DNA of 64,000 nucleotides, from positions 5,332,001 through 5,396,000 of the forward strand of contig NZ_PJMW01000002.1 in the NCBI RefSeq assembly GCF_002846365.1, read 5' to 3'. Every line of letters begins with the position of its first letter. Position 1 is the first letter of the stretch. This stretch comes from Nocardia fluminea. Its GTDB lineage: Bacteria > Actinomycetota > Actinomycetes > Mycobacteriales > Mycobacteriaceae. The translations under genes and the position numbers were made by a program. Below the pieces are notes generated by a model. It saw only the letters and a program-made list of their open reading frames with translations. It made no database searches and was not told the origin of the DNA. This document shows, one piece after another, positions 1 to 64,000 of the stretch.

Positions 1-1002
1 ATGGCCGACGCCGGCCTGTGGGCAGTCGGCATACCCGAGGACATCGGCGGTTCCGGTGGCGGACTGGTCGCGACCGCCGCGGTGATGGAACACCTGAGCC
101 GGGTGGGCACCCCACCGATGCTGTACGCGCTGACCTCGTTCGCGCGCCAGTCCATCCTGCGCAACGGCACGCCCGAGCAGATCCAGCAGTGCGTCGTGCC
201 TACGATCTCGGGCGAGCGGATGATCTCGTTCGCCGTCACCGAGCCGGACGCCGGCACCAACTCGTTCGCGATGCGTACCGCGGTGAAGCCGGTGGACGGC
301 GGTTTCGTGCTCAACGGTCAGAAGACGTTCATCTCGGGCGCCGATCAGTCCGACGTCATGCTCGTCGCCGCCAAGACCGACGGCAACAACATCTCCATGT
401 TCATCGTGCCCACCGACACGCCGGGAATCACGATGCAGCCGTTGAACATCAACTGGCACGCGCCGGAACGGCAGTTCAGCGTCTGGTTCGACAATGTCGC
501 GCTGCCGGCCGAGGCGCTGCTCGGGGCGCAGGGCCACGGGTCCTCTGGCATGTTCGACTCGATGAACGCCGAACGCGTCGTCGTCGCGGCCTGGGCTCTC
601 GGGCTCGGCTACCACGCCCTCGAGCGGGCGGTCGCCTACGCCAAGGAGCGCGCACCGTGGGGCGCGCCGATCGGCAGCTACCAGGCCGTCGCGCACCCGC
701 TGGCCAAGGCCCGCGCGCACCTGGACGCGGCCCGGGGGATGATCTACCGCGCCGCCACCGAGTTCGACGCGGGACGCAAGGCGGGCGCTGAGGCGAACAT
801 GGCCAAGTACCTCGCCTCCGAGGCCGCGGGCGCGGCAATCGACGCCGCGATGCAGACCCACGGCGGCAGTGCCTTCGACGCCGACACCGATGTGATCACC
901 CTCTGGCCGATGATCCGGTTGCTGCGCATCGCGCCGGTGAACAACGAAATGATCCTGAACTACGTCGCCGAGCGAGTGCTCGGACTGCCGAGGAGTTACT
1001 GA
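1..1002 (+). CDS. Acyl-CoA dehydrogenase, 5' end cut by window edge
   Basis: FAD-dependent acyl-CoA dehydrogenase that would introduce the alpha,beta double bond in an acyl-CoA. The frame is open from base 1 and gives 333 residues, whereas the family usually has about 380-400, so roughly 50 N-terminal residues probably lie outside the window and the ATG at base 1 is not a proven start. The FAD/substrate signature FAVTEPDAGTNS and the C-terminal helix with QTHGGS are visible. It is a paralogue of the dehydrogenase at 6885-8057, but the Glu seen there after QVHGG (GLTLEYG) is not present in the same place here. The stop overlaps the next start as TGATG, so it is translationally coupled to the MaoC-like gene. 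Substrate unknown. Confidence 0.93.
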   Translation: MADAGLWAVGIPEDIGGSGGGLVATAAVMEHLSRVGTPPMLYALTSFARQSILRNGTPEQIQQCVVPTISGERMISFAVTEPDAGTNSFAMRTAVKPVDGGFVLNGQKTFISGADQSDVMLVAAKTDGNNISMFIVPTDTPGITMQPLNINWHAPERQFSVWFDNVALPAEALLGAQGHGSSGMFDSMNAERVVVAAWALGLGYHALERAVAYAKERAPWGAPIGSYQAVAHPLAKARAHLDAARGMIYRAATEFDAGRKAGAEANMAKYLASEAAGAAIDAAMQTHGGSAFDADTDVITLWPMIRLLRIAPVNNEMILNYVAERVLGLPRSY

Positions 1003-1838
1003 TGACGAAATTCGATTCGAGCGGACTCGGAAAATGGTCGCGGGAGCGCACTTTCGCAGTCACCAGGGAGCGGCTCGCCGAGTACGCCGCGGCGACCAAC
1101 GACCCGATCACGGCGCATAAGAGCGGAGACGTGGCCAGCCCGGTATTCGCGATCGTGCCGGTTTTCGAGTCGATGCTGGAGCCGCTGTTCAACGTCGTCC
1201 CGAAAGAGTTGGCGGGGTTCGGCGTACACAGCGCGCAGGAGTTCGTGTTCCATCGCCCGATCGAACCGGGCGACACACTCGTTGCTCGCGGTCAGATGGC
1301 CGGCTTCGATGGCAAGCCGAACGGCACCCGCGGACACGTCGTGATGGAGTCCCGCACGCCGGACGGCGAGCTGGTCAACTCCCAGCACATCACGGTGTTC
1401 GTCCGCGGGGTCGACGCGGGTGAGACGATCGGCGAGCCGGCGCCGGGCCACGCGTTTCCCGAGGCGCTGAGGGGAACCGAACCGCTCGCGACGGTCTCGC
1501 AGAAGGTCGATGAGGACCAGACGTTCCGGTACTCCCCGGCGGCGGGCGATCCCATGCCGATCCACCTCGACGCCGAGTTCGCCGAGAAAATGGGACTGCC
1601 CGGCATCATCGTGCACGGCCTGTGTACCTTCGCGTTCGCGTCGTGGGCGGTGCTGACCGAAGTGGCCGACTCGGACGTGCGGCGGCTGCGCCGGTTCGCG
1701 GGCAGATTCGCCAAGCCGGTGCTTCCCGGCCAGGAACTGACCACGCGGATCTGGCAGGGCGACGGTGGCACGTTCCACTTCGAGACTTCGGTCGGTGACG
1801 ACGTCGTTGTCAAGGACGGGCTGGTCGAGCTAAGGTAG
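1002..1838 (+). CDS. MaoC-like (R)-enoyl-CoA hydratase, double hotdog
   Basis: 278 residues, the length of a two-hotdog MaoC protein (single-domain forms are about 150). The C-terminal half carries the hydratase signature D183-x4-H188 followed by GLPGIIVHG, the usual catalytic Asp/His arrangement. The N-terminal half (about 1-140) looks like the non-catalytic FAS1_DH_region/hotdog partner. Likely reaction: hydration of the 2-enoyl-CoA made by the preceding dehydrogenase. The start overlaps the upstream stop by one base (TGATG), so the two genes form one operon that may begin outside the window. Substrate unknown. Confidence 0.9.
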   Translation: MTKFDSSGLGKWSRERTFAVTRERLAEYAAATNDPITAHKSGDVASPVFAIVPVFESMLEPLFNVVPKELAGFGVHSAQEFVFHRPIEPGDTLVARGQMAGFDGKPNGTRGHVVMESRTPDGELVNSQHITVFVRGVDAGETIGEPAPGHAFPEALRGTEPLATVSQKVDEDQTFRYSPAAGDPMPIHLDAEFAEKMGLPGIIVHGLCTFAFASWAVLTEVADSDVRRLRRFAGRFAKPVLPGQELTTRIWQGDGGTFHFETSVGDDVVVKDGLVELR

Positions 1839-1841
1839 GCT

Positions 1842-1859
1842 GTACCCATCGTACGGGTT
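1842..1859 (+). promoter_or_regulatory. Degenerate copy of the window-wide operator, before TetR 1
   Basis: GTACCCATCGTACGGGTT fits the reverse form of the shared 18-bp motif in its centre (CGTACGG) but has CCC/GGG arms instead of ACCG/CGGT. It lies about 18 bp upstream of the TetR 1 start, a position suited to autoregulation. It is the weakest member of the set. Confidence 0.5.
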
Positions 1860-1877
1860 TTCCGAGACGGAGATGCA

Positions 1878-2540
1878 ATGACACAAGGTGTGAGCGCGGG
1901 GCGACGAGATCAGATCTTCGAGGTCTTCACCCGCCATGTCGCCGCCCGCGGCTACGATCACGCCAACCTGTCCGACATCGCCGGTGAGCTCGGCACGTCG
2001 AAGGGCACGATCGTTCACCACTTCGGCGTCAAGGCCCAGCTGATGCGCGAACTCGAAGAGACCTACATGCGCCGCCAGATCTCCGCGTTGCAAGCGATCT
2101 GGGTGCAGTTGACCACTCCGGCGGAACGTGTGGCATCAATGATCTACGCCTCCACTCTCCTGCACGTGGTCGACCGTGACGCGACGGTCGCCACTCAGCG
2201 CGAGGTGCTCCAGCTCGCCCAGGATCCCGAGATGCAGGATATCCGGCGTCTGCGCAGGCATTGTCAGTCCATGGTCACGGATGAGCTGAAGCGAGGCGTG
2301 GCCACTGGCGCGTTTCGTCCGGTCGACGTCGAACTGGGGACGCTGCAGATCTTCGGGTCCTTGCAGTGGATGTGGACCTGGTTCGATCCCGACGGCCCCC
2401 GTACATGGGACCAGGTCGGCGCGGCGTTCGTCGACGTGATGCTCGGCGGCCTGCTCGCCGACCGTTTCAGCCTTCCCCAACTGGTCGACAGGGAGGGCCG
2501 CGTCGTCAAAGCGGTGCGCGAAGTTTTCAGCGCCGGCTGA
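1878..2540 (+). CDS. TetR-family regulator 1 of three paralogues
   Basis: 220-residue TetR-type repressor. The N-terminal helix-turn-helix reads LSDIAGELGTSKGTIVHHFG at about residues 34-53, and the rest is the ligand-binding helical domain. The same TIVHHFG recognition helix and the C-terminal VDVMLGGLLADRF block recur in the regulators at 35285 and 58684, so the three are paralogues, with this one the most divergent. The ATG at 1878 follows GAGACGGAG at 1863-1871. A variant operator lies just upstream. Probably an acyl-CoA or lipid-derived ligand controls it, by analogy with KstR-type regulators, but no ligand can be read from the sequence. Confidence 0.92.
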   Translation: MTQGVSAGRRDQIFEVFTRHVAARGYDHANLSDIAGELGTSKGTIVHHFGVKAQLMRELEETYMRRQISALQAIWVQLTTPAERVASMIYASTLLHVVDRDATVATQREVLQLAQDPEMQDIRRLRRHCQSMVTDELKRGVATGAFRPVDVELGTLQIFGSLQWMWTWFDPDGPRTWDQVGAAFVDVMLGGLLADRFSLPQLVDREGRVVKAVREVFSAG

Positions 2541-2573
2541 ATTGATCGGACAGGGCTCTACGATGAGCCCGCA

Positions 2574-2745
2574 GAGCTGTCGGCTGCGAGCGGGACGGCC
2601 GTCTTCGTGCCGAAGTACCGACTGGCCCTGAGCACCCGTTTCCGCCGGCAGCCGACGTCGCGCTCGACGCGTACCGCGCACTCATCGCCAGTGGTGTCGC
2701 TCCCGATCGTCTTGCGCCGGCCGACGATTCGGTACGCCGCCGACG
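2574..2745 (+). pseudogene. Relic of an HSL-family esterase (alpha/beta hydrolase)
   Basis: Read from 2574 the DNA encodes ELSAASGTAVFVPKYRLA; after dropping back one base at about 2627 it continues PEHPFPPAADVALDAYRALI and then ASGVAPDRLAPADDSVRRR. This is collinear with the esterase at 57641-58618 (LSAASGMPVLVPDYRLAPE ... PDRIRLAGDSAGG). The frame break is explained by loss of one C in the GGCCCTGAG run. The nucleophile motif GDSAGG has become DDSVRR, and the regions before and after the match are missing. It is a decayed internal fragment about 170 bp long, immediately downstream of TetR 1. Confidence 0.72.
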
Positions 2746-2752
2746 CTTTCTC

Positions 2753-3060
2753 TCACTCCACCCGTGCGTCCGCAGCATGCGGGCCATCCGCGATGTCGGT
2801 GTTCGATACCGCGAGTTCGTCGAGACTCTGATACAGCCCCTGGCGACCATTCGTCAGGGGCTGTTGTTCATAGTGCCGTCTCAGATCCTCGCCGAGTCGA
2901 TACGGGTCCAGCTCGAAGTCATGTGCCGCGAACCGCTGCCGCGCACCGATCTCCTTGTTCAGGATCGTCGTCGGCGCCCGGTACGGAACCGCGAACGCCC
3001 TGGTCAATCTGATGCACCGCCCGACTTCGACACTGGACGGGTCCAGCGTGAGTAACTTTC
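2753..3060 (-). pseudogene. Possible coding relic, weak resemblance to wax ester synthase/DGAT
   Basis: The minus strand is open through most of this gap. Around 2890-3010 it reads VPYRAPTTILNKEIGARQRF followed by AAHDFELD. The APxTxLNxxIGxxRRFA pattern is reminiscent of the segment between the two halves of WS/DGAT acyltransferases. There is no convincing start codon (TTG only) or Shine-Dalgarno site, the length is far below the roughly 450-residue family size, and a terminator-like hairpin lies inside it. I treat it as a possible remnant, not a working gene. With the esterase relic it fills most of the 580-bp space between TetR 1 and the ChoD-like gene. Confidence 0.25.
2833..2864 (+). terminator. 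Rho-independent-type hairpin after TetR 1
   Basis: ACAGCCCCTG (2833-2842) pairs perfectly with CAGGGGCTGT (2855-2864) around a 12-base loop and is followed by TGTTC. It could end the TetR 1 transcript before the divergently regulated choD promoter. Confidence 0.55.
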
Positions 3061-3076
3061 CCCGTACGGACGGTCA
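3059..3076 (+). promoter_or_regulatory. Operator before the choD-like operon
   Basis: TCCCCGTACGGACGGTCA matches the shared 18-bp motif in the centre (CGTACG) and the right arm (CGGTCA); the left arm is poor. A second, one-base-shorter half-match (GGTACGTAGGTCA, 3094-3106) lies about three helical turns downstream. The AT-rich TATTGTATGCT between them (3083-3093) is a likely -10 region. Controls the gene starting at 3122. Confidence 0.7.
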
Positions 3077-3121
3077 GTTTCTATTGTATGCTCGGTACGT
3101 AGGTCAGAAAATAGGAGAAGG

Positions 3122-4816
3122 ATGAGCGCGAACCACTACGACGTGATCGTGATCGGGTCCGGATTCGGCGGGAGCGTCACCGCCCTGCGGTTGACCGAAA
3201 AGGGCTACCGAGTCGGTGTGCTCGAAGCGGGCCGCAGGTTCGCCGACGCCGAGTTCCCGCAGACGTCATGGCGGCTGCGGTCCTACCTCTGGGTGCCTCG
3301 ACTCGGGTGCTACGGCATCCTCCGAATGTCATTGCTGAAGAACACCTTCCTGGTCGCGGGAGCCGGTGTCGGCGGTGGCTCCCTTGTCTACGCGAACACC
3401 CTGTACCGGCCGCTCGAGCCCTTCTATCAGGACGAACAGTGGTCGCATATCACCGACTGGAAGGCAGAACTCGAGCCGTATCTCGATCAAGCGGAACGGA
3501 TGCTAGGGGTCGCCGAGGTACCGAGGCCGCACGAATCCGATGACATTCTTCGCAAGGTCGCCGAGGAGATGGGGCGAGCCGGCACTTACCATCCCACCCG
3601 CGTCGGCGTGCTGTTCGGCAAGCCTGGTCAATCACCCGGTGTCAAGGTTTCCGATCCCTACTTCGGTGGCGTCGGGCCCGACCGCAACACCTGTCTCGAG
3701 TGTGGTGAATGCTGCGTAGGCTGCCGTCACAACGCCAAGAACACGGTGGTCAAGAACTACCTGTATCTCGCTGAACAGGCTGGCGTGCAAGTACATCCGA
3801 TGACAACGGTCACCCGGGTCCGGCCGTTGGACGGTGGTGGCTATGCCGTTGACACCGTGCGTACAGGCGGCTTCCGCCGGGAAAGCTTCACCGCTGACCA
3901 GGTCGTGTTCGCGGCAGCCGCACTCGGCACCCAGCGGCTGCTGCACAAGATGCGCGACAACGGAGTGCTGCCCGATCTGTCCCACCGACTAGGGCACCTG
4001 ACCCGGACCAACTCCGAGGCAGTGCAGTACCCACGTTCGCTGCGCCGAGACGCCGACTTCCATCACGGCGTCGCGCTCGGCTCGTCGTTTCATCCGGACG
4101 ACGTCACCCACGTCGAGGTCGGCCGCATGGGCGGGCCGGGCAGCAACCTGCTCGGACTTACCACCACCGTGCTGGTGGATCGTGAAGAGAACCGGTCCCG
4201 GTTCGTTTCGGGGTTGCGTGAGTTGGTTCGAAACCGGCGCAAACTCTTCCGCATTCTCGACCCGCGCGGGTTTTCGGAGCAGTCCCTCGGCGTGCTCGTG
4301 ATGCAGACGACCGGGAACTCGCTGGTCACCTACACCAAGCGTGGGCTGTTCGGGCGGAGGATGACGACCCGCCCCGGACCGGGCGACCCGCCGCCGACCT
4401 GGATCCCGATCTCACACGACGTCACGCGCAGGATCGCCGAACATATGGACGGTGTGCCGAAGGGGACATGGTTCGACATGTTCGACATCCCCAGCACCGG
4501 GCACTTTCTCGGCGGCTGCCCGATCGGCGATTCCCCCGATACCGGCGTCGTCGACCCCTATCAGCGTCTCTACGGCTACCAGGGTTTGCACGTCATAGAC
4601 GGTTCGGCGATTTCGGCGAATCTCGGCGTCAACCCCTCCCTCACGATCACGGCACAGGCCGAACGCGTCATGGCGTTCTGGCCCAACAAGGGCGAACCCG
4701 ATGCCCGGCCGCCACTCGGCGCGGTTTACCGGCGAGTGCAACCTGTCGCGCCGAAGAATCCCGTCGTTCCCGTCTCGGCGCCTGCCGCCCTCCGGTTGCC
4801 GATCACACCGGTCTAG
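3122..4816 (+). CDS. choD: GMC-type FAD oxidoreductase, ChoD (cholesterol oxidase)-like
   Basis: 564 residues, close to mycobacterial ChoD (about 580). The ADP-binding Rossmann motif GSGFGGS is at residues 12-18, and the C-terminal GMC block contains IDGSAISANLGVNPSLTI. The predicted role is FAD-dependent oxidation of a sterol-like or other bulky alcohol. An odd element is a cysteine cluster at 191-201 with spacing C-x2-C-x2-C-x3-C, as in 4Fe-4S ferredoxin sites; I recall the same cluster in mycobacterial ChoD. The start is supported by TAGGAGAAGG just upstream. It is the first gene of an operon with the P450, crotonase and dehydrogenase that follow. A true cholesterol-oxidase activity is uncertain for this family. 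Confidence 0.9.
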   Translation: MSANHYDVIVIGSGFGGSVTALRLTEKGYRVGVLEAGRRFADAEFPQTSWRLRSYLWVPRLGCYGILRMSLLKNTFLVAGAGVGGGSLVYANTLYRPLEPFYQDEQWSHITDWKAELEPYLDQAERMLGVAEVPRPHESDDILRKVAEEMGRAGTYHPTRVGVLFGKPGQSPGVKVSDPYFGGVGPDRNTCLECGECCVGCRHNAKNTVVKNYLYLAEQAGVQVHPMTTVTRVRPLDGGGYAVDTVRTGGFRRESFTADQVVFAAAALGTQRLLHKMRDNGVLPDLSHRLGHLTRTNSEAVQYPRSLRRDADFHHGVALGSSFHPDDVTHVEVGRMGGPGSNLLGLTTTVLVDREENRSRFVSGLRELVRNRRKLFRILDPRGFSEQSLGVLVMQTTGNSLVTYTKRGLFGRRMTTRPGPGDPPPTWIPISHDVTRRIAEHMDGVPKGTWFDMFDIPSTGHFLGGCPIGDSPDTGVVDPYQRLYGYQGLHVIDGSAISANLGVNPSLTITAQAERVMAFWPNKGEPDARPPLGAVYRRVQPVAPKNPVVPVSAPAALRLPITPV

Positions 4817-4832
4817 TTGAAAGGATTGAAAA

Positions 4833-6065
4833 TTGAGCGAGTCGACATCCGAAGCGGTGCGGGGGGCGATCGTCGCCGACCCTGTCGCGTGGGCGGATCC
4901 AGGACAGATCGAGGACGTGTTGGCGGGCCTGCGCCGCGAGGATCCGGTCAGCTGGGTGGAAATCCCGGGCTACAACCCGTTTTGGCTGGTCACCCGCCAC
5001 GCCGACGTGATGGCAGTCGAACGTAACGCCGAGCTGTTCACCAGCGGCGAACGTGTACTGCTGCAGTCGGCGGACCAGGACGACGCGCGGCGTAACGGTC
5101 CACTGAAAAGCCTCATCGACATGGACGGCGCCGAGCACCGGACGCACCGCGCGGTGACCAACGACTGGTTCAAGCCGGGCCGCATCCGTTCCAGGGAAGA
5201 GGCGGTCACCGCGGAAGCTCGCCGTACCGTCGACGAACTGATCGAACGCGGCGGTGAGTGCGACTTCGCCGAGGTCATCGCTCAATTCCCGCTTCGGGTG
5301 GTCCTGTCGATCTTGGGCCTGCCGCCGGAGAAGTCCTCCTGGGTGCAGCAAATGACCCAGGAAGTATTCGGTGCCACTGATCCCGATATGCGGCGCGGCG
5401 GGGATCTCGGCCAGTCGTACCGCGAGACGATGCGGGAAGTGCTCACCTATTTCATGGGCCTGACGGCCGATCGGCAGAAGAACCCGAACGACGACCTCGC
5501 TTCCGTGATCGCGAACGCCGATATCGGTGAGGCCGAACGGCTTTCGTACTACGGGCTGATCGCTACCGCCGGCCATGACACCACGAGCTATTCGATCACC
5601 GGCGGCATGGCAGCCCTCCTGGAGAACCCGGATCAACTCGCCCTGCTGCGTCGCGACCCGGAAGCACTCACCGATGCGGTCGAGGAAATGCTGCGCTGGT
5701 CCTCGCCGGTCCGTGGCTTCCTTCGAACCGCCCAGCGCGACACCGAGGTCGGTGGCGTCCCGATCAAAGCCGGCCAGTCGTTGCTGCTGTCGTTCCTGTC
5801 GGCCAATCGCGACGAAGCAGCGTTCGAGGAACCGACTCGGTTCGATATCACGCGGGCCCGTAACCGCCACGTCGCGTTCGGCTTCGGCCCGCACGCCTGC
5901 CTGGGCGCTCACCTCGCCCGGCTGGAGATGAAAGTGTTCTTCACCGAATTGCTGTCCCGGATCGACGAGATCGAGCTCGCAGGCGAACCGGCGTTCGCGC
6001 AAGCGGTGATCGTCAGTGGGATCAAGCGACTTCCGGTGCGTTACAAGGAAAGGCAGACGGCATGA
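4833..6065 (+). CDS. Cytochrome P450
   Basis: 410-residue bacterial class I P450, a monooxygenase needing ferredoxin and a reductase. The I-helix oxygen-activation motif AGHDTTS lies at about 246-252 and the heme loop FGFGPHACLG has the thiolate ligand Cys356. The start is TTG at 4833, chosen because AAAGGA (4820-4825) lies 7 bases upstream and no ATG or GTG fits as well. It is 16 bp downstream of the ChoD-like gene and overlaps the next start as ATGA, so it is coexpressed. Probably hydroxylates an alkyl or isoprenoid part of the pathway substrate; the subfamily cannot be fixed by eye. Confidence 0.92.
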   Translation: MSESTSEAVRGAIVADPVAWADPGQIEDVLAGLRREDPVSWVEIPGYNPFWLVTRHADVMAVERNAELFTSGERVLLQSADQDDARRNGPLKSLIDMDGAEHRTHRAVTNDWFKPGRIRSREEAVTAEARRTVDELIERGGECDFAEVIAQFPLRVVLSILGLPPEKSSWVQQMTQEVFGATDPDMRRGGDLGQSYRETMREVLTYFMGLTADRQKNPNDDLASVIANADIGEAERLSYYGLIATAGHDTTSYSITGGMAALLENPDQLALLRRDPEALTDAVEEMLRWSSPVRGFLRTAQRDTEVGGVPIKAGQSLLLSFLSANRDEAAFEEPTRFDITRARNRHVAFGFGPHACLGAHLARLEMKVFFTELLSRIDEIELAGEPAFAQAVIVSGIKRLPVRYKERQTA

Positions 6066-6850
6066 CCGAGGAACTGGCACTGATCGAGAAGATCGGTAAC
6101 GTCGCCCTCATCACGATGAACCGCCCGCAGGCCAAGAACGCCATCAACGCCGAATTCGCCGCCGCGGTGGGCGCCGCGTTCGCGCAGGCCGAGGCCGACC
6201 CGGAGGTGCGGGTCACGGTGCTCACCGGCGCGGGCACCGCGTTCAGCGCGGGCGCCGACCTCAAGGCCGTGGCCGCGGGCGAGCCGCTGCTGCCGAAGGA
6301 GTACCACGAGAGCGGATTCGGTGGTTTCCTCCGGCTCGGCCTGCTGACCAAGCCGGTCATCGCCGCCGTCAACGGGTTCGCCCTCGGCGGCGGTACCGAG
6401 ATTGCCCTGGCCTGCGATCTCGTCGTCATCAGTGAAGCGGCCACGCTCGGTCTGCCCGAGGTCAAGCGTGGCCTGGTCGCCGCCGGCGGTGGGTTGCTGC
6501 GCCTGCCGCAGCAGATCCCGACCAAGCTCGCCATGGAGGTCGCCCTCACCGGCCTGCCGATTGACCCGGCGACCGCGCTGAGCTGGGGCCTGGTCAACCG
6601 GGTCGCGCCCGCGGACAAGGTCGTCGAGGTCGCGCTCGAGCTCGCGGCCGCCATTGCCGAGAACGCTCCGCTCGCGGTGCAGATCAGCAAGCGCGTGATC
6701 AACCGCGGGCTGGATCTGGATTCCGAAGCGCACGCCGAGCTCTGGAAGTACAACGACACCCTGGCCTACGGCAACCTCGAGAGCGAAGACGCGCGCGAGG
6801 GCGCGATGGCCTTCGTGCAGAAGCGCCCGCCGGTCTGGAAGGGCCAGTGA
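6062..6850 (+). CDS. Enoyl-CoA hydratase/isomerase (crotonase family)
   Basis: 262 residues, normal for a crotonase. The oxyanion-hole segment AGTAFSAGADLKA is at about 58-70, and both catalytic acidic positions are present: Glu in GGGTEIALACD and Glu in GLPEVKRGL. It hydrates 2-enoyl-CoA to 3-hydroxyacyl-CoA. The ATG overlaps the P450 stop as ATGA. The close paralogue at 42316-43110 shares almost all these blocks. It is placed between a P450 and an acyl-CoA dehydrogenase in the choD operon. Confidence 0.93.
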   Translation: MTEELALIEKIGNVALITMNRPQAKNAINAEFAAAVGAAFAQAEADPEVRVTVLTGAGTAFSAGADLKAVAAGEPLLPKEYHESGFGGFLRLGLLTKPVIAAVNGFALGGGTEIALACDLVVISEAATLGLPEVKRGLVAAGGGLLRLPQQIPTKLAMEVALTGLPIDPATALSWGLVNRVAPADKVVEVALELAAAIAENAPLAVQISKRVINRGLDLDSEAHAELWKYNDTLAYGNLESEDAREGAMAFVQKRPPVWKGQ

Positions 6851-6884
6851 ACGCCGCTTACATTCGAGCCGCAGGAGAACTTGC

Positions 6885-8057
6885 ATGACCCCCACCCTGA
6901 ACCTCGTTCCGACCGAGGACGAGATCGCGATCCGCGAGTCAGTCCGGGCGCTGTGCGCCAAGTTCGACGACGGCTACCCCCGGCGTAAGTTCGACGCCGG
7001 CGAGCCTGCGACGGAGCTGTGGGACGCGCTGGCCGGCGCCGGGTACACCGGCATCCTCGTCCCGCAGGAGTGGGGTGGCGGCGGTGCAGGCATGACCGAG
7101 CTCGCGATCGTGATCGAGGAAGTATTCAAGGGAACTGGCACCCTGCCCGCGGCGATGGTCGTCAGTGCCGCGGTCGCCGGTCCGCTGCTCGCCAAGCACG
7201 GCACGCAGGAGCAGAAGGAACGCTGGCTGCGCAAGATGGCCGACGGCACCTTCATGATGGCCTTCGCGATCACCGAACCCGATGCCGGTTCGAACTCGCA
7301 CGAACTGCGGACCACCCTGCGCCGCAATCCTGACGGCGGGTACCTGCTGTCAGGGCAGAAGGTCTTCATCTCGGGCGTCGAGTCCGCCGACGCGGTGCTC
7401 GTGGTCGCCCGTTTCCGTAACGACGACGGCACGCTCGGTCTGCCGACCCTGTGCGTCGTCGATGTCGATTGCGAAGGGTTCACCCGGCAGCCGATCGCGA
7501 TGCAGTTCATCGCCCCGGAACGCCAGTGGCAGCTGTTCTTCGACAACGTCCAGGTCGATGCCGATCGGCTGATCGGCGGCGAGAACGGCGGTCTCGCAGC
7601 GGTATTCGACGGCCTCAACCCCGAGCGCATCGCCGGTGCGGCGGGTTGTATCGGTATCGGCTGGCGGGCGCTCGAGAAGGCCGCTGCTTACGCCAAGGAG
7701 CGCAATGTCTGGGGTGTGCCGATCGGTCAACACCAGGGTATCGCGCACCCCCTCGCCGAAGCGAAGATCGGCCTCGAGCTGGCCGCGCTGATGACGCAGA
7801 AGGCAGCCGCACTGCAGGACGCCGGTGCCCCCGGTGCCGGTGAGACCGCCAACATCGCGAAGTACTCGGCCGCCGAGGCCGCGATCAAGGCGATCGATAC
7901 CGCAGTCCAGGTGCACGGCGGTAACGGCCTCACCTTGGAGTACGGGATTTCGGATCTGTACTGGTTCGCCCGCCTGGCCCGGATCGCCCCGGTGAGCCGC
8001 GAGATGATCCTCAACTACGTGGCGCAGCACTCCTTGAAGCTGCCGAAGTCGTACTGA
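6885..8057 (+). CDS. Acyl-CoA dehydrogenase
   Basis: 390 residues, full length for the family. The FAD/substrate motif FAITEPDAGSNS is at about 127-138 and the C-terminal QVHGGNGLTLEYG contains a Glu in a position used by some family members as the catalytic base. It performs the FAD-dependent first step of beta-oxidation. It lies 34 bp after the crotonase; CAGGAG at 6872-6877 serves the ATG. It is the last gene of the choD-P450-crotonase operon and is followed by a strong hairpin. Paralogue of the partial gene at 1-1002. Confidence 0.95.
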   Translation: MTPTLNLVPTEDEIAIRESVRALCAKFDDGYPRRKFDAGEPATELWDALAGAGYTGILVPQEWGGGGAGMTELAIVIEEVFKGTGTLPAAMVVSAAVAGPLLAKHGTQEQKERWLRKMADGTFMMAFAITEPDAGSNSHELRTTLRRNPDGGYLLSGQKVFISGVESADAVLVVARFRNDDGTLGLPTLCVVDVDCEGFTRQPIAMQFIAPERQWQLFFDNVQVDADRLIGGENGGLAAVFDGLNPERIAGAAGCIGIGWRALEKAAAYAKERNVWGVPIGQHQGIAHPLAEAKIGLELAALMTQKAAALQDAGAPGAGETANIAKYSAAEAAIKAIDTAVQVHGGNGLTLEYGISDLYWFARLARIAPVSREMILNYVAQHSLKLPKSY

Positions 8058-8066
8058 GGGGCCAAC

Positions 8067-8102
8067 GATGATTCGGGCACTGGGCACAGTGCCCGAATCA
8101 TC
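8067..8102 (+). terminator. Terminator hairpin ending the choD operon
   Basis: GATGATTCGGGCACTG (8067-8082) and CAGTGCCCGAATCATC (8087-8102) form a perfect 16-bp stem with a GGCA loop, 9 bp after the dehydrogenase stop. There is no clear U tract, as is usual in actinobacteria. The rest of 8103-8315 holds no recognisable gene or operator and is probably the fadA-fadB promoter region. Confidence 0.75.
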
Positions 8103-8315
8103 GACCTCGCCGGGGAACTGTCACGTTGCTGCCATGGCGCGGGGTGTCCACGAAACATCGGCGAGGTGCGGGAGAGGTTTCCGATCGAAGGCGTCGCCGA
8201 CGCCACTCCATACCTGTGCGCCGGTTCGGGGCGAAGATCCTCAGCCGGGGCTACTGACCCATGTCCGCTGCCCGAATCCGCGGCGGCTGGACCGACATTC
8301 CTGGAAGGCGAGTCA

Positions 8316-9527
8316 ATGACCAACGAGGCGTACATCTACGAGGCGATTCGCACGCCTCGCGGCAAGAACAAGGGCGGGGCACTGCACGCGACGAAGCCGA
8401 TCGACCTGGTCGTCGGTCTGATCGACGAGCTGCGAGCGCGCCACCCCGGGCTCGACCCCGCCGCGATCAGCGACATCGTGCTCGGCGTGGTCGGCCCGGT
8501 CTCCGACCAGGGTGGCGACATCGCTCGAGCTGCGGCGATGGGTGCCGGGCTGCCGGACACGGTCGCCGGAGTGCAGCTCAACCGGTTCTGCTCGTCGGGG
8601 CTCGAGTCGGTCAACCAGGCCGCGGCGCGGGTGCGCTCGGGCTGGGACAACCTGATCATCGCCGGCGGTGTCGAATCGATGTCACGGGTGCCGATGGGAT
8701 CCGACGGCGGGCCGATGTTCAACGACGTCGCCCTGGTCTACGACAACTTCACCGTGCCGCAGGGCATCGGCGCTGACCTGATCGCGACGATCGAGGGCTT
8801 CACGCGGACCGACTGCGACGAGTTCGCGGTGCGTTCGCAGGATCGCGCCGAGGCGGCGTGGGCGGCCGGCTACTTCGCGAAATCCGTTGTGCCGGTGAAG
8901 GATATGAACGGCGTGACGATCCTCGATCACGACGAGCATCGTCGCCCCGGCACCACGGTCGAGTCGCTCGGCAAGCTGCGTCCCGCGTTCGCCGCGATGG
9001 GCGAGCAGGCGGGGTTCGACGCGGTGGCGCTGCAGAAGTACCACTGGGTGGAGCAGATCGACCATGTGCACCACGGCGGTAATTCCTCGGGCATCGTCGA
9101 CGGCGCCGCACTAGTGCTCGTCGGTAACGAGCAGGTCGGCGAGGACCTCGGCCTCACCCCGCGTGCCCGGATCACGGCCGCGGCGATCACCGGGTCGGAC
9201 CCGACCATCATGCTGACCGGTCCTACCCCCGCCACCCGCAAGGTGCTCGATATCGCCGGGTTGACCGTCGATGACATCGACCTCTTCGAGCTCAACGAGG
9301 CCTTCGCCTCGGTCGTGCTGAAGTGGATGAAGGACCTGAAGCTGCCGGACGAGAAGGTCAACGTCAACGGTGGCGCGATCGCGATGGGGCACCCGCTGGG
9401 CGCCACCGGCGCGATGATCCTCGGCACCATGGTCGACGAGCTGGAGCGGCGAGAGGCCCGGCGTGCACTGGTGTCGCTGTGCATCGGCGGTGGTATGGGC
9501 ATCGCGACCATCATCGAGCGGGTTTGA
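8316..9527 (+). CDS. fadA: Acetyl-CoA acetyltransferase (3-ketoacyl-CoA thiolase) FadA, copy 1
   Basis: 403-residue thiolase that cleaves 3-ketoacyl-CoA to acetyl-CoA and a shortened acyl-CoA. The nucleophilic Cys92 is in NRFCSSGLE, the His in [13 protein letters not shown], and the second Cys in LCIGGGMG near the C-terminus. The ATG at 8316 is chosen over an upstream in-frame start at 8166 because the family begins with [16 protein letters not shown] and GGAAGG lies at 8303-8308. It is followed 4 bp later by fadB, together a beta-oxidation trifunctional-type pair. Copy 2 is at 23551-24762. Confidence 0.96.
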
Positions 9528-9531
9528 GAAC

Positions 9532-11688
9532 ATGACCGACACGATTCGCTGGGATCACGGCGCCGACGGCATCGTGATCCTGACGATGGACGACCCTGGC
9601 CAGTCAGTTAACACGATGAACGCCGCCTTCCAAGCGTCACTGGGCCGCGCCGTAGACCGTCTGGTAGCGGAGAAGGACACGATTCTCGGCGTGGTGATCG
9701 CCTCGGCGAAGACCTCGTTCTTCGCGGGCGGCGATTTGCGCGAGCTGATCTGGACGACGCCGGAACACGCCGCCGATCTCACCGAATCGACCATCGTGTT
9801 GAACGCGCACCTGCGCCGCCTCGAGACATTCGGCAGGCCGGTCGTCGCGGCGATCAACGGCCTCGCACTCGGCGGCGGGTTCGAGGTCGCGCTCGCGACA
9901 CACCACCGCATCGCCGCGGACGTCGACGGCGTCGTGCTCGGATCTCCCGAGGTCACCTTCGGCTTGATTCCCGGCGCCGGCGGGATCGTTCGAACGACGC
10001 GGTTACTCGGAATCCAGGGTGCGATTCGCGACGTCCTGATTCAGGGACAGCGATACACCGCAGCCAAGGCCAGGGAACTCGGTCTCGTCGACGAACTGGT
10101 GGCCGACGCGGACGACCTGGTTCCCACAGCCAAAGAGTGGATCCTGGCCAACCCCGAGGCTGTGCAGCCGTGGGACGCCAAGGGCTATCGGATTCCTGGT
10201 GGCTCGCCGTCGGATCCCGCGGTCGCGGCCCAGCTTTCCGAGCTGCCCGCCCTGCTGCGCAAGCAGGGTAAGGGTTCGCCGATGCCGGCGCCGCGCGCGA
10301 TCCTGGCCGCCGCGATGGAGGGCGCGATGGTGGACTTCGACACGGCGTCGCGCATCGAGACCAGCTACTTCGTCAGCGTCGTCACCGGTCAGATCGCCAA
10401 GAACATGACCAAGGCATTCTTCTTCGACCACAACAGAATCAAGGCCGGTGGCTCGCGGCCCGAGGGCGTCGAGAAGTACGCCGCACGCAAAGTCGGTGTG
10501 CTCGGTGCGGGGATGATGGGCGCCGCGATCGCCTACGTGAGCGCGAAGGCAGGTATCGACGTAGTCCTGAAGGACGTGTCGATCGAGAACGCGGACAAGG
10601 GAAAGGGTTACGCGGCCGAGCTCGAACAGAAGGCACTGGCGCGGGGCACGACAACGCAGGAGGCGTCGGACGCACTGCTCGCGCGGATTACACCGACTGC
10701 CGATCCCGCGGACTTCGCCGGTGTGGACTTCGTGATCGAGGCCGTATTCGAGAGCCCGGAACTCAAACACGCGGTGTTCGGCGAGATCGAGGACATCGTC
10801 GAGGCCGACGCGGTGCTCGGTTCCAACACCTCCACGCTGCCGATCACCGAACTCGCCGAGGGCGTGCGACGGCAGGAGGATTTCATCGGAATCCACTTCT
10901 TCTCACCGGTGGACAAGATGCCACTCGTGGAGATCATCCGCGGTGCGAAGACCTCGGACGCGACGCTCGCGAAGGTCTTCGACTTCGCGTTGCAGATCAA
11001 GAAGACACCAATCGTCGTCAACGACAGCCGCGGCTTCTTCACGTCGCGCGTGATCGGTACCTTCCTCAACGAGGCCGTGGCCGCTGTCGGCGAGGGCGTC
11101 GAGCCGGCGACGGTCGAACAAGCCGGTGCTCAGGCGGGCTATCCGGCGCCGCCGCTGCAGCTGGCGGACGAACTGACTCTGACGCTGCCGCGCAAGGTCC
11201 GGGAGGAGACGCGGGCCGCGGTCGAGGCCGCGGGCGGACAGTGGACCGCACACAGTTCAGAGGCAGTGATCGACCGCATGATCAATGAATTCGACCGCAG
11301 GGGCCGCTCCACGGGCTCCGGGTTCTACGAATACGTCGATGGGAAGCGCACTCGTCTGTGGCCGGGGTTGCGCACGGCATTCGGGAGCGGCAAGCAGATC
11401 TCGCTGGAGGATCTGCGCGATCGCATGTTGTTCGCCGAGGCGCTGGAGACTATCAAGTGCTTCGACGAGGGCGTGCTGAGCTCGGTGGCCGACGCCAACA
11501 TCGGCTCTCTCTTCGGCATCGGCTTCCCGGCCTGGACCGGTGGTGTCATCCAGTTCATCAATCAATACGAGGGTGGTACCCGGGGTTTCGTGGCCCGGGC
11601 CCACGAGCTGGCCGAGCGCTACGGTGACCGTTTCCTGCCGCCACAGTCTCTCGTGGAGAAGGCGAACCAGGGCGGGATCTACGAGTAG
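9532..11688 (+). CDS. fadB: FadB: enoyl-CoA hydratase / 3-hydroxyacyl-CoA dehydrogenase fusion, copy 1
   Basis: 718 residues. The crotonase domain covers about 1-190, with Glu residues in [14 protein letters not shown] and SPEVTFGL. The NAD-binding domain starts near residue 325 with [17 protein letters not shown], and the dehydrogenase signature [18 protein letters not shown] is near 450. It is the alpha-type partner of FadA. The ATG is 4 bp after the fadA stop; upstream in-frame codons overlap fadA and lack family similarity. It differs from copy 2 in the crotonase active-site loop (GGDLRELIW against GGDIKDMIL), which suggests different chain-length or branching preference. Confidence 0.95.
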
Positions 11689-11822
11689 GGACCCACCGGC
11701 ACGTTCCTCCCACTCCGAACCGACAATGGGCCTGTGTGCACTTCCGTGCGGCTGGTCAGGCCCCGACCACGGTCACGAAAATGTTCTTGGGGCGACCGCC
11801 GCGCCGTGAGGCAGGCGACGCG

Positions 11823-11856
11823 AAACGGCCCGGAACCAGATGGTTCCGGGCCGTTT
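11823..11856. terminator. Bidirectional terminator between convergent operons
   Basis: AAACGGCCCGGAACC and GGTTCCGGGCCGTTT form a perfect 15-bp stem with an AGAT loop. A-rich and T-rich flanks on both sides let it work for both fadB (plus) and the aldehyde dehydrogenase (minus). The remaining 130 bp of the gap shows nothing else. Confidence 0.85.
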
Positions 11857-11872
11857 ACTCGCACAGCGACTG

Positions 11873-13447
11873 TCAGTGTTCCTCAGCGGGTTCGGGTACC
11901 TTGCGCGAGGCGAGGAGTGCGCGCGGACCGAGGTTCGCGAGCTTGCCCGCGGTGCCGTACAACGCCTGGAGGCTCTTGAGCAGTATCGGCGAGACCTTCG
12001 GGTTGGTGGGGTACATGTGGAGGTCCCGGTTCGGGAACGAGCGTCCGACGAGGATTGCCTGCTTCTTGCAGAACTTGCGGATGCCGTCCTCGCTGTGGCG
12101 GGTGCCGATACCCGAGGTCTTCACACCGCCCATCGGCAGGTCGAGGGCGAAACAATGCGTGACGATGTCGTTGACCGACACGCTGCCCGCTTCGATCTTG
12201 CGTGCCAGCGCCGCGCCCTTCGCCCGGTCTCTGGTGACGATGGTCGCCGCGAGCCCGTAGCGGCAGTCATTGGCCAGGGCGATCGCTTGTTCTGCACTGT
12301 CCACCTTCATGATCGGGATCAGCGGTCCGAATGTCTCGTCGATCATGCAGCTCATGGTGTGGTCGACATCGACGAGCACCGTCGGCCGGTAGAACCGGCC
12401 GGGCACACCCGTCAGCTGCTCGCCGCCGGTGAGTACCGTCGCGCCCTTGGCCACCGCATCCTTGACCTGCGAGTCGATGATGTCGATCTGCGCGGGGGAG
12501 ATGATCGCCCCGACATCGACGGCCCCGGGAGCGACCGGCGCACCCTGGCGCAGCGCCGAGACCTTCTCGACGATCTTGGCGACGAACTCGTCGTACACCG
12601 GCGCCTCGACGTAGACGCGCTCGGTCGACAGGCAGACCTGACCGCTGTTGACCATGGCGCCGTAGACCGTAAGATTCACCGCGCGTTCGATATTCGCGTC
12701 GGCGAGCACGATCATCGGGTCCTTGCCGCCGAGCTCCAGCGAGCAGGGGATGAGCCGCTCGGCCGCTCGCACACCGATCTTGCGTCCGGTGGCGGTCGAG
12801 CCGGTGAACATGATCATGTCGGCGACATCGACCAGTGCCGCGCCGGTCGGACCAGCGCCCGTGGCGACCTGGAAGACATCGGGCGGCATCCCGCACTCGA
12901 GCAGCCCGCGGCGCACGATCTCGATCGAGAGCGGAGTGATTTCCGACGGCTTGAGAATGACCGCGTTGCCCGCGGCCAGCGCGGGGATCGAATCGCCGAA
13001 TCCGATCGTGATCGGGAAGTTCCACGGTGCGATCACGCCGACGAGTCCGTGCGGGAGGTACCGCGACCGCAGTCGCTTCCCGAGCAGCAGCGGCGATGTC
13101 GCCGGAATACGCTTGTCCCGCAGGTACTTACCGGCATGATCGGCCCAGAAACCGAGTGCGGCGAGTGGATACCCGATTTCGAGCGCAGTGTCCTCGAAGA
13201 TGCGGCCGGTCTCCTGCTGGACCACATCTATCAACTCGTTCGCGTGGTCGGCCAGCCAGCTCTGCATGCGACGCAGAACCACGGCCCGCCCGTCGAAACC
13301 GAGTGCTTCCCACTTGCGCTGTGCGACGCGGCCGCGCGCGGCGAGCTCGGCGACTTCCTCAGCGCTCATGATCGGTGCGCTGCCGAATTCCGCTCCGGTC
13401 GCGGGATTGACGACGACCAGCCGATCCGCGCTCGTTGTGTACTTCAT
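11873..13447 (-). CDS. NAD(P)-dependent aldehyde dehydrogenase (succinate-semialdehyde type)
   Basis: 524 residues. Catalytic Cys272 lies in NSGQVCLS and the general-base Glu238 in LELGGKDP; the cofactor motif PWNFP is at 141-145 and FTGSTATG at 214-221. It oxidises an aldehyde to the carboxylic acid, and the adjoining FadD could then activate that acid. The start overlaps the FadD stop as ATGA. The C-terminus extends about 40 residues past the usual end, with a region rich in Pro and Leu (about 470-524). It is the last gene of the minus-strand operon from 18737. Confidence 0.93.
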   Translation of the reverse strand: MKYTTSADRLVVVNPATGAEFGSAPIMSAEEVAELAARGRVAQRKWEALGFDGRAVVLRRMQSWLADHANELIDVVQQETGRIFEDTALEIGYPLAALGFWADHAGKYLRDKRIPATSPLLLGKRLRSRYLPHGLVGVIAPWNFPITIGFGDSIPALAAGNAVILKPSEITPLSIEIVRRGLLECGMPPDVFQVATGAGPTGAALVDVADMIMFTGSTATGRKIGVRAAERLIPCSLELGGKDPMIVLADANIERAVNLTVYGAMVNSGQVCLSTERVYVEAPVYDEFVAKIVEKVSALRQGAPVAPGAVDVGAIISPAQIDIIDSQVKDAVAKGATVLTGGEQLTGVPGRFYRPTVLVDVDHTMSCMIDETFGPLIPIMKVDSAEQAIALANDCRYGLAATIVTRDRAKGAALARKIEAGSVSVNDIVTHCFALDLPMGGVKTSGIGTRHSEDGIRKFCKKQAILVGRSFPNRDLHMYPTNPKVSPILLKSLQALYGTAGKLANLGPRALLASRKVPEPAEEH

Positions 13448-15183
13448 TCCTGATCCCCCGAGTAGAGCGCGGCGATCGCGGCCGCGTACTTCACCGAAAC
13501 CGACTTGCGCTTGACCTTCATCGTCGGGGTCAATTCTTCGGTACCTGGCTCCCAGTAGGTGGGCATGATGGCGAACTTCTTGACCTGCTCGACTCGCGAC
13601 AGTCGGGCGTTGCCGGTGTCGACGGCCTCTTGCACCACTGCGCGCACCCGCTCGTCCTTGGCCAGGACAGCCGGGTCGGCGTCGAGCCCGTTCTGTTCGG
13701 CGAACTCGGCAGCCGCGTCGGGGTCGAGGACGATCAACGCGACGTTGTACGGTGCGCCGTCACCGATTGCCACGACGGTTCCGATCAGTGGTGAGTTGGG
13801 CACGATGGCGCCCTCGATGTTGGCGGGCGACATGTTCTTGCCGCCCGCGTTGATGATCAGATCCTTCTTGCGGTCGACGATCGCAAGGTAGCCCTCGGCG
13901 TCCAGGGTCGCGATATCGCCGGTGTGCAACCAGCCGTCGATGATCGCCTCGGCGGTCTTCTCCGGGTCGTTACGGTAGCCGCGCATCAGACCGGCGCCGC
14001 GCATGAGCACCTCGCCGTCCTCGGCCAGCTTGCCCTCGACACCCGGCAGGAACTTGCCGATCGAACCGTATCTGACCTGGTCGGGCGTGGTACTGACGAG
14101 GACCGCGTACTCGGACATGCCCCACCCCTCGCTGATCGGCAGGCCGAGCCCCATCAGGAACGTACGGACGTCCGGCGGGGTGGCCGCGCCACCGGTGAGC
14201 GCCCAGCGCAACTCGCCGAGGCCGAGGGCCGCACGGAGCTTCGACAGCACCAGCGCGTCGGCCAGCTTGTACTGCACCCTGAGCACCGTGCTGACCGGCG
14301 TCCCGGACAGCCGCCGCTCGGCAACCCTGGTACCGGTGCCGATCGCCCAGTACGCGAGCTTTTGCTCGACCCCGGTGACATCGTTGGCCAGCTTGGTCTC
14401 GATGCCGCCTTTGATCTTCTGCCAGACGCGCGGTACCGCCGCCCATCCGTGCGGCAACGTATCGGCCAGTGCCGCCGCCAGCTGGGTGAAGTCGGCCAGA
14501 TCGGTGACCTGCGCGCCGGTGGTGATCGGGATGTACTGGCTCAGCGTCCGGTCGGCAATGTGCGCTGATGGCAGGAAGGACAGGAAACGGTCGCCGGGAC
14601 CGGACGGGCACACGGTCAGCAACGTCTCCACGTTGGCGAACATGGTGCGGTGAGTGTGTTCGACGCCCTTCGGCGGGCCGGTCGTGCCGGAGGTGTAGAT
14701 CAGGCACAGCACGTCGTCGGGCTCAACGGCCCGCCAGGTGGCCTCGAAGTCGAAATCGGGCGCCGGCTCCAGCCGGTCCAGGTCGCCGTCCTCGATCACC
14801 AGGATGTGTTCGACCGGGCTGCCCGACTCCTCGAGTTTGCCGGCGAACTGGCGCTCGGTGATCACGACCTTGGCACCGGAGTGCTCGAGCAGGTAACGGA
14901 CCTGGTCCACCGAGCTCGTGTTGTAGATCGAGAACGTCGTCGCGCCGAGGTGCGAGGCCGCCGCTTCCTGGAGATTGAACTCGGGACGGTTCGCCAACAT
15001 GGCGGCGACGGTGTCGCCGCGCCGAACACCCAGCCCGGCCAATCCACCCGCGATGCGGCGCACCGCTTCGGCGTACTCGCGCCAGGTGTAGCTCACCGTG
15101 TCGCCCGGCGTGCGGAGGGCTACGGCGTCCGGATAGGTTGCCGCGGTCTGCTGGAACGCCTCCGGAAACGTCCGATCGGTCAC
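13444..15183 (-). CDS. fadD: Long-chain acyl-CoA synthetase (FadD family)
   Basis: 579-residue adenylate-forming ligase. The AMP-binding signature LIYTSGTTGPPKG is at about 161-173. The later motifs EGWGMSEY, WLHTGDIA and IVDRKKDLIINAGGKN, and the C-terminal MKVKRKSV lysine region, are all present, so it should be active. It makes an acyl-CoA from a fatty acid with ATP and CoA. It resembles the two FadD proteins at 60315 and 62273. It is 116 bp downstream of the crotonase in the same direction and overlaps the aldehyde dehydrogenase. Confidence 0.94.
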   Translation of the reverse strand: MTDRTFPEAFQQTAATYPDAVALRTPGDTVSYTWREYAEAVRRIAGGLAGLGVRRGDTVAAMLANRPEFNLQEAAASHLGATTFSIYNTSSVDQVRYLLEHSGAKVVITERQFAGKLEESGSPVEHILVIEDGDLDRLEPAPDFDFEATWRAVEPDDVLCLIYTSGTTGPPKGVEHTHRTMFANVETLLTVCPSGPGDRFLSFLPSAHIADRTLSQYIPITTGAQVTDLADFTQLAAALADTLPHGWAAVPRVWQKIKGGIETKLANDVTGVEQKLAYWAIGTGTRVAERRLSGTPVSTVLRVQYKLADALVLSKLRAALGLGELRWALTGGAATPPDVRTFLMGLGLPISEGWGMSEYAVLVSTTPDQVRYGSIGKFLPGVEGKLAEDGEVLMRGAGLMRGYRNDPEKTAEAIIDGWLHTGDIATLDAEGYLAIVDRKKDLIINAGGKNMSPANIEGAIVPNSPLIGTVVAIGDGAPYNVALIVLDPDAAAEFAEQNGLDADPAVLAKDERVRAVVQEAVDTGNARLSRVEQVKKFAIMPTYWEPGTEELTPTMKVKRKSVSVKYAAAIAALYSGDQE

Positions 15184-15299
15184 GGTCGCACTCCTTGTCG
15201 TGCAGTCGATCCCAGGATGGGCTCGATGATTCCGATGAGTTGGCTCGCGGGCACGAAGCCGACCGCATCGCAGATCGGTGTGTTCATGTGGAGTCTCTT

Positions 15300-16064
15300 T
15301 CAGCGGCCGGTGAAGTTCGGGGGGCGCTTCTCGGTGAAGGCGAGCGGCCCTTCTCGGGCGTCGTCGGTGCGGAATACCCGCTCACCCAGTGCGTGTTCCA
15401 GCGCGAACGCCGGTTCGAGGGCCATCGCCCGCACGGCGATCTCCTTGGCGGTGCGGACCGCGACCGGGCCGCATTGCGCGATCGACGTGGCGAGCTTGCG
15501 GGCACGCGCGAGCACGTCGGCGGCGGGGACGACCTCGTTGACGAGCCCGACCTCGTAGGCGCGCCGGGCGTCGATCGGTTCGCCGGTGAGCAGCATCTGC
15601 ATCGCGATCGCCCACGGGATCTGGCGGGGGAGCCGCACGTGGCTGCCGCCTGCGGGGACCACGCCGACGCGGACCTCGGCGAGGCCGAAGGTCGCTGTCT
15701 CGCTGACGATCCGCAGATCGGTGCCGAGCATGATCTCCAGTCCGCCGGCGATACAGGCGCCGTGCACGGCCGCGACAACCGGTTTGAACACGTCGCTGAA
15801 GAAGCGTTTCGCCGGGTCGCGGACGACGATGTTCTCGCCGGCCGTCGCGCGGGGGATGACCGTTGCGAGGTCGCCACCGACGCTGAAGGCGCGCTCACCG
15901 GCGCCCGTGACGATGATCGCCTGTACGTCATCGTCGCGCTGCGCCTCGCTGGAGTACTGCGCGAGCAGGTCGAAGGACTCGGGGAGGAGGCTGTTGAGCT
16001 TGTCCGGCCGGTTGAAGGTGATGGTGGCGATGCCGTCTTCGACGTCGTAGAGGACCGGATCCAT
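15300..16064 (-). CDS. Enoyl-CoA hydratase/isomerase family protein
   Basis: 254-residue crotonase beginning MDPVLYDVEDGIATITFNRP. The start is ATG at 16064, one base into the upstream DUF35 stop (TGATG); longer in-frame versions run through that gene. Catalytic Glu positions are kept (AGGLEIMLGTD and GLAEVRVGV). The loop GERAFSVGGDLATV differs from the standard AFCAGADL, with VGGD replacing AGAD. It probably hydrates the enoyl-CoA in the pathway with the thiolase-like proteins. Confidence 0.92.
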   Translation of the reverse strand: MDPVLYDVEDGIATITFNRPDKLNSLLPESFDLLAQYSSEAQRDDDVQAIIVTGAGERAFSVGGDLATVIPRATAGENIVVRDPAKRFFSDVFKPVVAAVHGACIAGGLEIMLGTDLRIVSETATFGLAEVRVGVVPAGGSHVRLPRQIPWAIAMQMLLTGEPIDARRAYEVGLVNEVVPAADVLARARKLATSIAQCGPVAVRTAKEIAVRAMALEPAFALEHALGERVFRTDDAREGPLAFTEKRPPNFTGR

Positions 16065-16510
16065 CACAGCACCTGGAAGTGTGCGATATCGGTGATCGAG
16101 CCGGTGCGGTCCTGCGCCCATACCGCTCGCACTCGAGCACCCGGCCCGAAATCCGCCGGCGGCGAGCCGTCTTCGCCCAGGGAAATGCCGCCGAGGTAGT
16201 GGACGAACAGCCCGTCGGTACCGTCGAGGCGCAGGACACCGAGCACGTAGGGCCGTGGCGGTCCACCCGGCGCGATGTGCACGACCGTGAACGATTCCAC
16301 GATGCCCTCGCCGGAGATCTCCACCCATTCGGTGGCAGGTTCGAAGCACCGTTCGCAGTACGCGACCGCGGGGACCGCGATGCGGCTACACCCGTCGCAC
16401 CGCGTCCCGAACAGGGTTCCGGCTCGAAGTCCGTCAGCGAACCGGGTGCCGGTAGCGCCTAGGTTGACGCGGAAATCCAACTCCCAGCGAACGTTGCGGG
16501 TGGCATTCAT
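16064..16510 (-). CDS. DUF35 OB-fold / zinc-ribbon acyl-CoA-binding protein
   Basis: 148 residues. The rubredoxin-like zinc ribbon CDGCSRIAVPAVAYCERC (CxxC...CxxC) is followed by an OB fold with FTVVHIAPGG. Proteins of this family partner thiolase-like enzymes (for example the DUF35 domain of ChsH2 with Ltp2, or PhlB with PhlA/PhlC) and bind the CoA substrate. The ATG at 16510 overlaps the preceding thiolase stop as ATGA, which supports a stoichiometric complex. An upstream in-frame ATG at 16561 would start inside the thiolase gene and is less likely. Confidence 0.92.
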   Translation of the reverse strand: MNATRNVRWELDFRVNLGATGTRFADGLRAGTLFGTRCDGCSRIAVPAVAYCERCFEPATEWVEISGEGIVESFTVVHIAPGGPPRPYVLGVLRLDGTDGLFVHYLGGISLGEDGSPPADFGPGARVRAVWAQDRTGSITDIAHFQVL

Positions 16511-17685
16511 CGATCGTTCTCCTCGCGTTCCAGGACGCCTAGCGTCTGACACATGAACCATTGCGATCCCATCGAATGCGCGGCCGCACGGCGCGCGTCT
16601 GGAACCTGATATCCGGCAGCCTGTCCCATCAGCTGCAGCGTCGCGTAGGCGAACGGTGCGAGCTCGGCGGCGACGCCACCGTTCGTGCAGATCGAGCTAC
16701 CCGAGACGTTGAAGGGGATCTCGCCGTCGCGTGCGGTGGCGCCACTGGCCAGCAGCGCCGCCGCTTCGCCCGGCCCGCACAGGCCGAGTGCCTCGTACTG
16801 CATCAACTCCCACGGCGCGTAGGGCGAGAACATCTCGATCACGTCGAAATCGGTGCGCGGGTCCTTGATTCCCGACTGCGCGAAGACTCGCTTGGCGCCG
16901 AGCGCGAGGCCGTGAAAACCGGTCAGGTCTTCGCGCGAGGCGATACGGCCGGCATCGGCGTTGGTCGCGATCGAGCGGATCGCCACCAGCGGATTGTTCA
17001 GCTCACGCGCACGTTCGCGGCTCGTCACGACCAGCGCCACGGCCGATGACGACACCGGGCAGGCCATAGCCAGCCGGATCGGCGTCGCGATCATCGGCGA
17101 GGCGAGCACCTCGTCGACAGTGATCGGATCACGCATGTGCGCATACGGATTGGACTGCGCGTTCGCGCGGGCCTTCACGACGACCGATGCGAAATCCTTG
17201 TCGTCGACGCCGTAGCGCTGCTGATAGGCCGAGCCGTACATCGCGCCGATGTGCAGCGGTCCGATGCCGAGCGCCAGCTCGTCCTCGACCGCGGCGAACA
17301 CGTCGCTCAGGGTGGCCTGAAAGTCGATGACGCCGTCGAAGGTCGGCGGGCCGAGGCACAGCACGCTCTCGAACTGTCCGCCCTTGACGAGCTGATAGGC
17401 GACCTGCGGCAGCGACGCACCCGTCGCGCCACCGGTGTTGACCGGGAACACCGGCAGCCCGGCGAGTCCGAGCGCGCGGGCCAGGGCCTGCCCGGCGACG
17501 GCGGTCGGCTCGACGCCGTCGATGTTGCCGACGACGATCGCGTCGATCGAGCTGACGTCCGTGCCGGCGTGCTCGAGCGCCGCCCACGCGGCCGTACGGC
17601 AGAGTTCGGCGACCGAGCGCGGTTGCTTACGCGGCCACATTCCTGGCGTCAGTCCGACGCCGACGATCATTGCGGTGGTGGTCAT
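16507..17685 (-). CDS. Thiolase-like (lipid-transfer-protein type) enzyme, atypical active site
   Basis: 392 residues with a thiolase fold typical of SCP2/Ltp-type proteins. The usual nucleophile segment reads NTGGATGAS, so no Cys is present where classical thiolases have CxSG, and the Ltp2-type YDxxT motif reads MFSPYAPWE. NVSGSSICTNGG near the C-terminus replaces NTxGGQ. It may be an acyl-CoA aldolase, a condensing enzyme or a structural subunit, not a standard thiolase. It overlaps its neighbours on both sides by 4 bp (ATGA) and is joined to a second thiolase-like protein and DUF35. Confidence 0.85.
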   Translation of the reverse strand: MTTTAMIVGVGLTPGMWPRKQPRSVAELCRTAAWAALEHAGTDVSSIDAIVVGNIDGVEPTAVAGQALARALGLAGLPVFPVNTGGATGASLPQVAYQLVKGGQFESVLCLGPPTFDGVIDFQATLSDVFAAVEDELALGIGPLHIGAMYGSAYQQRYGVDDKDFASVVVKARANAQSNPYAHMRDPITVDEVLASPMIATPIRLAMACPVSSSAVALVVTSRERARELNNPLVAIRSIATNADAGRIASREDLTGFHGLALGAKRVFAQSGIKDPRTDFDVIEMFSPYAPWELMQYEALGLCGPGEAAALLASGATARDGEIPFNVSGSSICTNGGVAAELAPFAYATLQLMGQAAGYQVPDARRAAAHSMGSQWFMCQTLGVLEREENDR

Positions 17686-18737
17686 ATCCGCTCCAGAACA
17701 GTCACGGTCGTGGTCGCGCCCAACGGGCCGGTGAGGGTGTCAGTGCTGTGCACGACCGCCCGGCGGCCGCCGTCGCGCTCCAGCGATTCGATGGCGCCGA
17801 GCAGGCGCAGCGCGCCGTTCACGACACCGCCGAAACTCCGGCGTACGCCGCCGGACCCGCCGATGCGGACGTCGGCGAGGTCGCTCAGTTGCAGCGCACG
17901 CCGCAACGGCTCGTGCATCGCGGGGGATGCCGCGGTCAGCTCCGCGACGTCGATCTCGGTGGAAGGCTCGATGATTCCGGCGCGCCGGTAGGCATCTCGC
18001 GCGGCTCGCTCGGTCGCGGCATGCGGCGCCTCGAGCCATTCGCCGTCCGCCAGTCCACCACTCGCGGCCATGCCGTGCGCGACGATCCGCGCGCGGCCCA
18101 TCCCCATTGCCTGTGCGCGCTCCGGCGTCGCGAGCACGAGTGCGACCGCGCCGGTGGTCTCGGCAGGCAGCATCAGATCGGTCAGCGGCCAGGCGACGGG
18201 GGCCGAGCTGAGCACAGCCTCGACGTCGATACCGAGCTCGCGCGCTGCGATCCTGGCCAGTTCGTGCTGTGTCGTCGTGCCGTTGGTGACCAGCCGGGCG
18301 GCGTGCATCGCGAGCAACGACGTCGCTGAAAGTCCAACGGCCCGTTCGTAGATCGGCTCGGCGGCAAGATTGCTGACCTGCTCGTCGAACGACCTGGCCG
18401 CCGAATGCGCTTGGGGCAGATGCACTCCGGAGACGACGGCGATTTCCGCGTCACCGGCGGACAGAACGGCATCGGCGAGCACGATCGCGGCGCTGATGTC
18501 TGTCTCCAGCCGTGTGACCGAGCCGGTGAGCCAGCCGGCGGCCGCGGGCAGCGTCTGCCCATTCGACATCGAGCACGCGTCGTAGAGGTCACGCGATGCC
18601 ACGACCGACAGGTCGACATCGGGTTTGCGCAGCCCCGCTTTACGCAGGGCTGCGGACACACAGTGGTAGAGCGACTCGTCCGGGCGTTGAGGAAAGGCCG
18701 ATCCGATCTGAGCGGAAGCGGCTACGAGTACCGACAT
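17682..18737 (-). CDS. Thiolase-like protein lacking the classical nucleophile
   Basis: 351 residues, shorter than a standard thiolase (about 390). The N-terminal half, with SMSNGQTLPAAAGWLTGSV near the expected active site, has no Cys. The C-terminal half has a weak thiolase-like GGSGGVRRSFGGVVNGALRL end. It is best viewed as the second subunit of a heteromeric complex with the next gene, which it overlaps as ATGA. The ATG at 18737 has no good Shine-Dalgarno sequence. It is the first gene of the operon after the TetR-MarR regulator, 60 bp downstream of it. Confidence 0.78.
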   Translation of the reverse strand: MSVLVAASAQIGSAFPQRPDESLYHCVSAALRKAGLRKPDVDLSVVASRDLYDACSMSNGQTLPAAAGWLTGSVTRLETDISAAIVLADAVLSAGDAEIAVVSGVHLPQAHSAARSFDEQVSNLAAEPIYERAVGLSATSLLAMHAARLVTNGTTTQHELARIAARELGIDVEAVLSSAPVAWPLTDLMLPAETTGAVALVLATPERAQAMGMGRARIVAHGMAASGGLADGEWLEAPHAATERAARDAYRRAGIIEPSTEIDVAELTAASPAMHEPLRRALQLSDLADVRIGGSGGVRRSFGGVVNGALRLLGAIESLERDGGRRAVVHSTDTLTGPLGATTTVTVLERI

Positions 18738-18758
18738 GATCGAAAAGTAGCACAGGGT

Positions 18759-18771
18759 CTCAACTATTGAG
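18759..18771. promoter_or_regulatory. Short palindrome in the promoter gap of the thiolase operon
   Basis: CTCAACTATTGAG has 5-bp arms around CTA and lies in a 60-bp, unusually AT-rich gap between the regulator stop and the first thiolase-like gene. It is a candidate binding site for the TetR-MarR fusion. It does not resemble the CGTACGG operator found elsewhere in the window. Confidence 0.35.
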
Positions 18772-18797
18772 TACCTGTTAAATACATGTGATTCTGG

Positions 18798-19988
18798 TCA
18801 CTTGTCTGGTGTGTCTCCCGCGGCTACGCGCACCGTTCGCAACGCCTCGACGATCTCGTATGCGCCGGCGGGATCGGTCCCTGGCAGGCCGAACGAGAGT
18901 CTTTCCAGCGCATCTGTCGCGCGGCTGAGCTCCGTGCGCCCCTTGTCGGTCAAGGTCGCGAGGGTTGCGCGTCGGTCGCGTGGACTCGGGCGGCGTTCGA
19001 TCAGGCCCAGTTTCTCCAACTGGTCGACGAGCAGTGTCACCGTCGCCGGATGCACGATCAGCGCGCGACTGAGCTCGACCAGCGACATCGCCTCGTCGTC
19101 GCTGAACCGCACGGTGATCAGCAGCATGTACGAGGTGGTGGTCAGCTTCAGCGGGCGAAGGGCTTGGTCGAGGTCGGCCGTCATCCGGCGGTGTAGGCGC
19201 AACACCGACGACATCGCCAGGAAAAGATCGGGCTTGCCGAGGCCCTTGCGCAGGTAGCGGTCGCGTGCCACGTCGATCGGGTCGGCTTCGAACATGCCGC
19301 CGTCCGTTCGGGTTTTCGACCTTCGTGGCAACTGGAGCTGTGGAGCGTCGGTGCGGGCGGTCGCCGCGGCGCCGTTGCCGGTGATCAGAATGAGGCGGGC
19401 GAGGTTGTCGATCAGCAGGTCGCGGCCACCGGAGATATTGCCGTCGAGCCAGCCGATGATCGCCTGGCCCGCGCCGCCGATCAGCATGGCCGCGGTCGTC
19501 GTGATGAGGGGGTCCGTCGGTTCGATGTGGTGGACCTCGCGAGCACGTGCGATGACCTGGGCGGCGATGCGCTGCATTGCCCAGGCTCGGACGGTGTTGC
19601 TGGCCTCGGTCATCAGCAACTCGCCGAAGAGCGCGCGGGCACGGCGCGGGTCGTCGGTCAGGTAGTGGACGAACGCGCCGGTCGTGGTGTGGACGAACGC
19701 GGCGACGTCGGTGTGATCGGCGTCGCCGGTGGACAGCGCGTCGATCACACCGGCGGCGACGTGCTCGAAGACTGCCTCGGTCAGCGCGTCGACATCGGCG
19801 AAGCTCTCGTAGAAGTATCGCTTGCTCAGCTTGGCACGCTGGCAGACCCGATCGACGGTGAGCCGCTTTCGGCTCTCCTCCGCACTGACGGCGAGTGCGG
19901 CGTCGATCAGCGCCAGGCGGCGCCGTTCGGTCCGCTCCTCGGCATTGTCTCCGCCATACCGTTTCGCTCTCACTGGCCCGCTAATCAT
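18798..19988 (-). CDS. TetR-MarR fusion transcriptional regulator
   Basis: A single uninterrupted 396-residue frame. Residues about 20-205 are a TetR protein: helix-turn-helix LTVDRVCQRAKLSKRYFYESF at 43-63, then the ligand domain. Residues about 240-396 are a MarR-type winged helix: LVELSRALIVHPATVTLLVD at 303-322 and the wing IERRPSPRDRRATLATLT at 330-347. A roughly 30-residue linker (205-235) joins them. TetR proteins are normally about 200 residues, so this is twice the usual size with two different DNA-binding folds. It probably controls the operon starting 60 bp downstream. Met232 could be a relic start of a once separate MarR gene, but no good ribosome site precedes it. Confidence 0.88.
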   Translation of the reverse strand: MISGPVRAKRYGGDNAEERTERRRLALIDAALAVSAEESRKRLTVDRVCQRAKLSKRYFYESFADVDALTEAVFEHVAAGVIDALSTGDADHTDVAAFVHTTTGAFVHYLTDDPRRARALFGELLMTEASNTVRAWAMQRIAAQVIARAREVHHIEPTDPLITTTAAMLIGGAGQAIIGWLDGNISGGRDLLIDNLARLILITGNGAAATARTDAPQLQLPRRSKTRTDGGMFEADPIDVARDRYLRKGLGKPDLFLAMSSVLRLHRRMTADLDQALRPLKLTTTSYMLLITVRFSDDEAMSLVELSRALIVHPATVTLLVDQLEKLGLIERRPSPRDRRATLATLTDKGRTELSRATDALERLSFGLPGTDPAGAYEIVEALRTVRVAAGDTPDK

Positions 19989-19994
19989 GAACTG

Positions 19995-20006
19995 TATGGT
20001 TCCATA
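19995..20006. promoter_or_regulatory. Palindrome upstream of the TetR-MarR gene
   Basis: TATGGTTCCATA (5-bp arms, TT centre) lies 6 bp upstream of the start codon, a possible autoregulatory operator. The remaining part of 20007-20173 holds an AT-rich stretch and the leader of the next gene; no other feature was recognised. Confidence 0.35.
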
Positions 20007-20173
20007 TCGCCTGAAAGGAACGAAATAGTTCTCGATTGGTTATGCTGAGGAGGCAACGCACCGCCGACACGGGCTCTTGCCCTGCCAAGAGTCGAAGGCG
20101 TGGCGATCGCCGTTATCGGTGCCGCCGCGGCACTGATCATCGGAAGTAGTTCAGTGGAAATCGAGGAGCACGG

Positions 20174-20956
20174 GTGACCGACAGTGGTGTAGCAGCGGTG
20201 CGGCGTGAGCGAGCGGAACTGCTGCGTTTGTGCCAAGACCTCAGTTCTGACGAATGGCAACGACCGAGTCGCGCCGAGGGCTGGCGGATCCAGGATGTCG
20301 TGGCGCATCTCGGCTCCGGGTGCCATGCCATGTTCTCGCCGGCGATGGTCTCGATGCTTCGCAGTACCGACATCGAGCGAACCAATGACGCATTCGTCGA
20401 CAGGCGGCGCGAGTGGTCGCCGTCTCGGGTTCTGGGGGAGTACGAACGCTGGAGCAGCCGCGTGACGGTACTGGCCGGCCTGATCGCCGCCAGGCGAGTC
20501 GGCCGGGTGCGGGTTCCGGCCGGAGAGCTCGGCCGGTTTCCCCTCAGACAGGTGCTCACCGGTGCCCTCGTGTTCGACCTTCACACACATCTGCGCCACG
20601 ATATCGCGCCGGCGCTGGGGCGCACTGTGCCCGGAACCGACCCGGAGCGGATGGCCTTGGTCTTGGCCTGGATGTTCGCTGTGCTGACAAACCAACTCCG
20701 TGTCACACCGCCCGCTGGACTTACGGGCCCCATCGACATCGAACTCGCCGGGCCGGGCGCGGGTACGTGGAGCGTCCACCCTGACGGCACGGTACTCGGG
20801 CGGCCCGCGGCAGCCCCGGTAGCGGTCGTCTCCGCCACTACACTCGAATTTCCGGAATGGGCGACCCGCCGGGCCCGATGGGAGGACCGTCAGGTCTCTG
20901 TCGTCGGCGATCGTGACACCGCGGCCCGGTTTCTCGATGCACTGAATATCGTGTGA
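20174..20956 (+). CDS. Maleylpyruvate isomerase-family mycothiol-dependent protein
   Basis: 260 residues. The N-terminal DinB-like helical bundle starts with a block containing LSSDEWQRPSRAEGWRIQDVVAHL (two-part motif, about 22-45), characteristic of the mycothiol-dependent maleylpyruvate isomerase N-terminal family. The C-terminal part is the smaller MDMPI_C-like domain. Members use mycothiol or bind metal through His residues; the substrate is rarely known. The GTG start at 20174 is supported by GAGGAG at 20163-20168. It stands alone, divergent from the TetR-MarR gene, with no shared operator. Confidence 0.85.
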   Translation: MTDSGVAAVRRERAELLRLCQDLSSDEWQRPSRAEGWRIQDVVAHLGSGCHAMFSPAMVSMLRSTDIERTNDAFVDRRREWSPSRVLGEYERWSSRVTVLAGLIAARRVGRVRVPAGELGRFPLRQVLTGALVFDLHTHLRHDIAPALGRTVPGTDPERMALVLAWMFAVLTNQLRVTPPAGLTGPIDIELAGPGAGTWSVHPDGTVLGRPAAAPVAVVSATTLEFPEWATRRARWEDRQVSVVGDRDTAARFLDALNIV

Positions 20957-20987
20957 GCGGCGGCTCGTCTACTACGCCGACGCCGAC

Positions 20988-21299
20988 CTAAGACTCACCG
21001 ATATCCGAGGCGGGGACGATTCGCCCCGCCTCGACGAGTACTTGAAACGCCTGGGCCTTGCGCTCGCAAGATTCACGGCGGCACAGCAGGTGTTCACGCA
21101 TTTGCCGGTGTGCCTGGGCGACGGTGAACCGGACGAGCGGTGCGTGATGGCTGTCGTCGGTCGACTCCTGCGCTGCCTGCCACCTGGCGGTTTCCTTGGC
21201 CACGCGATAGTGCACGATGGTCGACGTTCCGAACGAGAGTGCGACGACACCGGCGACCGTTCCGAAAACCACAGCGGAATAGTGCAGTGCGCTGTCCAC
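20988..21299 (-). CDS. Small predicted membrane-anchored protein, unknown function
   Basis: 103 residues from a GTG at 21299, with AGAGGA 9 bp upstream. A hydrophobic segment at about 8-29 (AVVFGTVAGVVALSFGTSTI) would form one transmembrane helix, followed by a charged, probably helical cytoplasmic part with many Arg, Gln and His. No family recognised. It is convergent with the mycothiol-type gene, and the last codons overlap a strong hairpin, which is unusual for coding DNA and lowers confidence. Confidence 0.55.
   Translation of the reverse strand: MDSALHYSAVVFGTVAGVVALSFGTSTIVHYRVAKETARWQAAQESTDDSHHAPLVRFTVAQAHRQMREHLLCRRESCERKAQAFQVLVEAGRIVPASDIGES
21006..21033. terminator. Hairpin after the mycothiol-type gene
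   Basis: CGAGGCGGGG and CCCCGCCTCG form a perfect 10-bp stem with an 8-base loop, 50 bp after the stop at 20956. It overlaps the 3' end of the small membrane protein gene on the other strand. Confidence 0.6.
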
Positions 21300-21347
21300 C
21301 GACGTGATTCCTCTCAGTCCGTACTGCTCTGCGCAGCAAACTGTTCC

Positions 21348-21385
21348 GAGCCGTGCCCAGCACCGGAAAGTTCAGGGCACGGCTC
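21348..21385 (-). terminator. Terminator of the second fadA-fadB operon
   Basis: GAGCCGTGCCC (21348-21358) and GGGCACGGCTC (21375-21385) form a perfect 11-bp stem with a 16-base loop, 12 bp beyond the fadB stop on the minus strand. Confidence 0.7.
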
Positions 21386-21396
21386 TGAACCGGAAG

Positions 21397-23544
21397 TCAG
21401 TCGCGAAGCGACGCGGGTACTTCGAATCGCTCGCCGTACTTCGCGGCGAGCTCATCGGCACGGCGCACGAACGCGGCCTTGCCCTCGCCGTTGTAGTTGG
21501 CGACGAACTGGTGCACGCCACCGGTCCAGGCGGGGTAGCCGATACCGAAGATCGAGCCGATATTGGCGTCGGCGGAGGTGGTCAGCACACCTTCGTCGAA
21601 GATCTTCTGGGTCTCGATCGCCTCGACGAACAGCATCCGGTCGATGAGATCGGCCAGCGGCACGTTCTCACCGGCAACGGTGTTGAACTGGGTGCGCAGA
21701 CCCGGCCACAGCTGGAGGCGGTTGCCGTCCTCGTCGTATTCGTAGAAACCGGCCTTCTCGAGCCGGCCGGGACGGCCCGCCTCGAGCATGTAGTCGGTCA
21801 CCTTGTAGCCGGGGTGATCGGCGGGCATCTTGGTGTCGCCGTTCTTGGCGGCCTCGCGGGACTCGTCGGCGACCTTTTTCATCAGCTTCAGGTTCAGCTC
21901 GTCAGCGAGCTGCAGCGGCGCCGCCGGGTAACCGGCCTGCGAACCGGCCTGCTCGATCGTGGCAGGTTCGATGCCCTCGCCGAGCATGGCGATCGCCTCG
22001 TAGATGAACGTGCCGATCACGCGCGAGGTGAAGAAGCCACGGCTGTCGTTGACCACGATCGGGGTCTTGCGGATCGCCAGGGTGTAGTCGAACACCCGCG
22101 CCAGCGCCTCGTCGGAGGTCTTCTCGCCCTTGATGATCTCGACCAGCGGCATCTTGTCGACCGGGGAGAAGAAGTGGATACCGATGAAGTCCTGCTCGCG
22201 CTTGACGCCGCCGGCCAGACCGGTGATCGGCAGGGTCGAGGTGTTCGAGCCCAGCAGCGCGTCGGGCTCGACGATGTCCTCGATCTCCTGGAACACCTTG
22301 TGCTTGAGCTCGGTGTTCTCGAAGACCGCCTCGATCACGAAATCGACACCGGCGAAATCAGCCGCCGAATCGGTCGGGGTGATGCGGTCCAGCAGCGCCT
22401 TCGACTTCTCCTCGGTGGTCTTGCCCCGGGACAGCGCCTTGGCTTCGATCTTCTCGCTGTAGTTCTTGCCACGCTCGGCAGCCTCGAGGGTGATGTCCTT
22501 GAGGACCACCTCGTAGCCGGCCTGCGCCGACACGTAGGCGATACCGGCACCCATCATGCCCGCGCCGAGCACACCGATCTTGTTGATCTTGCGCTGGGGG
22601 ATGTCCTTCGGGCGCGACCCACCGTTGTTGATCGCCTGCAGATCGAGGAAGAACGCCTGCATCATGTTCTTCGCGACCGGGCCGGTCACCAGCTGTGTGA
22701 AGTAGCGCGACTCGATCAGCGACGCATCGTCGAAACCGACCTGCGCGCCCTCGACCGCAGCGGCCATGATGGCGCGCGGCGCGGGCATGTTCGCACCCTT
22801 GAGCTGCTTGCGCAGGTTGGCGGGGAAGGCAGGCAGGCTCGCCGCCAGCGCGGGCGAGGACGGGCCACCACCGGGGATCTTGAAGCCCTTGGCATCCCAC
22901 GGCTGCACCGACGCCTCGGGGTTGGCCTTGATCCACGCCTTCGCCGCGGGCACCAGTTCGTCGATCGAGCCGACCAGCTCGTCGACGAGGCCGATCTTCT
23001 TTGCTTTCGCCGGGCTGTTGCGCTGGCCCTGCAGCAGCACGCCCATCAGCGCGTTCTGGATGCCGAGCATCCGCACGGTGCGCGTGATGCCGCCGCCCGC
23101 GGGGAGCAGTCCGAGGGTGACCTCGGGCAGGCCGATCTGGCTGCCCTTCACCTCGGCCGCGATGCGGTGGTGACAGGCGAGCGCGATCTCGAGGCCGCCG
23201 CCGAGGGCCGCGCCGTTGATGGCCGCGACGACCGGCTTGCCGAGCAGCTCGAGCCGCCGCAGCGAGTCCTTGATCTGAGCGAGCTCATCGGTGATCGCCT
23301 GCGCCTGGTCGGGCGTCGTCAGGATCATGTCCTTGATGTCGCCGCCGGCGAAGAAGGTCTTCTTCGCCGAGGTGAGTACGACACCGGTGATGTCGTCCTT
23401 CTCGGCCTCGAGCCGCTCGACGGTCGCGGCCATCGACGCCTTGTACAGGGCGTTCATGGTGTTGGCGCCCTGATTCGGGTCGTCCATGGTGAGTACGACG
23501 ATGCCGTCGGCATCGCACTCCCAGCGAATCATGTTCTCGGTCAT
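21397..23544 (-). CDS. fadB: FadB: enoyl-CoA hydratase / 3-hydroxyacyl-CoA dehydrogenase fusion, copy 2
   Basis: 715 residues with the same layout as copy 1: crotonase domain with Glu in [14 protein letters not shown] and [12 protein letters not shown]-binding motif [14 protein letters not shown] near 335, and [18 protein letters not shown] near 455. It resembles the housekeeping mycobacterial FadB (Rv0860 type) more than copy 1 does. It is 6 bp downstream of fadA on the minus strand. Controlled by the operator at 24885-24902, unlike copy 1. Confidence 0.96.
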
Positions 23545-23550
23545 TGTGAA

Positions 23551-24762
23551 TCAAACCCTTTCGATGATTGTCGCGACGCCCATGCCACCGGCCACACACA
23601 GCGTGAGCAGCGCGTACCTGCCGTTTCGGCGCTCGAGCTCGTCGATCATGGTGCCGGTGATCATCGCGCCGGTGGCGCCGAGTGGGTGGCCCATCGCGAT
23701 AGCGCCGCCGTTGACGTTGAGCTTCTCGTCCGGGATGTTCAGATCCTTCTGATACTTGAGGACGACGGCGGCGAATGCTTCGTTGATCTCGAACAGGTCG
23801 ATTTCGTCGACCGTCAGTCCCGCGAGGGCGAGCGCCTTCTCGGTGGCCGGCGTCGGACCGGTCAGCATGATGGTGGCGTCGGCGCCACTGGTCGCGGTCG
23901 CGACCACGCGGGCCCGCGGTGTCAGGCCCGAGGCCCGCCCCGCGGCCTCGGAACCGACGATGAGCAGTGCGGCGCCGTCGACGATCCCAGAGCTGTTGCC
24001 GCCGTGGTGCACGTGGTTGATCCGCTCGACCCAGTGGTACTTCTGCAGCGCCACCGCGTTGAAGCCGCCTGCTTCGCCGACCGCGGCGAAGGACGGCTTC
24101 AGCTTCGCGAGATCGGCGACCGTGGTGCCGGGGCGCATGTGCTCATCGTGGTCGAGCACGACCAGTCCGTTGACGTCCTTGACCGGAACCACGCTCTTGG
24201 CGAAGTAGCCGCCGGTCCAGGCCGCGCTGGCCAACTCCTGCGATCGGGCCGCATAAGCGTCGACATCCTCGCGACTGAAGCCCTCCATGGTCGCGATCAG
24301 GTCGGCGCCGATGCCCTGCGGCGCGAAACCGATGTCGTAGTTGGTCGCCGGGTCGGTCGCGATGGCTCCGCCATCGGAGCCCATCGGAACACGCGACATG
24401 GATTCGACACCACCGGCGAGCACGAGATCGTCGAAGCCCGAACGAATCTTCTGCGCGGCCAGGTTGACTGTCTCGAGGCCCGACCCGCAGAAGCGGTTCA
24501 GCTGCACGCCGCCCACGGTGTTGGGCATCTTCGCGGCGAGGACCGCGGTGCGCGCGATGTCGCCGCCCTGGTCGCCGATGGGGGAGACGACGCCGAGCAA
24601 GACGTCGGAAATGCGATTCTCGTCGAGGTCTGGGTATCGGCTACGGAGTTCGGCGATCAGCCCGACGACGAGATCAACGGGCTTCACCGAATGGAGCGAG
24701 CCCTTCTTGACCTTGCCGCGCGGCGTACGGAGCGCCTCGAATATGAATGCCTCAGTGGGCAT
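23551..24762 (-). CDS. fadA: Acetyl-CoA acetyltransferase FadA, copy 2
   Basis: 403 residues, the same length as copy 1. Nucleophile Cys92 is in [18 protein letters not shown] holds the His, and the C-terminal Cys is in LCVAGGMG. The start at 24762 ([16 protein letters not shown]) has GAAAGGA 8 bp upstream; a longer frame to 24903 would run into the operator and is rejected. It forms the thiolase half of a beta-oxidation complex with the downstream fadB. Confidence 0.96.
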
Positions 24763-24884
24763 GTCGTAGTTCCTTTCGTGATGCCGCTCCTGCCGAGCGC
24801 CCGGGGGCAATCTGTGGGGCGCGCGGGGCGACACCCTCGGCCGGACAGCGCAGCGAGGTATGGACCACTGAAATGCTAGCAGTC

Positions 24885-24902
24885 TGACCGTACGGGCGGT
24901 CA
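24885..24902 (-). promoter_or_regulatory. Operator and promoter of fadA-fadB copy 2
   Basis: TGACCGTACGGGCGGTCA has perfect 6-bp arms (TGACCG/CGGTCA). On the minus strand it gives TTGACC as -35, with TAGCAT 19 bp downstream as a possible -10, so a bound repressor would cover the promoter. It is about 120 bp upstream of the fadA start. The rest of the 24763-24948 gap has no gene. Confidence 0.8.
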
Positions 24903-24948
24903 ATAGTTTCGTGACAACGAGTTCGTGCCGCGGCCGACGATTATCCGG

Positions 24949-26175
24949 TCAGTGCAGAAGAAGGAGAACCTGGAGTTCGCCGATCAGGAAGCCGAGGATC
25001 GCGCCGACCGTCACGATCTTCCACTCGTCCTGTTTGAAGGCCGGGCGCAAGAGTCCCTCATATTCCTCGGGTGTCATCATCTTCATCTTCTCGACGATCA
25101 GGGAGTTCACGTCGAGCGCTTGCATCGTGTACTTCTCGATGCTCGCGGTTTCCTCCGGTAGGCGGGATCGGAGAGTCTGGACGATGTCGTTCTTGATGAA
25201 GTCGAGGTTGCCCACGGCGAGCTCTACCAGTGGCTTGGCCCGGCCCATCTGCTGGTCGAGCACTCGGTCGATTTCGTGCTCGATCAGGGAGAACAGGCGG
25301 TCGGACTGGGGCCCGGTGAGCATGGCGTCGATCATGTTCGCGGGGGTGAGTATCTCGGTGGCGATGAGGTTGCCGTAGTCGACGGCCACTGTTTCGCGTC
25401 GCTTGTGGAAGAGCCCGTGCCAGCGGAAGACGCCGAAGTAGCGGCGAGGTTCGATGGGGCTGAAGACCATCTGCAAGGCCAGCCAGTCGGTGGAGTATCC
25501 GACGAACGCTCCGAACAGCGGCATGATCAGGGCGGAGTGCGTGAGCGCCCACACCGCTGCCTGCACGATTCCCAGTGCGAAGCCGAAATAGAGGCCGGAC
25601 CGGACGATGAACGCCATCTCTGGCGCGGCGAGGTCACGGACCATCCGGACCGACAGCGCCTTGTCCCGCATCAGGGCATCGATGGCCATTGTCCGTAAGT
25701 CGAACACGACGTTCACGTTCTCTTTGAGATCGGCCATCATCTGTTCGACGATCCGCGGGGCATCAGCGTGGACGCGCTGAAGGAGCAGGCGGCGGGCAGC
25801 AGGCGGGATGAGCTCCCACAGGCCGGGTCGGTGCCGCATCATGATTTCGTCGACGAGCTCCTCGACGGTCGCGAGCAGTGGCTCCTGAATATGTTCGGCC
25901 AACTCGGCGGGATCGATGCGGTCGATGATCTCCTGCGGGTCGAGCAGCCGGGACAGCATCAGGTCGACGGCCACGGTAGCCATGCGGGCGGAATAGCGCG
26001 GAATCAGACCCTGCCACCCGAGGTAGGGCGGTATGCCGACGAATTCCAGTGGACGGAAGAGCATTTCGACCGCCACGAGTTTGGTCACGTAACCGATCGC
26101 GGCGGCAATGAAAGGCATCGCGGCGTAGAGGTACCAATGTTGCTGAACGTCCGCGACCATGCCCGACCAGTCCAT
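24949..26175 (-). CDS. DUF445 family membrane protein at the end of the mce operon
   Basis: About 408 residues. It has an N-terminal hydrophobic segment (AAMPFIAAAIGYVTKLVAVE), a central hydrophobic hairpin (FGFALGIVQAAVWALTHSAL... GAFVGYSTDWLALQMVF) and a C-terminal membrane segment (VGAILGFLIGELQVLLLL). Long amphipathic helices separate them. The repeated 'GYxTxxLAvxMlFxPxexxr' blocks are typical of DUF445. No function is established. Two ATGs, 26181 and 26175, are in frame; AAGG sits right before the first and 6 bp before the second, so 26175 is preferred. It is 32 bp downstream of the Mce-associated protein on the same strand. Confidence 0.85.
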   Translation of the reverse strand: MDWSGMVADVQQHWYLYAAMPFIAAAIGYVTKLVAVEMLFRPLEFVGIPPYLGWQGLIPRYSARMATVAVDLMLSRLLDPQEIIDRIDPAELAEHIQEPLLATVEELVDEIMMRHRPGLWELIPPAARRLLLQRVHADAPRIVEQMMADLKENVNVVFDLRTMAIDALMRDKALSVRMVRDLAAPEMAFIVRSGLYFGFALGIVQAAVWALTHSALIMPLFGAFVGYSTDWLALQMVFSPIEPRRYFGVFRWHGLFHKRRETVAVDYGNLIATEILTPANMIDAMLTGPQSDRLFSLIEHEIDRVLDQQMGRAKPLVELAVGNLDFIKNDIVQTLRSRLPEETASIEKYTMQALDVNSLIVEKMKMMTPEEYEGLLRPAFKQDEWKIVTVGAILGFLIGELQVLLLLH

Positions 26176-26207
26176 GTCCATCCTTGCTGAAGTTGTGAGT
26201 CGCTGCG

Positions 26208-26819
26208 CTACTTGGCAGGCAGCGCGTCGAGGCCGCCGCCGACCTCGGTGATCTTCCAGCCGTCGTTCTTGTCGAGGGAGACGGTGTAGGTGACGGTCGT
26301 GCGCCCACCCTGGGGCGTCTGCGCGCTGGTGGAATCGACGTCGAGGAAGGCGTTGACCTTGTAGATGCCACCGGCTTCCGACACCACCGCGGCCTGGATC
26401 GGCGTGGCCTTGGACGTCCACTGCAACGGCAGGATGATCTGTTCCAGCTGTGTCGCGGTGGCGTCGAATTTCGCGGCGAGCTGGGGGGTGGTGTTGGCCT
26501 TGAGCTTGGTCAGCCAGGCTTTGTGGTCACGGTAGTCGATGGTGGACGCGCCGACCGCGTAGTCCAGCGCTGCCTGTTCGGCCTGTTTGCTCGTGGCGGC
26601 CCGCGCGTCGCGCTCCGACAGTTCGCCGCGCTCCGAGAAATACAGCACGCCGAAGGTCACCGTGGCCGCCACCAGACCGGCGACGCCGACGACAGAAGCG
26701 ACCGTGGACACACGCACGCTGATCTGGCGTGCTGCGGCGGTCTCGGTTTTCGGCGGCGTCGCAGTGGCCTCGCTGGTGATGTCCTCGGTCGCGGCAGGCT
26801 TGTCGGCAGTGGTGTTCAT
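26208..26819 (-). CDS. Mce-associated membrane protein (Mam)
   Basis: 203 residues. Its order is a polar Thr/Ala/Glu-rich cytoplasmic N-terminus (1-35), one transmembrane helix (about 38-60, VASVVGVAGLVAATVTFGVL) and an extracytoplasmic domain with YRDHKAWLTKLKANTTP and a C-terminal VTYTVSLDKNDGWKITEVGG. This is the standard architecture of Mam proteins, which stabilise Mce complexes. It is 28 bp downstream of mceF. Confidence 0.9.
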   Translation of the reverse strand: MNTTADKPAATEDITSEATATPPKTETAAARQISVRVSTVASVVGVAGLVAATVTFGVLYFSERGELSERDARAATSKQAEQAALDYAVGASTIDYRDHKAWLTKLKANTTPQLAAKFDATATQLEQIILPLQWTSKATPIQAAVVSEAGGIYKVNAFLDVDSTSAQTPQGGRTTVTYTVSLDKNDGWKITEVGGGLDALPAK

Positions 26820-26847
26820 GGGGACTCCGATTCGGCTGTGTAGGGAT

Positions 26848-27837
26848 CTATTTGACGGTGACCTGCAGACGAACTGTGCCGTCGTCGCCGACGGTGCTCA
26901 GTGCCGTGCTGATCAGGGCCGAGATGTCCAGCGGTGCCAGCGCCGCGGGCAGCGGCGCGGTCATCGGCCGCAGGATCGGTGCGAGCTGGAGCATTCCGGG
27001 CCCGAGTTCGGTAATGAGGGTGTCGACCCGCTGGAGGAACGGAACCAGACCGTCGCCGGTGAGGTAGTCGCGTGGTGCGTCGCCGATCTCGAAGAAGTTC
27101 GCGGCGACGGTGATGAGCTCTTCGAGGCCCGTTCCGAGTCGAGTCCATTCCGGCCCCGATGCCGTGAGGGCGGGCCCGGCCCAGGTCATATCCGCGCCCG
27201 AGGTCTGCAGGTCGAGGAGAAGGTCGCGCAACAGGGTGGTGCGGCTGAGGATGGTCGCGGCGAGCAGCGTGTTGGCTCGTTCCAGCCGGGGGATCTCACC
27301 TTCGACGCCGGTCAGCGCCTGGTTGAAGGTGGTCACCAGACTCGTGATGGCTTTCGGATCCAGCTGATCGATGACGGCGACGGCCTTGGCCGCGAGGTCT
27401 GGGATCAACGTCGGGGCCGCTGCGCTGCGGGCGTCGAGCAACTGGTTATCGGTGATATACGGCCCCGTGTCGGCGTTCGGCCGGAACTCGAGATAGGGCT
27501 CGCCGAGTGCCGAGAGGTTCTCGATACGCACTTCACTGGCTGCCGGAACCCGGTAGGGAGCGTCGATCCGGAACCGGACCTCTACCCCATCGGCCACCTT
27601 CTGGACCGCGGTGACCTCTCCGACCTGGATTCCGGTGAGCAGCACCGGAGTGTTGGTGCCCAGCGTGCCGGAATTGGCGAGCAGCATGCGGGCAGTGACG
27701 TGCTCGGCGAGGGGATTGATCTTCAGCAGCCCGAAGATTATGTAGGAACTGCCGATCAGGAGTACAGCCGCGATGGCGGCCAGCGATGCGATCGAGCCCG
27801 GTTTGACGCGACGGATATCCAAGAGGCGGGCACTCAT
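26848..27837 (-). CDS. mceF: MCE family protein MceF
   Basis: 329 residues: a short cytoplasmic N-terminus, a signal-anchor helix at about 16-37, an MlaD/MCE domain at about 40-120 (GIQVGEVTAVQKVADGVEVRF) and a long helical tail. It is the sixth and last Mce protein of the operon, probably part of the periplasmic tunnel of the lipid importer. The start overlaps the mceE stop by ATGA (27834-27837). Confidence 0.93.
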   Translation of the reverse strand: MSARLLDIRRVKPGSIASLAAIAAVLLIGSSYIIFGLLKINPLAEHVTARMLLANSGTLGTNTPVLLTGIQVGEVTAVQKVADGVEVRFRIDAPYRVPAASEVRIENLSALGEPYLEFRPNADTGPYITDNQLLDARSAAAPTLIPDLAAKAVAVIDQLDPKAITSLVTTFNQALTGVEGEIPRLERANTLLAATILSRTTLLRDLLLDLQTSGADMTWAGPALTASGPEWTRLGTGLEELITVAANFFEIGDAPRDYLTGDGLVPFLQRVDTLITELGPGMLQLAPILRPMTAPLPAALAPLDISALISTALSTVGDDGTVRLQVTVK

Positions 27838-28898
27838 CGAACGACTCCGATCATCCGCAGGCTATCGATGACGCGGCTGGTCTGCTCGGCAGACCCGACG
27901 GCTTCCGGGCCGCCTGCCGCCACCGCGGTGACATTCACGTTCCGCCCCTGCTGCACAAACGGAATGATCTTGTTCTGGATGAGGTTCACCAGGTCGGACA
28001 TGTTCGACCTGGAATCCAGATCCAGCGGCCGATTGCCGAACAGCATCGGCACAGTGGCCTTCACCAGGTCGTTGGAAGCTGCCAACATCGGTCCGAGCCA
28101 GACTGCGGCGTGCGCGACCGGGCCCAGATTCGCGAAGATGTAGAGGACACCGATCACCGCCTCGGTGGTGTCGACCAGATGCGTTATGCCGTCGTCAGTG
28201 AGCATGGGTTGCAGGGTCGGCAGCAGGTCCACCGTCGTCGTCACCGTGCTGTCGAGGCCATCGATCAGTGCGTCGAGACTGCCCAGATCGGCCGCGACGT
28301 CGGAGAGGTCGGTGCCGATCACGCCGAAGATCCGCGCGGTTTCGCGCGGATTCTCGGGAAGGGAGGCGTTGAGCTGGCGGACGGTGTCTTGTAAGTCGGT
28401 GACCATGCCGCTGCCGAGCGAGGTGGCCAGTCCTGCCATAGTGTCTTCGATCTGCGGCGCACGCGTGGTCTGCGTCATCGGGACGGTCGCGCCCGCGGTC
28501 AAGGCCGGCGCGCTGGTGCGCGGCGGCGTGGTGACAGCGATGTACACGTCGCCGAGCGGGGTGGTCTGACGCAGTTCGATCTTGATGTCGGAGGGCAGGC
28601 GAACATCGCACTTGACTGCGACGTCGGCAACGACGAACCCGCGGCCGATACCACTCTCGCGCCGCGTCACGTCGGTGACCGTCACCCCGGTGAGCTTGCC
28701 CACCTCGACGCCATCGGCTATCAACTTGGCGCCGGGGGGCAGGTTCAGTACGTCAGCGAATTCCAGGTGCAGCGGGTAGGTCTCGCCGGAGATCGAGCTG
28801 CCCGGCAACGGGACAGCGACGGGATCGAAGCCACAGCTGCACAGCGGCAGCACCGAAAGAGTGGCCGCCAAGGCGGCGCGTGTGTGGAATCGAGTCAT
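27834..28898 (-). CDS. mceE: MCE family lipoprotein MceE
   Basis: 354 residues. The N-terminal signal peptide ends in LPLCSC, with Cys22 as the probable lipidation site, which is the usual trait of MceE (LprK-type) proteins. The MCE domain is at about 38-115 (GAKLIADGVEVGKLTGVTV). The start at 28898 overlaps the mceD stop as ATGA; a longer frame to 29003 runs through mceD and has no signal peptide. Confidence 0.93.
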   Translation of the reverse strand: MTRFHTRAALAATLSVLPLCSCGFDPVAVPLPGSSISGETYPLHLEFADVLNLPPGAKLIADGVEVGKLTGVTVTDVTRRESGIGRGFVVADVAVKCDVRLPSDIKIELRQTTPLGDVYIAVTTPPRTSAPALTAGATVPMTQTTRAPQIEDTMAGLATSLGSGMVTDLQDTVRQLNASLPENPRETARIFGVIGTDLSDVAADLGSLDALIDGLDSTVTTTVDLLPTLQPMLTDDGITHLVDTTEAVIGVLYIFANLGPVAHAAVWLGPMLAASNDLVKATVPMLFGNRPLDLDSRSNMSDLVNLIQNKIIPFVQQGRNVNVTAVAAGGPEAVGSAEQTSRVIDSLRMIGVVR

Positions 28899-29995
28899 CG
28901 TGCGCCCACCGTTCCGAGGATGATCTGGGCCAGAGGCACCGTCGCGGTTGCGCCGCCGGGGTCGAGGCATCTGCCCGGAGCGAGGGCGTTGACCGCCGCG
29001 CACACTTGCACCGGGTCACCGGGCAGGGTGACATTCGGTGCCGCGTAGGCGACCGAGATCGCGCCCGTAGCAGGATCGACCACCTGCGTGAATGCGCGGG
29101 ACAGCGAGGGGACCATTGTCACGAGTTCGCTGAGTCCGGCGACCCCTGCCTGGAGCAACTCCGGGAGGTTCTCGACCGCTTCCAGCTTGTGCAACAACGG
29201 TCCGCCGAACATCACCGTGAGATCGTTGAGGGCGGGCAGGATGTCTCCCAGCTCTCTGATCGTGGCGATCACCGGCGGCACAGCGAGCTCGTTGACCGCA
29301 GCCAGCACCGGGGTGAGGCGCGTGACGTAGTCCTTGATCTCGGGCCAGTAGTGCGCGGCGCTCTGGGCGATGGAGCTGAGCGCGTCCAGGAGCGCGCCGA
29401 TGTGTCCGATCGCGGCGTCGGGCGAGTTCAGCGCCACTCCGAGCCGATGGATAATGGTGTTGATCTGCTCGCCGGTTCCCGATGTCGTCGAGTTCAGCGC
29501 CGCGATTCCGCGTTCGAGGACATCCGCGCGGCCGGGGCCATCGGGGCCGTTGAGCTGGTCCGCCAGGTTCGCCAGTGCCGCGAACGTCCGGCTGAGACTC
29601 TTGGGCGTCACTGTTTTGGTGATGCAGTGCGCCGAATTCCAGCCCTGCCCGCCTGGTTCGGGGCCGATGAGCGCGAGCTGGCGATCGGCGACGAGTGAGT
29701 TGGCCAGGGTGGTCGCACCGACATCGATAGGTAGCCGCCGCGACTCGGGGACAGTGAATTCGACCCGTGCTGTCGCGCCCTGCGGGGAGACGCGGGTAAT
29801 CGATCCGACCTTGATTCCCATGATGGTGACCGCGCTGCCCTCGTACAGACCGATGGCGTCTGGCATATCGGCGCAATACGAACGCATCGAAGGAGTTGGC
29901 CGCAGGAGGTTGTAGCCGCCGACAGCTGTCAGGGCGACGCCGATGACGACCGCGATCGACAGGAACGCCCGGGAACCGAACAAGCGGGTCAGCAT
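28895..29995 (-). CDS. mceD: MCE family protein MceD
   Basis: 366 residues starting MLTRLFGSRAFLSIAVVIGV: signal-anchor at about 10-28, then the MCE domain (EGSAVTIMGIKVGSITRVS) and the long helical region. Two Cys residues near the C-terminus (VQVCAAVN and GRCLDP) resemble the conserved pair in other Mce tails. The start at 29995 overlaps the mceC stop by one base. Confidence 0.92.
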   Translation of the reverse strand: MLTRLFGSRAFLSIAVVIGVALTAVGGYNLLRPTPSMRSYCADMPDAIGLYEGSAVTIMGIKVGSITRVSPQGATARVEFTVPESRRLPIDVGATTLANSLVADRQLALIGPEPGGQGWNSAHCITKTVTPKSLSRTFAALANLADQLNGPDGPGRADVLERGIAALNSTTSGTGEQINTIIHRLGVALNSPDAAIGHIGALLDALSSIAQSAAHYWPEIKDYVTRLTPVLAAVNELAVPPVIATIRELGDILPALNDLTVMFGGPLLHKLEAVENLPELLQAGVAGLSELVTMVPSLSRAFTQVVDPATGAISVAYAAPNVTLPGDPVQVCAAVNALAPGRCLDPGGATATVPLAQIILGTVGAR

Positions 29996-31023
29996 CAGCA
30001 GGTCCTTCCGGGAACAGGGATGCACAGCGGCGGCGCGGTGATCGTCTGACCGGAACGATCGATGGTCAGCGTGCCGTCGTCGGCGACGAGCGTGTCGAGG
30101 CGGGTTCCGACGACCTTCAGCGAGTCGAGCAGGGCACCGAGCTTGCCGGCGAGCTCGTCGAGCTTGGTGATCGAGTCCGCCAGCGGCTGCGCGGGGTCCT
30201 CGAGCGTGGTGCTCCACGCCTTCGCCAACGGAGAGGTCTGGCCGAGCACCTTGGCCAGGTCGGCCAGCGCCGAGCCGACCGCGTCCTGGTTGTTTTCGAC
30301 CAGCGTCTCCAGGATGCGGAAGCGGTCGACGAACTTGCCCACCACGGCTTTGTTGGCCGCCAGGGCGGACAGATACTCGTCGGAGAACGCCAATGCCTGG
30401 GAGACCTGCGCGTTCTGCCGATCGAGGATGCCGACGATGGTGTCGACCGCGCTGATCATGCGGCGGAAGCCGTCGGGGCCACCCTCGACGGCCTGTGTGA
30501 GCGCGCCGAGGTTCTGCCGTAACACGTTTCCGTCGAGTTCCTCGACCGGTTCTACGGCGTCCTGGAACAGCCTCGGCAAGCTGTAGGGGAGGACAACGCG
30601 GTCAGCGGGAATCGGTGTGTTGCCGAGTCCCTTGGTGCCCGCGGGCAGGACTGCGAGATAGTGACCGCCGACGATGGTGAGCATGCGGATCGACAATGTG
30701 GTCTGATCCCCGACGAACACCTCGCGGTCCACCGTGAATCGCATTCTCACGCGGTCGGATTCGAGGTCGAGCGAGGTCACTGTGCCCGAGGGAATGCCGG
30801 CGACCCGGACCTCGTCGCCGACACGCAACGAGGCGGCATCGGTGAGGTAAGCGGAAAAGGTGCGGACGCCGGTCTGCAGGGTGGAAGCTACGGCGATCCC
30901 GGTCGCGACCAGAACGATGGCCACCAATCCGATGGTGCCCCAACGGATATCGCGCCGGCGTCGAGTCGCATCGTCGGGTGCCGACCTGCTCTTGCGGGCC
31001 CGCCGGATGGACGGCTTGGTCAT
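29995..31023 (-). CDS. mceC: MCE family protein MceC
   Basis: 342 residues from ATG 31023 (MTKPSIRRARK), chosen because it overlaps the mceB stop as ATGA; an ATG 9 bp further up is possible. The basic N-terminus precedes a transmembrane helix at about 29-48, and the MCE domain DAASLRVGDEVRVAGIPSGT lies at about 62-140. The C-terminal Cys in PLCIPVPGRTC is typical of the family. Confidence 0.93.
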   Translation of the reverse strand: MTKPSIRRARKSRSAPDDATRRRRDIRWGTIGLVAIVLVATGIAVASTLQTGVRTFSAYLTDAASLRVGDEVRVAGIPSGTVTSLDLESDRVRMRFTVDREVFVGDQTTLSIRMLTIVGGHYLAVLPAGTKGLGNTPIPADRVVLPYSLPRLFQDAVEPVEELDGNVLRQNLGALTQAVEGGPDGFRRMISAVDTIVGILDRQNAQVSQALAFSDEYLSALAANKAVVGKFVDRFRILETLVENNQDAVGSALADLAKVLGQTSPLAKAWSTTLEDPAQPLADSITKLDELAGKLGALLDSLKVVGTRLDTLVADDGTLTIDRSGQTITAPPLCIPVPGRTC

Positions 31024-32024
31024 CGGTTGCACAGTGTGATCCTTTGCCCGCTGATGAGCACTTGCAGTGGTTGCGGTGCCTGAGCGGCCCCGTTGGTGCA
31101 GGTCGAACCAGCGCCGTTACCCGTGGGCGGGATGAGATCGGCCAGCGTTTGCAGCAGAGCCGGAACCTGGTTCATCGTGTCGACGGCCTGCCGTTGATCC
31201 GGAATCGCAGTCCGGATCAGAGTGTCGATGTCGGGATTGGGGTTTCCGGTGAAGCCGAGCGTGGTCAGCATGCTGGTAGCCGGGCGCAGCACCGGGGGGA
31301 TGGTGAGGGAGAAGTCGATCAGTCCGCCGATGCGTTCCTGCAGGGTCACGAAGATATCGGTGAGCCGGGAGACCATGACCATGGCGTTCCCGGAGCGTCC
31401 GCCGATCTCGTGAGCGACCGTCGCCAGGTTCCGGACGAGTGTCGACAGAGTTTCTTGCCGGTCTGTGGTGTATTTGCTCAGCGTCTCGATCGCGTCGAGC
31501 GCGGGCCCGAGCCCGGTGCCGTCGCCTTCGATCACGGCGAGCAGGCTGGTCGCGAAATGGTTCAGATCGGCGGGCGTCAACTCGGCCAGCACCGGCTGCA
31601 GACCGTTGAACAGCGTGGTGATGTCGAAGGCAGGCACAGTGTGTTCGATGCCGATGGTCGATCCCGGGTCGACGTTTCCGGCAGGTACGTCGACCTGCTG
31701 CACGTCGAGATAGCGCTGACCGGTGAGGTTGAGGAAACGGATCGCCAGGATGTTGTTGGCGTACATCGGGTGGCCCTGCTCCATATCGAAGGTCACCACC
31801 GCGCGAGCCTCGTGCAGCTCGACACTCTTCACCGTGCCCACCCGAACACCGAAGAGTCGCACGTCGTTTCCGCTGCGCAGCCCGTTGGCGTCGGTGAATT
31901 CGGCGGTGTAGCTGACGGTGTCGTCGACCGGACGGGACAGCGCCTGGAATACACCGGCGAGCAGGAGCAGCATCGCCGCGGTGAACACCGCGAGCCGGAT
32001 GACCAGTGGGGTCGCCGATTTCAT
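31020..32024 (-). CDS. mceB: MCE family protein MceB
   Basis: 334 residues: signal-anchor at about 8-28 (VIRLAVFTAAMLLLLAGVFQ), MCE domain with TDANGLRSGNDVRLFGVRVG at about 45-120, and a helical C-terminal tail with a Cys pair near the end. It overlaps mceA by ATGA. It is one ring subunit of the importer's periplasmic channel. Confidence 0.93.
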   Translation of the reverse strand: MKSATPLVIRLAVFTAAMLLLLAGVFQALSRPVDDTVSYTAEFTDANGLRSGNDVRLFGVRVGTVKSVELHEARAVVTFDMEQGHPMYANNILAIRFLNLTGQRYLDVQQVDVPAGNVDPGSTIGIEHTVPAFDITTLFNGLQPVLAELTPADLNHFATSLLAVIEGDGTGLGPALDAIETLSKYTTDRQETLSTLVRNLATVAHEIGGRSGNAMVMVSRLTDIFVTLQERIGGLIDFSLTIPPVLRPATSMLTTLGFTGNPNPDIDTLIRTAIPDQRQAVDTMNQVPALLQTLADLIPPTGNGAGSTCTNGAAQAPQPLQVLISGQRITLCNR

Positions 32025-33085
32025 CGGGGTCCTTCCGTGCTGAAAGCGTTCGGGCCTGCCAGAGCCGCGAGCGGACCCGCCAGCCCCGGCGTTGCGCGCA
32101 ACGCGACGGCGACCTGCAGGGTCGGCCCCTGCGGTGTGTCGGCGAAGGCGGCGTTCAATCGCCTTAGCAGTTCGCTGAGTTCAGCGTTGGATTGTTCTGG
32201 GCGCGGCACCGTGGCGGCCATGGCCGACAGCAGCGGCGTCAGCATGCCGGTGTATTCGGAGAAGTACGTCCGACTGCTGACGAGGGCTTTCACTATGGCC
32301 TGGAGCGCGTCGTCCTTGATCATGTTCACGTTGGCGTTGTACTTCTCCACCTTGCCCGGCTGCGCGAAATAGGCATTGGAGAACGGTGCGTTGAGGACAT
32401 CGAGTAGACCGCTGACCGTGTGCGGCACACCCTGCAGCGTGTTGCCGTACTGCGTGAGCAGATACGGCGTGGGCAACCGCTGGGTGTCGGCGACTGCCTG
32501 CGAGATCGTGACAATGGTCTGGATCAGGGGAGCGAAAGCTCGAGTGTCGCTCGCGAGCCGGTTCAGCAGGCCGGTCAACTCGGGGGTCAGCACGTCGTTG
32601 GTCAACTCGCCGAGCGAATTGAGCAACGCGGTGATCGTGGCGTCGACGGCCCGACCCGCGTTGGCCCCGGTCAGATCCACGGCTCCGGCCCGCTCCAGCG
32701 GCGTACCGCCTGATCCCGATTTCAGCACCACCTCGCTGATGCCGAAAAGGTTGCCGGGAGCGTAATTCATCGACAAGGTGTCGGTCAGCCCGGCGGAGTG
32801 CGACTTCTCCAGGTTCAGCCGGAGACGCTGCCCGCCGTCTGCCAGTCGCTCGATCTCCTCGACCTTGCCGATCCGAACACCGTCGTACCGAACGTCGGTG
32901 CCCTTTTGGATTCCGCTGCCGACGTGTTCGGTGAGCACTGTCACGGGCATGGTTGCCGGGTTGGTCCCGGTGGGCGTGAACTGCCAGACGAGCGCCACGA
33001 CGGCAGCGGTCGCTGCCATCGCGAGTCCGGTGCTGCGGGCTACACGGGGACTGATCGCCACGCCGGGCATTCCGTAAGCAGGCAT
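32021..33085 (-). CDS. mceA: MCE family protein MceA
   Basis: 354 residues: transmembrane helix at about 18-37, MCE domain at about 44-120 (IQKGTDVRYDGVRIGKVEEI), and a long helical domain. It is the first Mce protein after the two YrbE permeases, the canonical order. The gap to yrbEB is only 9 bp. The MLTPLLSAM helix region and the conserved YGNTLQGVP are as in other MceA proteins. Substrate specificity (sterol, fatty acid or other) cannot be read from it. Confidence 0.93.
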   Translation of the reverse strand: MPAYGMPGVAISPRVARSTGLAMAATAAVVALVWQFTPTGTNPATMPVTVLTEHVGSGIQKGTDVRYDGVRIGKVEEIERLADGGQRLRLNLEKSHSAGLTDTLSMNYAPGNLFGISEVVLKSGSGGTPLERAGAVDLTGANAGRAVDATITALLNSLGELTNDVLTPELTGLLNRLASDTRAFAPLIQTIVTISQAVADTQRLPTPYLLTQYGNTLQGVPHTVSGLLDVLNAPFSNAYFAQPGKVEKYNANVNMIKDDALQAIVKALVSSRTYFSEYTGMLTPLLSAMAATVPRPEQSNAELSELLRRLNAAFADTPQGPTLQVAVALRATPGLAGPLAALAGPNAFSTEGPR

Positions 33086-33094
33086 TGTTGTCCT

Positions 33095-33958
33095 CTATCC
33101 GGAGAAGGTGATCGGAGAGGTGAAACCCCACATCACCAACGTCATGATCATGTCGAGCGTGATGATGGCGACCAGGCTCGCCCGGATCGCACGACCCGAG
33201 GCAATACCGACGCCTTCGGGCCCGCCATAGGCGAAAAAGCCCTGGTAGCAATGGATCAGGATGACCGCCACCGCGAACACGACGACCTTGATCACGGCAA
33301 AGAGCACATCCCAGCTGACGAGGAACTCGGTGAAGTAGTGCGCATACACACCATTCGGCTCACCGTGCAGCACGGTGACGATGAGTGCGGCAGAGACATA
33401 GCTGACGATCAGGGCGATCAAGAAGGTCGGCACGATCGAGACGATCGCCGCGATCACGCGTGTGGTGACGACGAACGGGACAGATCGGATGCCGAGCGAC
33501 TCGATCGCGTCGATCTCTTCCGAGATCCGCATGGCGCCGATCTCGGCCGTCATGCGGCAGCCGGCTTGAGCGGCGAAACCCACCCCGGCGGCGATCGGTG
33601 CCAGCTCTCTGGTGTTCGCGAAGGCCGAGACCAGGCCGGTGATCTGTCCCAGCGACACCATGTTCAGTGCGCTGTAGGCCTCGATCGCAGTCGACGCGCC
33701 GACGGACGCGCCCATGACCACCATCACCGCCGCGGTGCCGCCGCCCACGATGATGGAGCCGCGCCCCCAGGTCATGTTCGTGATCGTCTGCATCACCTGC
33801 GCGCGGTAATGACTCATGGTCAGCGGGATGGCCGCCAAGACCTGCCAGGCGAAACTGAGCGCGAATCCGGCCGTATCGAAGGGCGCCCAGATATCGACGC
33901 GCCGCCTCAGCCAGGCCAGCGGCCGAATCGGTGCCGGGACATAGGAACTCGCCGCCAT
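33095..33958 (-). CDS. yrbEB: YrbEB-type ABC transporter permease (MlaE family)
   Basis: 287 residues with five to six predicted membrane helices. The MlaE signature region AAGVGFAAQAGCRMTAEIGA MRISEEIDAI (split across about 140-170) is present, with the EIGAMRxxEEIDA cytoplasmic loop that contacts the ATPase. The start at 33958 overlaps the yrbEA stop as TAATG. No Mce ATPase (MceG/MkL) gene is in the window; actinobacterial mce systems share one encoded elsewhere. Confidence 0.95.
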   Translation of the reverse strand: MAASSYVPAPIRPLAWLRRRVDIWAPFDTAGFALSFAWQVLAAIPLTMSHYRAQVMQTITNMTWGRGSIIVGGGTAAVMVVMGASVGASTAIEAYSALNMVSLGQITGLVSAFANTRELAPIAAGVGFAAQAGCRMTAEIGAMRISEEIDAIESLGIRSVPFVVTTRVIAAIVSIVPTFLIALIVSYVSAALIVTVLHGEPNGVYAHYFTEFLVSWDVLFAVIKVVVFAVAVILIHCYQGFFAYGGPEGVGIASGRAIRASLVAIITLDMIMTLVMWGFTSPITFSG

Positions 33959-34821
33959 TACGCCATCCTTGTCGGGAAGAACATCGTGATCACCTGGGTG
34001 ATCGCGGTGTTGGCGACAGCGATCGAGACCACCGACAGGATCACGGCCGCGTTGACGCCGTCGGCGACACCTCGTGGTCCGCCCTTGGCCTCCAACCCCC
34101 GCTGGCACGCGATCACGACCACCAGGAGTCCGAAGATCATGGACTTGATCAGCGACACCCATACATCGAACGGCGTGGTGAACGCCCCGAACGACTCCCA
34201 GTAGCTGCCGGGGGTGACGCCGAGTGCCATCACGGCCATGACGTATCCCGCCGTGACACCCGTGACCAGGATCAGGATGTTGATCAGTGGTGCGACCGCC
34301 ACCATCGCGACCATGCGTGGAGCCACGAGCCGCCGGACCGGGTCGATGCCCATCACCCGCATGGCGTCGACTTCCTCGCGGATGGTGCGTGCACCGAGAT
34401 CAGCCGCGATTGCCGCGGCGCCAGCCCCGCCCAGCAGGAGTCCCGTAGCCAGCGGCGCGCCCTGCTTGATCACCCCGAGTCCGCCCGCGGCGCCGATCAG
34501 GGAGTCCGCTCCGATCTGGCGCACGATGTTGCCGACCTGGGCCGACACGATCACGCCGAACGGGATCGCCATCAGGACCCCGGGAATCGCGGTCACCGTG
34601 ATCAGGAACCACGCCTGCCGCATCGCTTCCCGCCAATGGAAACGCATCCGCGCCATGTCGGATGTTCCCGCACCGGTCGCCTCTGCCCCCAAGCGTAGGG
34701 AGCGCCCGAGTGTGGCCAGGCCGGACAGCACAGTGTCGGAAACATTCGCGCGCAGTACCCGCGTCGCGGTGCCCTTTTCCGACTCGTCGGTCGAATCCGG
34801 TGTGCTCCGCACTGAGGGCAC
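33958..34821 (-). CDS. yrbEA: YrbEA-type ABC transporter permease (MlaE family)
   Basis: 287 residues with the MlaE signature DLGARTIREEVDAMRVMGID at about 140-160 and several transmembrane helices. It is the first gene of the ten-gene importer operon. The GTG at 34821 immediately follows GAAAGGGG; a second GTG at 34812 is better spaced from it and could be the true start. The operator at 34857-34874 is just upstream, so the whole mce operon should respond to the regional TetR regulator. Confidence 0.94.
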   Translation of the reverse strand: MPSVRSTPDSTDESEKGTATRVLRANVSDTVLSGLATLGRSLRLGAEATGAGTSDMARMRFHWREAMRQAWFLITVTAIPGVLMAIPFGVIVSAQVGNIVRQIGADSLIGAAGGLGVIKQGAPLATGLLLGGAGAAAIAADLGARTIREEVDAMRVMGIDPVRRLVAPRMVAMVAVAPLINILILVTGVTAGYVMAVMALGVTPGSYWESFGAFTTPFDVWVSLIKSMIFGLLVVVIACQRGLEAKGGPRGVADGVNAAVILSVVSIAVANTAITQVITMFFPTRMA

Positions 34822-34856
34822 CCCCTTTCGTCAATTCGGCCATGGATACCAAATGT

Positions 34857-34874
34857 TGACTGTACGGGCGGTCA
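34857..34874 (-). promoter_or_regulatory. Operator and promoter of the yrbE-mce operon
   Basis: TGACTGTACGGGCGGTCA, with arms extending to GTTGAC/GTCAAC (34855-34876). On the minus strand TTGACC is a -35 with TGGTAT 18 bp downstream as -10. On the plus strand TTGACT with TAGGCT could also be a promoter, so the site may act in both directions. A weaker copy, TGACCATCCGGACGGTCC, lies at 35037-35054 toward TetR 2. The rest of 34875-35284 contains no recognisable gene. Confidence 0.8.
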
Positions 34875-35284
34875 ACATCGGTAGGCTATACCGCACGGCG
34901 ACCAAAGTTCGGGAAAACGGGAAATCCTCGGAAAAGTGTGATCGCAGTGGCCTATCTGGCCGGATTCGAGGGCTTCAGGCGCCTCGGCGCGGCGCTTCGG
35001 CTGTCATCCTGGTTTGGACTTCGACCACATCCGCCCTGACCATCCGGACGGTCCGCCCCGCCGAGCAACGTAGACCGATCCGCGAGCACGGCGCAGGTGC
35101 TACTCGTGGGCAGATCGCCCTGCTACGTGGAGGCGCGTCCGTCCGTGACGTGGTCGGACCCGCACCCCCGGGGTCATCGAGCGTAGTGTTTGTCAATGGT
35201 CCGAGTGGTCCGGGCGAGTGTTCAACGCGCCGGAGGCTGTAGCATCACCCGTTCGTGCGATCAGCAAAATAAGTGGGAGGGCTC

Positions 35285-35950
35285 GTGGCCAGGCCAGCCG
35301 GGAGGCGCGCAGAGATTCTCGAAACCTTCACTCGGCATGTTGCCGAATTCGGATACGAGCGAACCAATCTCGGCAACATCGCCAAAGAGCTAGGGATGTC
35401 CAAGGGCACGATTGTCCACCACTTCGGTACCAAGGCGCAGATGATGCGCGAGCTGGAAGCAAATCTCATGAACCGCCAGCTCGACGCGGTGCGCTCGGTG
35501 TGGGAGCGGCTGGACAAGCCTCAGGAGCGCATCGCCGCTTTCGTCTTCGCCTGCGCCGTCTTACAGGTGGTAGCGAGGGACGCCACGGTTGCCAGCCAGC
35601 GCGAGGTCGTGCAGCTCGCCGATGATCCAGGTATGCAAGAGGTTCGCAAACTCCGTCACGAACTGCAGCACATGATCGAGGTCGAGCTGCGGCGCGGAAT
35701 CGATGACGGCGTGTTCCGTCCAGTTGATGTCGGAGCTGTCACCTTGCAGATGTGGGGCTCGGTGCAGTGGATGTGGGTCTGGTTCCAGCCCGGGCGTGGT
35801 CACACCCCGGAGGAGATCGGGTCGACATTCGTCGACATCCTGCTCGGCGGACTTCTCGTCGACCGATTCGGGCTGAATGTCCTCTCGGATCCGAACGGCG
35901 AAGTCGCCACCGTCGTCAGCGAGACCTTCGCGGCCGACTCGGCCCGATAA
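35285..35950 (+). CDS. TetR-family regulator 2 of three paralogues
   Basis: 221 residues from GTG 35285 (MARPAGRRAEILETFTRH), with GGGAGG at 35275-35280; an upstream GTG at 35273 is in frame but lacks a ribosome site. The helix-turn-helix LGNIAKELGMSKGTIVHHFG is at about 30-49. It is nearly collinear with TetR 3 at 58684 along its whole length, including VFRPVDVGAVTLQMWGSVQWMW. It lies divergently next to the mce operon. It is a prime candidate for the protein that binds the CGTACGG operators. Confidence 0.94.
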   Translation: MARPAGRRAEILETFTRHVAEFGYERTNLGNIAKELGMSKGTIVHHFGTKAQMMRELEANLMNRQLDAVRSVWERLDKPQERIAAFVFACAVLQVVARDATVASQREVVQLADDPGMQEVRKLRHELQHMIEVELRRGIDDGVFRPVDVGAVTLQMWGSVQWMWVWFQPGRGHTPEEIGSTFVDILLGGLLVDRFGLNVLSDPNGEVATVVSETFAADSAR

Positions 35951-36033
35951 CAGTGTCGGCCGGCGCTTTCTCCGCATAGTTCTGATCCCGACTCCGAGTG
36001 TGGAGAGGGCCGTACATCGACACCCTCCATTGT

Positions 36034-36051
36034 TGACTGTACGTACGGTTG
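36034..36051 (+). promoter_or_regulatory. Operator and promoter before the alpha/beta hydrolase
   Basis: TGACTGTACGTACGGTTG matches the shared motif except for the last two bases. TTGACT (36033-36038) is a -35, and TAGTCT 17 bp downstream (36056-36061) a good -10. Confidence 0.75.
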
Positions 36052-36123
36052 GTCTTAGTCTGGCCACCTGACTGCGCTCACGTCAAGCGCGGTGGGCTGA
36101 TGCTGAGTACAAGGGAGTGCTGC

Positions 36124-37068
36124 ATGCCGAAATTCGAGGAAATCCGCCCGGACGCCCGGTTGGCCGGAATGCTGGGGCATCCGGAACCTCGGGAGACCCG
36201 AACGGTGCACTCCGCGGACGGAACGGCACTGCACGTTCGCGAATACGGAGACCCCGTTCTGGATCCGATTGTGCTGGTCCATGGGTGGGCTGTCGCCCTC
36301 GAGTTCTGGAATCCACAGATCAACGCGCTCGCTGGCGGCAACCGGGTGATCACCTATGACCAGCGCGGTCACGGCCGCAGCGAGGTAGGTAGCCGCCCGT
36401 TCGGTGACCACGTGCTCGCTGAGGATTTGTCGGCCGTGCTCGCGGCGACCGTCGCGCCCGACGCGCCTGCCACTGTGGTCGGGCACAGCATGGGAGGCGG
36501 GGCGGTCCTGGCGTGGGCGAAGTACTTCCCTGACGACGTCCTGCGTTATGTGGATTCCGCCCTCCTCGCGAACACCGCGACTGGGCTGTCGGATGGCATG
36601 GAGACCTTGAAGCGCCACGATCGGTTGCCATGGTGGCTGACCGTCATCGCGACCGTGCCGCTGCCCGTGCCGCCGCGTCGGCTGACCAGGTCGATGTTCC
36701 GCAAGGTCTCGCTGACCGCGGAGGCCCCGCTGTACATCGTTGAATTCGGTCAGCGACTGACCGAGTCCTGCCCTGCGCGGGTCCGAGCGCGGTGGGCCAA
36801 GGTGATGCTGAACTTCGATGCTTCCGACGGCGTGAAAGCGCTGCGAGTGCCGACGACCGTGCTGTACGGCGCTCGCGACGGTCTGCTGCCACCGAGTGAA
36901 TCGGCTCGCACCGCCGAACTGTTCCGGGCGACCGGCCATCTGGACCGCGAAGTCGTACTCGACGATGCCGGGCACTGCGGCAACCTGCAGAAGGTGGACG
37001 AGTTCAATGCCGAGATCGTTCGCCTGCGTGGATTGTCGTCGCGGCCGATCGGTCTCACGAGTTTCTGA
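36124..37068 (+). CDS. Alpha/beta hydrolase
   Basis: 314 residues. The nucleophile elbow GHSMGGG places the serine at 122; the acid is Asp252 (GARDGLLPP) and the base His284 (DAGHCGN). The oxyanion segment HGWAVALEFW follows the second strand. It resembles haloperoxidase/esterase-type hydrolases and probably hydrolyses an ester or lactone of the catabolised lipid. The ATG at 36124 has AAGGGAG 6 bp upstream; longer in-frame starts overlap the promoter. Confidence 0.9.
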   Translation: MPKFEEIRPDARLAGMLGHPEPRETRTVHSADGTALHVREYGDPVLDPIVLVHGWAVALEFWNPQINALAGGNRVITYDQRGHGRSEVGSRPFGDHVLAEDLSAVLAATVAPDAPATVVGHSMGGGAVLAWAKYFPDDVLRYVDSALLANTATGLSDGMETLKRHDRLPWWLTVIATVPLPVPPRRLTRSMFRKVSLTAEAPLYIVEFGQRLTESCPARVRARWAKVMLNFDASDGVKALRVPTTVLYGARDGLLPPSESARTAELFRATGHLDREVVLDDAGHCGNLQKVDEFNAEIVRLRGLSSRPIGLTSF

Positions 37069-37085
37069 CGCGACCGTACCGATAC

Positions 37086-37103
37086 TGACTGTACGGTCGG
37101 TCG
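37086..37103 (+). promoter_or_regulatory. Operator before the phosphotransferase gene
   Basis: TGACTGTACGGTCGGTCG fits the motif except for the final base. A repeated CGGTCGGTCGG makes two overlapping registers possible. It is about 100 bp upstream of the start at 37206 and follows the hydrolase stop by 18 bp. Confidence 0.75.
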
Positions 37104-37205
37104 GTCGAATTGTGACGGGTTGGTCCGAGGGAGCGACCGCAGCCTCGCCGCGCCCGGCCATCTCAACTATCTCCATACCGCCGAGATCGAAAGGTAGTAC
37201 GCCGA

Positions 37206-38270
37206 ATGACAGGATCCATCGACACGAGGTCCGCGGCCTCCGAATGGCAGGCCATCGACGTCGGAGCCGTGGGCACTTGGATGGACTCCGAGGGCCTTCC
37301 GCCCGGCGAGATCACCGGTCTCACGCCGATCGGCGGCGGTACTCAGAACATCATGCTGCGGTTCACTCGCGGTGGCCGTGACTATGTTCTGCGCCGTCCG
37401 CCGAAACATCCGCGCCCGGTCAGCAACAACGTGTTGCGCCGCGAGGCCCGGCTACTCGAAGCGCTGAGTGGGACCGACGTGCGCGCGCCCCGCGTGGTCG
37501 CGGTGTCCGCGGACGAGACGGTACTGCCGGGCCTGGCCTTCTACCTCATGGATCCGATCGATGGGTTCAACCCCGGCACCGATCTCCCCGAGCTGCACGC
37601 GGGGGATGCGGCGGTCCGCCACGCGATGTCGTTATCGGCAGTCGAGGGCATCGCGCGGCTGGGGGCACTCGACCACACCGCGCTCGGGCTGGCTGATTTC
37701 GGCAAGCCCGACGGCTTCCTGGAGCGGCAGGTGCAGCGCTGGCTGCACGAACTCGACGGGTACCGCGCCAACGAGGGTTACATCGGACCGAACATTCCGG
37801 AATTGGAACGGGTGTCGTCTTGGCTCGAGGCCAATCGGCCGGAGCACTGGCGGCCGGGCATCATGCACGGCGACTGCCACCTGGCGAACATGATGTTCCG
37901 GTTCGACGGTCCCGAATTGGCAGCCATGGTGGACTGGGAGATGTCCACCATCGGTGACCCATTGCTCGACCTCGGCTGGCAGATCGCCACCAGTCCGGCC
38001 GGAATCGCGGGTGCCGCCGTCAGCCCGAAACTAGCAGCGGCGGGCGGACTTCCGACCGCGTCGGAGATGATCGAGCACTACGCCCGCTTCTCCGATCGAG
38101 ATTTGAGTTCGATCACCTGGTACACGGTTCTCGCCGGGTTCAAGCTCGGCATCATCCTCGAAGGCACCTACGCGCGTGCTATCGCAGGGAAGGCGCCGAA
38201 GGCTACCGGTGATCACCTGCACGGGATCACCCTGCAGTTGTTCGCCGATGCGGCGGCACTGATCGACTGA
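37206..38270 (+). CDS. APH-family phosphotransferase associated with acyl-CoA dehydrogenase
   Basis: 354 residues with an aminoglycoside-phosphotransferase fold: catalytic loop H221-G-D-C-H-L-A-N228 and metal-binding Asp243 in VDWEMSTIGDP. The N-terminal nucleotide loop is ITGLTPIGGGTQN, and RRPP the ATP-lysine/arginine region. Bacterial members of this branch lie beside acyl-CoA dehydrogenases. Known relatives are the kinase domain of mammalian ACAD10/11 and LvaA of Pseudomonas, which phosphorylate 4-hydroxyacyl-CoA. I infer a 4-hydroxyacyl-CoA kinase. A relic of a second copy is at 61958-62143. Confidence 0.9.
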   Translation: MTGSIDTRSAASEWQAIDVGAVGTWMDSEGLPPGEITGLTPIGGGTQNIMLRFTRGGRDYVLRRPPKHPRPVSNNVLRREARLLEALSGTDVRAPRVVAVSADETVLPGLAFYLMDPIDGFNPGTDLPELHAGDAAVRHAMSLSAVEGIARLGALDHTALGLADFGKPDGFLERQVQRWLHELDGYRANEGYIGPNIPELERVSSWLEANRPEHWRPGIMHGDCHLANMMFRFDGPELAAMVDWEMSTIGDPLLDLGWQIATSPAGIAGAAVSPKLAAAGGLPTASEMIEHYARFSDRDLSSITWYTVLAGFKLGIILEGTYARAIAGKAPKATGDHLHGITLQLFADAAALID

Positions 38271-38301
38271 GCCGGACTGTCGCGGCTCGCGTGGTGAGAA
38301 A

Positions 38302-38338
38302 CGAATCCGGCCGGTGCGCTGCGCACCGGCCGAATTCG
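38302..38338. terminator. Bidirectional terminator between phosphotransferase and fprB
   Basis: CGGCCGGTGCGC and GCGCACCGGCCG (38308-38319 and 38321-38332) form a GC-rich stem extended by GAAT/ATTC with one mismatch. It lies between two convergent genes. Confidence 0.8.
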
Positions 38339-38356
38339 TTGTCTGCGATGTCAGGT

Positions 38357-39961
38357 TCAGCGCACAGCGGTGCGAACCAGATCTTCTGCGGTGGTGAGCT
38401 TGACGCGGGGCCGCCCGGCGGCACTGCCCGCGGCACGTTCGGCGGTGTCGATCGCCGTCCAGCCGTCGCGGTCGACAACCTCGGGCTGACGTTTGCGCAC
38501 CAGTGTCGACAGCTCTTCCCTGTCGTGGGTCGGGGCATGCAGTGCGCCGTCGACGAAGTCGCCGACGATCTTGTCGACAGTCTCCTTCGCGTCGACTTTG
38601 TTGGTGCCGATGACGCCCCGTGCGCCACGCTTGATCCAGCCCGTCACGTAGACGCCCGGCGCGACCCTGCCCCGGTCGTTGGGCACGATGCCGCGCTCGT
38701 CGTCGAAGGGCAGGTCGGGGACCGGTTCGCCGCGATAACCGATGGAGCGCAGCACGAGTCCCGTGGTCAGTGTCTCTGTCTCGCCCGTGGGCTCCGCGAT
38801 GGGGCCGGATTCGGCGAGAACCAGCCGATTGCGGCCCACCTCGAGGGCCTCGACGTGGTCGGCACCGGTGATCGCGAGTGGGGAAGTGAGGTAGCGGAAG
38901 ACGATTCGCTTGTTGCCGGGGGTGCTGGGGCGCTCGGCGTACTCGTGGGCGATCCGGACCTTGAGCGCATCGGCGGGGTCGAGGTCCGCGGCGTCGACGA
39001 CCACATCGACATCCGCCAGGTGCCCGAGTGCCAGGAACTCCGGCGAGGTGTAGGCGGCCTCGGCTGGACCGCGGCGGCCGAGGAGGACGACCTCGCGAAT
39101 CGTACTGTGACGCAGTGCTTCGAGTGCGTGGTCGGCGATATCGGTGGCAGCGAGCTGATCGGGATCGGTGGTCAGGATTCGCGCGATATCCAGTGCCACG
39201 TTGCCGTTGCCGACGATGACCGCGCGCTCGCCACTGAGGTCGAATTCACGGTCGGAGAAGTCGGGATGCCCGTTGTACCAGGCGACGAACTCGGTGGCGG
39301 AATGACTGCCCGGCAAGTCCTCGCCCGGAATGTCGAGCCGGCGGTCGCTGGAAGCGCCGACGGCGTAGATCACCGCGTGATGGTGGGCCAGGAGCTCGTC
39401 GTGGGTGATGTGGTCGCCGACCTCGACATTGAGGTGGAAGCGGAAGTTGTCACGCCTGAAAGCCGTGGTGAACATGTCGGTGACAGTCTTGGTACCCGCA
39501 TGATCCGGCGCGACACCCGCGCGGACGAGACCCCACGGCGTGGGCAATCGGTCGAACATGTCGACCTCTACATCACCACGCGCGAGCAATTCCTGCGCTG
39601 CGTAGCAGGCGGACGGGCCGGCGCCGACAACAGCCACCCGTAATGTCCCCAGGTCCTTGGGGGGACGCAGCTCGGCAGGGATCGGATCGAAATTCGCTTC
39701 CAGTGGATGCTCCTGGAAGTACTCGGCATTGACATCGCTGTAGCGAGCCAGCGTCGCGGTCAGTTCGTCCGCCGGGAAGATGGCTTGCACCGGGCAGGCG
39801 TCCGCGCACGCGCCGCAGTCGATGCAGGTGTCGGGATCGATATAGAGCATCTCGGCGGAGGCGAACTCGGGCTGATCCGGGGTGGGCCGAATGCAGTCCA
39901 CCGGGCACTCGGCGATGCAGGTCGCATCGTTGCAGCAGCGCTGGGTGATGACGTAGGCCAT
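38357..39961 (-). CDS. fprB: FprB-type ferredoxin / ferredoxin-NADP+ reductase fusion
   Basis: 534 residues. Residues 1-75 are a bacterial ferredoxin domain with CIDCGACADACPV (CxxCxxCxxxCP) and a second Cys set near the N-terminus (CCNDATCIAECP). The reductase follows, with FAD motif AVVGAGPSACYAA at about 108-120 and NADPH motif IVGNGNVALDIAR. It has the layout of mycobacterial FprB (about 575 residues). It could pass electrons from NADPH to the P450s at 4833 and 46359. The start at 39961 has GAGGAA 5 bp upstream and is preferred over an ATG 36 bp further up. Confidence 0.94.
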   Translation of the reverse strand: MAYVITQRCCNDATCIAECPVDCIRPTPDQPEFASAEMLYIDPDTCIDCGACADACPVQAIFPADELTATLARYSDVNAEYFQEHPLEANFDPIPAELRPPKDLGTLRVAVVGAGPSACYAAQELLARGDVEVDMFDRLPTPWGLVRAGVAPDHAGTKTVTDMFTTAFRRDNFRFHLNVEVGDHITHDELLAHHHAVIYAVGASSDRRLDIPGEDLPGSHSATEFVAWYNGHPDFSDREFDLSGERAVIVGNGNVALDIARILTTDPDQLAATDIADHALEALRHSTIREVVLLGRRGPAEAAYTSPEFLALGHLADVDVVVDAADLDPADALKVRIAHEYAERPSTPGNKRIVFRYLTSPLAITGADHVEALEVGRNRLVLAESGPIAEPTGETETLTTGLVLRSIGYRGEPVPDLPFDDERGIVPNDRGRVAPGVYVTGWIKRGARGVIGTNKVDAKETVDKIVGDFVDGALHAPTHDREELSTLVRKRQPEVVDRDGWTAIDTAERAAGSAAGRPRVKLTTAEDLVRTAVR

Positions 39962-40001
39962 GGCAGTTCCTCGGATGGGTAGCAGGGTGTCGGCCATTGA
40001 C

Positions 40002-40019
40002 TGACCGCGCGTACGGTCA
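40002..40019. promoter_or_regulatory. Operator in the divergent fprB/SDR promoter
   Basis: TGACCGCGCGTACGGTCA with perfect arms. On the plus strand TTGACT (39997-40002) and CATAAT (40021-40026) are 18 bp apart, so the operator fills the spacer of a near-consensus promoter for the SDR gene. The fprB start is 41 bp away on the other strand, so one site may control both. Confidence 0.85.
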
Positions 40020-40060
40020 GCATAATCGACCTGACCATTCAGTGGAAACGAGGGAATGAC

Positions 40061-40819
40061 ATGACGTTGCAGACAAGCGACCTGTTGGCGGGCCGGGTGG
40101 CGTTGGTCACCGGTGGTAGCCGAGGTCTTGGCAGGGAGATGGTGGCGGCGTTCGCCGCGGCGGGTGCCGATCTGGTGATCGCCGGGCGCAAACTCGACAG
40201 TTGCACCGAAGCCGCGGCGAAGGTGCGGGCCGAGTACGGCGTGCGGGCGCTGCCGGTCGCGGCCAATGTCGGCGACTGGGCTGACTGTGACGCGCTGATC
40301 GAGGCCGCCTACGGCGAATTCGGGCGCGTCGACATCCTCGTGAACAATGCCGGGATCGCCCCGCTGTATCCGAGCTTGGACGCGGTGGGGGAGTCGCTGT
40401 TCGACAAGGTGATCGGGGTCAATCTGCGGGGCCCGTTCCGGCTGTGTGCCGAGATCGGCACCCGGATGGCCGGGGCCGACGGCGGGTCCATCATCAATAT
40501 CAGTTCCGTGGCGGCGATCCGGTCCGACGTGATCGCCCTGCCGTACTCCGCGGCGAAGGCGGGGCTGAACAACCTGACCGAGGGCTTCGCCCAGGCGTTC
40601 GGACCCAAGGTCCGCGTCAACGGTATCCAGTGTGGTCCCTTCGAGACCGACATCGCCAAGGCATGGCCGGACGGCGTCCGGGAGAAGATCGCGACCGAAT
40701 TCGCCATGGGCCGGGCCGGAAAGCCCGAGGAAATCATCGGTGCCGCAATGTACTTCGCCTCCGACGCGTCGTCGTTCTGCACCGGTTCGACTCTGCGCCT
40801 CGACGGCGGCGTCCGCTGA
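40061..40819 (+). CDS. Short-chain dehydrogenase/reductase
   Basis: 252 residues of the classical SDR type. The cofactor motif is TGGSRGLG (17-24), with NNAG at 95-98. The catalytic residues are Ser149, Tyr162 and Lys166. Arg43 after the second strand suggests NADP(H). Probable role: oxidation or reduction of a hydroxyl on the acyl-CoA intermediate. The ATG has GAGGGA 7 bp upstream. It is followed after 47 bp by the acyl-CoA dehydrogenase, and a similar SDR (LvaD) accompanies the Pseudomonas levulinate kinase system. Confidence 0.94.
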   Translation: MTLQTSDLLAGRVALVTGGSRGLGREMVAAFAAAGADLVIAGRKLDSCTEAAAKVRAEYGVRALPVAANVGDWADCDALIEAAYGEFGRVDILVNNAGIAPLYPSLDAVGESLFDKVIGVNLRGPFRLCAEIGTRMAGADGGSIINISSVAAIRSDVIALPYSAAKAGLNNLTEGFAQAFGPKVRVNGIQCGPFETDIAKAWPDGVREKIATEFAMGRAGKPEEIIGAAMYFASDASSFCTGSTLRLDGGVR

Positions 40820-40866
40820 TCACCGCGCGCTCATTCATCCCTTCACGCACAGCGAGGTAGTAACCC

Positions 40867-42159
40867 ATGGCATGGGATTTCCAAACCGACCCCGAGTTCC
40901 AGCAGGTTCTCGATTGGGCCGACGAGTTCATCCGCACCGAGGTCGAACCGATGGACTTGGTGTTCGCCAGCCCCTACGACCGCTCCGACAAGCAGGCGAT
41001 GGCGATCGCGGGCCCGCTCAAGGCCAAGGTCAAGGAGAAGGGGCTCTGGGCCTGTCACCTCGGTCCTGAGCTCGGTGGGCAGGGATACGGGCAGCTCAAG
41101 CTCGGCCTGCTCAACGAGATCATCGGCCGCTCGGCCTGGGGCCCGTCCATTTTCGGCTGTCAGGCACCGGATTCCGGTAATGCCGAGACCCTGGCGCATT
41201 ACGGCACCCCGGAGCAGCGCGCCAAGTACCTCCAGCCACTGCTCGACGGCGACATCGGATCGTGCTACTCGATGACCGAACCGCAGGCGGGCGCCGATCC
41301 CACCCTGTTCACCACCACCGCGGTGCGCGACGGGGACTCCTGGGTGATCAACGGCGAGAAGTGGTTCAACTCGGTGGCCGCATTCGCCGAGTTCTTCATC
41401 GTCATGGCGGTCACCGACCAGGAGGCGAGTCCGTACGAGGGCATGTCGATGTTCATCGTGCCCGCGGGCACCCCCGGGCTCGAAATCGTGCGCAATGTCG
41501 CGGTGCACGGGCTCAGCGACCACGAGGGCTACGTTCGATACACCGATGTCCGCGTACCCGCGGACCATCTGCTCGGCCCGGAGGGTGGCGCGTTCGCGGT
41601 CGCCCAGACCCGCCTCGGTGGCGGACGGGTGCACCATGCCATGCGCACTGTCGCGCTGGTGCGCAAGGCTTTCGACATGATGTGCGAACGGGCCGTCTCG
41701 CGGAAAATCCGTGGCGGCGGCACCCTCGGTTCCCTGCCGGGCGTGCAGGAACGGATCGCCGACAGCTGGATCGATCTGCAGCAGTTCCGGTTGCTGGTGC
41801 TGCACACCGCCTGGCGGATCGACAAGGAGCAGGACTACCTGAAGGTGCGCAAGGACATCGCGGCGGTCAAGGTCGCGATGCCGCGTGTGCTCCACGATGT
41901 GGCGCAGCGCGCGTTGCATCTGCACGGTGCGCTCGGTGTTTCCGAGGAGATGCCGTTCGTCGACATGCTGATCCACGCGGAGGCCATGGGCATCGCCGAC
42001 GGGCCTACCGAGGTGCACAAGACGACGCTGGCCAAACAGGTGCTGCGCGATTACACCCCGGCTCCGGGCTTGTGGCCGACCGGACACCGCCCCGCACTCC
42101 GCGAGCAGGCGACCGCCCACATCGAAGCTCAACTGGAGCACGTCGTCGGCAACCTCTGA
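40867..42159 (+). CDS. Acyl-CoA dehydrogenase, ACAD10/11-like
   Basis: 430 residues, longer than the standard 380-400. The signature YSMTEPQAGADP replaces the usual TEPxxGSD, and WVINGEKWFNS and GGGRVHHAMR are typical of the ACAD10/11/LvaC branch. The C-terminal part has HLHGALGVSEEMP and the ending DGPTEVHKTTLAKQVLR. In that branch the enzyme removes phosphate from 4-phosphoacyl-CoA to give enoyl-CoA. It fits with the phosphotransferase at 37206 and the SDR directly upstream; a terminator follows. Confidence 0.93.
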   Translation: MAWDFQTDPEFQQVLDWADEFIRTEVEPMDLVFASPYDRSDKQAMAIAGPLKAKVKEKGLWACHLGPELGGQGYGQLKLGLLNEIIGRSAWGPSIFGCQAPDSGNAETLAHYGTPEQRAKYLQPLLDGDIGSCYSMTEPQAGADPTLFTTTAVRDGDSWVINGEKWFNSVAAFAEFFIVMAVTDQEASPYEGMSMFIVPAGTPGLEIVRNVAVHGLSDHEGYVRYTDVRVPADHLLGPEGGAFAVAQTRLGGGRVHHAMRTVALVRKAFDMMCERAVSRKIRGGGTLGSLPGVQERIADSWIDLQQFRLLVLHTAWRIDKEQDYLKVRKDIAAVKVAMPRVLHDVAQRALHLHGALGVSEEMPFVDMLIHAEAMGIADGPTEVHKTTLAKQVLRDYTPAPGLWPTGHRPALREQATAHIEAQLEHVVGNL

Positions 42160-42182
42160 ATTGGGGGCGATCACCTTCCCCG

Positions 42183-42219
42183 CCGAGTGGCCGTGTGCAT
42201 GGTGCACACGGCCACTCGG
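42183..42219 (+). terminator. Strong terminator after the SDR-dehydrogenase operon
   Basis: CCGAGTGGCCGTGTGCA and TGCACACGGCCACTCGG form a perfect 17-bp stem with a TGG loop, 24 bp after the stop. Confidence 0.85.
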
Positions 42220-42285
42220 TCGTGGTGGGTCAACGGTTGGCCTGCGCTGCTGAACGAGTCCTACCTGCGGACATTGAAACTTGAC

Positions 42286-42303
42286 TGACCGCCCGTACGG
42301 TCA
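42286..42303 (+). promoter_or_regulatory. Operator and probable leaderless promoter of the seven-gene operon
   Basis: TGACCGCCCGTACGGTCA with perfect arms. TTGACT (42281-42286) as -35 and TACCAT (42304-42309) as -10 are 17 bp apart, which puts transcription start at about 42316, the ATG itself. No Shine-Dalgarno sequence of normal spacing is present. Confidence 0.8.
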
Positions 42304-42315
42304 TACCATGAGGCC

Positions 42316-43110
42316 ATGGTTCAGCCCGACGAAGAGCGACCGGCATACCTCCGTAAGGACGGGCACGTCGCTGTCATCACGATGAACCGCCCGCACGCGA
42401 TGAACGCGGTCAATGCCGCCATGTCGATCGCGTTGCAGGAGGCGGTGGACGAATTCCTCGCCGACCCCGAACTCCGGGTCGGCATTCTCACCGGCGCGGG
42501 CAAGGCGTTCTGCGCCGGCGCCGACCTGAAGGAACTCGCGGCGAGACGGCCGCTGATCGGCTCGGACCAGCGCGAGCGTGGGTTCGGTGGAATCATGAAG
42601 CAGTTGATCGACAAGCCGTTGATCGCGGCGATCAACGGCTACGCCCTCGGCGGCGGTACCGAATTCGTCCTCGCCTGTGACCTGGCGGTTATGAGCGACG
42701 CGGCGACCCTGGGCCTGCCCGAGGTACGACAGGGCATCATCGCCGCCGGTGGTGGACTCCTGCGCCTGGCGCGGCGCGTGCCCCTGGCGATCGCGCTGGA
42801 GGCCGCCATGACAGGTTCGCCGATCTCGCCGGAAGAAGCGCTGCGCTGGGGGCTGGTGAACCGTGTGGTTCCCGCCGATCAGGTGCTCGACTCCGCGATC
42901 GAGCTGGCGAACAAGATCGCACGTAATGCGCCGCTGGCCGTGCAGGCGAGCAAGAGAGTGATGTACCACGGCGCGGCGCTGTCGGATTGGGATACCGAGG
43001 CGTGGACGCTGAGCGACAGCACCGCCGGCGAAATCCTGCGGACTGCCGACGCCAAGGAAGGTCCACGCGCGTTCGCCGAGAAGCGCAAGCCGAAGTGGGA
43101 GGGCCGGTGA
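42316..43110 (+). CDS. Enoyl-CoA hydratase/isomerase (crotonase family)
   Basis: 264 residues with AFCAGADLKEL as the oxyanion loop and catalytic Glu residues in GGGTEFVLACD and GLPEVRQGI. It is a close paralogue of 6062-6850. It is the first gene of the operon to 50544 and probably translated from a leaderless message. The stop overlaps the thiolase start (TGATG). Confidence 0.93.
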   Translation: MVQPDEERPAYLRKDGHVAVITMNRPHAMNAVNAAMSIALQEAVDEFLADPELRVGILTGAGKAFCAGADLKELAARRPLIGSDQRERGFGGIMKQLIDKPLIAAINGYALGGGTEFVLACDLAVMSDAATLGLPEVRQGIIAAGGGLLRLARRVPLAIALEAAMTGSPISPEEALRWGLVNRVVPADQVLDSAIELANKIARNAPLAVQASKRVMYHGAALSDWDTEAWTLSDSTAGEILRTADAKEGPRAFAEKRKPKWEGR

Positions 43111-44270
43111 TGGCGGCCACCGCGGCGATCGCCGGACTCGGTCTCACCGACGTCGGCAAGGTCTACGGACGCAGTGCCACCGATTTCGCGGCCGAAGCGG
43201 TCCGGCTCGCGGCGGCGGACGCGGGCCTGGCGATCACCGATCTGGATGGGCTGCTGGTCAGCCCAGGAACCAAAGGCTCGCCGAAACTGTCCCTGCAGAA
43301 GGTGCTCGGGCTGCGGGATCTGCGGCTGCTCGCCGAGATCCACGCCCTCGGTGCCAGCCCCGCCGCCATGATCGCCGCGGCGGCACAAGCGATCAGCAGT
43401 GGTGAGGCCACCGCGATCGCCTGCGTGTTCGCCGATGCTCCGCTGCGCGAAAAGGGCTCCTCCCGTGAGGCTTTCGGGACCCAGCGCTCCCTGCCCAGCG
43501 GATTCGCCTCCTACCATCTCGGCATCGGTGCGATCACGCCGAACCTGTTCTACGCCATGGCCGCTCGCCGCCATTTCGAGACCTACGGCACGACGAGCGA
43601 ACAACTCGGCGCGATCGCGGTCGGACAGCGCGGCTGGGCGGCGCACAATCCCATCGCACAGTTCACCAAGCCGATCACCCTGGCGGACCATCAGTCCTCG
43701 CCCCTGATCGCCGACCCGCTGCACCTGCTGGACTGCTGCTTGGTCTCCAACGGTGGTGCCGCGGTGATCGTCACCTCCGCCGAACGGGCACGGGAACTGG
43801 CACAACCACCCGTCGACATCCTCGGTTGGGGCCAAGCGCATCCCGGACAGATCATGCGGCAGGGCTCGAACTTCGGTCTGCGCACCGGTGCGGCGGTAGC
43901 GGGGCCCGCGGCACTGCGCATGGCGGGCGTCTCGGTCGCCGATGTGGATCTGCTCGAACTCTACGACAGCTACACCTTCACGGTGCTGGTCACCCTCGAG
44001 GACTACGGATTCTGCGCCAAGGGCGAGGGCGGCGCGTTCGTATCCGACGGCAAGCTCGGTCCCGACGGCAGCCTGCCCTGCAATACCGGCGGCGGTCAGC
44101 TTTCGAGCTACTACCTCACCGGGTTCACCCCGATCGTGGAAGCGGTCGTGCAAGGACGCGGTCAGGCCGGTGCCCGACAGGTCGACAAGAAGGACGTGAT
44201 CATGGTCAGCGGCAGCGGCGGAGTCCTCGAACACCATGCCACGTTGGTATTGAGCGGAGCGTCGGCATGA
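43110..44270 (+). CDS. Ltp2/SCP2-type thiolase-like acyl-CoA aldolase
   Basis: 386 residues, the length of mycobacterial Ltp2. It has the block LYDSYTFTVLVTLEDYGFCA followed by KGEGG and NTGGGQLSSYYLTG, which align with the YDxxT, GFCxKGE and NTxGGQ...Y regions of Ltp2 as I recall them, including the two Tyr used by that aldolase. It lacks the classical CxSG nucleophile segment. Predicted role: retro-aldol cleavage of a 3-hydroxyacyl-CoA, as in the last step of steroid side-chain removal. The start overlaps the crotonase stop; the longer upstream frame is rejected. A DUF35 partner follows. Confidence 0.9.
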   Translation: MAATAAIAGLGLTDVGKVYGRSATDFAAEAVRLAAADAGLAITDLDGLLVSPGTKGSPKLSLQKVLGLRDLRLLAEIHALGASPAAMIAAAAQAISSGEATAIACVFADAPLREKGSSREAFGTQRSLPSGFASYHLGIGAITPNLFYAMAARRHFETYGTTSEQLGAIAVGQRGWAAHNPIAQFTKPITLADHQSSPLIADPLHLLDCCLVSNGGAAVIVTSAERARELAQPPVDILGWGQAHPGQIMRQGSNFGLRTGAAVAGPAALRMAGVSVADVDLLELYDSYTFTVLVTLEDYGFCAKGEGGAFVSDGKLGPDGSLPCNTGGGQLSSYYLTGFTPIVEAVVQGRGQAGARQVDKKDVIMVSGSGGVLEHHATLVLSGASA

Positions 44271-44341
44271 GCGGTCAGCGCCCGGAGGCGGCAGCGGAGC
44301 GTGACCACGCAGGGCGCCCGAGTATGCCCAAAGGAGACAGC

Positions 44342-44749
44342 GTGAACGACACAGCGACCTGGCCGCCGATGCGGCGTGACGCCAAGAGTGCCGAGTTCTT
44401 CGAGGCGGCGAGCCGAGGGGAACTGGCCATCAAGAAGTGCACCGACTGCGGGCGTTCGCTGGCGCCGGAGGCAATGGTGTGCACCGATTGCGGCGGAAGT
44501 GTTCCGGCGTGGACCAGCGCATCGGGCGCGGGCACGCTCATCACGTGGACGACGGTGCACAAGGCGCCCAACCCCGTGTTCGCGCCGATGGTGCCCTACA
44601 CCGTCGGCGTCGTCGAATTGGCAGAGGGGCCTTGGCTGTACGCGCGAATCACCGGCGAGCCACGGGCCGGCGCTGCGCTGCGCGCGGAATTCGTCCACCC
44701 GGCCGAGGGCGAGAGTTACCCGACGTGGGTCGTAACGAGCGGACAATGA
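44342..44749 (+). CDS. DUF35 OB-fold / zinc-ribbon partner protein
   Basis: 135 residues from GTG 44342, chosen because AAGGAG (44331-44336) is 5 bp upstream; an ATG at 44267 overlapping the thiolase stop is in frame but would add an atypical 25-residue leader. Zinc-ribbon Cys residues are in KKCTDCGRSL and VCTDCGGSV. The OB fold contains TWTTVHKAPNPVF. It probably binds the acyl-CoA and activates the adjacent Ltp2-like protein. It overlaps the ligase start as ATGA. Confidence 0.92.
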   Translation: MNDTATWPPMRRDAKSAEFFEAASRGELAIKKCTDCGRSLAPEAMVCTDCGGSVPAWTSASGAGTLITWTTVHKAPNPVFAPMVPYTVGVVELAEGPWLYARITGEPRAGAALRAEFVHPAEGESYPTWVVTSGQ

Positions 44750-46362
44750 CGATGCCCGAACTCGACCTGGCGACACTGCACGAGGCGATCGCCGAGGCAC
44801 TCGCCGAGCAACCATGCGTGATCACTGCCCAGCGGACGTACAGCTGGCGCGAGACCACCGACCGCACGCGCAGGTTCGCCGCGGTGCTGCGGGCCAACGG
44901 GCTCGGCGGGCGCAAGCCCGTCGCCAACGCCTGGGAGACCGGTCAGGACCATCTCGGCCTCTACCTGTACAACGGTGCGGAGTACCTGGAGGGCGTGCTC
45001 GGCGCGCACAAGGCATCGGTCGCGCCGTTCAACATCAACTACCGCTACACGCCCACCGAGCTGGCGTACCTGTTGCGTGACGCGCAGGCGAAAGCAGTGC
45101 TGTTCGGCGGGTATTTCGCCGAGACCCTCGCGGCGGCTCTGACCGAGCTGGACCAAGCCCCGCTGCTGATCCAGGTCGACGACGGTAGCGGTGCCCAGCT
45201 CCTCGACGGCGCGCTGGACTACGAAACCGCGCTGGCCGCGGCCGATCCCGGACAGGGCGCCCCCGAATCCGGGCCGGAAGACCGCCACCTGCTCTACACC
45301 GGCGGCACCACCGGTATGCCGAAGGGCGTCATCTGGCGCGTGGGCGATCTCGTGGCCGGTCCACTCGGCGTCCGCAAGGCGGCGTCGGCGGAGGAGGTCG
45401 TCGAACGGGCACTGCGGATCCGCGGCCGGGTGCTTCCCGCGCCGCCGCTCATGCACGGCGCGGGGACCGGCATCGCCGTCGGCGGCTGGTTCTCCGGTGC
45501 GACCGTCGTCTTCCCGCCGAGTCCGGAACGGTTCGACGCCGGCGTGCTGCTCGACACCTGTGTACAGCACGAGGTCACCTCGATCGCCATCATCGGCGAC
45601 GCGTTCGGCGCGCCGATGGTCGCCGAGCTCCAGGCACGTCCGCGTGCCCTGCCCGCCTTGAAGCTCATCGTCAACAGCGGTGCCGCGCTGCGTGAGTCGC
45701 TCGAGGACCAACTGCGTGAGCTCATCCCCGGCGTGCGGATCAGCGACATGCTCGGCTCCTCCGAGACGGGTTTGCACGCCAAACGCGGCTCCGGCTCGAG
45801 CACTTTCTCGGCGCGCGGCAACACCGCGTTGATCGATGAAACCCGTACCCGCATAGTCGAACCCGGCAGCGAGGAGATCGGCTGGCTGGCCCAAGGTGGT
45901 GCCATTCCGATGGGCTACCTCGGTGATCCGGACAAGACCGCGGCGACCTTCGTCACCGTGGACGGCCGTCGTTTCTCGGTCCCCGGTGACCGCGCCCGCC
46001 TCACCGAGGCCGGCGAGTTCGAATTCCTCGGACGTGAGGCCACCACCATCAACACCGGTGGCGAGAAGGTCTTCGCCGAAGAAGTCGAGCAGGTGGTACG
46101 CGCACTTCCCGGCGTCGCCGACGCCGTGGTCGTCGGCCGGCCCAGCCAACGGTGGGGCCAGGAGGTCGTCGCGCTGTATCAACCCGCCGACGACACCGTC
46201 ACCACGGAGCAATTGCGCGACGGCTGTCGCGCAGCGCTGGCGGGCTACAAGATCCCCAAAGTCTTCCTTCGCGTCGACCGCGTCGGCCGGCACGCAAACG
46301 GCAAAGCCGATTACGCCTGGGCCAAGGCCGCCGCTGTTTCCCCCCCAGAGGAGCTGGCATGA
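44746..46362 (+). CDS. Acyl-CoA synthetase, FadD17/FadD19-like
   Basis: 538 residues. The ATP motif LLYTGGTTGMPKGVIWR has the TGGTTG form seen in mycobacterial FadD17/19 sterol-side-chain ligases, where most FadD have TSGTTG. The remaining motifs (MLGSSETG, PGDRARLTEAGEFEFLGR, and the C-terminal lysine in RHANGKADY) are complete. It activates a carboxylated substrate with CoA. The ATG at 44746 overlaps the DUF35 stop; the next gene overlaps its own stop. Confidence 0.93.
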   Translation: MTMPELDLATLHEAIAEALAEQPCVITAQRTYSWRETTDRTRRFAAVLRANGLGGRKPVANAWETGQDHLGLYLYNGAEYLEGVLGAHKASVAPFNINYRYTPTELAYLLRDAQAKAVLFGGYFAETLAAALTELDQAPLLIQVDDGSGAQLLDGALDYETALAAADPGQGAPESGPEDRHLLYTGGTTGMPKGVIWRVGDLVAGPLGVRKAASAEEVVERALRIRGRVLPAPPLMHGAGTGIAVGGWFSGATVVFPPSPERFDAGVLLDTCVQHEVTSIAIIGDAFGAPMVAELQARPRALPALKLIVNSGAALRESLEDQLRELIPGVRISDMLGSSETGLHAKRGSGSSTFSARGNTALIDETRTRIVEPGSEEIGWLAQGGAIPMGYLGDPDKTAATFVTVDGRRFSVPGDRARLTEAGEFEFLGREATTINTGGEKVFAEEVEQVVRALPGVADAVVVGRPSQRWGQEVVALYQPADDTVTTEQLRDGCRAALAGYKIPKVFLRVDRVGRHANGKADYAWAKAAAVSPPEELA

Positions 46363-47576
46363 TCACCACCGTCCCCGATTTCGGGAATCCCGACACCTAC
46401 CTACCGGGCTTTCCCTACGACGAGGTCGCCGCACTGCGCCGCGAGTCGCCGGTCGTGTGGGTCCCCGAACCGGCCACTGGTGACTTTCCCGGTGGCCCGG
46501 GCTTCTGGTACTTCACCAAGCACGCCGACGTCATGGCGGCGGGCAAGCGCCCCGAGGTGTTCAGCTCCTACGAGGGCGGGACCTGGGTCCGCGAGGTGTC
46601 CGCGGCCGAACTCGCGATCCAGCGTCAAGCCATGCTGAACATCGACCCCCCGATGCACACTCAGATGCGCAAGCTGATCAGCAAGGCGTTCACGCCGCGC
46701 GTGGTCAACGGCATGATGGAATCCATCAGCGCCCATGCCGACGCGATCGTCGACCGGCTCGGCGACGGTGGCGACATCGACTGGGTCCAGCAGGTCTCCT
46801 CCGAGCTGCCGCTGCTGGTGCTGGCCGATATCCTCGGTGTTCCCTCCGACGAACGACACCTGCTGTTCGACTGGACCAACCGCATGGTCGGCTTCGACGA
46901 TCCGGAAGCGGGGGACAAGAGGTCCTACGTCTCGGCGTTCCTCGAGCTGTTCGCCTATGCCCGCGCCCAGACGGCGGCCAAGCGTGCCGAACCGACCGGC
47001 GATGTGTGGAGTCTGGTGGTCAACGCCGAGGTCGATGGTCGCCGTCTCACCGACGACGAGTTGGACCGGTTCTTCCAGCTGTTGGTCATCGCGGGCAACG
47101 AGACCACGCGCAACATGCTCAACGGCGCGATCCTGCTGTTGTCGGAAAACCCCGAGCAGTTCCAGCTGCTGCGTGCGGACCCGAGCCTGATGCCGCAGGC
47201 CGTCGAAGAGGTGCTGCGCATGTACCCGCCCATCCTGCAGTTCCGGCGCACCTGCGTCGCGGACACCGAGGTCAGTGGACAGCAGATCAAGGCGGGCGAC
47301 AAAGTCGTGCTGTCCTACGCAGCCGCGAACCGAGATGAGACCGTCTTCGACAATCCCGACACCTTCGATATCACGCGCAAGACCAACCCGCACGTCTCCT
47401 TCGGGTTCGGGACGCACTTCTGCCTCGGCAGCGGTGTAGCCCGCCTGGAAGGGCGAGTGCTGCTGACCAAGCTGCTCGAACGCTTCAGCACCATCGAGGT
47501 CACCGGCCCGGCGGTGCGGCTGCGGTCCAACTTTGTCAACGGCATCACCGAACTGCCCGTGCGGCTGGCACGGTAA
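46359..47576 (+). CDS. Cytochrome P450, CYP125/CYP142-like
   Basis: 405 residues. The I-helix motif AGNETTRN (245-252) is the form found in steroid C26/27 hydroxylases CYP125 and CYP142, and the heme loop FGFGTHFCLGSG has Cys355 as ligand. Hallmarks such as MLNIDPPMHTQMRKLISKAF are typical of that group. Probable role: terminal oxidation of an alkyl or isoprenoid chain to the acid that the preceding ligase activates. ATGA overlap with the ligase. Confidence 0.92.
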   Translation: MITTVPDFGNPDTYLPGFPYDEVAALRRESPVVWVPEPATGDFPGGPGFWYFTKHADVMAAGKRPEVFSSYEGGTWVREVSAAELAIQRQAMLNIDPPMHTQMRKLISKAFTPRVVNGMMESISAHADAIVDRLGDGGDIDWVQQVSSELPLLVLADILGVPSDERHLLFDWTNRMVGFDDPEAGDKRSYVSAFLELFAYARAQTAAKRAEPTGDVWSLVVNAEVDGRRLTDDELDRFFQLLVIAGNETTRNMLNGAILLLSENPEQFQLLRADPSLMPQAVEEVLRMYPPILQFRRTCVADTEVSGQQIKAGDKVVLSYAAANRDETVFDNPDTFDITRKTNPHVSFGFGTHFCLGSGVARLEGRVLLTKLLERFSTIEVTGPAVRLRSNFVNGITELPVRLAR

Positions 47577-47587
47577 GGGGAATCGCA

Positions 47588-48736
47588 ATGAGTAATCTCT
47601 GGACCACGCCAGAACGCCAGGACCTGCGAAAGATGGTCGCCGATTTCACGATCCGTGAAATCGCCCCGAACATGGACCAGTGGGAGCGCGACGGCGAGCT
47701 GCCGCGCTCGCTGCACCAGAAGGCCGGCGCGCTCGGCCTGCTCGAACTGGCGTTTCCCGAATCCGTCGGTGGTGCGGGCGATTACATCGATCTCGCCATC
47801 CTGATCGAGGAACTGATCGGCAACGGTGGCAGCCCGGGTCTGTGCGGGTCGTTGCTGACGCACACCATCGCCGCGCCGCACATCGCCACCGCGGGTGATC
47901 CCGCGCAGGTGGTCGAGTATGTGCAGCCGACCCTGCGTGGCGCGAAGATCGGTTCCCTCGCGATCACCGAGCCGGGCACCGGCTCCGATGTGGCATCCGT
48001 GCGCACCACGGCAGTGCGCGACGGCGATCACTACATCGTCAACGGCGCCAAGACCTACATCACCTCCGGGACCCGTGCCGACTACGTGACCACTGTGGTT
48101 CGCACCGGTGATTCCGGCCATCGGGGATTGTCGCTGCTGATCGTCGACACCGATACTCCTGGATTCTCCGTCGGGCGCAAGCTCGAGAAGATGGGCTGTC
48201 TGTGCTCGGACACCGCCGAACTGCACTACGACAACGTGCGTGTGCCGGTGGCGAATCTGGTCGGTGCGGAGGGAACGGCTTTCGCGCAGTTGATGACTCG
48301 CCTCGACGGTGAACGACTCAACCTGGCGGTGCAGGGGTACGCGACCGCACAGCGCGCCTTCGATCTCACTCTTCCGTGGGTGCGCGAACGTGTCACCTTC
48401 GGTGAGCCGCTGGCGAATCGGCAGGTGATCCGGCACAAGCTCGCCGAGATGGCGCGACAGATCACCGTCGCCCGGGTCTACGTGCATGATGTGCTGACCC
48501 GCTACGTCGCAGGCGAATCCCTCGGCGCCGAGGTGCCGATGGCCAAGAACACCGCGGCCGACGCTTGCGAGTACGTCGTCAACGAGGCGGTGCAGATCTT
48601 CGGCGGCATGGGATATATCCGCGAGAACGAAGTCGAGCGTCTCTTCCGCGACGGCCGCCTGCTCAGCATCGGCGGCGGCGCGACGGAGATCATGAACGAG
48701 GTCATCGCGAAGTCCTTGCCTCTCGGGACCCGTTGA
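47588..48736 (+). CDS. Acyl-CoA dehydrogenase
   Basis: 382 residues. [14 protein letters not shown] is the FAD motif. The C-terminal [14 protein letters not shown] lacks Glu at the YEGT position used by short-chain enzymes, while [10 protein letters not shown] supplies a Glu in the isovaleryl-CoA-dehydrogenase position. That suggests a branched substrate. It lies 11 bp after the P450, with its stop overlapping the next start (TGATG). Confidence 0.93.
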
Positions 48737-50544
48737 TGGGTCACTACCGGTCCAACGTCGGTGACCTCGAATTCACGCTGTTCGAGGTCTTCGGACTGGA
48801 CAAGATCCTCGCCACCGGCGCGTTCGGCGACCTCGACGGCGAGACGGTGCGCACCATGCTCACCGAGGCGGCCAAGCTGGCCGAGGGCCCGGTCGCCGAG
48901 GCGTTCGCCGACGCCGACCGCAACCCGCCGACGTTCGATCCCGCGACGCACACGGTGAGCATCCCGGAATCGTTCAAGCGGTCGCTGCGCGCTTGGCAGG
49001 ACGCCGAATGGTTCCGGGTTGGCCTGCGTGCGGAAGTGGGTGGGGTTCCCGCACCATCGATGGTGGCCTGGGCCATCACCGAATTCCTGCTCGGCGCACA
49101 GCCCGGCGTCTTCTTCTACCTGACCGGTCCCGCGTTCTCGGGCGTGCTGTACGGCATCGGCAACGAGGAACAGCAGCGGTGGGCCGAACTCGCGGTGGAG
49201 CGTGGCTGGGGCACCACTATGGTGCTGACCGAGCCCGACGCGGGCTCCGACGTCGGTGCCGCTCGGACCAAAGCGATCCCGCAGGAGGACGGTAGCTGGC
49301 ACCTCGAAGGTGTCAAGCGTTTCATCACCTCCGCGGACGCGGACGATCTCTTCGAGAACACCGTGCACCTGGTGTTGGCCCGGCCCGAAGGCGCGGGCGC
49401 GGGGACCAAGGGCTTGAGCCTGTTCTACGTCCCCAAGTTCCATTTCGACCCCGAAACGGGCGTGCTGGGCGATCGCAACGGAGTTTTCGTCACCGGCCTC
49501 GAACACAAGATGGGCCTGAAGGTTTCGGTAACGTGCGAGGTGACCCTGGGCGGGCACGGTACGCCGGCCAAGGGTTGGCTGGTCGGCGACACCCACAACG
49601 GCATCGCGCAGATGTTCCAGATCATCGAAACGGCCCGGATGATGGTGGGTACCAAGGCGATCGCGACGCTGTCCACCGGGTATCTCAACGCGCTGGACTA
49701 TGCCCGCAATCGCGTGCAGGGCGCGGATCTGACGGCCATGGCGGACAAGTCCGCACCCCGTGTGAGCATTTTGCGCCACCCCGATGTCCGGCGATCGCTC
49801 CTCATGCAGAAGGCATACGCCGAAGGATTGCGTGCGGTCTACCTGTTCACCGCCGCACATCAAGACATCGAAGCGGCGCGGGTCGTCTCGGGTGCCGATG
49901 CCGCGATGGCCGCTCGGGTCAACGACCTGATGCTGCCGATCGTGAAGGGTGTCGGCTCCGAACGCGCCTTCGCGATGCTCACCGAGTCGCTGCAAACCCT
50001 CGGCGGCTCGGGCTATCTGCAGGACTACCCGATCGAGCAGTATCTGCGAGACGCCAAGATCGACTCGCTCTATGAAGGCACCACCGCTATTCAGGCGCAG
50101 GACTTCTTCTTCCGGAAGATCTTGCGGGACAAGGGCGTCGCCTTCGAATTCGTGCTCGGCAAGATCACCGAGTTCGCGGCAGAGGTGCCGTTGCAGCTGG
50201 CTGCCGAAGCTGAGTCGGTGATTGGGGCGGCGGCCGATGTCCGGGCGATGGCCTCGATCATGACCGGATATGCCACCGATGCGGACCCGGCTGTGGTCTA
50301 TCGGGTCGGGCTCGGATCGGTGCGGTTTCTGATGGCTGTCGGCGACGTGGTGATCGGCTGGTTGCTGTTGCGCCAGGCGGTGGTGGCGCTGGCATCCGAC
50401 ACCGTCGATCCGGCTTACCGGTCGGGAAAGGTGGCGGTGGCGCGCTTCTTCGCTGCCGAGGTACTGCCCGGAATCGCGGTGACGCGCGGCGTTGTGGGGA
50501 GTCTCGATCATTCCGTGATGGATCTCGCTGATACGGCGTTCTGA
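48736..50544 (+). CDS. fadE5: FadE5-like long acyl-CoA dehydrogenase
   Basis: 602 residues, the size of mycobacterial FadE5 (about 611), and collinear with it from the start ([18 protein letters not shown]). The central block reads [19 protein letters not shown], and the catalytic segment [17 protein letters not shown] holds the Glu. The C-terminal extra domain (about 450-602) has [15 protein letters not shown] helices. FadE5 acts on a broad range of medium- to long-chain acyl-CoAs. It is the last gene of the operon from 42316. Confidence 0.95.
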
Positions 50545-50694
50545 CACTGCCCGTGGTCCCGCTCGGTCACTATCTGGCCATCGCCTGTTCGGCCGATACG
50601 TGCACCACCACATACAGCGGAGCACCGGTCAACTGCGCCAACATGATCGCGCGATAGGCGCGTTCCACGTGTAGCGGCAACCCACTTGGTTGTT

Positions 50695-50712
50695 AGACCG
50701 TACGGATGGTCA
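50695..50712 (+). promoter_or_regulatory. Distal operator before the DUF3068 gene
   Basis: AGACCGTACGGATGGTCA, one of two sites in the 363-bp gap 50545-50907. It is 78 bp upstream of the proximal site. The rest of the gap contains no gene that I can support. Confidence 0.7.
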
Positions 50713-50772
50713 ATAGATCACGTCGAAATAGGCTGTAATTCCCGAATTCGGCCGTGGATGACGCAGGAAAAC

Positions 50773-50790
50773 TGCCCATCCGTACGGTCA
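50773..50790 (+). promoter_or_regulatory. Proximal operator before the DUF3068 gene
   Basis: TGCCCATCCGTACGGTCA, with a strong right half (CCGTACGGTCA) and a poor left arm. It lies 118 bp upstream of the start. With the distal site it could support looping. Confidence 0.65.
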
Positions 50791-50907
50791 GTGTGATCTA
50801 CTGGAGCCCTGACTCACCTTGAGTCGCAGTTCACATGATGATGTGCGAACCGCATGGTCAGTTTGCCGCGGGTTGCGCGTACATCACCGTCCAGATGGCA
50901 GGACCCA

Positions 50908-51912
50908 ATGATGAAAATCCGCCGTTCGTCGCTCGCCTTGATAGCAGTGGGAGTGCTGTTGATCGCACTCGCCGGCGTTCTCCGATTCGCTGTGGTGCCC
51001 GGGCTGACCAAGCTGCCGGGCGACACCGACACCACCGCGCAGTACGAGGGCAAGGCCACTCTGCTCAATTCGGCGGCGCTGAAGAGCGGTGACACCGCGA
51101 ACGCGCTGATGACCAACGTGCCGATCATCGTCGACCGGCACATCTACGTGTCGTCGAGCACCGACGACGTTGCCGTGCTGCACGACGACGCCGTGATCAA
51201 CGGGCCGAACGGGCTCGAGATCGACCAGAATCGGACCTACGCACTCGACCGGACGACGCTCACCGAGGCGCCGGCGCCCGCGGGTACCCAGGTGGAAGCC
51301 CACACCGGACTGACCGTTGCCCTGCCGACGGATCCGCCTGCCGACGACTCGCAGCGCTACTGGGACTCGGGTACGCAGGCGACGGTTCCGCTGACCTTCC
51401 ATGGTTCGGAGACGATCCACGGGCGTGAGGTGAACCGTTACGAGGCCGATGCCAAGGGCGCGTTGAAGAACACATCGACGCTCAGCTCGCTGCCGCCCGC
51501 GCTGCCGAAGGCTCTGATCGAAAAATTGCTGCCGTCGTTGCCCACGGCCAGCCAGGAAGCACTGAGCGTAGCGCTGCCCACCTTGTCCGATCCGGTGCCG
51601 CTGGCTTACGCGTCGTCCAACAAGCTCAGCGTGGCCGTTGACAAGAAACTCGGGCTGCCGATCTCCGCGATCCAGCAGCAGAGGGTGATGGCCGGAGTGG
51701 AGGCCGGTGGCCAGCGTATCGACCTCCTGCCGGTCATGGCGCTCGACATCAAGTCCACGGACGCGTCCATTAAGGCGAGCGCCGACAGAGTGGCGTCGGC
51801 GGCCGGCAAGCTGCGCCTGGCGGCCGAATACCTCCCGGCCGGATTGGTGATTCTCGGCGTCATCGCCATTGTCATCGGGATCGTGCGACGTCGACCGACC
51901 TCCTCCGCGTAA
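50908..51912 (+). CDS. DUF3068 (PorA-family) membrane protein
   Basis: 334 residues. An N-terminal membrane segment (SSLALIAVGVLLIALAGVLRF) is followed by a large extracytoplasmic domain and a C-terminal membrane helix (AEYLPAGLVILGVIAIVIGIV) before a short basic tail. This two-helix layout is typical of DUF3068, an actinobacterial cell-envelope family without proven function. Two adjacent ATGs (50908, 50911) are possible; AGGA at 50900-50903 precedes them. It has two copies of the lipid operator upstream, so it probably works with the catabolic genes, perhaps in envelope passage of substrate. Confidence 0.87.
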   Translation: MMKIRRSSLALIAVGVLLIALAGVLRFAVVPGLTKLPGDTDTTAQYEGKATLLNSAALKSGDTANALMTNVPIIVDRHIYVSSSTDDVAVLHDDAVINGPNGLEIDQNRTYALDRTTLTEAPAPAGTQVEAHTGLTVALPTDPPADDSQRYWDSGTQATVPLTFHGSETIHGREVNRYEADAKGALKNTSTLSSLPPALPKALIEKLLPSLPTASQEALSVALPTLSDPVPLAYASSNKLSVAVDKKLGLPISAIQQQRVMAGVEAGGQRIDLLPVMALDIKSTDASIKASADRVASAAGKLRLAAEYLPAGLVILGVIAIVIGIVRRRPTSSA

Positions 51913-51921
51913 TCCGAAAAT

Positions 51922-51964
51922 CAGGTGCATGGGCCTGCCCGCAGCGGGCCGGCCCATGCACCTG
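51922..51964 (+). terminator. Large hairpin terminator after the DUF3068 gene
   Basis: CAGGTGCATGGGCC (51922-51935) pairs with GGCCCATGCACCTG (51951-51964); an inner GCCCG/CGGGC hairpin fills the loop. Confidence 0.8.
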
Positions 51965-51967
51965 TTG

Positions 51968-51996
51968 CGGTCGGCGGTGACGACCATCGCCGACCG
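51968..51996. repeat. Inverted repeat upstream of the histidine kinase
   Basis: CGGTCGGCG and CGCCGACCG are perfect 9-bp arms with an 11-bp centre, about 70 bp upstream of the kinase start. It could be an operator for the kinase operon or a second terminator; it is not the CGTACGG motif. Confidence 0.35.
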
Positions 51997-52064
51997 AAGA
52001 TCGAAGGGCATCGTTCGCGGACACTCGTGACTCGACGGTGCGTGTCAGGTAACGGGAGAGAACA

Positions 52065-54335
52065 GTGGTTATGCGCCTGCGTCGGACTGGTGCCGGTTTG
52101 TCGACGCCGAATCGTCTACCCAGTCTGCGAATGGGAATCCGGGCGCGGCTGCTGACGATCGTTCTGGTGACGAGCGTCGTCCTGCTCGCAGTCGGTGTGG
52201 GTAGCGCGGCCTACCTCGTGAAGTCCGGTCGGGAGACGCAGAATTGGGCTGACGTCGCCAGCCGCATTCTGGATCCGGCCGCCGCGATGATCGTCGCGTT
52301 CCAGGACGAGCGGCTGCGGTCGTTGCAGTATCTCGCCGGAGAGCCGGAATCGGGGCCTGAGCTCACCGCAGCTCGCGGACGTAGCGATGCCGCTATCGCG
52401 CAGGTGCAAGCTCTGCTCGAGTTGGGTGGGGAGATCAATCGGGGTGGCTCGGCCGATGAGATATCCAGCTATCACGAACTGTACGAAAAACTTCCAGTTC
52501 TGCGCGGTGCCATCGACTCCCGTCAGGCGTCGGGGCCGCAGGTGTTCGCGCATTTCGGAACAGCCATCGATAGTGCGCTGGATGCTGCGATGCTGGCGGT
52601 GCGTGTCGCGCCGGATGCCGAGATCGCCGTGGCGCTCGCCTACGCCATCGCGCCTTTGCGCACTGCGGCAGCTCTGGCTCGTGCTACCGCCCTGAGGTCG
52701 ATGATCGCCGCCGACCCGCGCGCGAAGGACAGTCGGCTTGCTGAGTTCGGCGACAACGTCGGTGAATTCCGTCGGGAGGCGGTGTACGCGATGTCGGTGT
52801 TGCGCGGCGAGCGGCTCACTGACCTGAAAAGTATTGTCCAGGGTTCTGATTGGCAGCTACTTTCCGAACTGGCCGACACCTTCCGTACCGCGCAGACCGG
52901 CACTGCTGCCGAGACGGGGCAGTGGGAGGCCGCGGCGAGCCGGGTGGGCCAGGCACTGATAGTGCTCTGGCAGGATCAAAGTCGCGATGCGCACGCACTC
53001 GCTGACGCGCGCGGGGATCGCACCGCGACCAATTCGCTGTACGCGGGCTCTGCGATGATCCTGGTGTCGGTGCTGGCCCTCCTCGTCGCCCTCACGATGG
53101 CGAATCAGGTTGTCGGCCGGATGAAACGGTTGCAGCGACATACTCTCGAGATGGCCGATAATCGGCTGCCCGATATTATGCGGCGCCTACGTGCGGGCGA
53201 GCAGGTGGATCCGGATCGGGAAATTGCTGGGCCGGACTTCGGAACCGACGAATTCGGCCAGGTGGCATCGGCTTTCGGTCGCGCACAGCTCGCCGCGGTA
53301 TCCGCCGCGGTCGCGGAAGCCAAGACCCGTGCGGGCGTGAACGCGGTGTTCCTCAATATCGCGCACCGCAGCCAGGTTGTCGTGCATCGCCAGCTGACCT
53401 TGCTCGACGAGGCCGAGCGGAACGAAGAGAATCCGGCGCACCTGGACATGCTGTTCCAGCTGGACCACCTCGCGACCCGTGCGCGCCGCAATGCCGAGAA
53501 CCTGATCATTCTCGGCGGCGCGCGGCCGGGTCGACGCTGGCGAAACCCGGTACCGCTGATAGACGTGGTTCGTGGCGCGGTGGGGGAAAGCCTGGATTAC
53601 ACCAGGATCCGCACCGGTCGGCTGCCTGAGGTACATATCTCCGGAAACGCGGTCGCGGATCTCATTCACGCGCTGGCCGAACTTCTGGACAATGCCACCG
53701 GGTTCTCGCCGCCGCAGTCGGACGTCTCGGTGACGGGCGCGATCGTCGGCCGCGGTGTCGTAGTCGAAATCGAGGACCAGGGTCTCGGAATGTCGGAAGC
53801 CGAATTCGGCGAACACAACGCTCTACTGGGCGACCCGCCCGACTTCAGCGTCGCGGCACTGACCGACGACATCCGGCTCGGCGTCTTCGTCGTCGCGAAA
53901 CTCGCGGCCAAGCACGGTATTTCAGTACGGCTGCGAGAGTCGGCTTACGGCGGTGTACAGGCCGTCCTGCTCATTCCTGCCCAACTGGTCACCGACATGG
54001 ACGAACCGATCCCCGTCGCGGGAATACGGCCTGCCATGCTCGCTCGAGTCGAGTCTGCACCGTTTACGCCGCATCATCGCGCGGTTGACCCGGCGCCGCT
54101 GCCGGCAGCGCCGCCCCGGCATCTCGCGCCGCTCGAGGCGGGGCCCCTTCCTGCGGCGTACATACAGCAGGGCGCCGCCCGCCCGGAGTTGCCGAAACGA
54201 CGTCGCCACACCGGCCACGTCGAATCGGTCGCGGAGATCGAGGCTCCGCCTAAGCGGTCCGCTGACCAGGCTCGCGACCGGATCGCCTCCGTCATGGATG
54301 CCACTCGCAAGGCGCGCCGGAACCCCGATCAATGA
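52065..54335 (+). CDS. CvnA-like sensor histidine kinase (conservon type)
   Basis: 756 residues: a first transmembrane helix at about 28-52, an extracytoplasmic helical sensor resembling the nitrate/nitrite-sensing fold (about 53-325), a second helix at about 326-350, a HAMP-like region, an atypical DHp helix (AHRSQVVVHRQLTLLDEAER), and an HATPase domain with N-box ELLDNATGFS and G1 EDQGLGM. A Pro-rich tail (about 650-756) follows. This is the layout of Streptomyces CvnA proteins, which act with roadblock and GTPase partners. The GTG at 52065 is preceded by GGGAGAG; an ATG at 52071 is an alternative. Confidence 0.9.
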   Translation: MVMRLRRTGAGLSTPNRLPSLRMGIRARLLTIVLVTSVVLLAVGVGSAAYLVKSGRETQNWADVASRILDPAAAMIVAFQDERLRSLQYLAGEPESGPELTAARGRSDAAIAQVQALLELGGEINRGGSADEISSYHELYEKLPVLRGAIDSRQASGPQVFAHFGTAIDSALDAAMLAVRVAPDAEIAVALAYAIAPLRTAAALARATALRSMIAADPRAKDSRLAEFGDNVGEFRREAVYAMSVLRGERLTDLKSIVQGSDWQLLSELADTFRTAQTGTAAETGQWEAAASRVGQALIVLWQDQSRDAHALADARGDRTATNSLYAGSAMILVSVLALLVALTMANQVVGRMKRLQRHTLEMADNRLPDIMRRLRAGEQVDPDREIAGPDFGTDEFGQVASAFGRAQLAAVSAAVAEAKTRAGVNAVFLNIAHRSQVVVHRQLTLLDEAERNEENPAHLDMLFQLDHLATRARRNAENLIILGGARPGRRWRNPVPLIDVVRGAVGESLDYTRIRTGRLPEVHISGNAVADLIHALAELLDNATGFSPPQSDVSVTGAIVGRGVVVEIEDQGLGMSEAEFGEHNALLGDPPDFSVAALTDDIRLGVFVVAKLAAKHGISVRLRESAYGGVQAVLLIPAQLVTDMDEPIPVAGIRPAMLARVESAPFTPHHRAVDPAPLPAAPPRHLAPLEAGPLPAAYIQQGAARPELPKRRRHTGHVESVAEIEAPPKRSADQARDRIASVMDATRKARRNPDQ

Positions 54336-54375
54336 ACCCGTACGTGCACAGATCCCTTCTCGACAAAGGATGATG

Positions 54376-54771
54376 ATGGCTGTCGCCACCGACCTCGACT
54401 GGCTGCTCGATGACATGGTCGCCCGGCTCCCCGGCGTCCGGTACGCCGTGGTTCTGTCCGCCGATGGGCTCCTCCTCGGCTGCTCCGCCGCCCTCGGCCG
54501 CGACGACGCCGAGCGCTTCTGCGCTATGGCGGCGGCGATGCACAGTTTGGCCCGTGGCGCGGGCCGTCAATTCGGCGTGGGTGGCGTCTGTCAGACCCTG
54601 ATCGAACTCGACCGAGGCGCCCTCTTCGTCACAGCGGCCGGCGCCAATGCCTGTCTCGCGCTACTCGCGGAGGACGACGCGGACCTCGCCATGGCGGCGT
54701 ACGAGGTCAACCGCACGGTGGATCGAGTCGGCGCCCACCTGTCGGCCTCCGCTCGTCGCGGAAACGGATAG
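54376..54771 (+). CDS. Roadblock/LC7-domain protein, CvnB-like
   Basis: 131 residues spanning one roadblock/LC7 domain (LDWLLDDMVARLPGVRYAVV, then LSADGLLLG). It is the partner of the CvnA-like kinase in conservons. Three successive ATGs occur (54370, 54373, 54376); AAAGGA at 54365-54370 gives normal spacing only to the last. In canonical conservons CvnC (DUF742) and the CvnD GTPase follow, but here the next gene belongs to the lipid regulon. Confidence 0.9.
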   Translation: MAVATDLDWLLDDMVARLPGVRYAVVLSADGLLLGCSAALGRDDAERFCAMAAAMHSLARGAGRQFGVGGVCQTLIELDRGALFVTAAGANACLALLAEDDADLAMAAYEVNRTVDRVGAHLSASARRGNG

Positions 54772-54797
54772 CGACCATGTTCCGCCCACGTGGTAAT

Positions 54798-54815
54798 TGA
54801 CTGTACGGGCGGTCA
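54798..54815 (+). promoter_or_regulatory. Operator and promoter of the alcohol dehydrogenase operon
   Basis: TGACTGTACGGGCGGTCA. TTGACT (54797-54802) forms the -35 and TATGCT 19 bp downstream (54822-54827) a -10. The start of the small ORF is at 54866. Confidence 0.82.
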
Positions 54816-54865
54816 GTGTCGTATGCTAGACCTCACAACAAGGGAAATCTCGAAAGCGGGAAGGT

Positions 54866-55003
54866 GTGGGCATCGTGGCCTATTTCTCCGAGGCCGAACT
54901 GGCAGACACGCCTCCTGGGGCGGGACCCAAGCTGTGGGCGGCCGACGTCACGGGGCGATTCCCGCTGTACACAAGTCTGGTCGCCGAGAAGGGCGCACGA
55001 TGA
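54866..55003 (+). CDS. Small ORF (45 codons) coupled to alcohol dehydrogenase
   Basis: GTG at 54866 with GGGAAGG just upstream, then MGIVAYFSEAELADTPPGAG and a C-terminal part with LWAADVTGRFPLYTSLVAEK. About three quarters of third codon positions are G or C, as expected for a gene here. Its stop overlaps the alcohol dehydrogenase ATG as ATGA, the coupling used throughout the region. No family recognised, no signal peptide or membrane helix. It could be a small accessory subunit or a translated leader. Confidence 0.55.
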   Translation: MGIVAYFSEAELADTPPGAGPKLWAADVTGRFPLYTSLVAEKGAR

Positions 55004-56109
55004 GCACTATTCGAACGCGAGCCGCGGTCCTGCGCGCGGCGGATGGTCCTTTCCAGCTCGAGGACGTCGAGCTCGACGCTGTCGGCCCCGGTCAGGTCGT
55101 GGTGCGGATCGCCGGCGTCGGTATCTGCCACAGCGATTTCCTGCCACGCACGCCGATGGCCAAACCGCCCATCGTCACCGGGCACGAGGGTTCCGGTGTC
55201 GTGGTAGCGCGCGGAGACGGTGTCACCGAGCTCGCGGTCGGCGACCACGTGGTGCTGTCGTTCGATTCCTGCGGGCACTGCCGCAATTGCCTGGACGCCC
55301 AGCCTGCGTACTGCACGAGCTTCTGGCCGCGGAACATGTCGGGATACCGGCCCGGTCGGCCGACGAACGTCCGTGACGCGCAAGGACTTCCGGTCCAGGG
55401 AAACTGGTTCGGCCAGTCGTCCTTCGCGGAGTACAGCGTCGTCGCCGCCCGTAACGCGGTGAAAGTCGACCCCTCGCTTCCGCTCGAACTACTCGGTCCG
55501 CTGTCCTGCGGGGTGCTGACCGGGGCCGGTTCCGTCTTCACGTCCCTCGGTGTCGAGGCCGGTGACAGCCTGGCCGTCTTCGGCGCCGGAACGGTCGGGT
55601 TGTCGGCCATCATGGCCGCGCGGGTGGCCGGAGCCGCCGTGATCGTCGCGGTCGACAAGAACCCGGACCGATTGCGTCTGGCCGAAAAGCTCGGTGCCAC
55701 TCATGCTTTCACTGCTGACACCGAGGATCTCGTGGAGGCCGTCAAGTCTCTGGTGCCGGGTGGACTCGACTACTCGCTCGACACCACCGGGGTACCCGAG
55801 GTGGTCTCGAAGGCCATCGACGTGCTGCGCCTGCGCGGTGTCTGCGGGTGCGTCGGCGTGCAATTGAAGCCCCTTCTCGTTAGGCCCGATCAGCTCGCGT
55901 TCGGCCGGACCATCAAGGGCATCCTCGAGGGCGACAGCGTACCGAAACTGCTGATTCCCCGGTTGCTCGAGCTGTGGCAGCAGGGTCGCTTCCCGTTCGA
56001 CCAGCTCATCGAAACCTTCCCGCTCGAGCAGATCAACGAGGCCGAGCGGGCCATGAAATCCGGCGCAGTGGTCAAACCTGTGCTGGTCCCAGGAAAGGAA
56101 GACTCATGA
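55000..56109 (+). CDS. Zinc-dependent alcohol dehydrogenase
   Basis: 369-residue medium-chain dehydrogenase. Catalytic zinc ligands are Cys43 (GICHSD) and His62-Glu63 (GHEGSG), and the structural zinc lobe has Cys91, 94, 97 and 105. The NAD site is GAGTVGLSAI, followed by VDKNPDRL, whose Asp favours NAD. It resembles aryl/allyl alcohol dehydrogenases. It would convert a primary alcohol to an aldehyde for the next gene, which it overlaps as ATGA. The start at 55000 overlaps the small ORF. Confidence 0.95.
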   Translation: MSTIRTRAAVLRAADGPFQLEDVELDAVGPGQVVVRIAGVGICHSDFLPRTPMAKPPIVTGHEGSGVVVARGDGVTELAVGDHVVLSFDSCGHCRNCLDAQPAYCTSFWPRNMSGYRPGRPTNVRDAQGLPVQGNWFGQSSFAEYSVVAARNAVKVDPSLPLELLGPLSCGVLTGAGSVFTSLGVEAGDSLAVFGAGTVGLSAIMAARVAGAAVIVAVDKNPDRLRLAEKLGATHAFTADTEDLVEAVKSLVPGGLDYSLDTTGVPEVVSKAIDVLRLRGVCGCVGVQLKPLLVRPDQLAFGRTIKGILEGDSVPKLLIPRLLELWQQGRFPFDQLIETFPLEQINEAERAMKSGAVVKPVLVPGKEDS

Positions 56110-57560
56110 CCGTGGACTACACGGCGCTGTACATCGGCGGAGCGTGGACGGCGCCGTCGTCCGATCGCCGCATCGAGGCCTTCTCGGCGAGTACCGAAGA
56201 GTTGCTCGGCAGTGTGCCCGCGGCGACGGAGACGGACGTGGACGCGGCTGTCGCCGCCGCCCGCGCCGCCTTCGACGACCCGAGGGGCTGGTCGACCTGG
56301 GCGCCCGAGCGTCGCGCCGAGGTGCTCGATCGGTTCGCCGCCGAACTCGCCGGCCGCAGCGATGAGATCGCCCGTCGTGTGAGCAGCCAGAACGGCATGC
56401 CGATCCGCTTCGCCAAGGTGGTCGAAGGCGGCGTTCCCGGCGCAATGCTGCGGTACTACGCAGATCTCGTGCGCACTCATCCCGAATTCGAGGTTCGGCC
56501 GTCCTTGGTGGTGGGGTCGACCGAGGTGCGCCGGGACCCGATCGGCGTGGTCGGGGCGATCGTGCCGTGGAACTTTCCGCAGACTCTGGCCTTCTTCAAA
56601 CTGGCTCCCGCCTTGGCCGCGGGATGCACGGTGGTGATGAAGCCGTCCTCGGAGACCGTTCTCGACGCGATGATGATCGCTGAGGCCGCTGCGGCCGCTG
56701 AGCTGCCTGCCGGTGTCCTGAACATTGTGCCGGGGGCGGGCCGCACGGCCGGCGCCCATCTGGTCGCCCATCCAGGCGTGGACAAGATCGCGTTCACCGG
56801 CTCCACCGACGCCGGACGGTCCATCGCGGAAACGTGCGGCCGCCTGCTCAGGCCGGTGACACTGGAGCTCGGCGGCAAGTCCGCGGCGATCATCCTCGAC
56901 GATGCGGATCTGGCGACCACCCTGCAGGGCCTGTTCGCAGTGAGCCTGATGAATCAGGGGCAGAGCTGCTACATCTGCACCAGGATCCTGGCTCCGCGTG
57001 GCCGCTACAGCGAGATCGTCGACGGTCTCAGCGACCTGGTGCGCACCCTGCGCATCGGTGATCCGCTGGATCGGTCGACCGTGATCGGACCGCTCGCGAC
57101 TGCCCGCCAGCGCGACATTGTCGAAAGCTATATCGCCAAGGGGCTGGCCGAAGGCGGCCGAATCACCGTCGGCGGCTCGCGGCCGGCCGGATTCGACCGC
57201 GGCTGGTATGTCGAACCGACCGTCTTCGCCGACGTGAGCAACGATGCCACCATCGCCCGCGAGGAAATCTTCGGCCCCGTGCTGTCGGTCATTCCGTTCG
57301 ACGACGACGAGGACGCGCTGCACATGGCCAACGACTCCGCGTACGGACTCGGCGGCACGGTGTGGACCACTGATCTCGAACGCGGAGCCGCCCTGGCCCG
57401 CCGGGTTCAGACCGGCAGCATCGGCGTGAACGGCTACACGATGGATCACGGCGCGCCTTTCGGCGGTGTCAAGGACAGCGGGCTCGGCCGTGAACTCGGT
57501 CCGGAAGGCCTGTCGGCGTATCAGCAATACAAGTCGGTGTATCTTCCGCGCAGCTCTTGA
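56106..57560 (+). CDS. Aldehyde dehydrogenase
   Basis: 484 residues. Catalytic Cys288 is in NQGQSCYICTRI, Glu254 in LELGGKSA, the cofactor site is PWNFPQ at 154-159 and FTGSTDAG at 230-237. It oxidises the aldehyde from the adjacent alcohol dehydrogenase to a carboxylate, which a FadD could activate. ATGA overlap with the alcohol dehydrogenase. Its own stop codon lies inside the next operator. Confidence 0.95.
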   Translation: MTVDYTALYIGGAWTAPSSDRRIEAFSASTEELLGSVPAATETDVDAAVAAARAAFDDPRGWSTWAPERRAEVLDRFAAELAGRSDEIARRVSSQNGMPIRFAKVVEGGVPGAMLRYYADLVRTHPEFEVRPSLVVGSTEVRRDPIGVVGAIVPWNFPQTLAFFKLAPALAAGCTVVMKPSSETVLDAMMIAEAAAAAELPAGVLNIVPGAGRTAGAHLVAHPGVDKIAFTGSTDAGRSIAETCGRLLRPVTLELGGKSAAIILDDADLATTLQGLFAVSLMNQGQSCYICTRILAPRGRYSEIVDGLSDLVRTLRIGDPLDRSTVIGPLATARQRDIVESYIAKGLAEGGRITVGGSRPAGFDRGWYVEPTVFADVSNDATIAREEIFGPVLSVIPFDDDEDALHMANDSAYGLGGTVWTTDLERGAALARRVQTGSIGVNGYTMDHGAPFGGVKDSGLGRELGPEGLSAYQQYKSVYLPRSS

Positions 57561-57575
57561 CCGTTCGTACGGTCA
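57558..57575 (+). promoter_or_regulatory. Operator overlapping the aldehyde dehydrogenase stop codon
   Basis: TGACCGTTCGTACGGTCA with perfect arms; its first three bases are the stop codon. TTGACC (57557-57562) and ATATTC (57581-57586), 18 bp apart, could give a promoter for the esterase. Confidence 0.8.
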
Positions 57576-57640
57576 CGGGGATATTCGAATCACAGGCGCC
57601 CGATCAAGCGGGTCCGCCGAATGACCACAACGAGGTGATC

Positions 57641-58618
57641 ATGTTCTCTGGGCCACACGGAGGCTCGTCCTCCCGCAACGTAATTCCCGCTCTGACAGCC
57701 GGCGCGGTGCGTACGGTGTTCAGGCCTCTGCGGCCTACCGGGCTGCAACTGCGGGTGATCCGCGCGGCCGCCGACTCGGTCGGCGCAGTCCGGAACCCGA
57801 GGGGTGCGCGGGTGGAGCCGGTTCGTATCGGATCGATGACGGGAACGTGGGTGTCCGCGACAGGCAACGGTTCCCGAACGCTGACCGGTGCGGTTCTCTA
57901 CCTGCACGGGGGTGGCTTTGTGCTGGGTTCGTCGCGGTCGCACTTCGGCTTGGTGAAACGGTTGTCTGCCGCCAGCGGCATGCCGGTCCTCGTCCCGGAC
58001 TACCGGCTCGCGCCGGAGGCGGGGTTTCCAGTAGCCCTCGACGACGCTCTCGCCGCCTACCGGTGCCTGATAGCTGAGGGGTACTCGCCGGATCGCATCC
58101 GCCTGGCGGGAGATTCGGCGGGCGGCTACTTGGTGGCGGCCTTGTTGGCAGAACTGCGGCGACAGCAGCTGCCGGTGCCCGCGGGCGCGTTGCTCATGTC
58201 GCCGCTGCTCGATCTGGATATCGCTCGTGCCGAGCGAACGCGGGATCCGGTGATTCCCTTGGCGTTCGGCAACGAGTGCATCAGCGCATTTCTCGGGGAG
58301 ACCGCGGCGTCGGATCCACGGGTGGATGTGCTGGCTGCCGACAAACGGGGCTGGCCGCCGGTGCTGATACAAGTCGGGTCCACCGAGTGCCTGCTACCGG
58401 AGGCAAAGGCGATGGCCGACTCGCTGACGGCGGCGGGCGTGCCGTGTGAACTTCAGATCTGGCCTGGGCAGGTGCACGTCTTCCAGGTCATGGCGCGCGT
58501 ACTGCCCGTTGCCCGGATCGCCCTGACACAGGGCGGCGCGTTCCTCCGCACCACGGTGGGAACCGCACAGAGCTCGATCGTCGAGCGCGACGCGCGACCG
58601 GGGCGAAACATCGCATGA
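57641..58618 (+). CDS. HSL-family esterase/lipase (alpha/beta hydrolase)
   Basis: 325 residues. The oxyanion motif HGGGF begins at residue 89, the nucleophile is Ser159 in GDSAGG, and the C-terminal His is in GQVHVFQ. This is the hormone-sensitive-lipase (LipN/LipU) type. Probably releases acids or alcohols from lipid esters. The ATG at 57641 has GAGG 5 bp upstream; earlier in-frame codons overlap the operator. A relic of a related gene is at 2574-2745. Confidence 0.92.
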   Translation: MFSGPHGGSSSRNVIPALTAGAVRTVFRPLRPTGLQLRVIRAAADSVGAVRNPRGARVEPVRIGSMTGTWVSATGNGSRTLTGAVLYLHGGGFVLGSSRSHFGLVKRLSAASGMPVLVPDYRLAPEAGFPVALDDALAAYRCLIAEGYSPDRIRLAGDSAGGYLVAALLAELRRQQLPVPAGALLMSPLLDLDIARAERTRDPVIPLAFGNECISAFLGETAASDPRVDVLAADKRGWPPVLIQVGSTECLLPEAKAMADSLTAAGVPCELQIWPGQVHVFQVMARVLPVARIALTQGGAFLRTTVGTAQSSIVERDARPGRNIA

Positions 58619-58646
58619 CGCTCAGACTCTGGATCGACGGTAGTAT

Positions 58647-58664
58647 AGACCGTTCGTACGGTTA
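58647..58664 (+). promoter_or_regulatory. Operator before TetR 3
   Basis: AGACCGTTCGTACGGTTA lies 20 bp upstream of the GTG start of TetR 3. TAGTAT at 58641-58646 is a possible -10 just upstream of it, so the repressor would sit on the transcription start. Indicates autoregulation. Confidence 0.78.
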
Positions 58665-58683
58665 GCAAAGTATGGGAGAGCCT

Positions 58684-59349
58684 GTGGCCAGACCAGCCGG
58701 GAGGCGCACAGAAATCCTCGAAACCTTCATTCGGCACGTCGCTGAACAGGGCTACGAGCGGACCAATCTCGGTGATATCGCCAAAGAGCTCGATATGTCC
58801 AAGGGAACGATAGTTCACCATTTCGGCACCAAAGCGCAGATGCTGCGCGAGCTCGAAGAGAATTACATGAAGCACGAGCTCGACGCGGTGCGTTCCCTCT
58901 GGGAGCAATTGGACAAGCCGCAGGAGCGCATTGCCGCGATCGTTTTCGCCTCCACTCTGCTGCAGGTGGTGGCTCGGGACGCGACGGTGGCGAGTCAACG
59001 CGAGGTAGTGCAGCTCTCTGACGATCCAGCCATGCAAGAGGTTCGGAAACTCCGCCGGGAACTGCAACGGATGACCGAGGACGAGCTGCGGCGCGGTATC
59101 GAAGAAGGTACGTTCCGGCCGGTCGATGTCGAAGTGGTCACCTTGCAGCTGTGGGGTTCGGTCCAGTGGATGTTCGTGTGGTTCCAGCCGGGGCGGCGCC
59201 ATACTCCGGAGGAAATCGGATCGACGTTCGTCGACATCCTGCTCGGCGGACTTCTCGTTGACCGGTTCGGTCTCGCCCCGCTGGCGGACCCGAACGGCGA
59301 GATCGCCACCGTCGTTCGTGAGACCTTCGAGGCTCACGCCGCGCAATGA
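58684..59349 (+). CDS. TetR-family regulator 3 of three paralogues
   Basis: 221 residues from GTG 58684 (MARPAGRRTEILETFIRH), with GGGAGAG at 58674-58680 as in TetR 2; an ATG at 58672 is in frame but lacks a ribosome site. The helix-turn-helix LGDIAKELDMSKGTIVHHFG is almost the same as in TetR 2, and so is most of the ligand domain. With an operator in its own promoter, it is a strong candidate for the regulator of the whole set. TetR 2 and 3 must differ in ligand or affinity if both are functional. Confidence 0.94.
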   Translation: MARPAGRRTEILETFIRHVAEQGYERTNLGDIAKELDMSKGTIVHHFGTKAQMLRELEENYMKHELDAVRSLWEQLDKPQERIAAIVFASTLLQVVARDATVASQREVVQLSDDPAMQEVRKLRRELQRMTEDELRRGIEEGTFRPVDVEVVTLQLWGSVQWMFVWFQPGRRHTPEEIGSTFVDILLGGLLVDRFGLAPLADPNGEIATVVRETFEAHAAQ

Positions 59350-59410
59350 ACGCATCGGTGGACGGTCGGCAGGGGTCGGCTGCGCTCGTTGAGAGGTCGG
59401 TCTTCCCACA

Positions 59411-60064
59411 ATGAACGACAGCGAGGCTTCCGGACGCGCCGCGACGGGGCGTGCGCCAGGTCGGACCATCCCGCGGACGAAACGCGGCGAGCGGAAACGC
59501 GCGGCTTTGGTCGCGGCGGCGCGCGAGATCTTCGAGCGGGATGGCTATCTCGATGCGAGGATCGCCGATATCTCAGAGGCCGCGGGAGCGGCTTCGGGGT
59601 CTTTCTACACCTATTTCGATGGTAAAGACGACGTGTTCGCTGCACTGGTGGAGCAAGCGCGCCAAGAGATGCTGCATCCACATATCCGAGAACGTACTGG
59701 GGTCGCGGACCCGCGCCAGCTGATCTATGCCGCGAATCGAGAGTACCTACTCGCCTACGAGAAGAATGCCCGTTTGATGGCAGTGTTCGAAGAGGCCGAG
59801 CTCGTCAATGCCGAGTTCCGGCGTCTGCGCCTCGAACGCGCGCGTTCCTTCGTACTGCGCAACGAGAAGATGATCCGGGCTCTGCAGCAGCGGGGACAAG
59901 CGTCGGCCGACCTCGATCCCTTGGTTGCCGCACAGGCACTGTCGGCGATGGTCAGCCGGATGGCCAGCGTCGTGTTCCTACAGGGGCAGCCGATCGAGTT
60001 CGAGTCGCTGGTTACCACGCTCACACAGTTGTGGGTTAACGCACTGCAGCTGAAGCCGTCCTGA
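59411..60064 (+). CDS. TetR-family regulator, unrelated to the three paralogues
   Basis: 217 residues with a basic N-terminal arm (about 1-27) before the helix-turn-helix IADISEAAGAASGSFYTYFD (about 54-73). The recognition helix (SGSFYTYF) is different from the TIVHHFG group, so it should have another operator. It is 61 bp downstream of TetR 3, the same strand. The ATG at 59411 is used; a weak AG-rich site precedes it. Role unknown; it may control the following fadD genes. Confidence 0.92.
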   Translation: MNDSEASGRAATGRAPGRTIPRTKRGERKRAALVAAAREIFERDGYLDARIADISEAAGAASGSFYTYFDGKDDVFAALVEQARQEMLHPHIRERTGVADPRQLIYAANREYLLAYEKNARLMAVFEEAELVNAEFRRLRLERARSFVLRNEKMIRALQQRGQASADLDPLVAAQALSAMVSRMASVVFLQGQPIEFESLVTTLTQLWVNALQLKPS

Positions 60065-60151
60065 CAGCTCTTGCCTCGGCGAGATATTCGCCGGCCGAAG
60101 GTGCTGCAGCACGTCGATGTCGCTGATGGTGTGTCTTCTTCCTAGCGCGAT

Positions 60152-60169
60152 TGACCGTACGGTCGGGCA
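60152..60169 (+). promoter_or_regulatory. Distal operator before fadD
   Basis: TGACCGTACGGTCGGGCA; the centre GACCGTACGGTC (60153-60164) is itself a perfect 12-bp palindrome. It lies 95 bp upstream of the proximal site. A short CGGCGA/TCGCCG hairpin at 60077-60093 may end the preceding TetR transcript. Confidence 0.72.
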
Positions 60170-60246
60170 GTAATGGCCGCGCATTGCGGGGCTTGCTGGG
60201 CCAATCCACGCTTCGGGTCGAACGAAATTGGCGGAGCAACAAGTAT

Positions 60247-60264
60247 TGACTGTACGAGCGGTCA
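60247..60264 (+). promoter_or_regulatory. Proximal operator and promoter before fadD
   Basis: TGACTGTACGAGCGGTCA, 51 bp upstream of the start. TTGACT (60246-60251) is the -35. The -10 is less clear (CTTGTT near 60273). Confidence 0.8.
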
Positions 60265-60314
60265 GTGACAGGCTTGTTACGCGGGTCACACAGGGATGAC
60301 CTAGAGGAGATGTA

Positions 60315-61961
60315 ATGAACCAAGCCACAACGTTGTGCGCGGCTTTTCAGCGGACGGCCGCCGCTCGCCCGGATGCGACGGCCCTGCGAATGCACGGAGT
60401 CGAAGGCGGATTCACCTGGCGTCAGTACGCCGATGAAGTGGAGCGGATCGCCGGTGGACTGGCGAGTCTGGGGGTTCGGCGGGGCGACACCGTCGCGACG
60501 ATGCTCACCAACCGCCCAGAGTTCAACCTCGCCGAGACAGCGGCTTCGCACCTCGGTGCTGCGACCTTCTCGGTATACAACACCAGCTCGCCGGAGCAGC
60601 TCCGGTTTCTGCTCACCGATGCCGGAGCGCGGGTGATCGTCACCGAGCGGGCGTTCGCCGATCAGATCCGAGCAGCCGGAGCGCCGGTCGACCATGTCCT
60701 TGTTCTGGAGGATGGTGACCTCGAAAAGCTCTCTCCTGCAAATGATTTCGACTTCGAGGCGGCGTGGCAGGCGGTCCGGCCGGAGGACGTGTTGTGCCTG
60801 ATCTACACCTCGGGGACCACCGGTGATCCGAAGGGCGTCGAGCTGACGCACGCCAACATGCTCGCGTTAGCCGAACAGATCGTCGCGGTCTTCCCGATCG
60901 GCCCGGACGATATCGGTGTCTCCTACCTGCCGTCGGCGCACATCGCCGATCGCGGGATGGGGCACTATTTCGTGAACATCTACGGCGCCGAGGTCACCTG
61001 CGTGCCGGACCTCAAAGCGCTGGCCGAGGTGTTGCCGGTGGTGCGTCCGACCTTCTTCGTGGCGGTACCGCGGGTGTGGGAGAAGCTGAAGTTTTCTGTC
61101 GACGCACGCCTGGCGGCGCAGCCGGAGATCAAGGTGGCGTTCGAGGCGGGCAACGAGCAGGTCGCCGGCGGCTTGCGCGCGGCGCTCGGTTTCGACCGCC
61201 TGAACTGGGCGCTTACCGGAGGCGGCGCGGTTCCGCCTGACGTCTACGACTTCCTGACTCGCCTCGGCGTGCCGCTCAGCGAGGCGTGGGGAATGTCGGA
61301 ATGTGGTCTCGGCTCCGGCGCCGCTCCAGGGGTGGCCAAGCACGGCTCTATCGGTCCGGTGCTGCCGGGGATGGAGGCGAAGGTGCTGGAGGACGGCGAG
61401 CTGCTGGTCCGTGGTCCGAATGTCATGCGCGGCTACCGAGGCCGACCGCAACAGACCGCAGAGGCGGTCGACGCGGACGGCTGGCTGCACACCGGCGATG
61501 TCGTCACCATGGATGACGAGGGCTACATCACGATCATCGACCGCAAGAAGGAACTCATCATCAGCGCGGCCGGCAAGAACATGTCGCCGTCCAATATCGA
61601 GAACGTCATCAAGCAGGTCTCGCCGCTGATCGGCCAGCTCACCGTTATCGGTGACGGCAAGCCCTACAACATCGCACTGGTAGTGCTCGATCAAGAGGTC
61701 GTCGCGGCGCAGGGAATGGCCGATGACCCGGCGGAGCTCGCTGAGTCGGAGTCGATCCGCAAACTCGTGAACGAGGCGGTCGAGGCGGGCAACTCGCGGC
61801 TGTCCCGGGCCGAACAGGTCAAGCGCTACACCATCTTGCCGACATTCTGGGAGCCGGGCGGGGAGGAAGTCACCGCGACCATGAAGCTGCGTCGGCGGAA
61901 TATCAGCGCGAAGTACGCCGAGCAGATCGAGCAGCTCTACGCGCAGCCCCGCGACCAGTGA
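60315..61961 (+). CDS. fadD: Long-chain acyl-CoA synthetase (FadD family)
   Basis: 548 residues. The AMP signature LIYTSGTTGDPKGVELTH is at about 161-178, followed by EAWGMSECG, WLHTGDVVTMDDEG and IDRKKELIISAAGKN. Shorter than FadD15-type enzymes (about 600) but complete. It is related to 13444-15183. AGAGGAG lies 8 bp upstream of the ATG. The first of two tandem fadD genes, under two operators. Confidence 0.94.
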   Translation: MNQATTLCAAFQRTAAARPDATALRMHGVEGGFTWRQYADEVERIAGGLASLGVRRGDTVATMLTNRPEFNLAETAASHLGAATFSVYNTSSPEQLRFLLTDAGARVIVTERAFADQIRAAGAPVDHVLVLEDGDLEKLSPANDFDFEAAWQAVRPEDVLCLIYTSGTTGDPKGVELTHANMLALAEQIVAVFPIGPDDIGVSYLPSAHIADRGMGHYFVNIYGAEVTCVPDLKALAEVLPVVRPTFFVAVPRVWEKLKFSVDARLAAQPEIKVAFEAGNEQVAGGLRAALGFDRLNWALTGGGAVPPDVYDFLTRLGVPLSEAWGMSECGLGSGAAPGVAKHGSIGPVLPGMEAKVLEDGELLVRGPNVMRGYRGRPQQTAEAVDADGWLHTGDVVTMDDEGYITIIDRKKELIISAAGKNMSPSNIENVIKQVSPLIGQLTVIGDGKPYNIALVVLDQEVVAAQGMADDPAELAESESIRKLVNEAVEAGNSRLSRAEQVKRYTILPTFWEPGGEEVTATMKLRRRNISAKYAEQIEQLYAQPRDQ

Positions 61962-62143
61962 CGGTGCTGGGGTGTCAGAGCGGTCGGCCTGTCCGCGTGA
62001 CCGGAATGGACCTGGCCACCATGATGTTCCGCTGGGACGGAACGGAATTGGCGGCCGTGGTGGACTGGGAGATGTCCACCATCGGTGACCCGCTGCTGGA
62101 TCTGGGCCGGCAGATCGCGGAGGCAGCCGCACTCACCGGTTAG
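61958..62143 (+). pseudogene. Relic of an APH-family phosphotransferase
   Basis: The frame right after the fadD stop encodes MDLATMMFRWDGTELAAVVD and WEMSTIGDPLLDLGRQIA, which match the catalytic-to-metal region of the phosphotransferase at 37206-38270 (HLANMMFRFDGPELAAMVD ...). DNA identity is high over about 110 bp. The catalytic HGD has become GMD and everything before and after is gone, with a stop at 62141-62143. It is a remnant of a second copy that once stood between the two fadD genes. Confidence 0.78.
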
Positions 62144-62229
62144 GGCATGCGCGTTTTCGCGAATGAAGCGGCCACCACGTCACCCCTTCAGATATTCAGG
62201 TCTGCGCGTGACGCCGAAAAATTCTCCGC

Positions 62230-62249
62230 AGGCGGCGATTCCGCCGCCT
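62230..62249 (+). repeat. Short hairpin before the last fadD gene
   Basis: AGGCGGC and GCCGCCT are 7-bp arms around GATTCC. It is a possible weak terminator or leader hairpin 23 bp upstream of the next start. Confidence 0.35.
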
Positions 62250-62272
62250 CGCTGATCCAGGAGTAGAACAAG

Positions 62273-64000
62273 ATGACAAAGCCGACGACAACGTGCGAGG
62301 CCTTCCAGATCACTGCGAAAGTCGACCCTTCGGCGATCGCCCTTCGTACCGTCGGTGGTGCGCAGTCGGTGACCTGGCAGAAATTCGCCGACACAGTGCG
62401 TGCGCTGGCGGGTGGACTGTCGGGGTTGGGTGTCGGGCACCAGGACACCGTCGCATTGATGCTGACCAACCGGCCGGAATTCAACATCATCGACGTCGCG
62501 ACCTTTCATCTCGGGGCGATTCCGTTCTCGCTGTACAACACCAGCTCGGTGGACCAGATCGCTTTCGTGCTCGCCAACGCGGGTTCCCGTGTCGTGGTGT
62601 GTGAGCGGCAATTCCTCGACAAGATTCGTGCGGCAGGCGGTCCGGTGGAGCACATCGTCGTCGTCGACGAGGCGCCCGAGGGCACGATCAGCCTCGAGGC
62701 GCTCGAGCAGTCCGCCAAGCCCGACTTCGACTTCGACGCGGCCTGGAAGAGCGTCCAGCCCTCGGACATCCTGACGATCATCTACACCTCGGGCACCACC
62801 GGAAATCCCAAGGGCGTCCAGCTCACCCACGCGGCCATGTTGGCGCAGATGGAGATCCTCTCCGGGGTGATCGACTTCCGACGTGGCGACCGGCAGACGT
62901 CCTACCTGCCTTCGGCGCACGTCGGTGACCGGTTCTCGGCGCATTACGCCATGGTCGTCTACGGCGTGCAGGTCACGTCTGTGTCCGACCTGCGCGCGAT
63001 CGCCCAGGCGCTGCCCGACGTGCAGCCGACCATCTGGGCCGGTGTCCCGCGGGTCTGGGAGAAGATCCAGATCGCGCTGGAGATCGCGTTCGAGGAGGCC
63101 GACGGCGTCAAGGGCAAGCTGCTGAACCGCGCGCTCGACCTGGCCAAGCAGAAGGTCAGGGCGCAGGCGCGTGGCGCGGATCTGGGTGTGCTCGACAACA
63201 TCCAGTACAAGGTGCTGGACAAGATCGTGCTGTCGAAGATCCGGGAGAAGATCGGTCTCCAGCACCTGCGCTGGGCGTTCTCCGGCGGCGCGCCGATTCC
63301 GGCCGAGACGGTGGAGTTCTTCCTGGCCCTCGGAATCTGTATCTGTGAAGGTTGGGGTATGTCGGAGGTGGGTGGCGGCGTCGCGCTCAATCCGCCCGGT
63401 AAGCCCAAGGCCGGTTCTGTGGGCCCGGTGCTGCCCGGCAGCGAGATCAAGATCGCCGAGGACGGCGAGTTGCTGGTCCTCAGCCCGTCGGTGATGCTCG
63501 GATACCGTGGTGATCCCGCCGGCACCGCTGAGGCGATCGATAGCGACGGATGGTTGCACACGGGCGATGTCGGCCGCATCGATGAGGACGGCTACGTCTA
63601 CATCACCGACCGCAAGAAGGATCTGATCATCACGGCGGCCGCCAAGAACGTCGCCCCGGCCACCATCGAGAGCGCGGTCAAGGTCTCCTGCTCACTGATC
63701 GGTCAGGTGGTGCCGATCGGTGACAGCCGCAAGTACATCTCGGCGCTGGTGGTCCTGGACGCCGATGCCGCCGCGGCGTTCGCGAGCAAGCACGACCTCG
63801 ACCCGTCGCCTGAGGTGCTGGTAGGTCACGGCGGGCTCGTCGAGACCGTCACCAAGGGCATCGTCGAGGCGAACAGCAAACTGAATGGTGTCGAGCAGAT
63901 CAAGCGATTCCGCATCGTCGGCTCGTTCTGGGAGCCGGGCAGCGACGAGGTGACCCCGTCGATGAAGGTCCGCCGACGTGCGGTGATGGTCAAGTACGCC
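62273..64000 (+). CDS. fadD: Long-chain acyl-CoA synthetase (FadD), 3' end cut by window edge
   Basis: An open frame of 576 codons that runs off the window without a stop. The AMP motif IIYTSGTTGNPKGVQLTH is at about 168-185, then CEGWGMSEVGGG, WLHTGDVGRIDEDG, ITDRKKDLIITAAAKN and the C-terminal SMKVRRRAV, so only a few residues are missing. AGGAG at 62259-62263 serves the ATG. It resembles the upstream FadD but has an insertion around 245-290 as in FadD15-type enzymes. No operator of the shared type lies directly before it; it could be read through from 60315. Confidence 0.93.
   Translation, partial: MTKPTTTCEAFQITAKVDPSAIALRTVGGAQSVTWQKFADTVRALAGGLSGLGVGHQDTVALMLTNRPEFNIIDVATFHLGAIPFSLYNTSSVDQIAFVLANAGSRVVVCERQFLDKIRAAGGPVEHIVVVDEAPEGTISLEALEQSAKPDFDFDAAWKSVQPSDILTIIYTSGTTGNPKGVQLTHAAMLAQMEILSGVIDFRRGDRQTSYLPSAHVGDRFSAHYAMVVYGVQVTSVSDLRAIAQALPDVQPTIWAGVPRVWEKIQIALEIAFEEADGVKGKLLNRALDLAKQKVRAQARGADLGVLDNIQYKVLDKIVLSKIREKIGLQHLRWAFSGGAPIPAETVEFFLALGICICEGWGMSEVGGGVALNPPGKPKAGSVGPVLPGSEIKIAEDGELLVLSPSVMLGYRGDPAGTAEAIDSDGWLHTGDVGRIDEDGYVYITDRKKDLIITAAAKNVAPATIESAVKVSCSLIGQVVPIGDSRKYISALVVLDADAAAAFASKHDLDPSPEVLVGHGGLVETVTKGIVEANSKLNGVEQIKRFRIVGSFWEPGSDEVTPSMKVRRRAVMVKYA

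Follow-up and report, generated by a model that had tools for sequence, protein, structure and literature searches.

The window analysed here, a 64,000-nucleotide stretch of the Nocardia fluminea genome, carries predicted genes for the import and breakdown of lipids. A yrbE/mce import operon with MlaE and MlaD family members lies on the minus strand (26848..34821), and two large gene groups lie on the plus strand, one encoding a GMC oxidase, a P450, an ECH, an ACAD, a thiolase and FadB (3122..11688) and the other an ECH, an Ltp2-like protein, FadD, a CYP125-like P450 and two ACADs (42316..50544). Three TetR paralogs, TetR1 (1878..2540), TetR2 (35273..35950) and TetR3 (58672..59349), are also encoded on the plus strand. 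All three contain a TetR_N DNA-binding domain and a PF17932 ligand domain above the Pfam cut-offs (PF17932 and PF00440 in TetR3). TetR2 is approximately 81% identical to TetR3, and TetR1 is a paralog of approximately 57% identity; the recognition-helix core SKGTIVHHFG is the same in all three proteins, and their ligand halves differ. TetR1 forms a long branch in the tree and closes the gene order SDR-ACAD-ACAD-ACAD-MaoC-TetR1, whose enzymes it may serve. Other regulators in the cluster include an EthR-like TetR4 (59411) and a MarR-TetR fusion (18798).

A repeated palindrome in the window

An 18-bp palindrome close to TGACCGTACGTACGGTCA recurs across 57 kb of the window. The initial annotation had described it as 6-bp arms around a CGTACG centre in either direction; the site is indeed palindromic, but a single symmetric palindrome with a central CG, which is invariant in 14 sites, is the better notation. 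Searching with TGACYGTACGNNCGGTCA and allowing up to three mismatches gave 29 strand-hits at 15 distinct places (matrix scores 18.2-28.4), against a mean of 1.61 and a maximum of 7 in 100 shuffles of the window, in agreement with the earlier view that so long a motif should not recur this often by chance. Fourteen of the 15 sites first listed match the motif. The remaining one, at 1842 in front of tetR1, reads GTACCCATCGTACGGGTT and has a matrix score of -1.1, which 991 flank positions equal or exceed, so that the proposal of operators before both tetR1 and tetR3 holds for tetR3 only. The fifteenth place is a weak site at 35037, which was absent from that list.

A genome-wide search places the motif mainly in this cluster. 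The consensus search covered the whole 8.06-Mb genome, and the matrix scan covered the window and 400 kb of flanks. All nine genomic places with zero or one mismatch fall within the window, as do 14 of the 27 places with up to two mismatches, which are exactly the 14 sites retained above; overall, the genome search returned 33 strand-hits and the reversed control pattern five. Three of the 13 outside places with up to two mismatches score at least 18 (21.2, 20.2 and 18.2), and one of these is located before a hydrolase-like frame that adjoins a further TetR-like frame. In the 400 kb of flanks no position reached a matrix score of 18 (best 16.1), and with a leave-one-out matrix no flank position attained the score of any of the 14 sites or of 35037. 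A match scoring 12.8, 1.8 kb before the window, was rejected since it lies inside an acyl-CoA dehydrogenase frame, and a looser pattern, TGACCGNNCGNNCGGTCA with two mismatches, was discarded as too loose (195 forward hits; 57 with the reversed control).

As had been claimed, nearly all sites are intergenic (14 of 15, a count that by our judgement discounts over-long ORF starts at 24903, 36049 and 54790), and the one at 57558 overlaps the ALDH stop codon by three bases. The sequences flanking the copies are unrelated to one another. Seven of the 15 sites have a T in front and therefore open with a TTGAC word resembling a -35 element. A TANNNT hexamer 2-12 nt downstream, found in four of 16 site/target pairs (0.012 at random), is suggestive only.

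Target genes of the putative operators

The sites precede genes for import, activation and oxidation, as first noted, and in four other genomes (L139, L140, L142 and L143) sites stand before homologs of several of these targets. Sites are on the plus strand unless stated otherwise. The first, at 3059..3076 (score 21.0, two mismatches), lies before the choD-like GMC oxidase-P450a-ECH-ACAD-fadA1-fadB1 genes. Two minus-strand sites without mismatches precede fadA2-fadB2 (24885..24902; 26.3) and the yrbEA-yrbEB-mce operon divergent from tetR2 (34857..34874; 25.1), the latter with an equivalent target in L140, L142 and L143; the weak operator-like site at 35037..35054 (18.2) falls between yrbEA and tetR2. 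Further sites precede an alpha/beta-hydrolase (36034..36051; 22.8; equivalent target in L143) and an APH-like kinase (37086..37103; 20.5). The site at 40002..40019 (23.6), to which no strand is assigned, is common to a divergent ferredoxin reductase gene (minus) and SDR-ACAD genes (plus) and has an equivalent position in L140 and L142. The ECH-Ltp2-like-FadD-CYP125-like P450-ACAD-ACAD genes follow a site at 42286..42303 (26.3; equivalent target in L139, L140 and L143). Paired sites are found before a DUF3068/PgfA-like gene (50695..50712 and 50773..50790; 23.2 and 22.6) and before a FadD11-like fadD gene (60152..60169 and 60247..60264; 22.0 and 24.7). Between these pairs, single sites precede the alcohol dehydrogenase-aldehyde dehydrogenase genes (54798..54815; 25.1; equivalent target in L139), an esterase gene (57558..57575, the site that overlaps the ALDH stop; 28.4; equivalent target in L143) and tetR3 itself (58647..58664; 22.7; presumed autoregulatory). 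No operator was found for the genes at 11873-20779. As predicted from these positions, the regulon would span Mce import, a CYP125-like P450, an Ltp2-like thiolase, FadD, ADH/ALDH, fadAB and a GMC oxidase.

Among the three paralogs, tetR3 is the only one with a strong operator in its own promoter, at -25. A weak resemblance in the matching position at -27 of tetR2 (35246..35263, plus strand; score 10.5) is possibly a decayed operator, the decay being our interpretation, and no operator was found upstream of tetR1.

Association of operator and candidate regulator in other genomes

In all 18 outside loci whose TetR is at least 55% identical to TetR3, a site lies directly 5' of the tetR gene, with a score of at least 21.6 and its first base 24-51 bp ahead of the matched tetR start. 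Fifteen of these loci came from the homolog search and three are from M. angelicum, M. alsense and M. szulgai. The 55% threshold was chosen after inspection of the data; lowering it to 50% gives 18 of 19 loci, the exception being G378 (53% identical to TetR3 and 57% to TetR1), whose site scores just 16.5. Thirteen of 14 mycobacterial loci carry the operator of tetR3 unchanged in all 18 letters, while its flanks are 13-47% identical, and in all 14 a second site (score at least 20.5) lies between tetR and the yrbE-mce genes that follow. Since the loci within a clade are related, the conservation and the covariation described below represent few evolutionary events. A TATGAT-like -10 hexamer stands immediately in front of the operator in the mycobacterial tetR promoters, and a similar hexamer precedes that of tetR3.

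More distant homologs depart from this arrangement: in six at about 40-45% identity (L119-L124) the site lies behind the tetR gene, on its 3' side, and two at about 27% have no site. Exact sites occur in four of 151 family genomes (G000, G042, G069 and G124), all of which have the TetR. One-mismatch sites occur in 44 of the 151, mostly one each (reversed control, 12), and similar sites may serve other proteins because 40 of these 44 genomes are absent from the TetR listing.

The recognition helix and the operator change together across the TetR3 family. Proteins of the SKGTIVHH type pair with CCGTACG-type sites; all nine same-genus homologs with the helix SQGLIVHHYG carry TGACTGCGYACTCAGTCA upstream, and L125, with the helix SRGLIAHHFG, carries TGACTGCGCAGACAGTCA.

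Comparison with known regulators

The best PDB match of TetR3 is KstR2 (79 bits over 187 residues), and 3vpr, which we take to be PfmR, ranks high among the PDB matches of TetR1, TetR2 and TetR3 (71.5 bits with TetR3). KstR2 is an autoregulated TetR repressor, as TetR3 is predicted to be, and its sites are likewise clustered around its gene (PMC3068626). It differs in its 14-bp AnCAAGnnCTTGnT box, with three motifs and a 15-gene regulon, whereas the window has 15 places with the 18-bp TGACCG site, in front of import and chain-oxidation genes; KstR2 orthologs in other genera share more than 50% identity (PMC3068626). The KstR2 box has no exact match in the window, and its six one-mismatch occurrences (0.59 expected, an unexplained excess) are all inside genes.

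KstR controls a large, autoregulated lipid-degradation regulon (PMC1995591), and both features are predicted here as well; its site, by contrast, is TnnAACnnGTTnnA (PMC1995591), of which the window contains no exact match. Against the KstR equivalog model TetR3 scores 21.5 bits, below the cut-off of 280. The KstR ortholog of this genome (328 bits) lies at C2:1202650 (C2:1.20 Mb), 4.1 Mb from the window, and about 56 kb from it sits a P450 41% identical to the P450 of the window. The regulon is separate from KstR, and the earlier remark that the motif was not recognised as the KstR or KstR2 site is borne out.

The half-site TGACYG/CRGTCA is common to the window operator and to those of PfmR (TTHB023) and SbtR of Thermus thermophilus (PMC7022988). 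The Thermus sites are 14-16 bp long with 2 bp between the arms, and the window operator has the same arms with a 6-bp spacer, a central CG and a total length of 18 bp. In Mycolicibacterium neoaurum, the TetR repressor KstR3 belongs to the HBC operon with the aldolase gene atf1, chsH4 and chsE6 (PMC10398937). There a TetR gene accompanies genes for ACAD and DUF35/dehydratase proteins of sterol side-chain metabolism (PMC10398937); by gene content, TetR1 follows ACAD and MaoC genes. Unlike the window regulon, KstR3 has one small operon. The words "motif" and "palindrom" do not occur in the main text of that paper, and no aldolase is present among the scanned genes of SDR-ACAD-ACAD-ACAD-MaoC-TetR1.

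Other candidates were set aside: the conserved repeats of AlkU of RHA1 (PMC6921075), the site of Thermus FadR (PMC5597230) and the Lcin1 motif of Nocardioides (PMC7593942) all differ from the window operator, and the QsdR paper (PMC6262395) gives no site sequence in the parts examined. No account of the operator was found in the literature by matching four 10-mers of the site, part of the matches being judged by title; the mycobacterial TetR motifs published as images (PMC4482099) may include a match. Context on mce operons and on a 25-hydroxysteroid kinase is given in PMC1810536 and PMC8449060, respectively.

Proposed regulation and alternative explanations

We consider it highly probable that the palindrome is the operator of the KstR2/PfmR-like TetR clade encoded in the cluster, chiefly of TetR3 and its near-duplicate TetR2. 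This view rests on the set of operators, on their concentration within the cluster, on their conservation alongside the TetR and on the helix/operator covariation. TetR3 is the best candidate repressor, having orthologs with a matching operator, and it is the likely reader of the site together with TetR2; relatives suggest that the 57-kb lipid-breakdown and import block is run by a small TetR family encoded inside it. A homodimer, or two overlapping dimers, would bind the site at the promoter and, given the -10-like hexamer immediately before the operator, would mask the start point. The bound protein would repress Mce import and ester hydrolysis, terminal oxidation (the CYP125-like P450 with its likely electron donor, ADH and ALDH), and CoA activation with beta-oxidation or aldol-type cleavage, and TetR3 would repress itself. 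A hydrophobic intermediate of the pathway would release the repressor; the likeliest is the CoA thioester of a methyl-branched chain, sterol-type or other. From gene content (CYP125-like, Ltp2-like and GMC oxidase), the substrate could plausibly be a steroid.

Two other regulators are encoded inside the cluster, and TetR4 has a group of sites on either side, so the palindrome could be an operator of TetR4 or of the MarR-TetR fusion. We regard this as very improbable: the site accompanies the TetR3 clade in mycobacteria too, the covariation belongs to the TetR3 family, and neither protein, used as a query, gave a named match at 20 loci (E 1e-10, with weaker overlapped hits hidden). The many copies in one region might also recall a mobile or structural repeat without a regulatory role, a reading that is scarcely credible given the unrelated sequences around the copies and the persistence of the site in distant genomes whose flanks have changed. 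The varying placement of the sites, including the seven that start with a -35-like word, and the pairs before fadD and DUF3068 would suit a protein that acts at certain sites as an activator or in a dual role; this seems unlikely to us, as the closest named relative, KstR2, is a repressor (PMC3068626) and the operator directly follows the -10-like hexamer in mycobacterial tetR promoters.

Control chiefly by TetR3 and TetR2 is compatible with an extension in which TetR1, TetR2 and TetR3 bind the same sites with different ligands as a multi-input switch. The initial annotation tied all operons to one signal, and we infer that they would answer together, but several signals may converge because the paralogs share the helix core and differ in the ligand half. 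The modest overall identity of TetR1 and the restriction of a strong own operator to tetR3 also favour such a switch, which we hold to be possible but rather less than probable, since a shared helix core is no proof of shared specificity and TetR1, a long branch, may act on its own genes. A fuller version is more tentative still: one operator and three paralogs responding to different intermediates would control import, activation and oxidation, helix and operator would have coevolved between CCGTACG and CTGCGCA specificities, and two dimers, displaced from each other by 4 bp, may sit on the 18-bp site, with one perfect TGACCG arm for each.

Conclusion

These findings point to a Nocardia regulon that would govern chain-type lipid catabolism independently of KstR and for which a candidate regulator, operator and targets can all be named. 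The TetR/operator pairs before the mce operon in all 14 mycobacterial loci are candidates for the control of that Mce transporter, and the matched helix/operator change between sister clades would offer naturally occurring cases for testing TetR specificity.

Results

A search for the 18-bp operator TGACYGTACGNNCGGTCA on both strands of the 64-kb window, allowing up to three mismatches, gave 29 strand-hits that fall at 15 places; shuffled sequences averaged 1.61 strand-hits. This bears out the initial annotation's view that the motif is too frequent for chance. The main observation of that annotation holds for 14 of its 15 sites; the remaining one, at 1842, matches neither the pattern nor the matrix and was discarded as an operator, and a weak place at 35037 was absent from its list. 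A symmetrised weight matrix built from the 14 sites (~20 bits; centre TGACCG-TA-CG-TA-CGGTCA) scored the 15 window places at 18.2 to 28.4, compared with 16.1 for the best flank position, in a scan that covered the window and 200 kb to either side of it. A genome-wide pattern search with up to two mismatches gave 33 strand-hits in the 8.06-Mb genome versus five for a reversed control pattern, and all nine places with no more than one mismatch, and 14 of the 27 with up to two, lie in the window. Three of the 13 two-mismatch places outside it score at least 18 (21.2, 20.2 and 18.2). The operators are strongly concentrated here, well beyond chance expectation.

Elsewhere in the same genome, a perfect palindrome, TGACCGACCGGTCGGTCA, occurs at locus L001:1501-1518 (G000:C2:1664853), 16 bp before an alpha/beta-hydrolase-like frame that is followed by a TetR-like frame, both identified by eye. 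It may be the own operator of this TetR-like frame.

Gene families were named from Pfam, NCBIfam and PDB sequence matches, and operon limits were inferred from strand and spacing. Operators lie 5' of GMC oxidase-P450-ECH-ACAD-fadA1-fadB1 (3059), fadA2-fadB2 (24885), yrbE-mce (34857), an alpha/beta-hydrolase gene (36034), an APH-like kinase gene (37086), ECH-Ltp2-FadD-P450-ACAD-ACAD (42286), ADH-ALDH (54798), an esterase gene (57558, sharing three bases with the preceding stop codon) and tetR3 (58647). Pairs precede a DUF3068/PgfA-like gene (50695 and 50773) and fadD (60152 and 60247), the operator at 40002 separates a ferredoxin-reductase gene from divergent SDR-ACAD genes, and the weak place at 35037 falls in the yrbEA/tetR2 gap. 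The window motif search found no operator for the genes at 11873-20779 and 52065-54771. The operator-free stretch 15300-20779 (-) carries ECH and thiolase-like genes, two frames that match no Pfam family (17682-18737 and 19985-20779) and, at 18798-19988 (-), a 396-aa fused regulator with a TetR_N-like N-terminus (21.3 bits; Pfam cut-off 24) and a C-terminal MarR domain.

The P450 at 46152 matches CYP125MRCA (454 bits) and CYP125 of 3ivy (291 bits); for the thiolase at 42987 the matches are to 4u4e (Thiolase, 232 bits) and to 6ok1 (Lipid-transfer protein, 223 bits). The GMC oxidase reaches 525 bits to the NCBIfam cholesterol oxidase, under the cut-off of 850, and its match to cholesterol oxidase 1coy scores 84 bits. 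Because the window frames that were run against Pfam include neither a Rieske oxygenase nor an extradiol dioxygenase, the gene set looks like one for chain rather than ring breakdown. At 38357-39997 (-), one protein joins a ferredoxin domain with an NAD(P)-binding reductase; its gene shares an operator with the divergent SDR, and it may supply electrons to the P450s. The APH-like kinase (37206-38270) has weak ecdysteroid-kinase similarity, and by description only can be set beside the 25-hydroxysteroid kinase with actinobacterial relatives reported in PMC8449060.

The cluster carries three tetR genes whose products are of the PF17932 type, at 1878..2540 (TetR1), 35273..35950 (TetR2) and 58672..59349 (TetR3), all on the forward strand. 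TetR2 and TetR3 are 81-82% identical, and TetR1 is 56-58% identical to either. No site precedes tetR1 by the matrix, and tetR2 has only a resemblance scoring 10.5, at the position matching tetR3's operator. TetR3 together with TetR2 is most likely the operator's regulator, and TetR1 is possibly a further one.

TetR3 has homologs in 15 of the 118 genomes from the genus (E 1e-20), in 24 of 401 from the family (1e-40) and in 6 of 345 from the class (1e-35), each count including the window's genome. All 18 loci outside the window with at least 55% identity to TetR3 have a site scoring at least 21.6 that begins 24-51 bp upstream of the matched start of tetR. Lowering the threshold to 50% makes the proportion 18 of 19, the exception being genome G378 (53% to TetR3, 57% to TetR1; score 16.5). 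Fourteen loci are mycobacterial, from three named species and 11 genomes of genus g29, which were placed in Mycobacterium by grouping with those species. TetR3's own operator is kept at 18/18 positions in 13 of them and at 17/18 in the 14th; their 30-bp flanks are 13-47% identical. All 14 have a second site (score at least 20.5) between tetR and yrbE-mce genes, and these mce genes are only distant relatives of the window's. In N. inohanensis and genomes G240, G198 and G042, sites precede homologs of the window targets yrbE-mce, ECH-Ltp2, ADH-ALDH, ferredoxin reductase/SDR and hydrolase or esterase, not all in each genome. At loci L119-L124 the site lies downstream (3') of tetR, at L126 and L127 it sits about 135 bp upstream of the matched start, and two remote homologs (about 27% identity) are without it. 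Of 151 genomes across the family, 44 contain one or more matches within one mismatch, versus 12 for the reversed control. These matches are mostly single, and 40 of the 44 genomes are outside the list of those with a TetR3 homolog. Four of the 151 have exact sites, and each of these four also encodes the TetR. Sites of this kind may also serve related TetRs.

The matrix detects no site at nine same-genus homologs (L093-L101; 39-43% identical to TetR3). All nine carry TGACTGCGCACTCAGTCA (GCGTAC in two) 100-112 bp upstream of where the tetR match starts, and their recognition helix is SQGLIVHHYG rather than SKGTIVHHFG. Locus L125 combines helix SRGLIAHHFG with the site TGACTGCGCAGACAGTCA. Each helix variant has its own site type, so operator and recognition helix covary, although in few evolutionary events, and TGACTGCGCACTCAGTCA is a predicted second operator type within the same TetR family.

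Discussion

The initial annotation did not recognise the site as that of KstR or KstR2, and our comparisons agree. The window contains no exact KstR boxes and the genome's own KstR ortholog sits 4.1 Mb away, which together rule out KstR; a P450 that shares 41% identity with that of the window lies about 56 kb from that ortholog. KstR2 is TetR3's nearest named relative, and one-mismatch KstR2-like words exceed expectation in the window, all of them within genes; judged by its site, the regulon is not that of KstR2. The other close PDB match of the TetRs is 3vpr, which we take to be PfmR. Thermus PfmR and SbtR share the half-site TGACYG, with a spacing of 2 bp rather than the 6 bp seen here. The 18-bp layout presumably resembles that of the Bacillus FadR site. 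KstR3 of M. neoaurum, likened by description only, is a possible relative of TetR1.

In 13 of the 14 mycobacterial tetR promoters the -10-like hexamer TATGAT directly precedes the operator (TATGGT in the other), so that a bound repressor would cover the transcription start; promoter-like elements beside other sites are variable. Because the operator abuts this hexamer and KstR2 is described as a repressor of a lipid pathway, the regulator would be a repressor with negative autoregulation. By analogy with KstR-type regulators, a pathway acyl-CoA would release it from the operator. The cluster appears to form a new regulon of familiar type, with comparative support and with putative binding, ligand and substrate.
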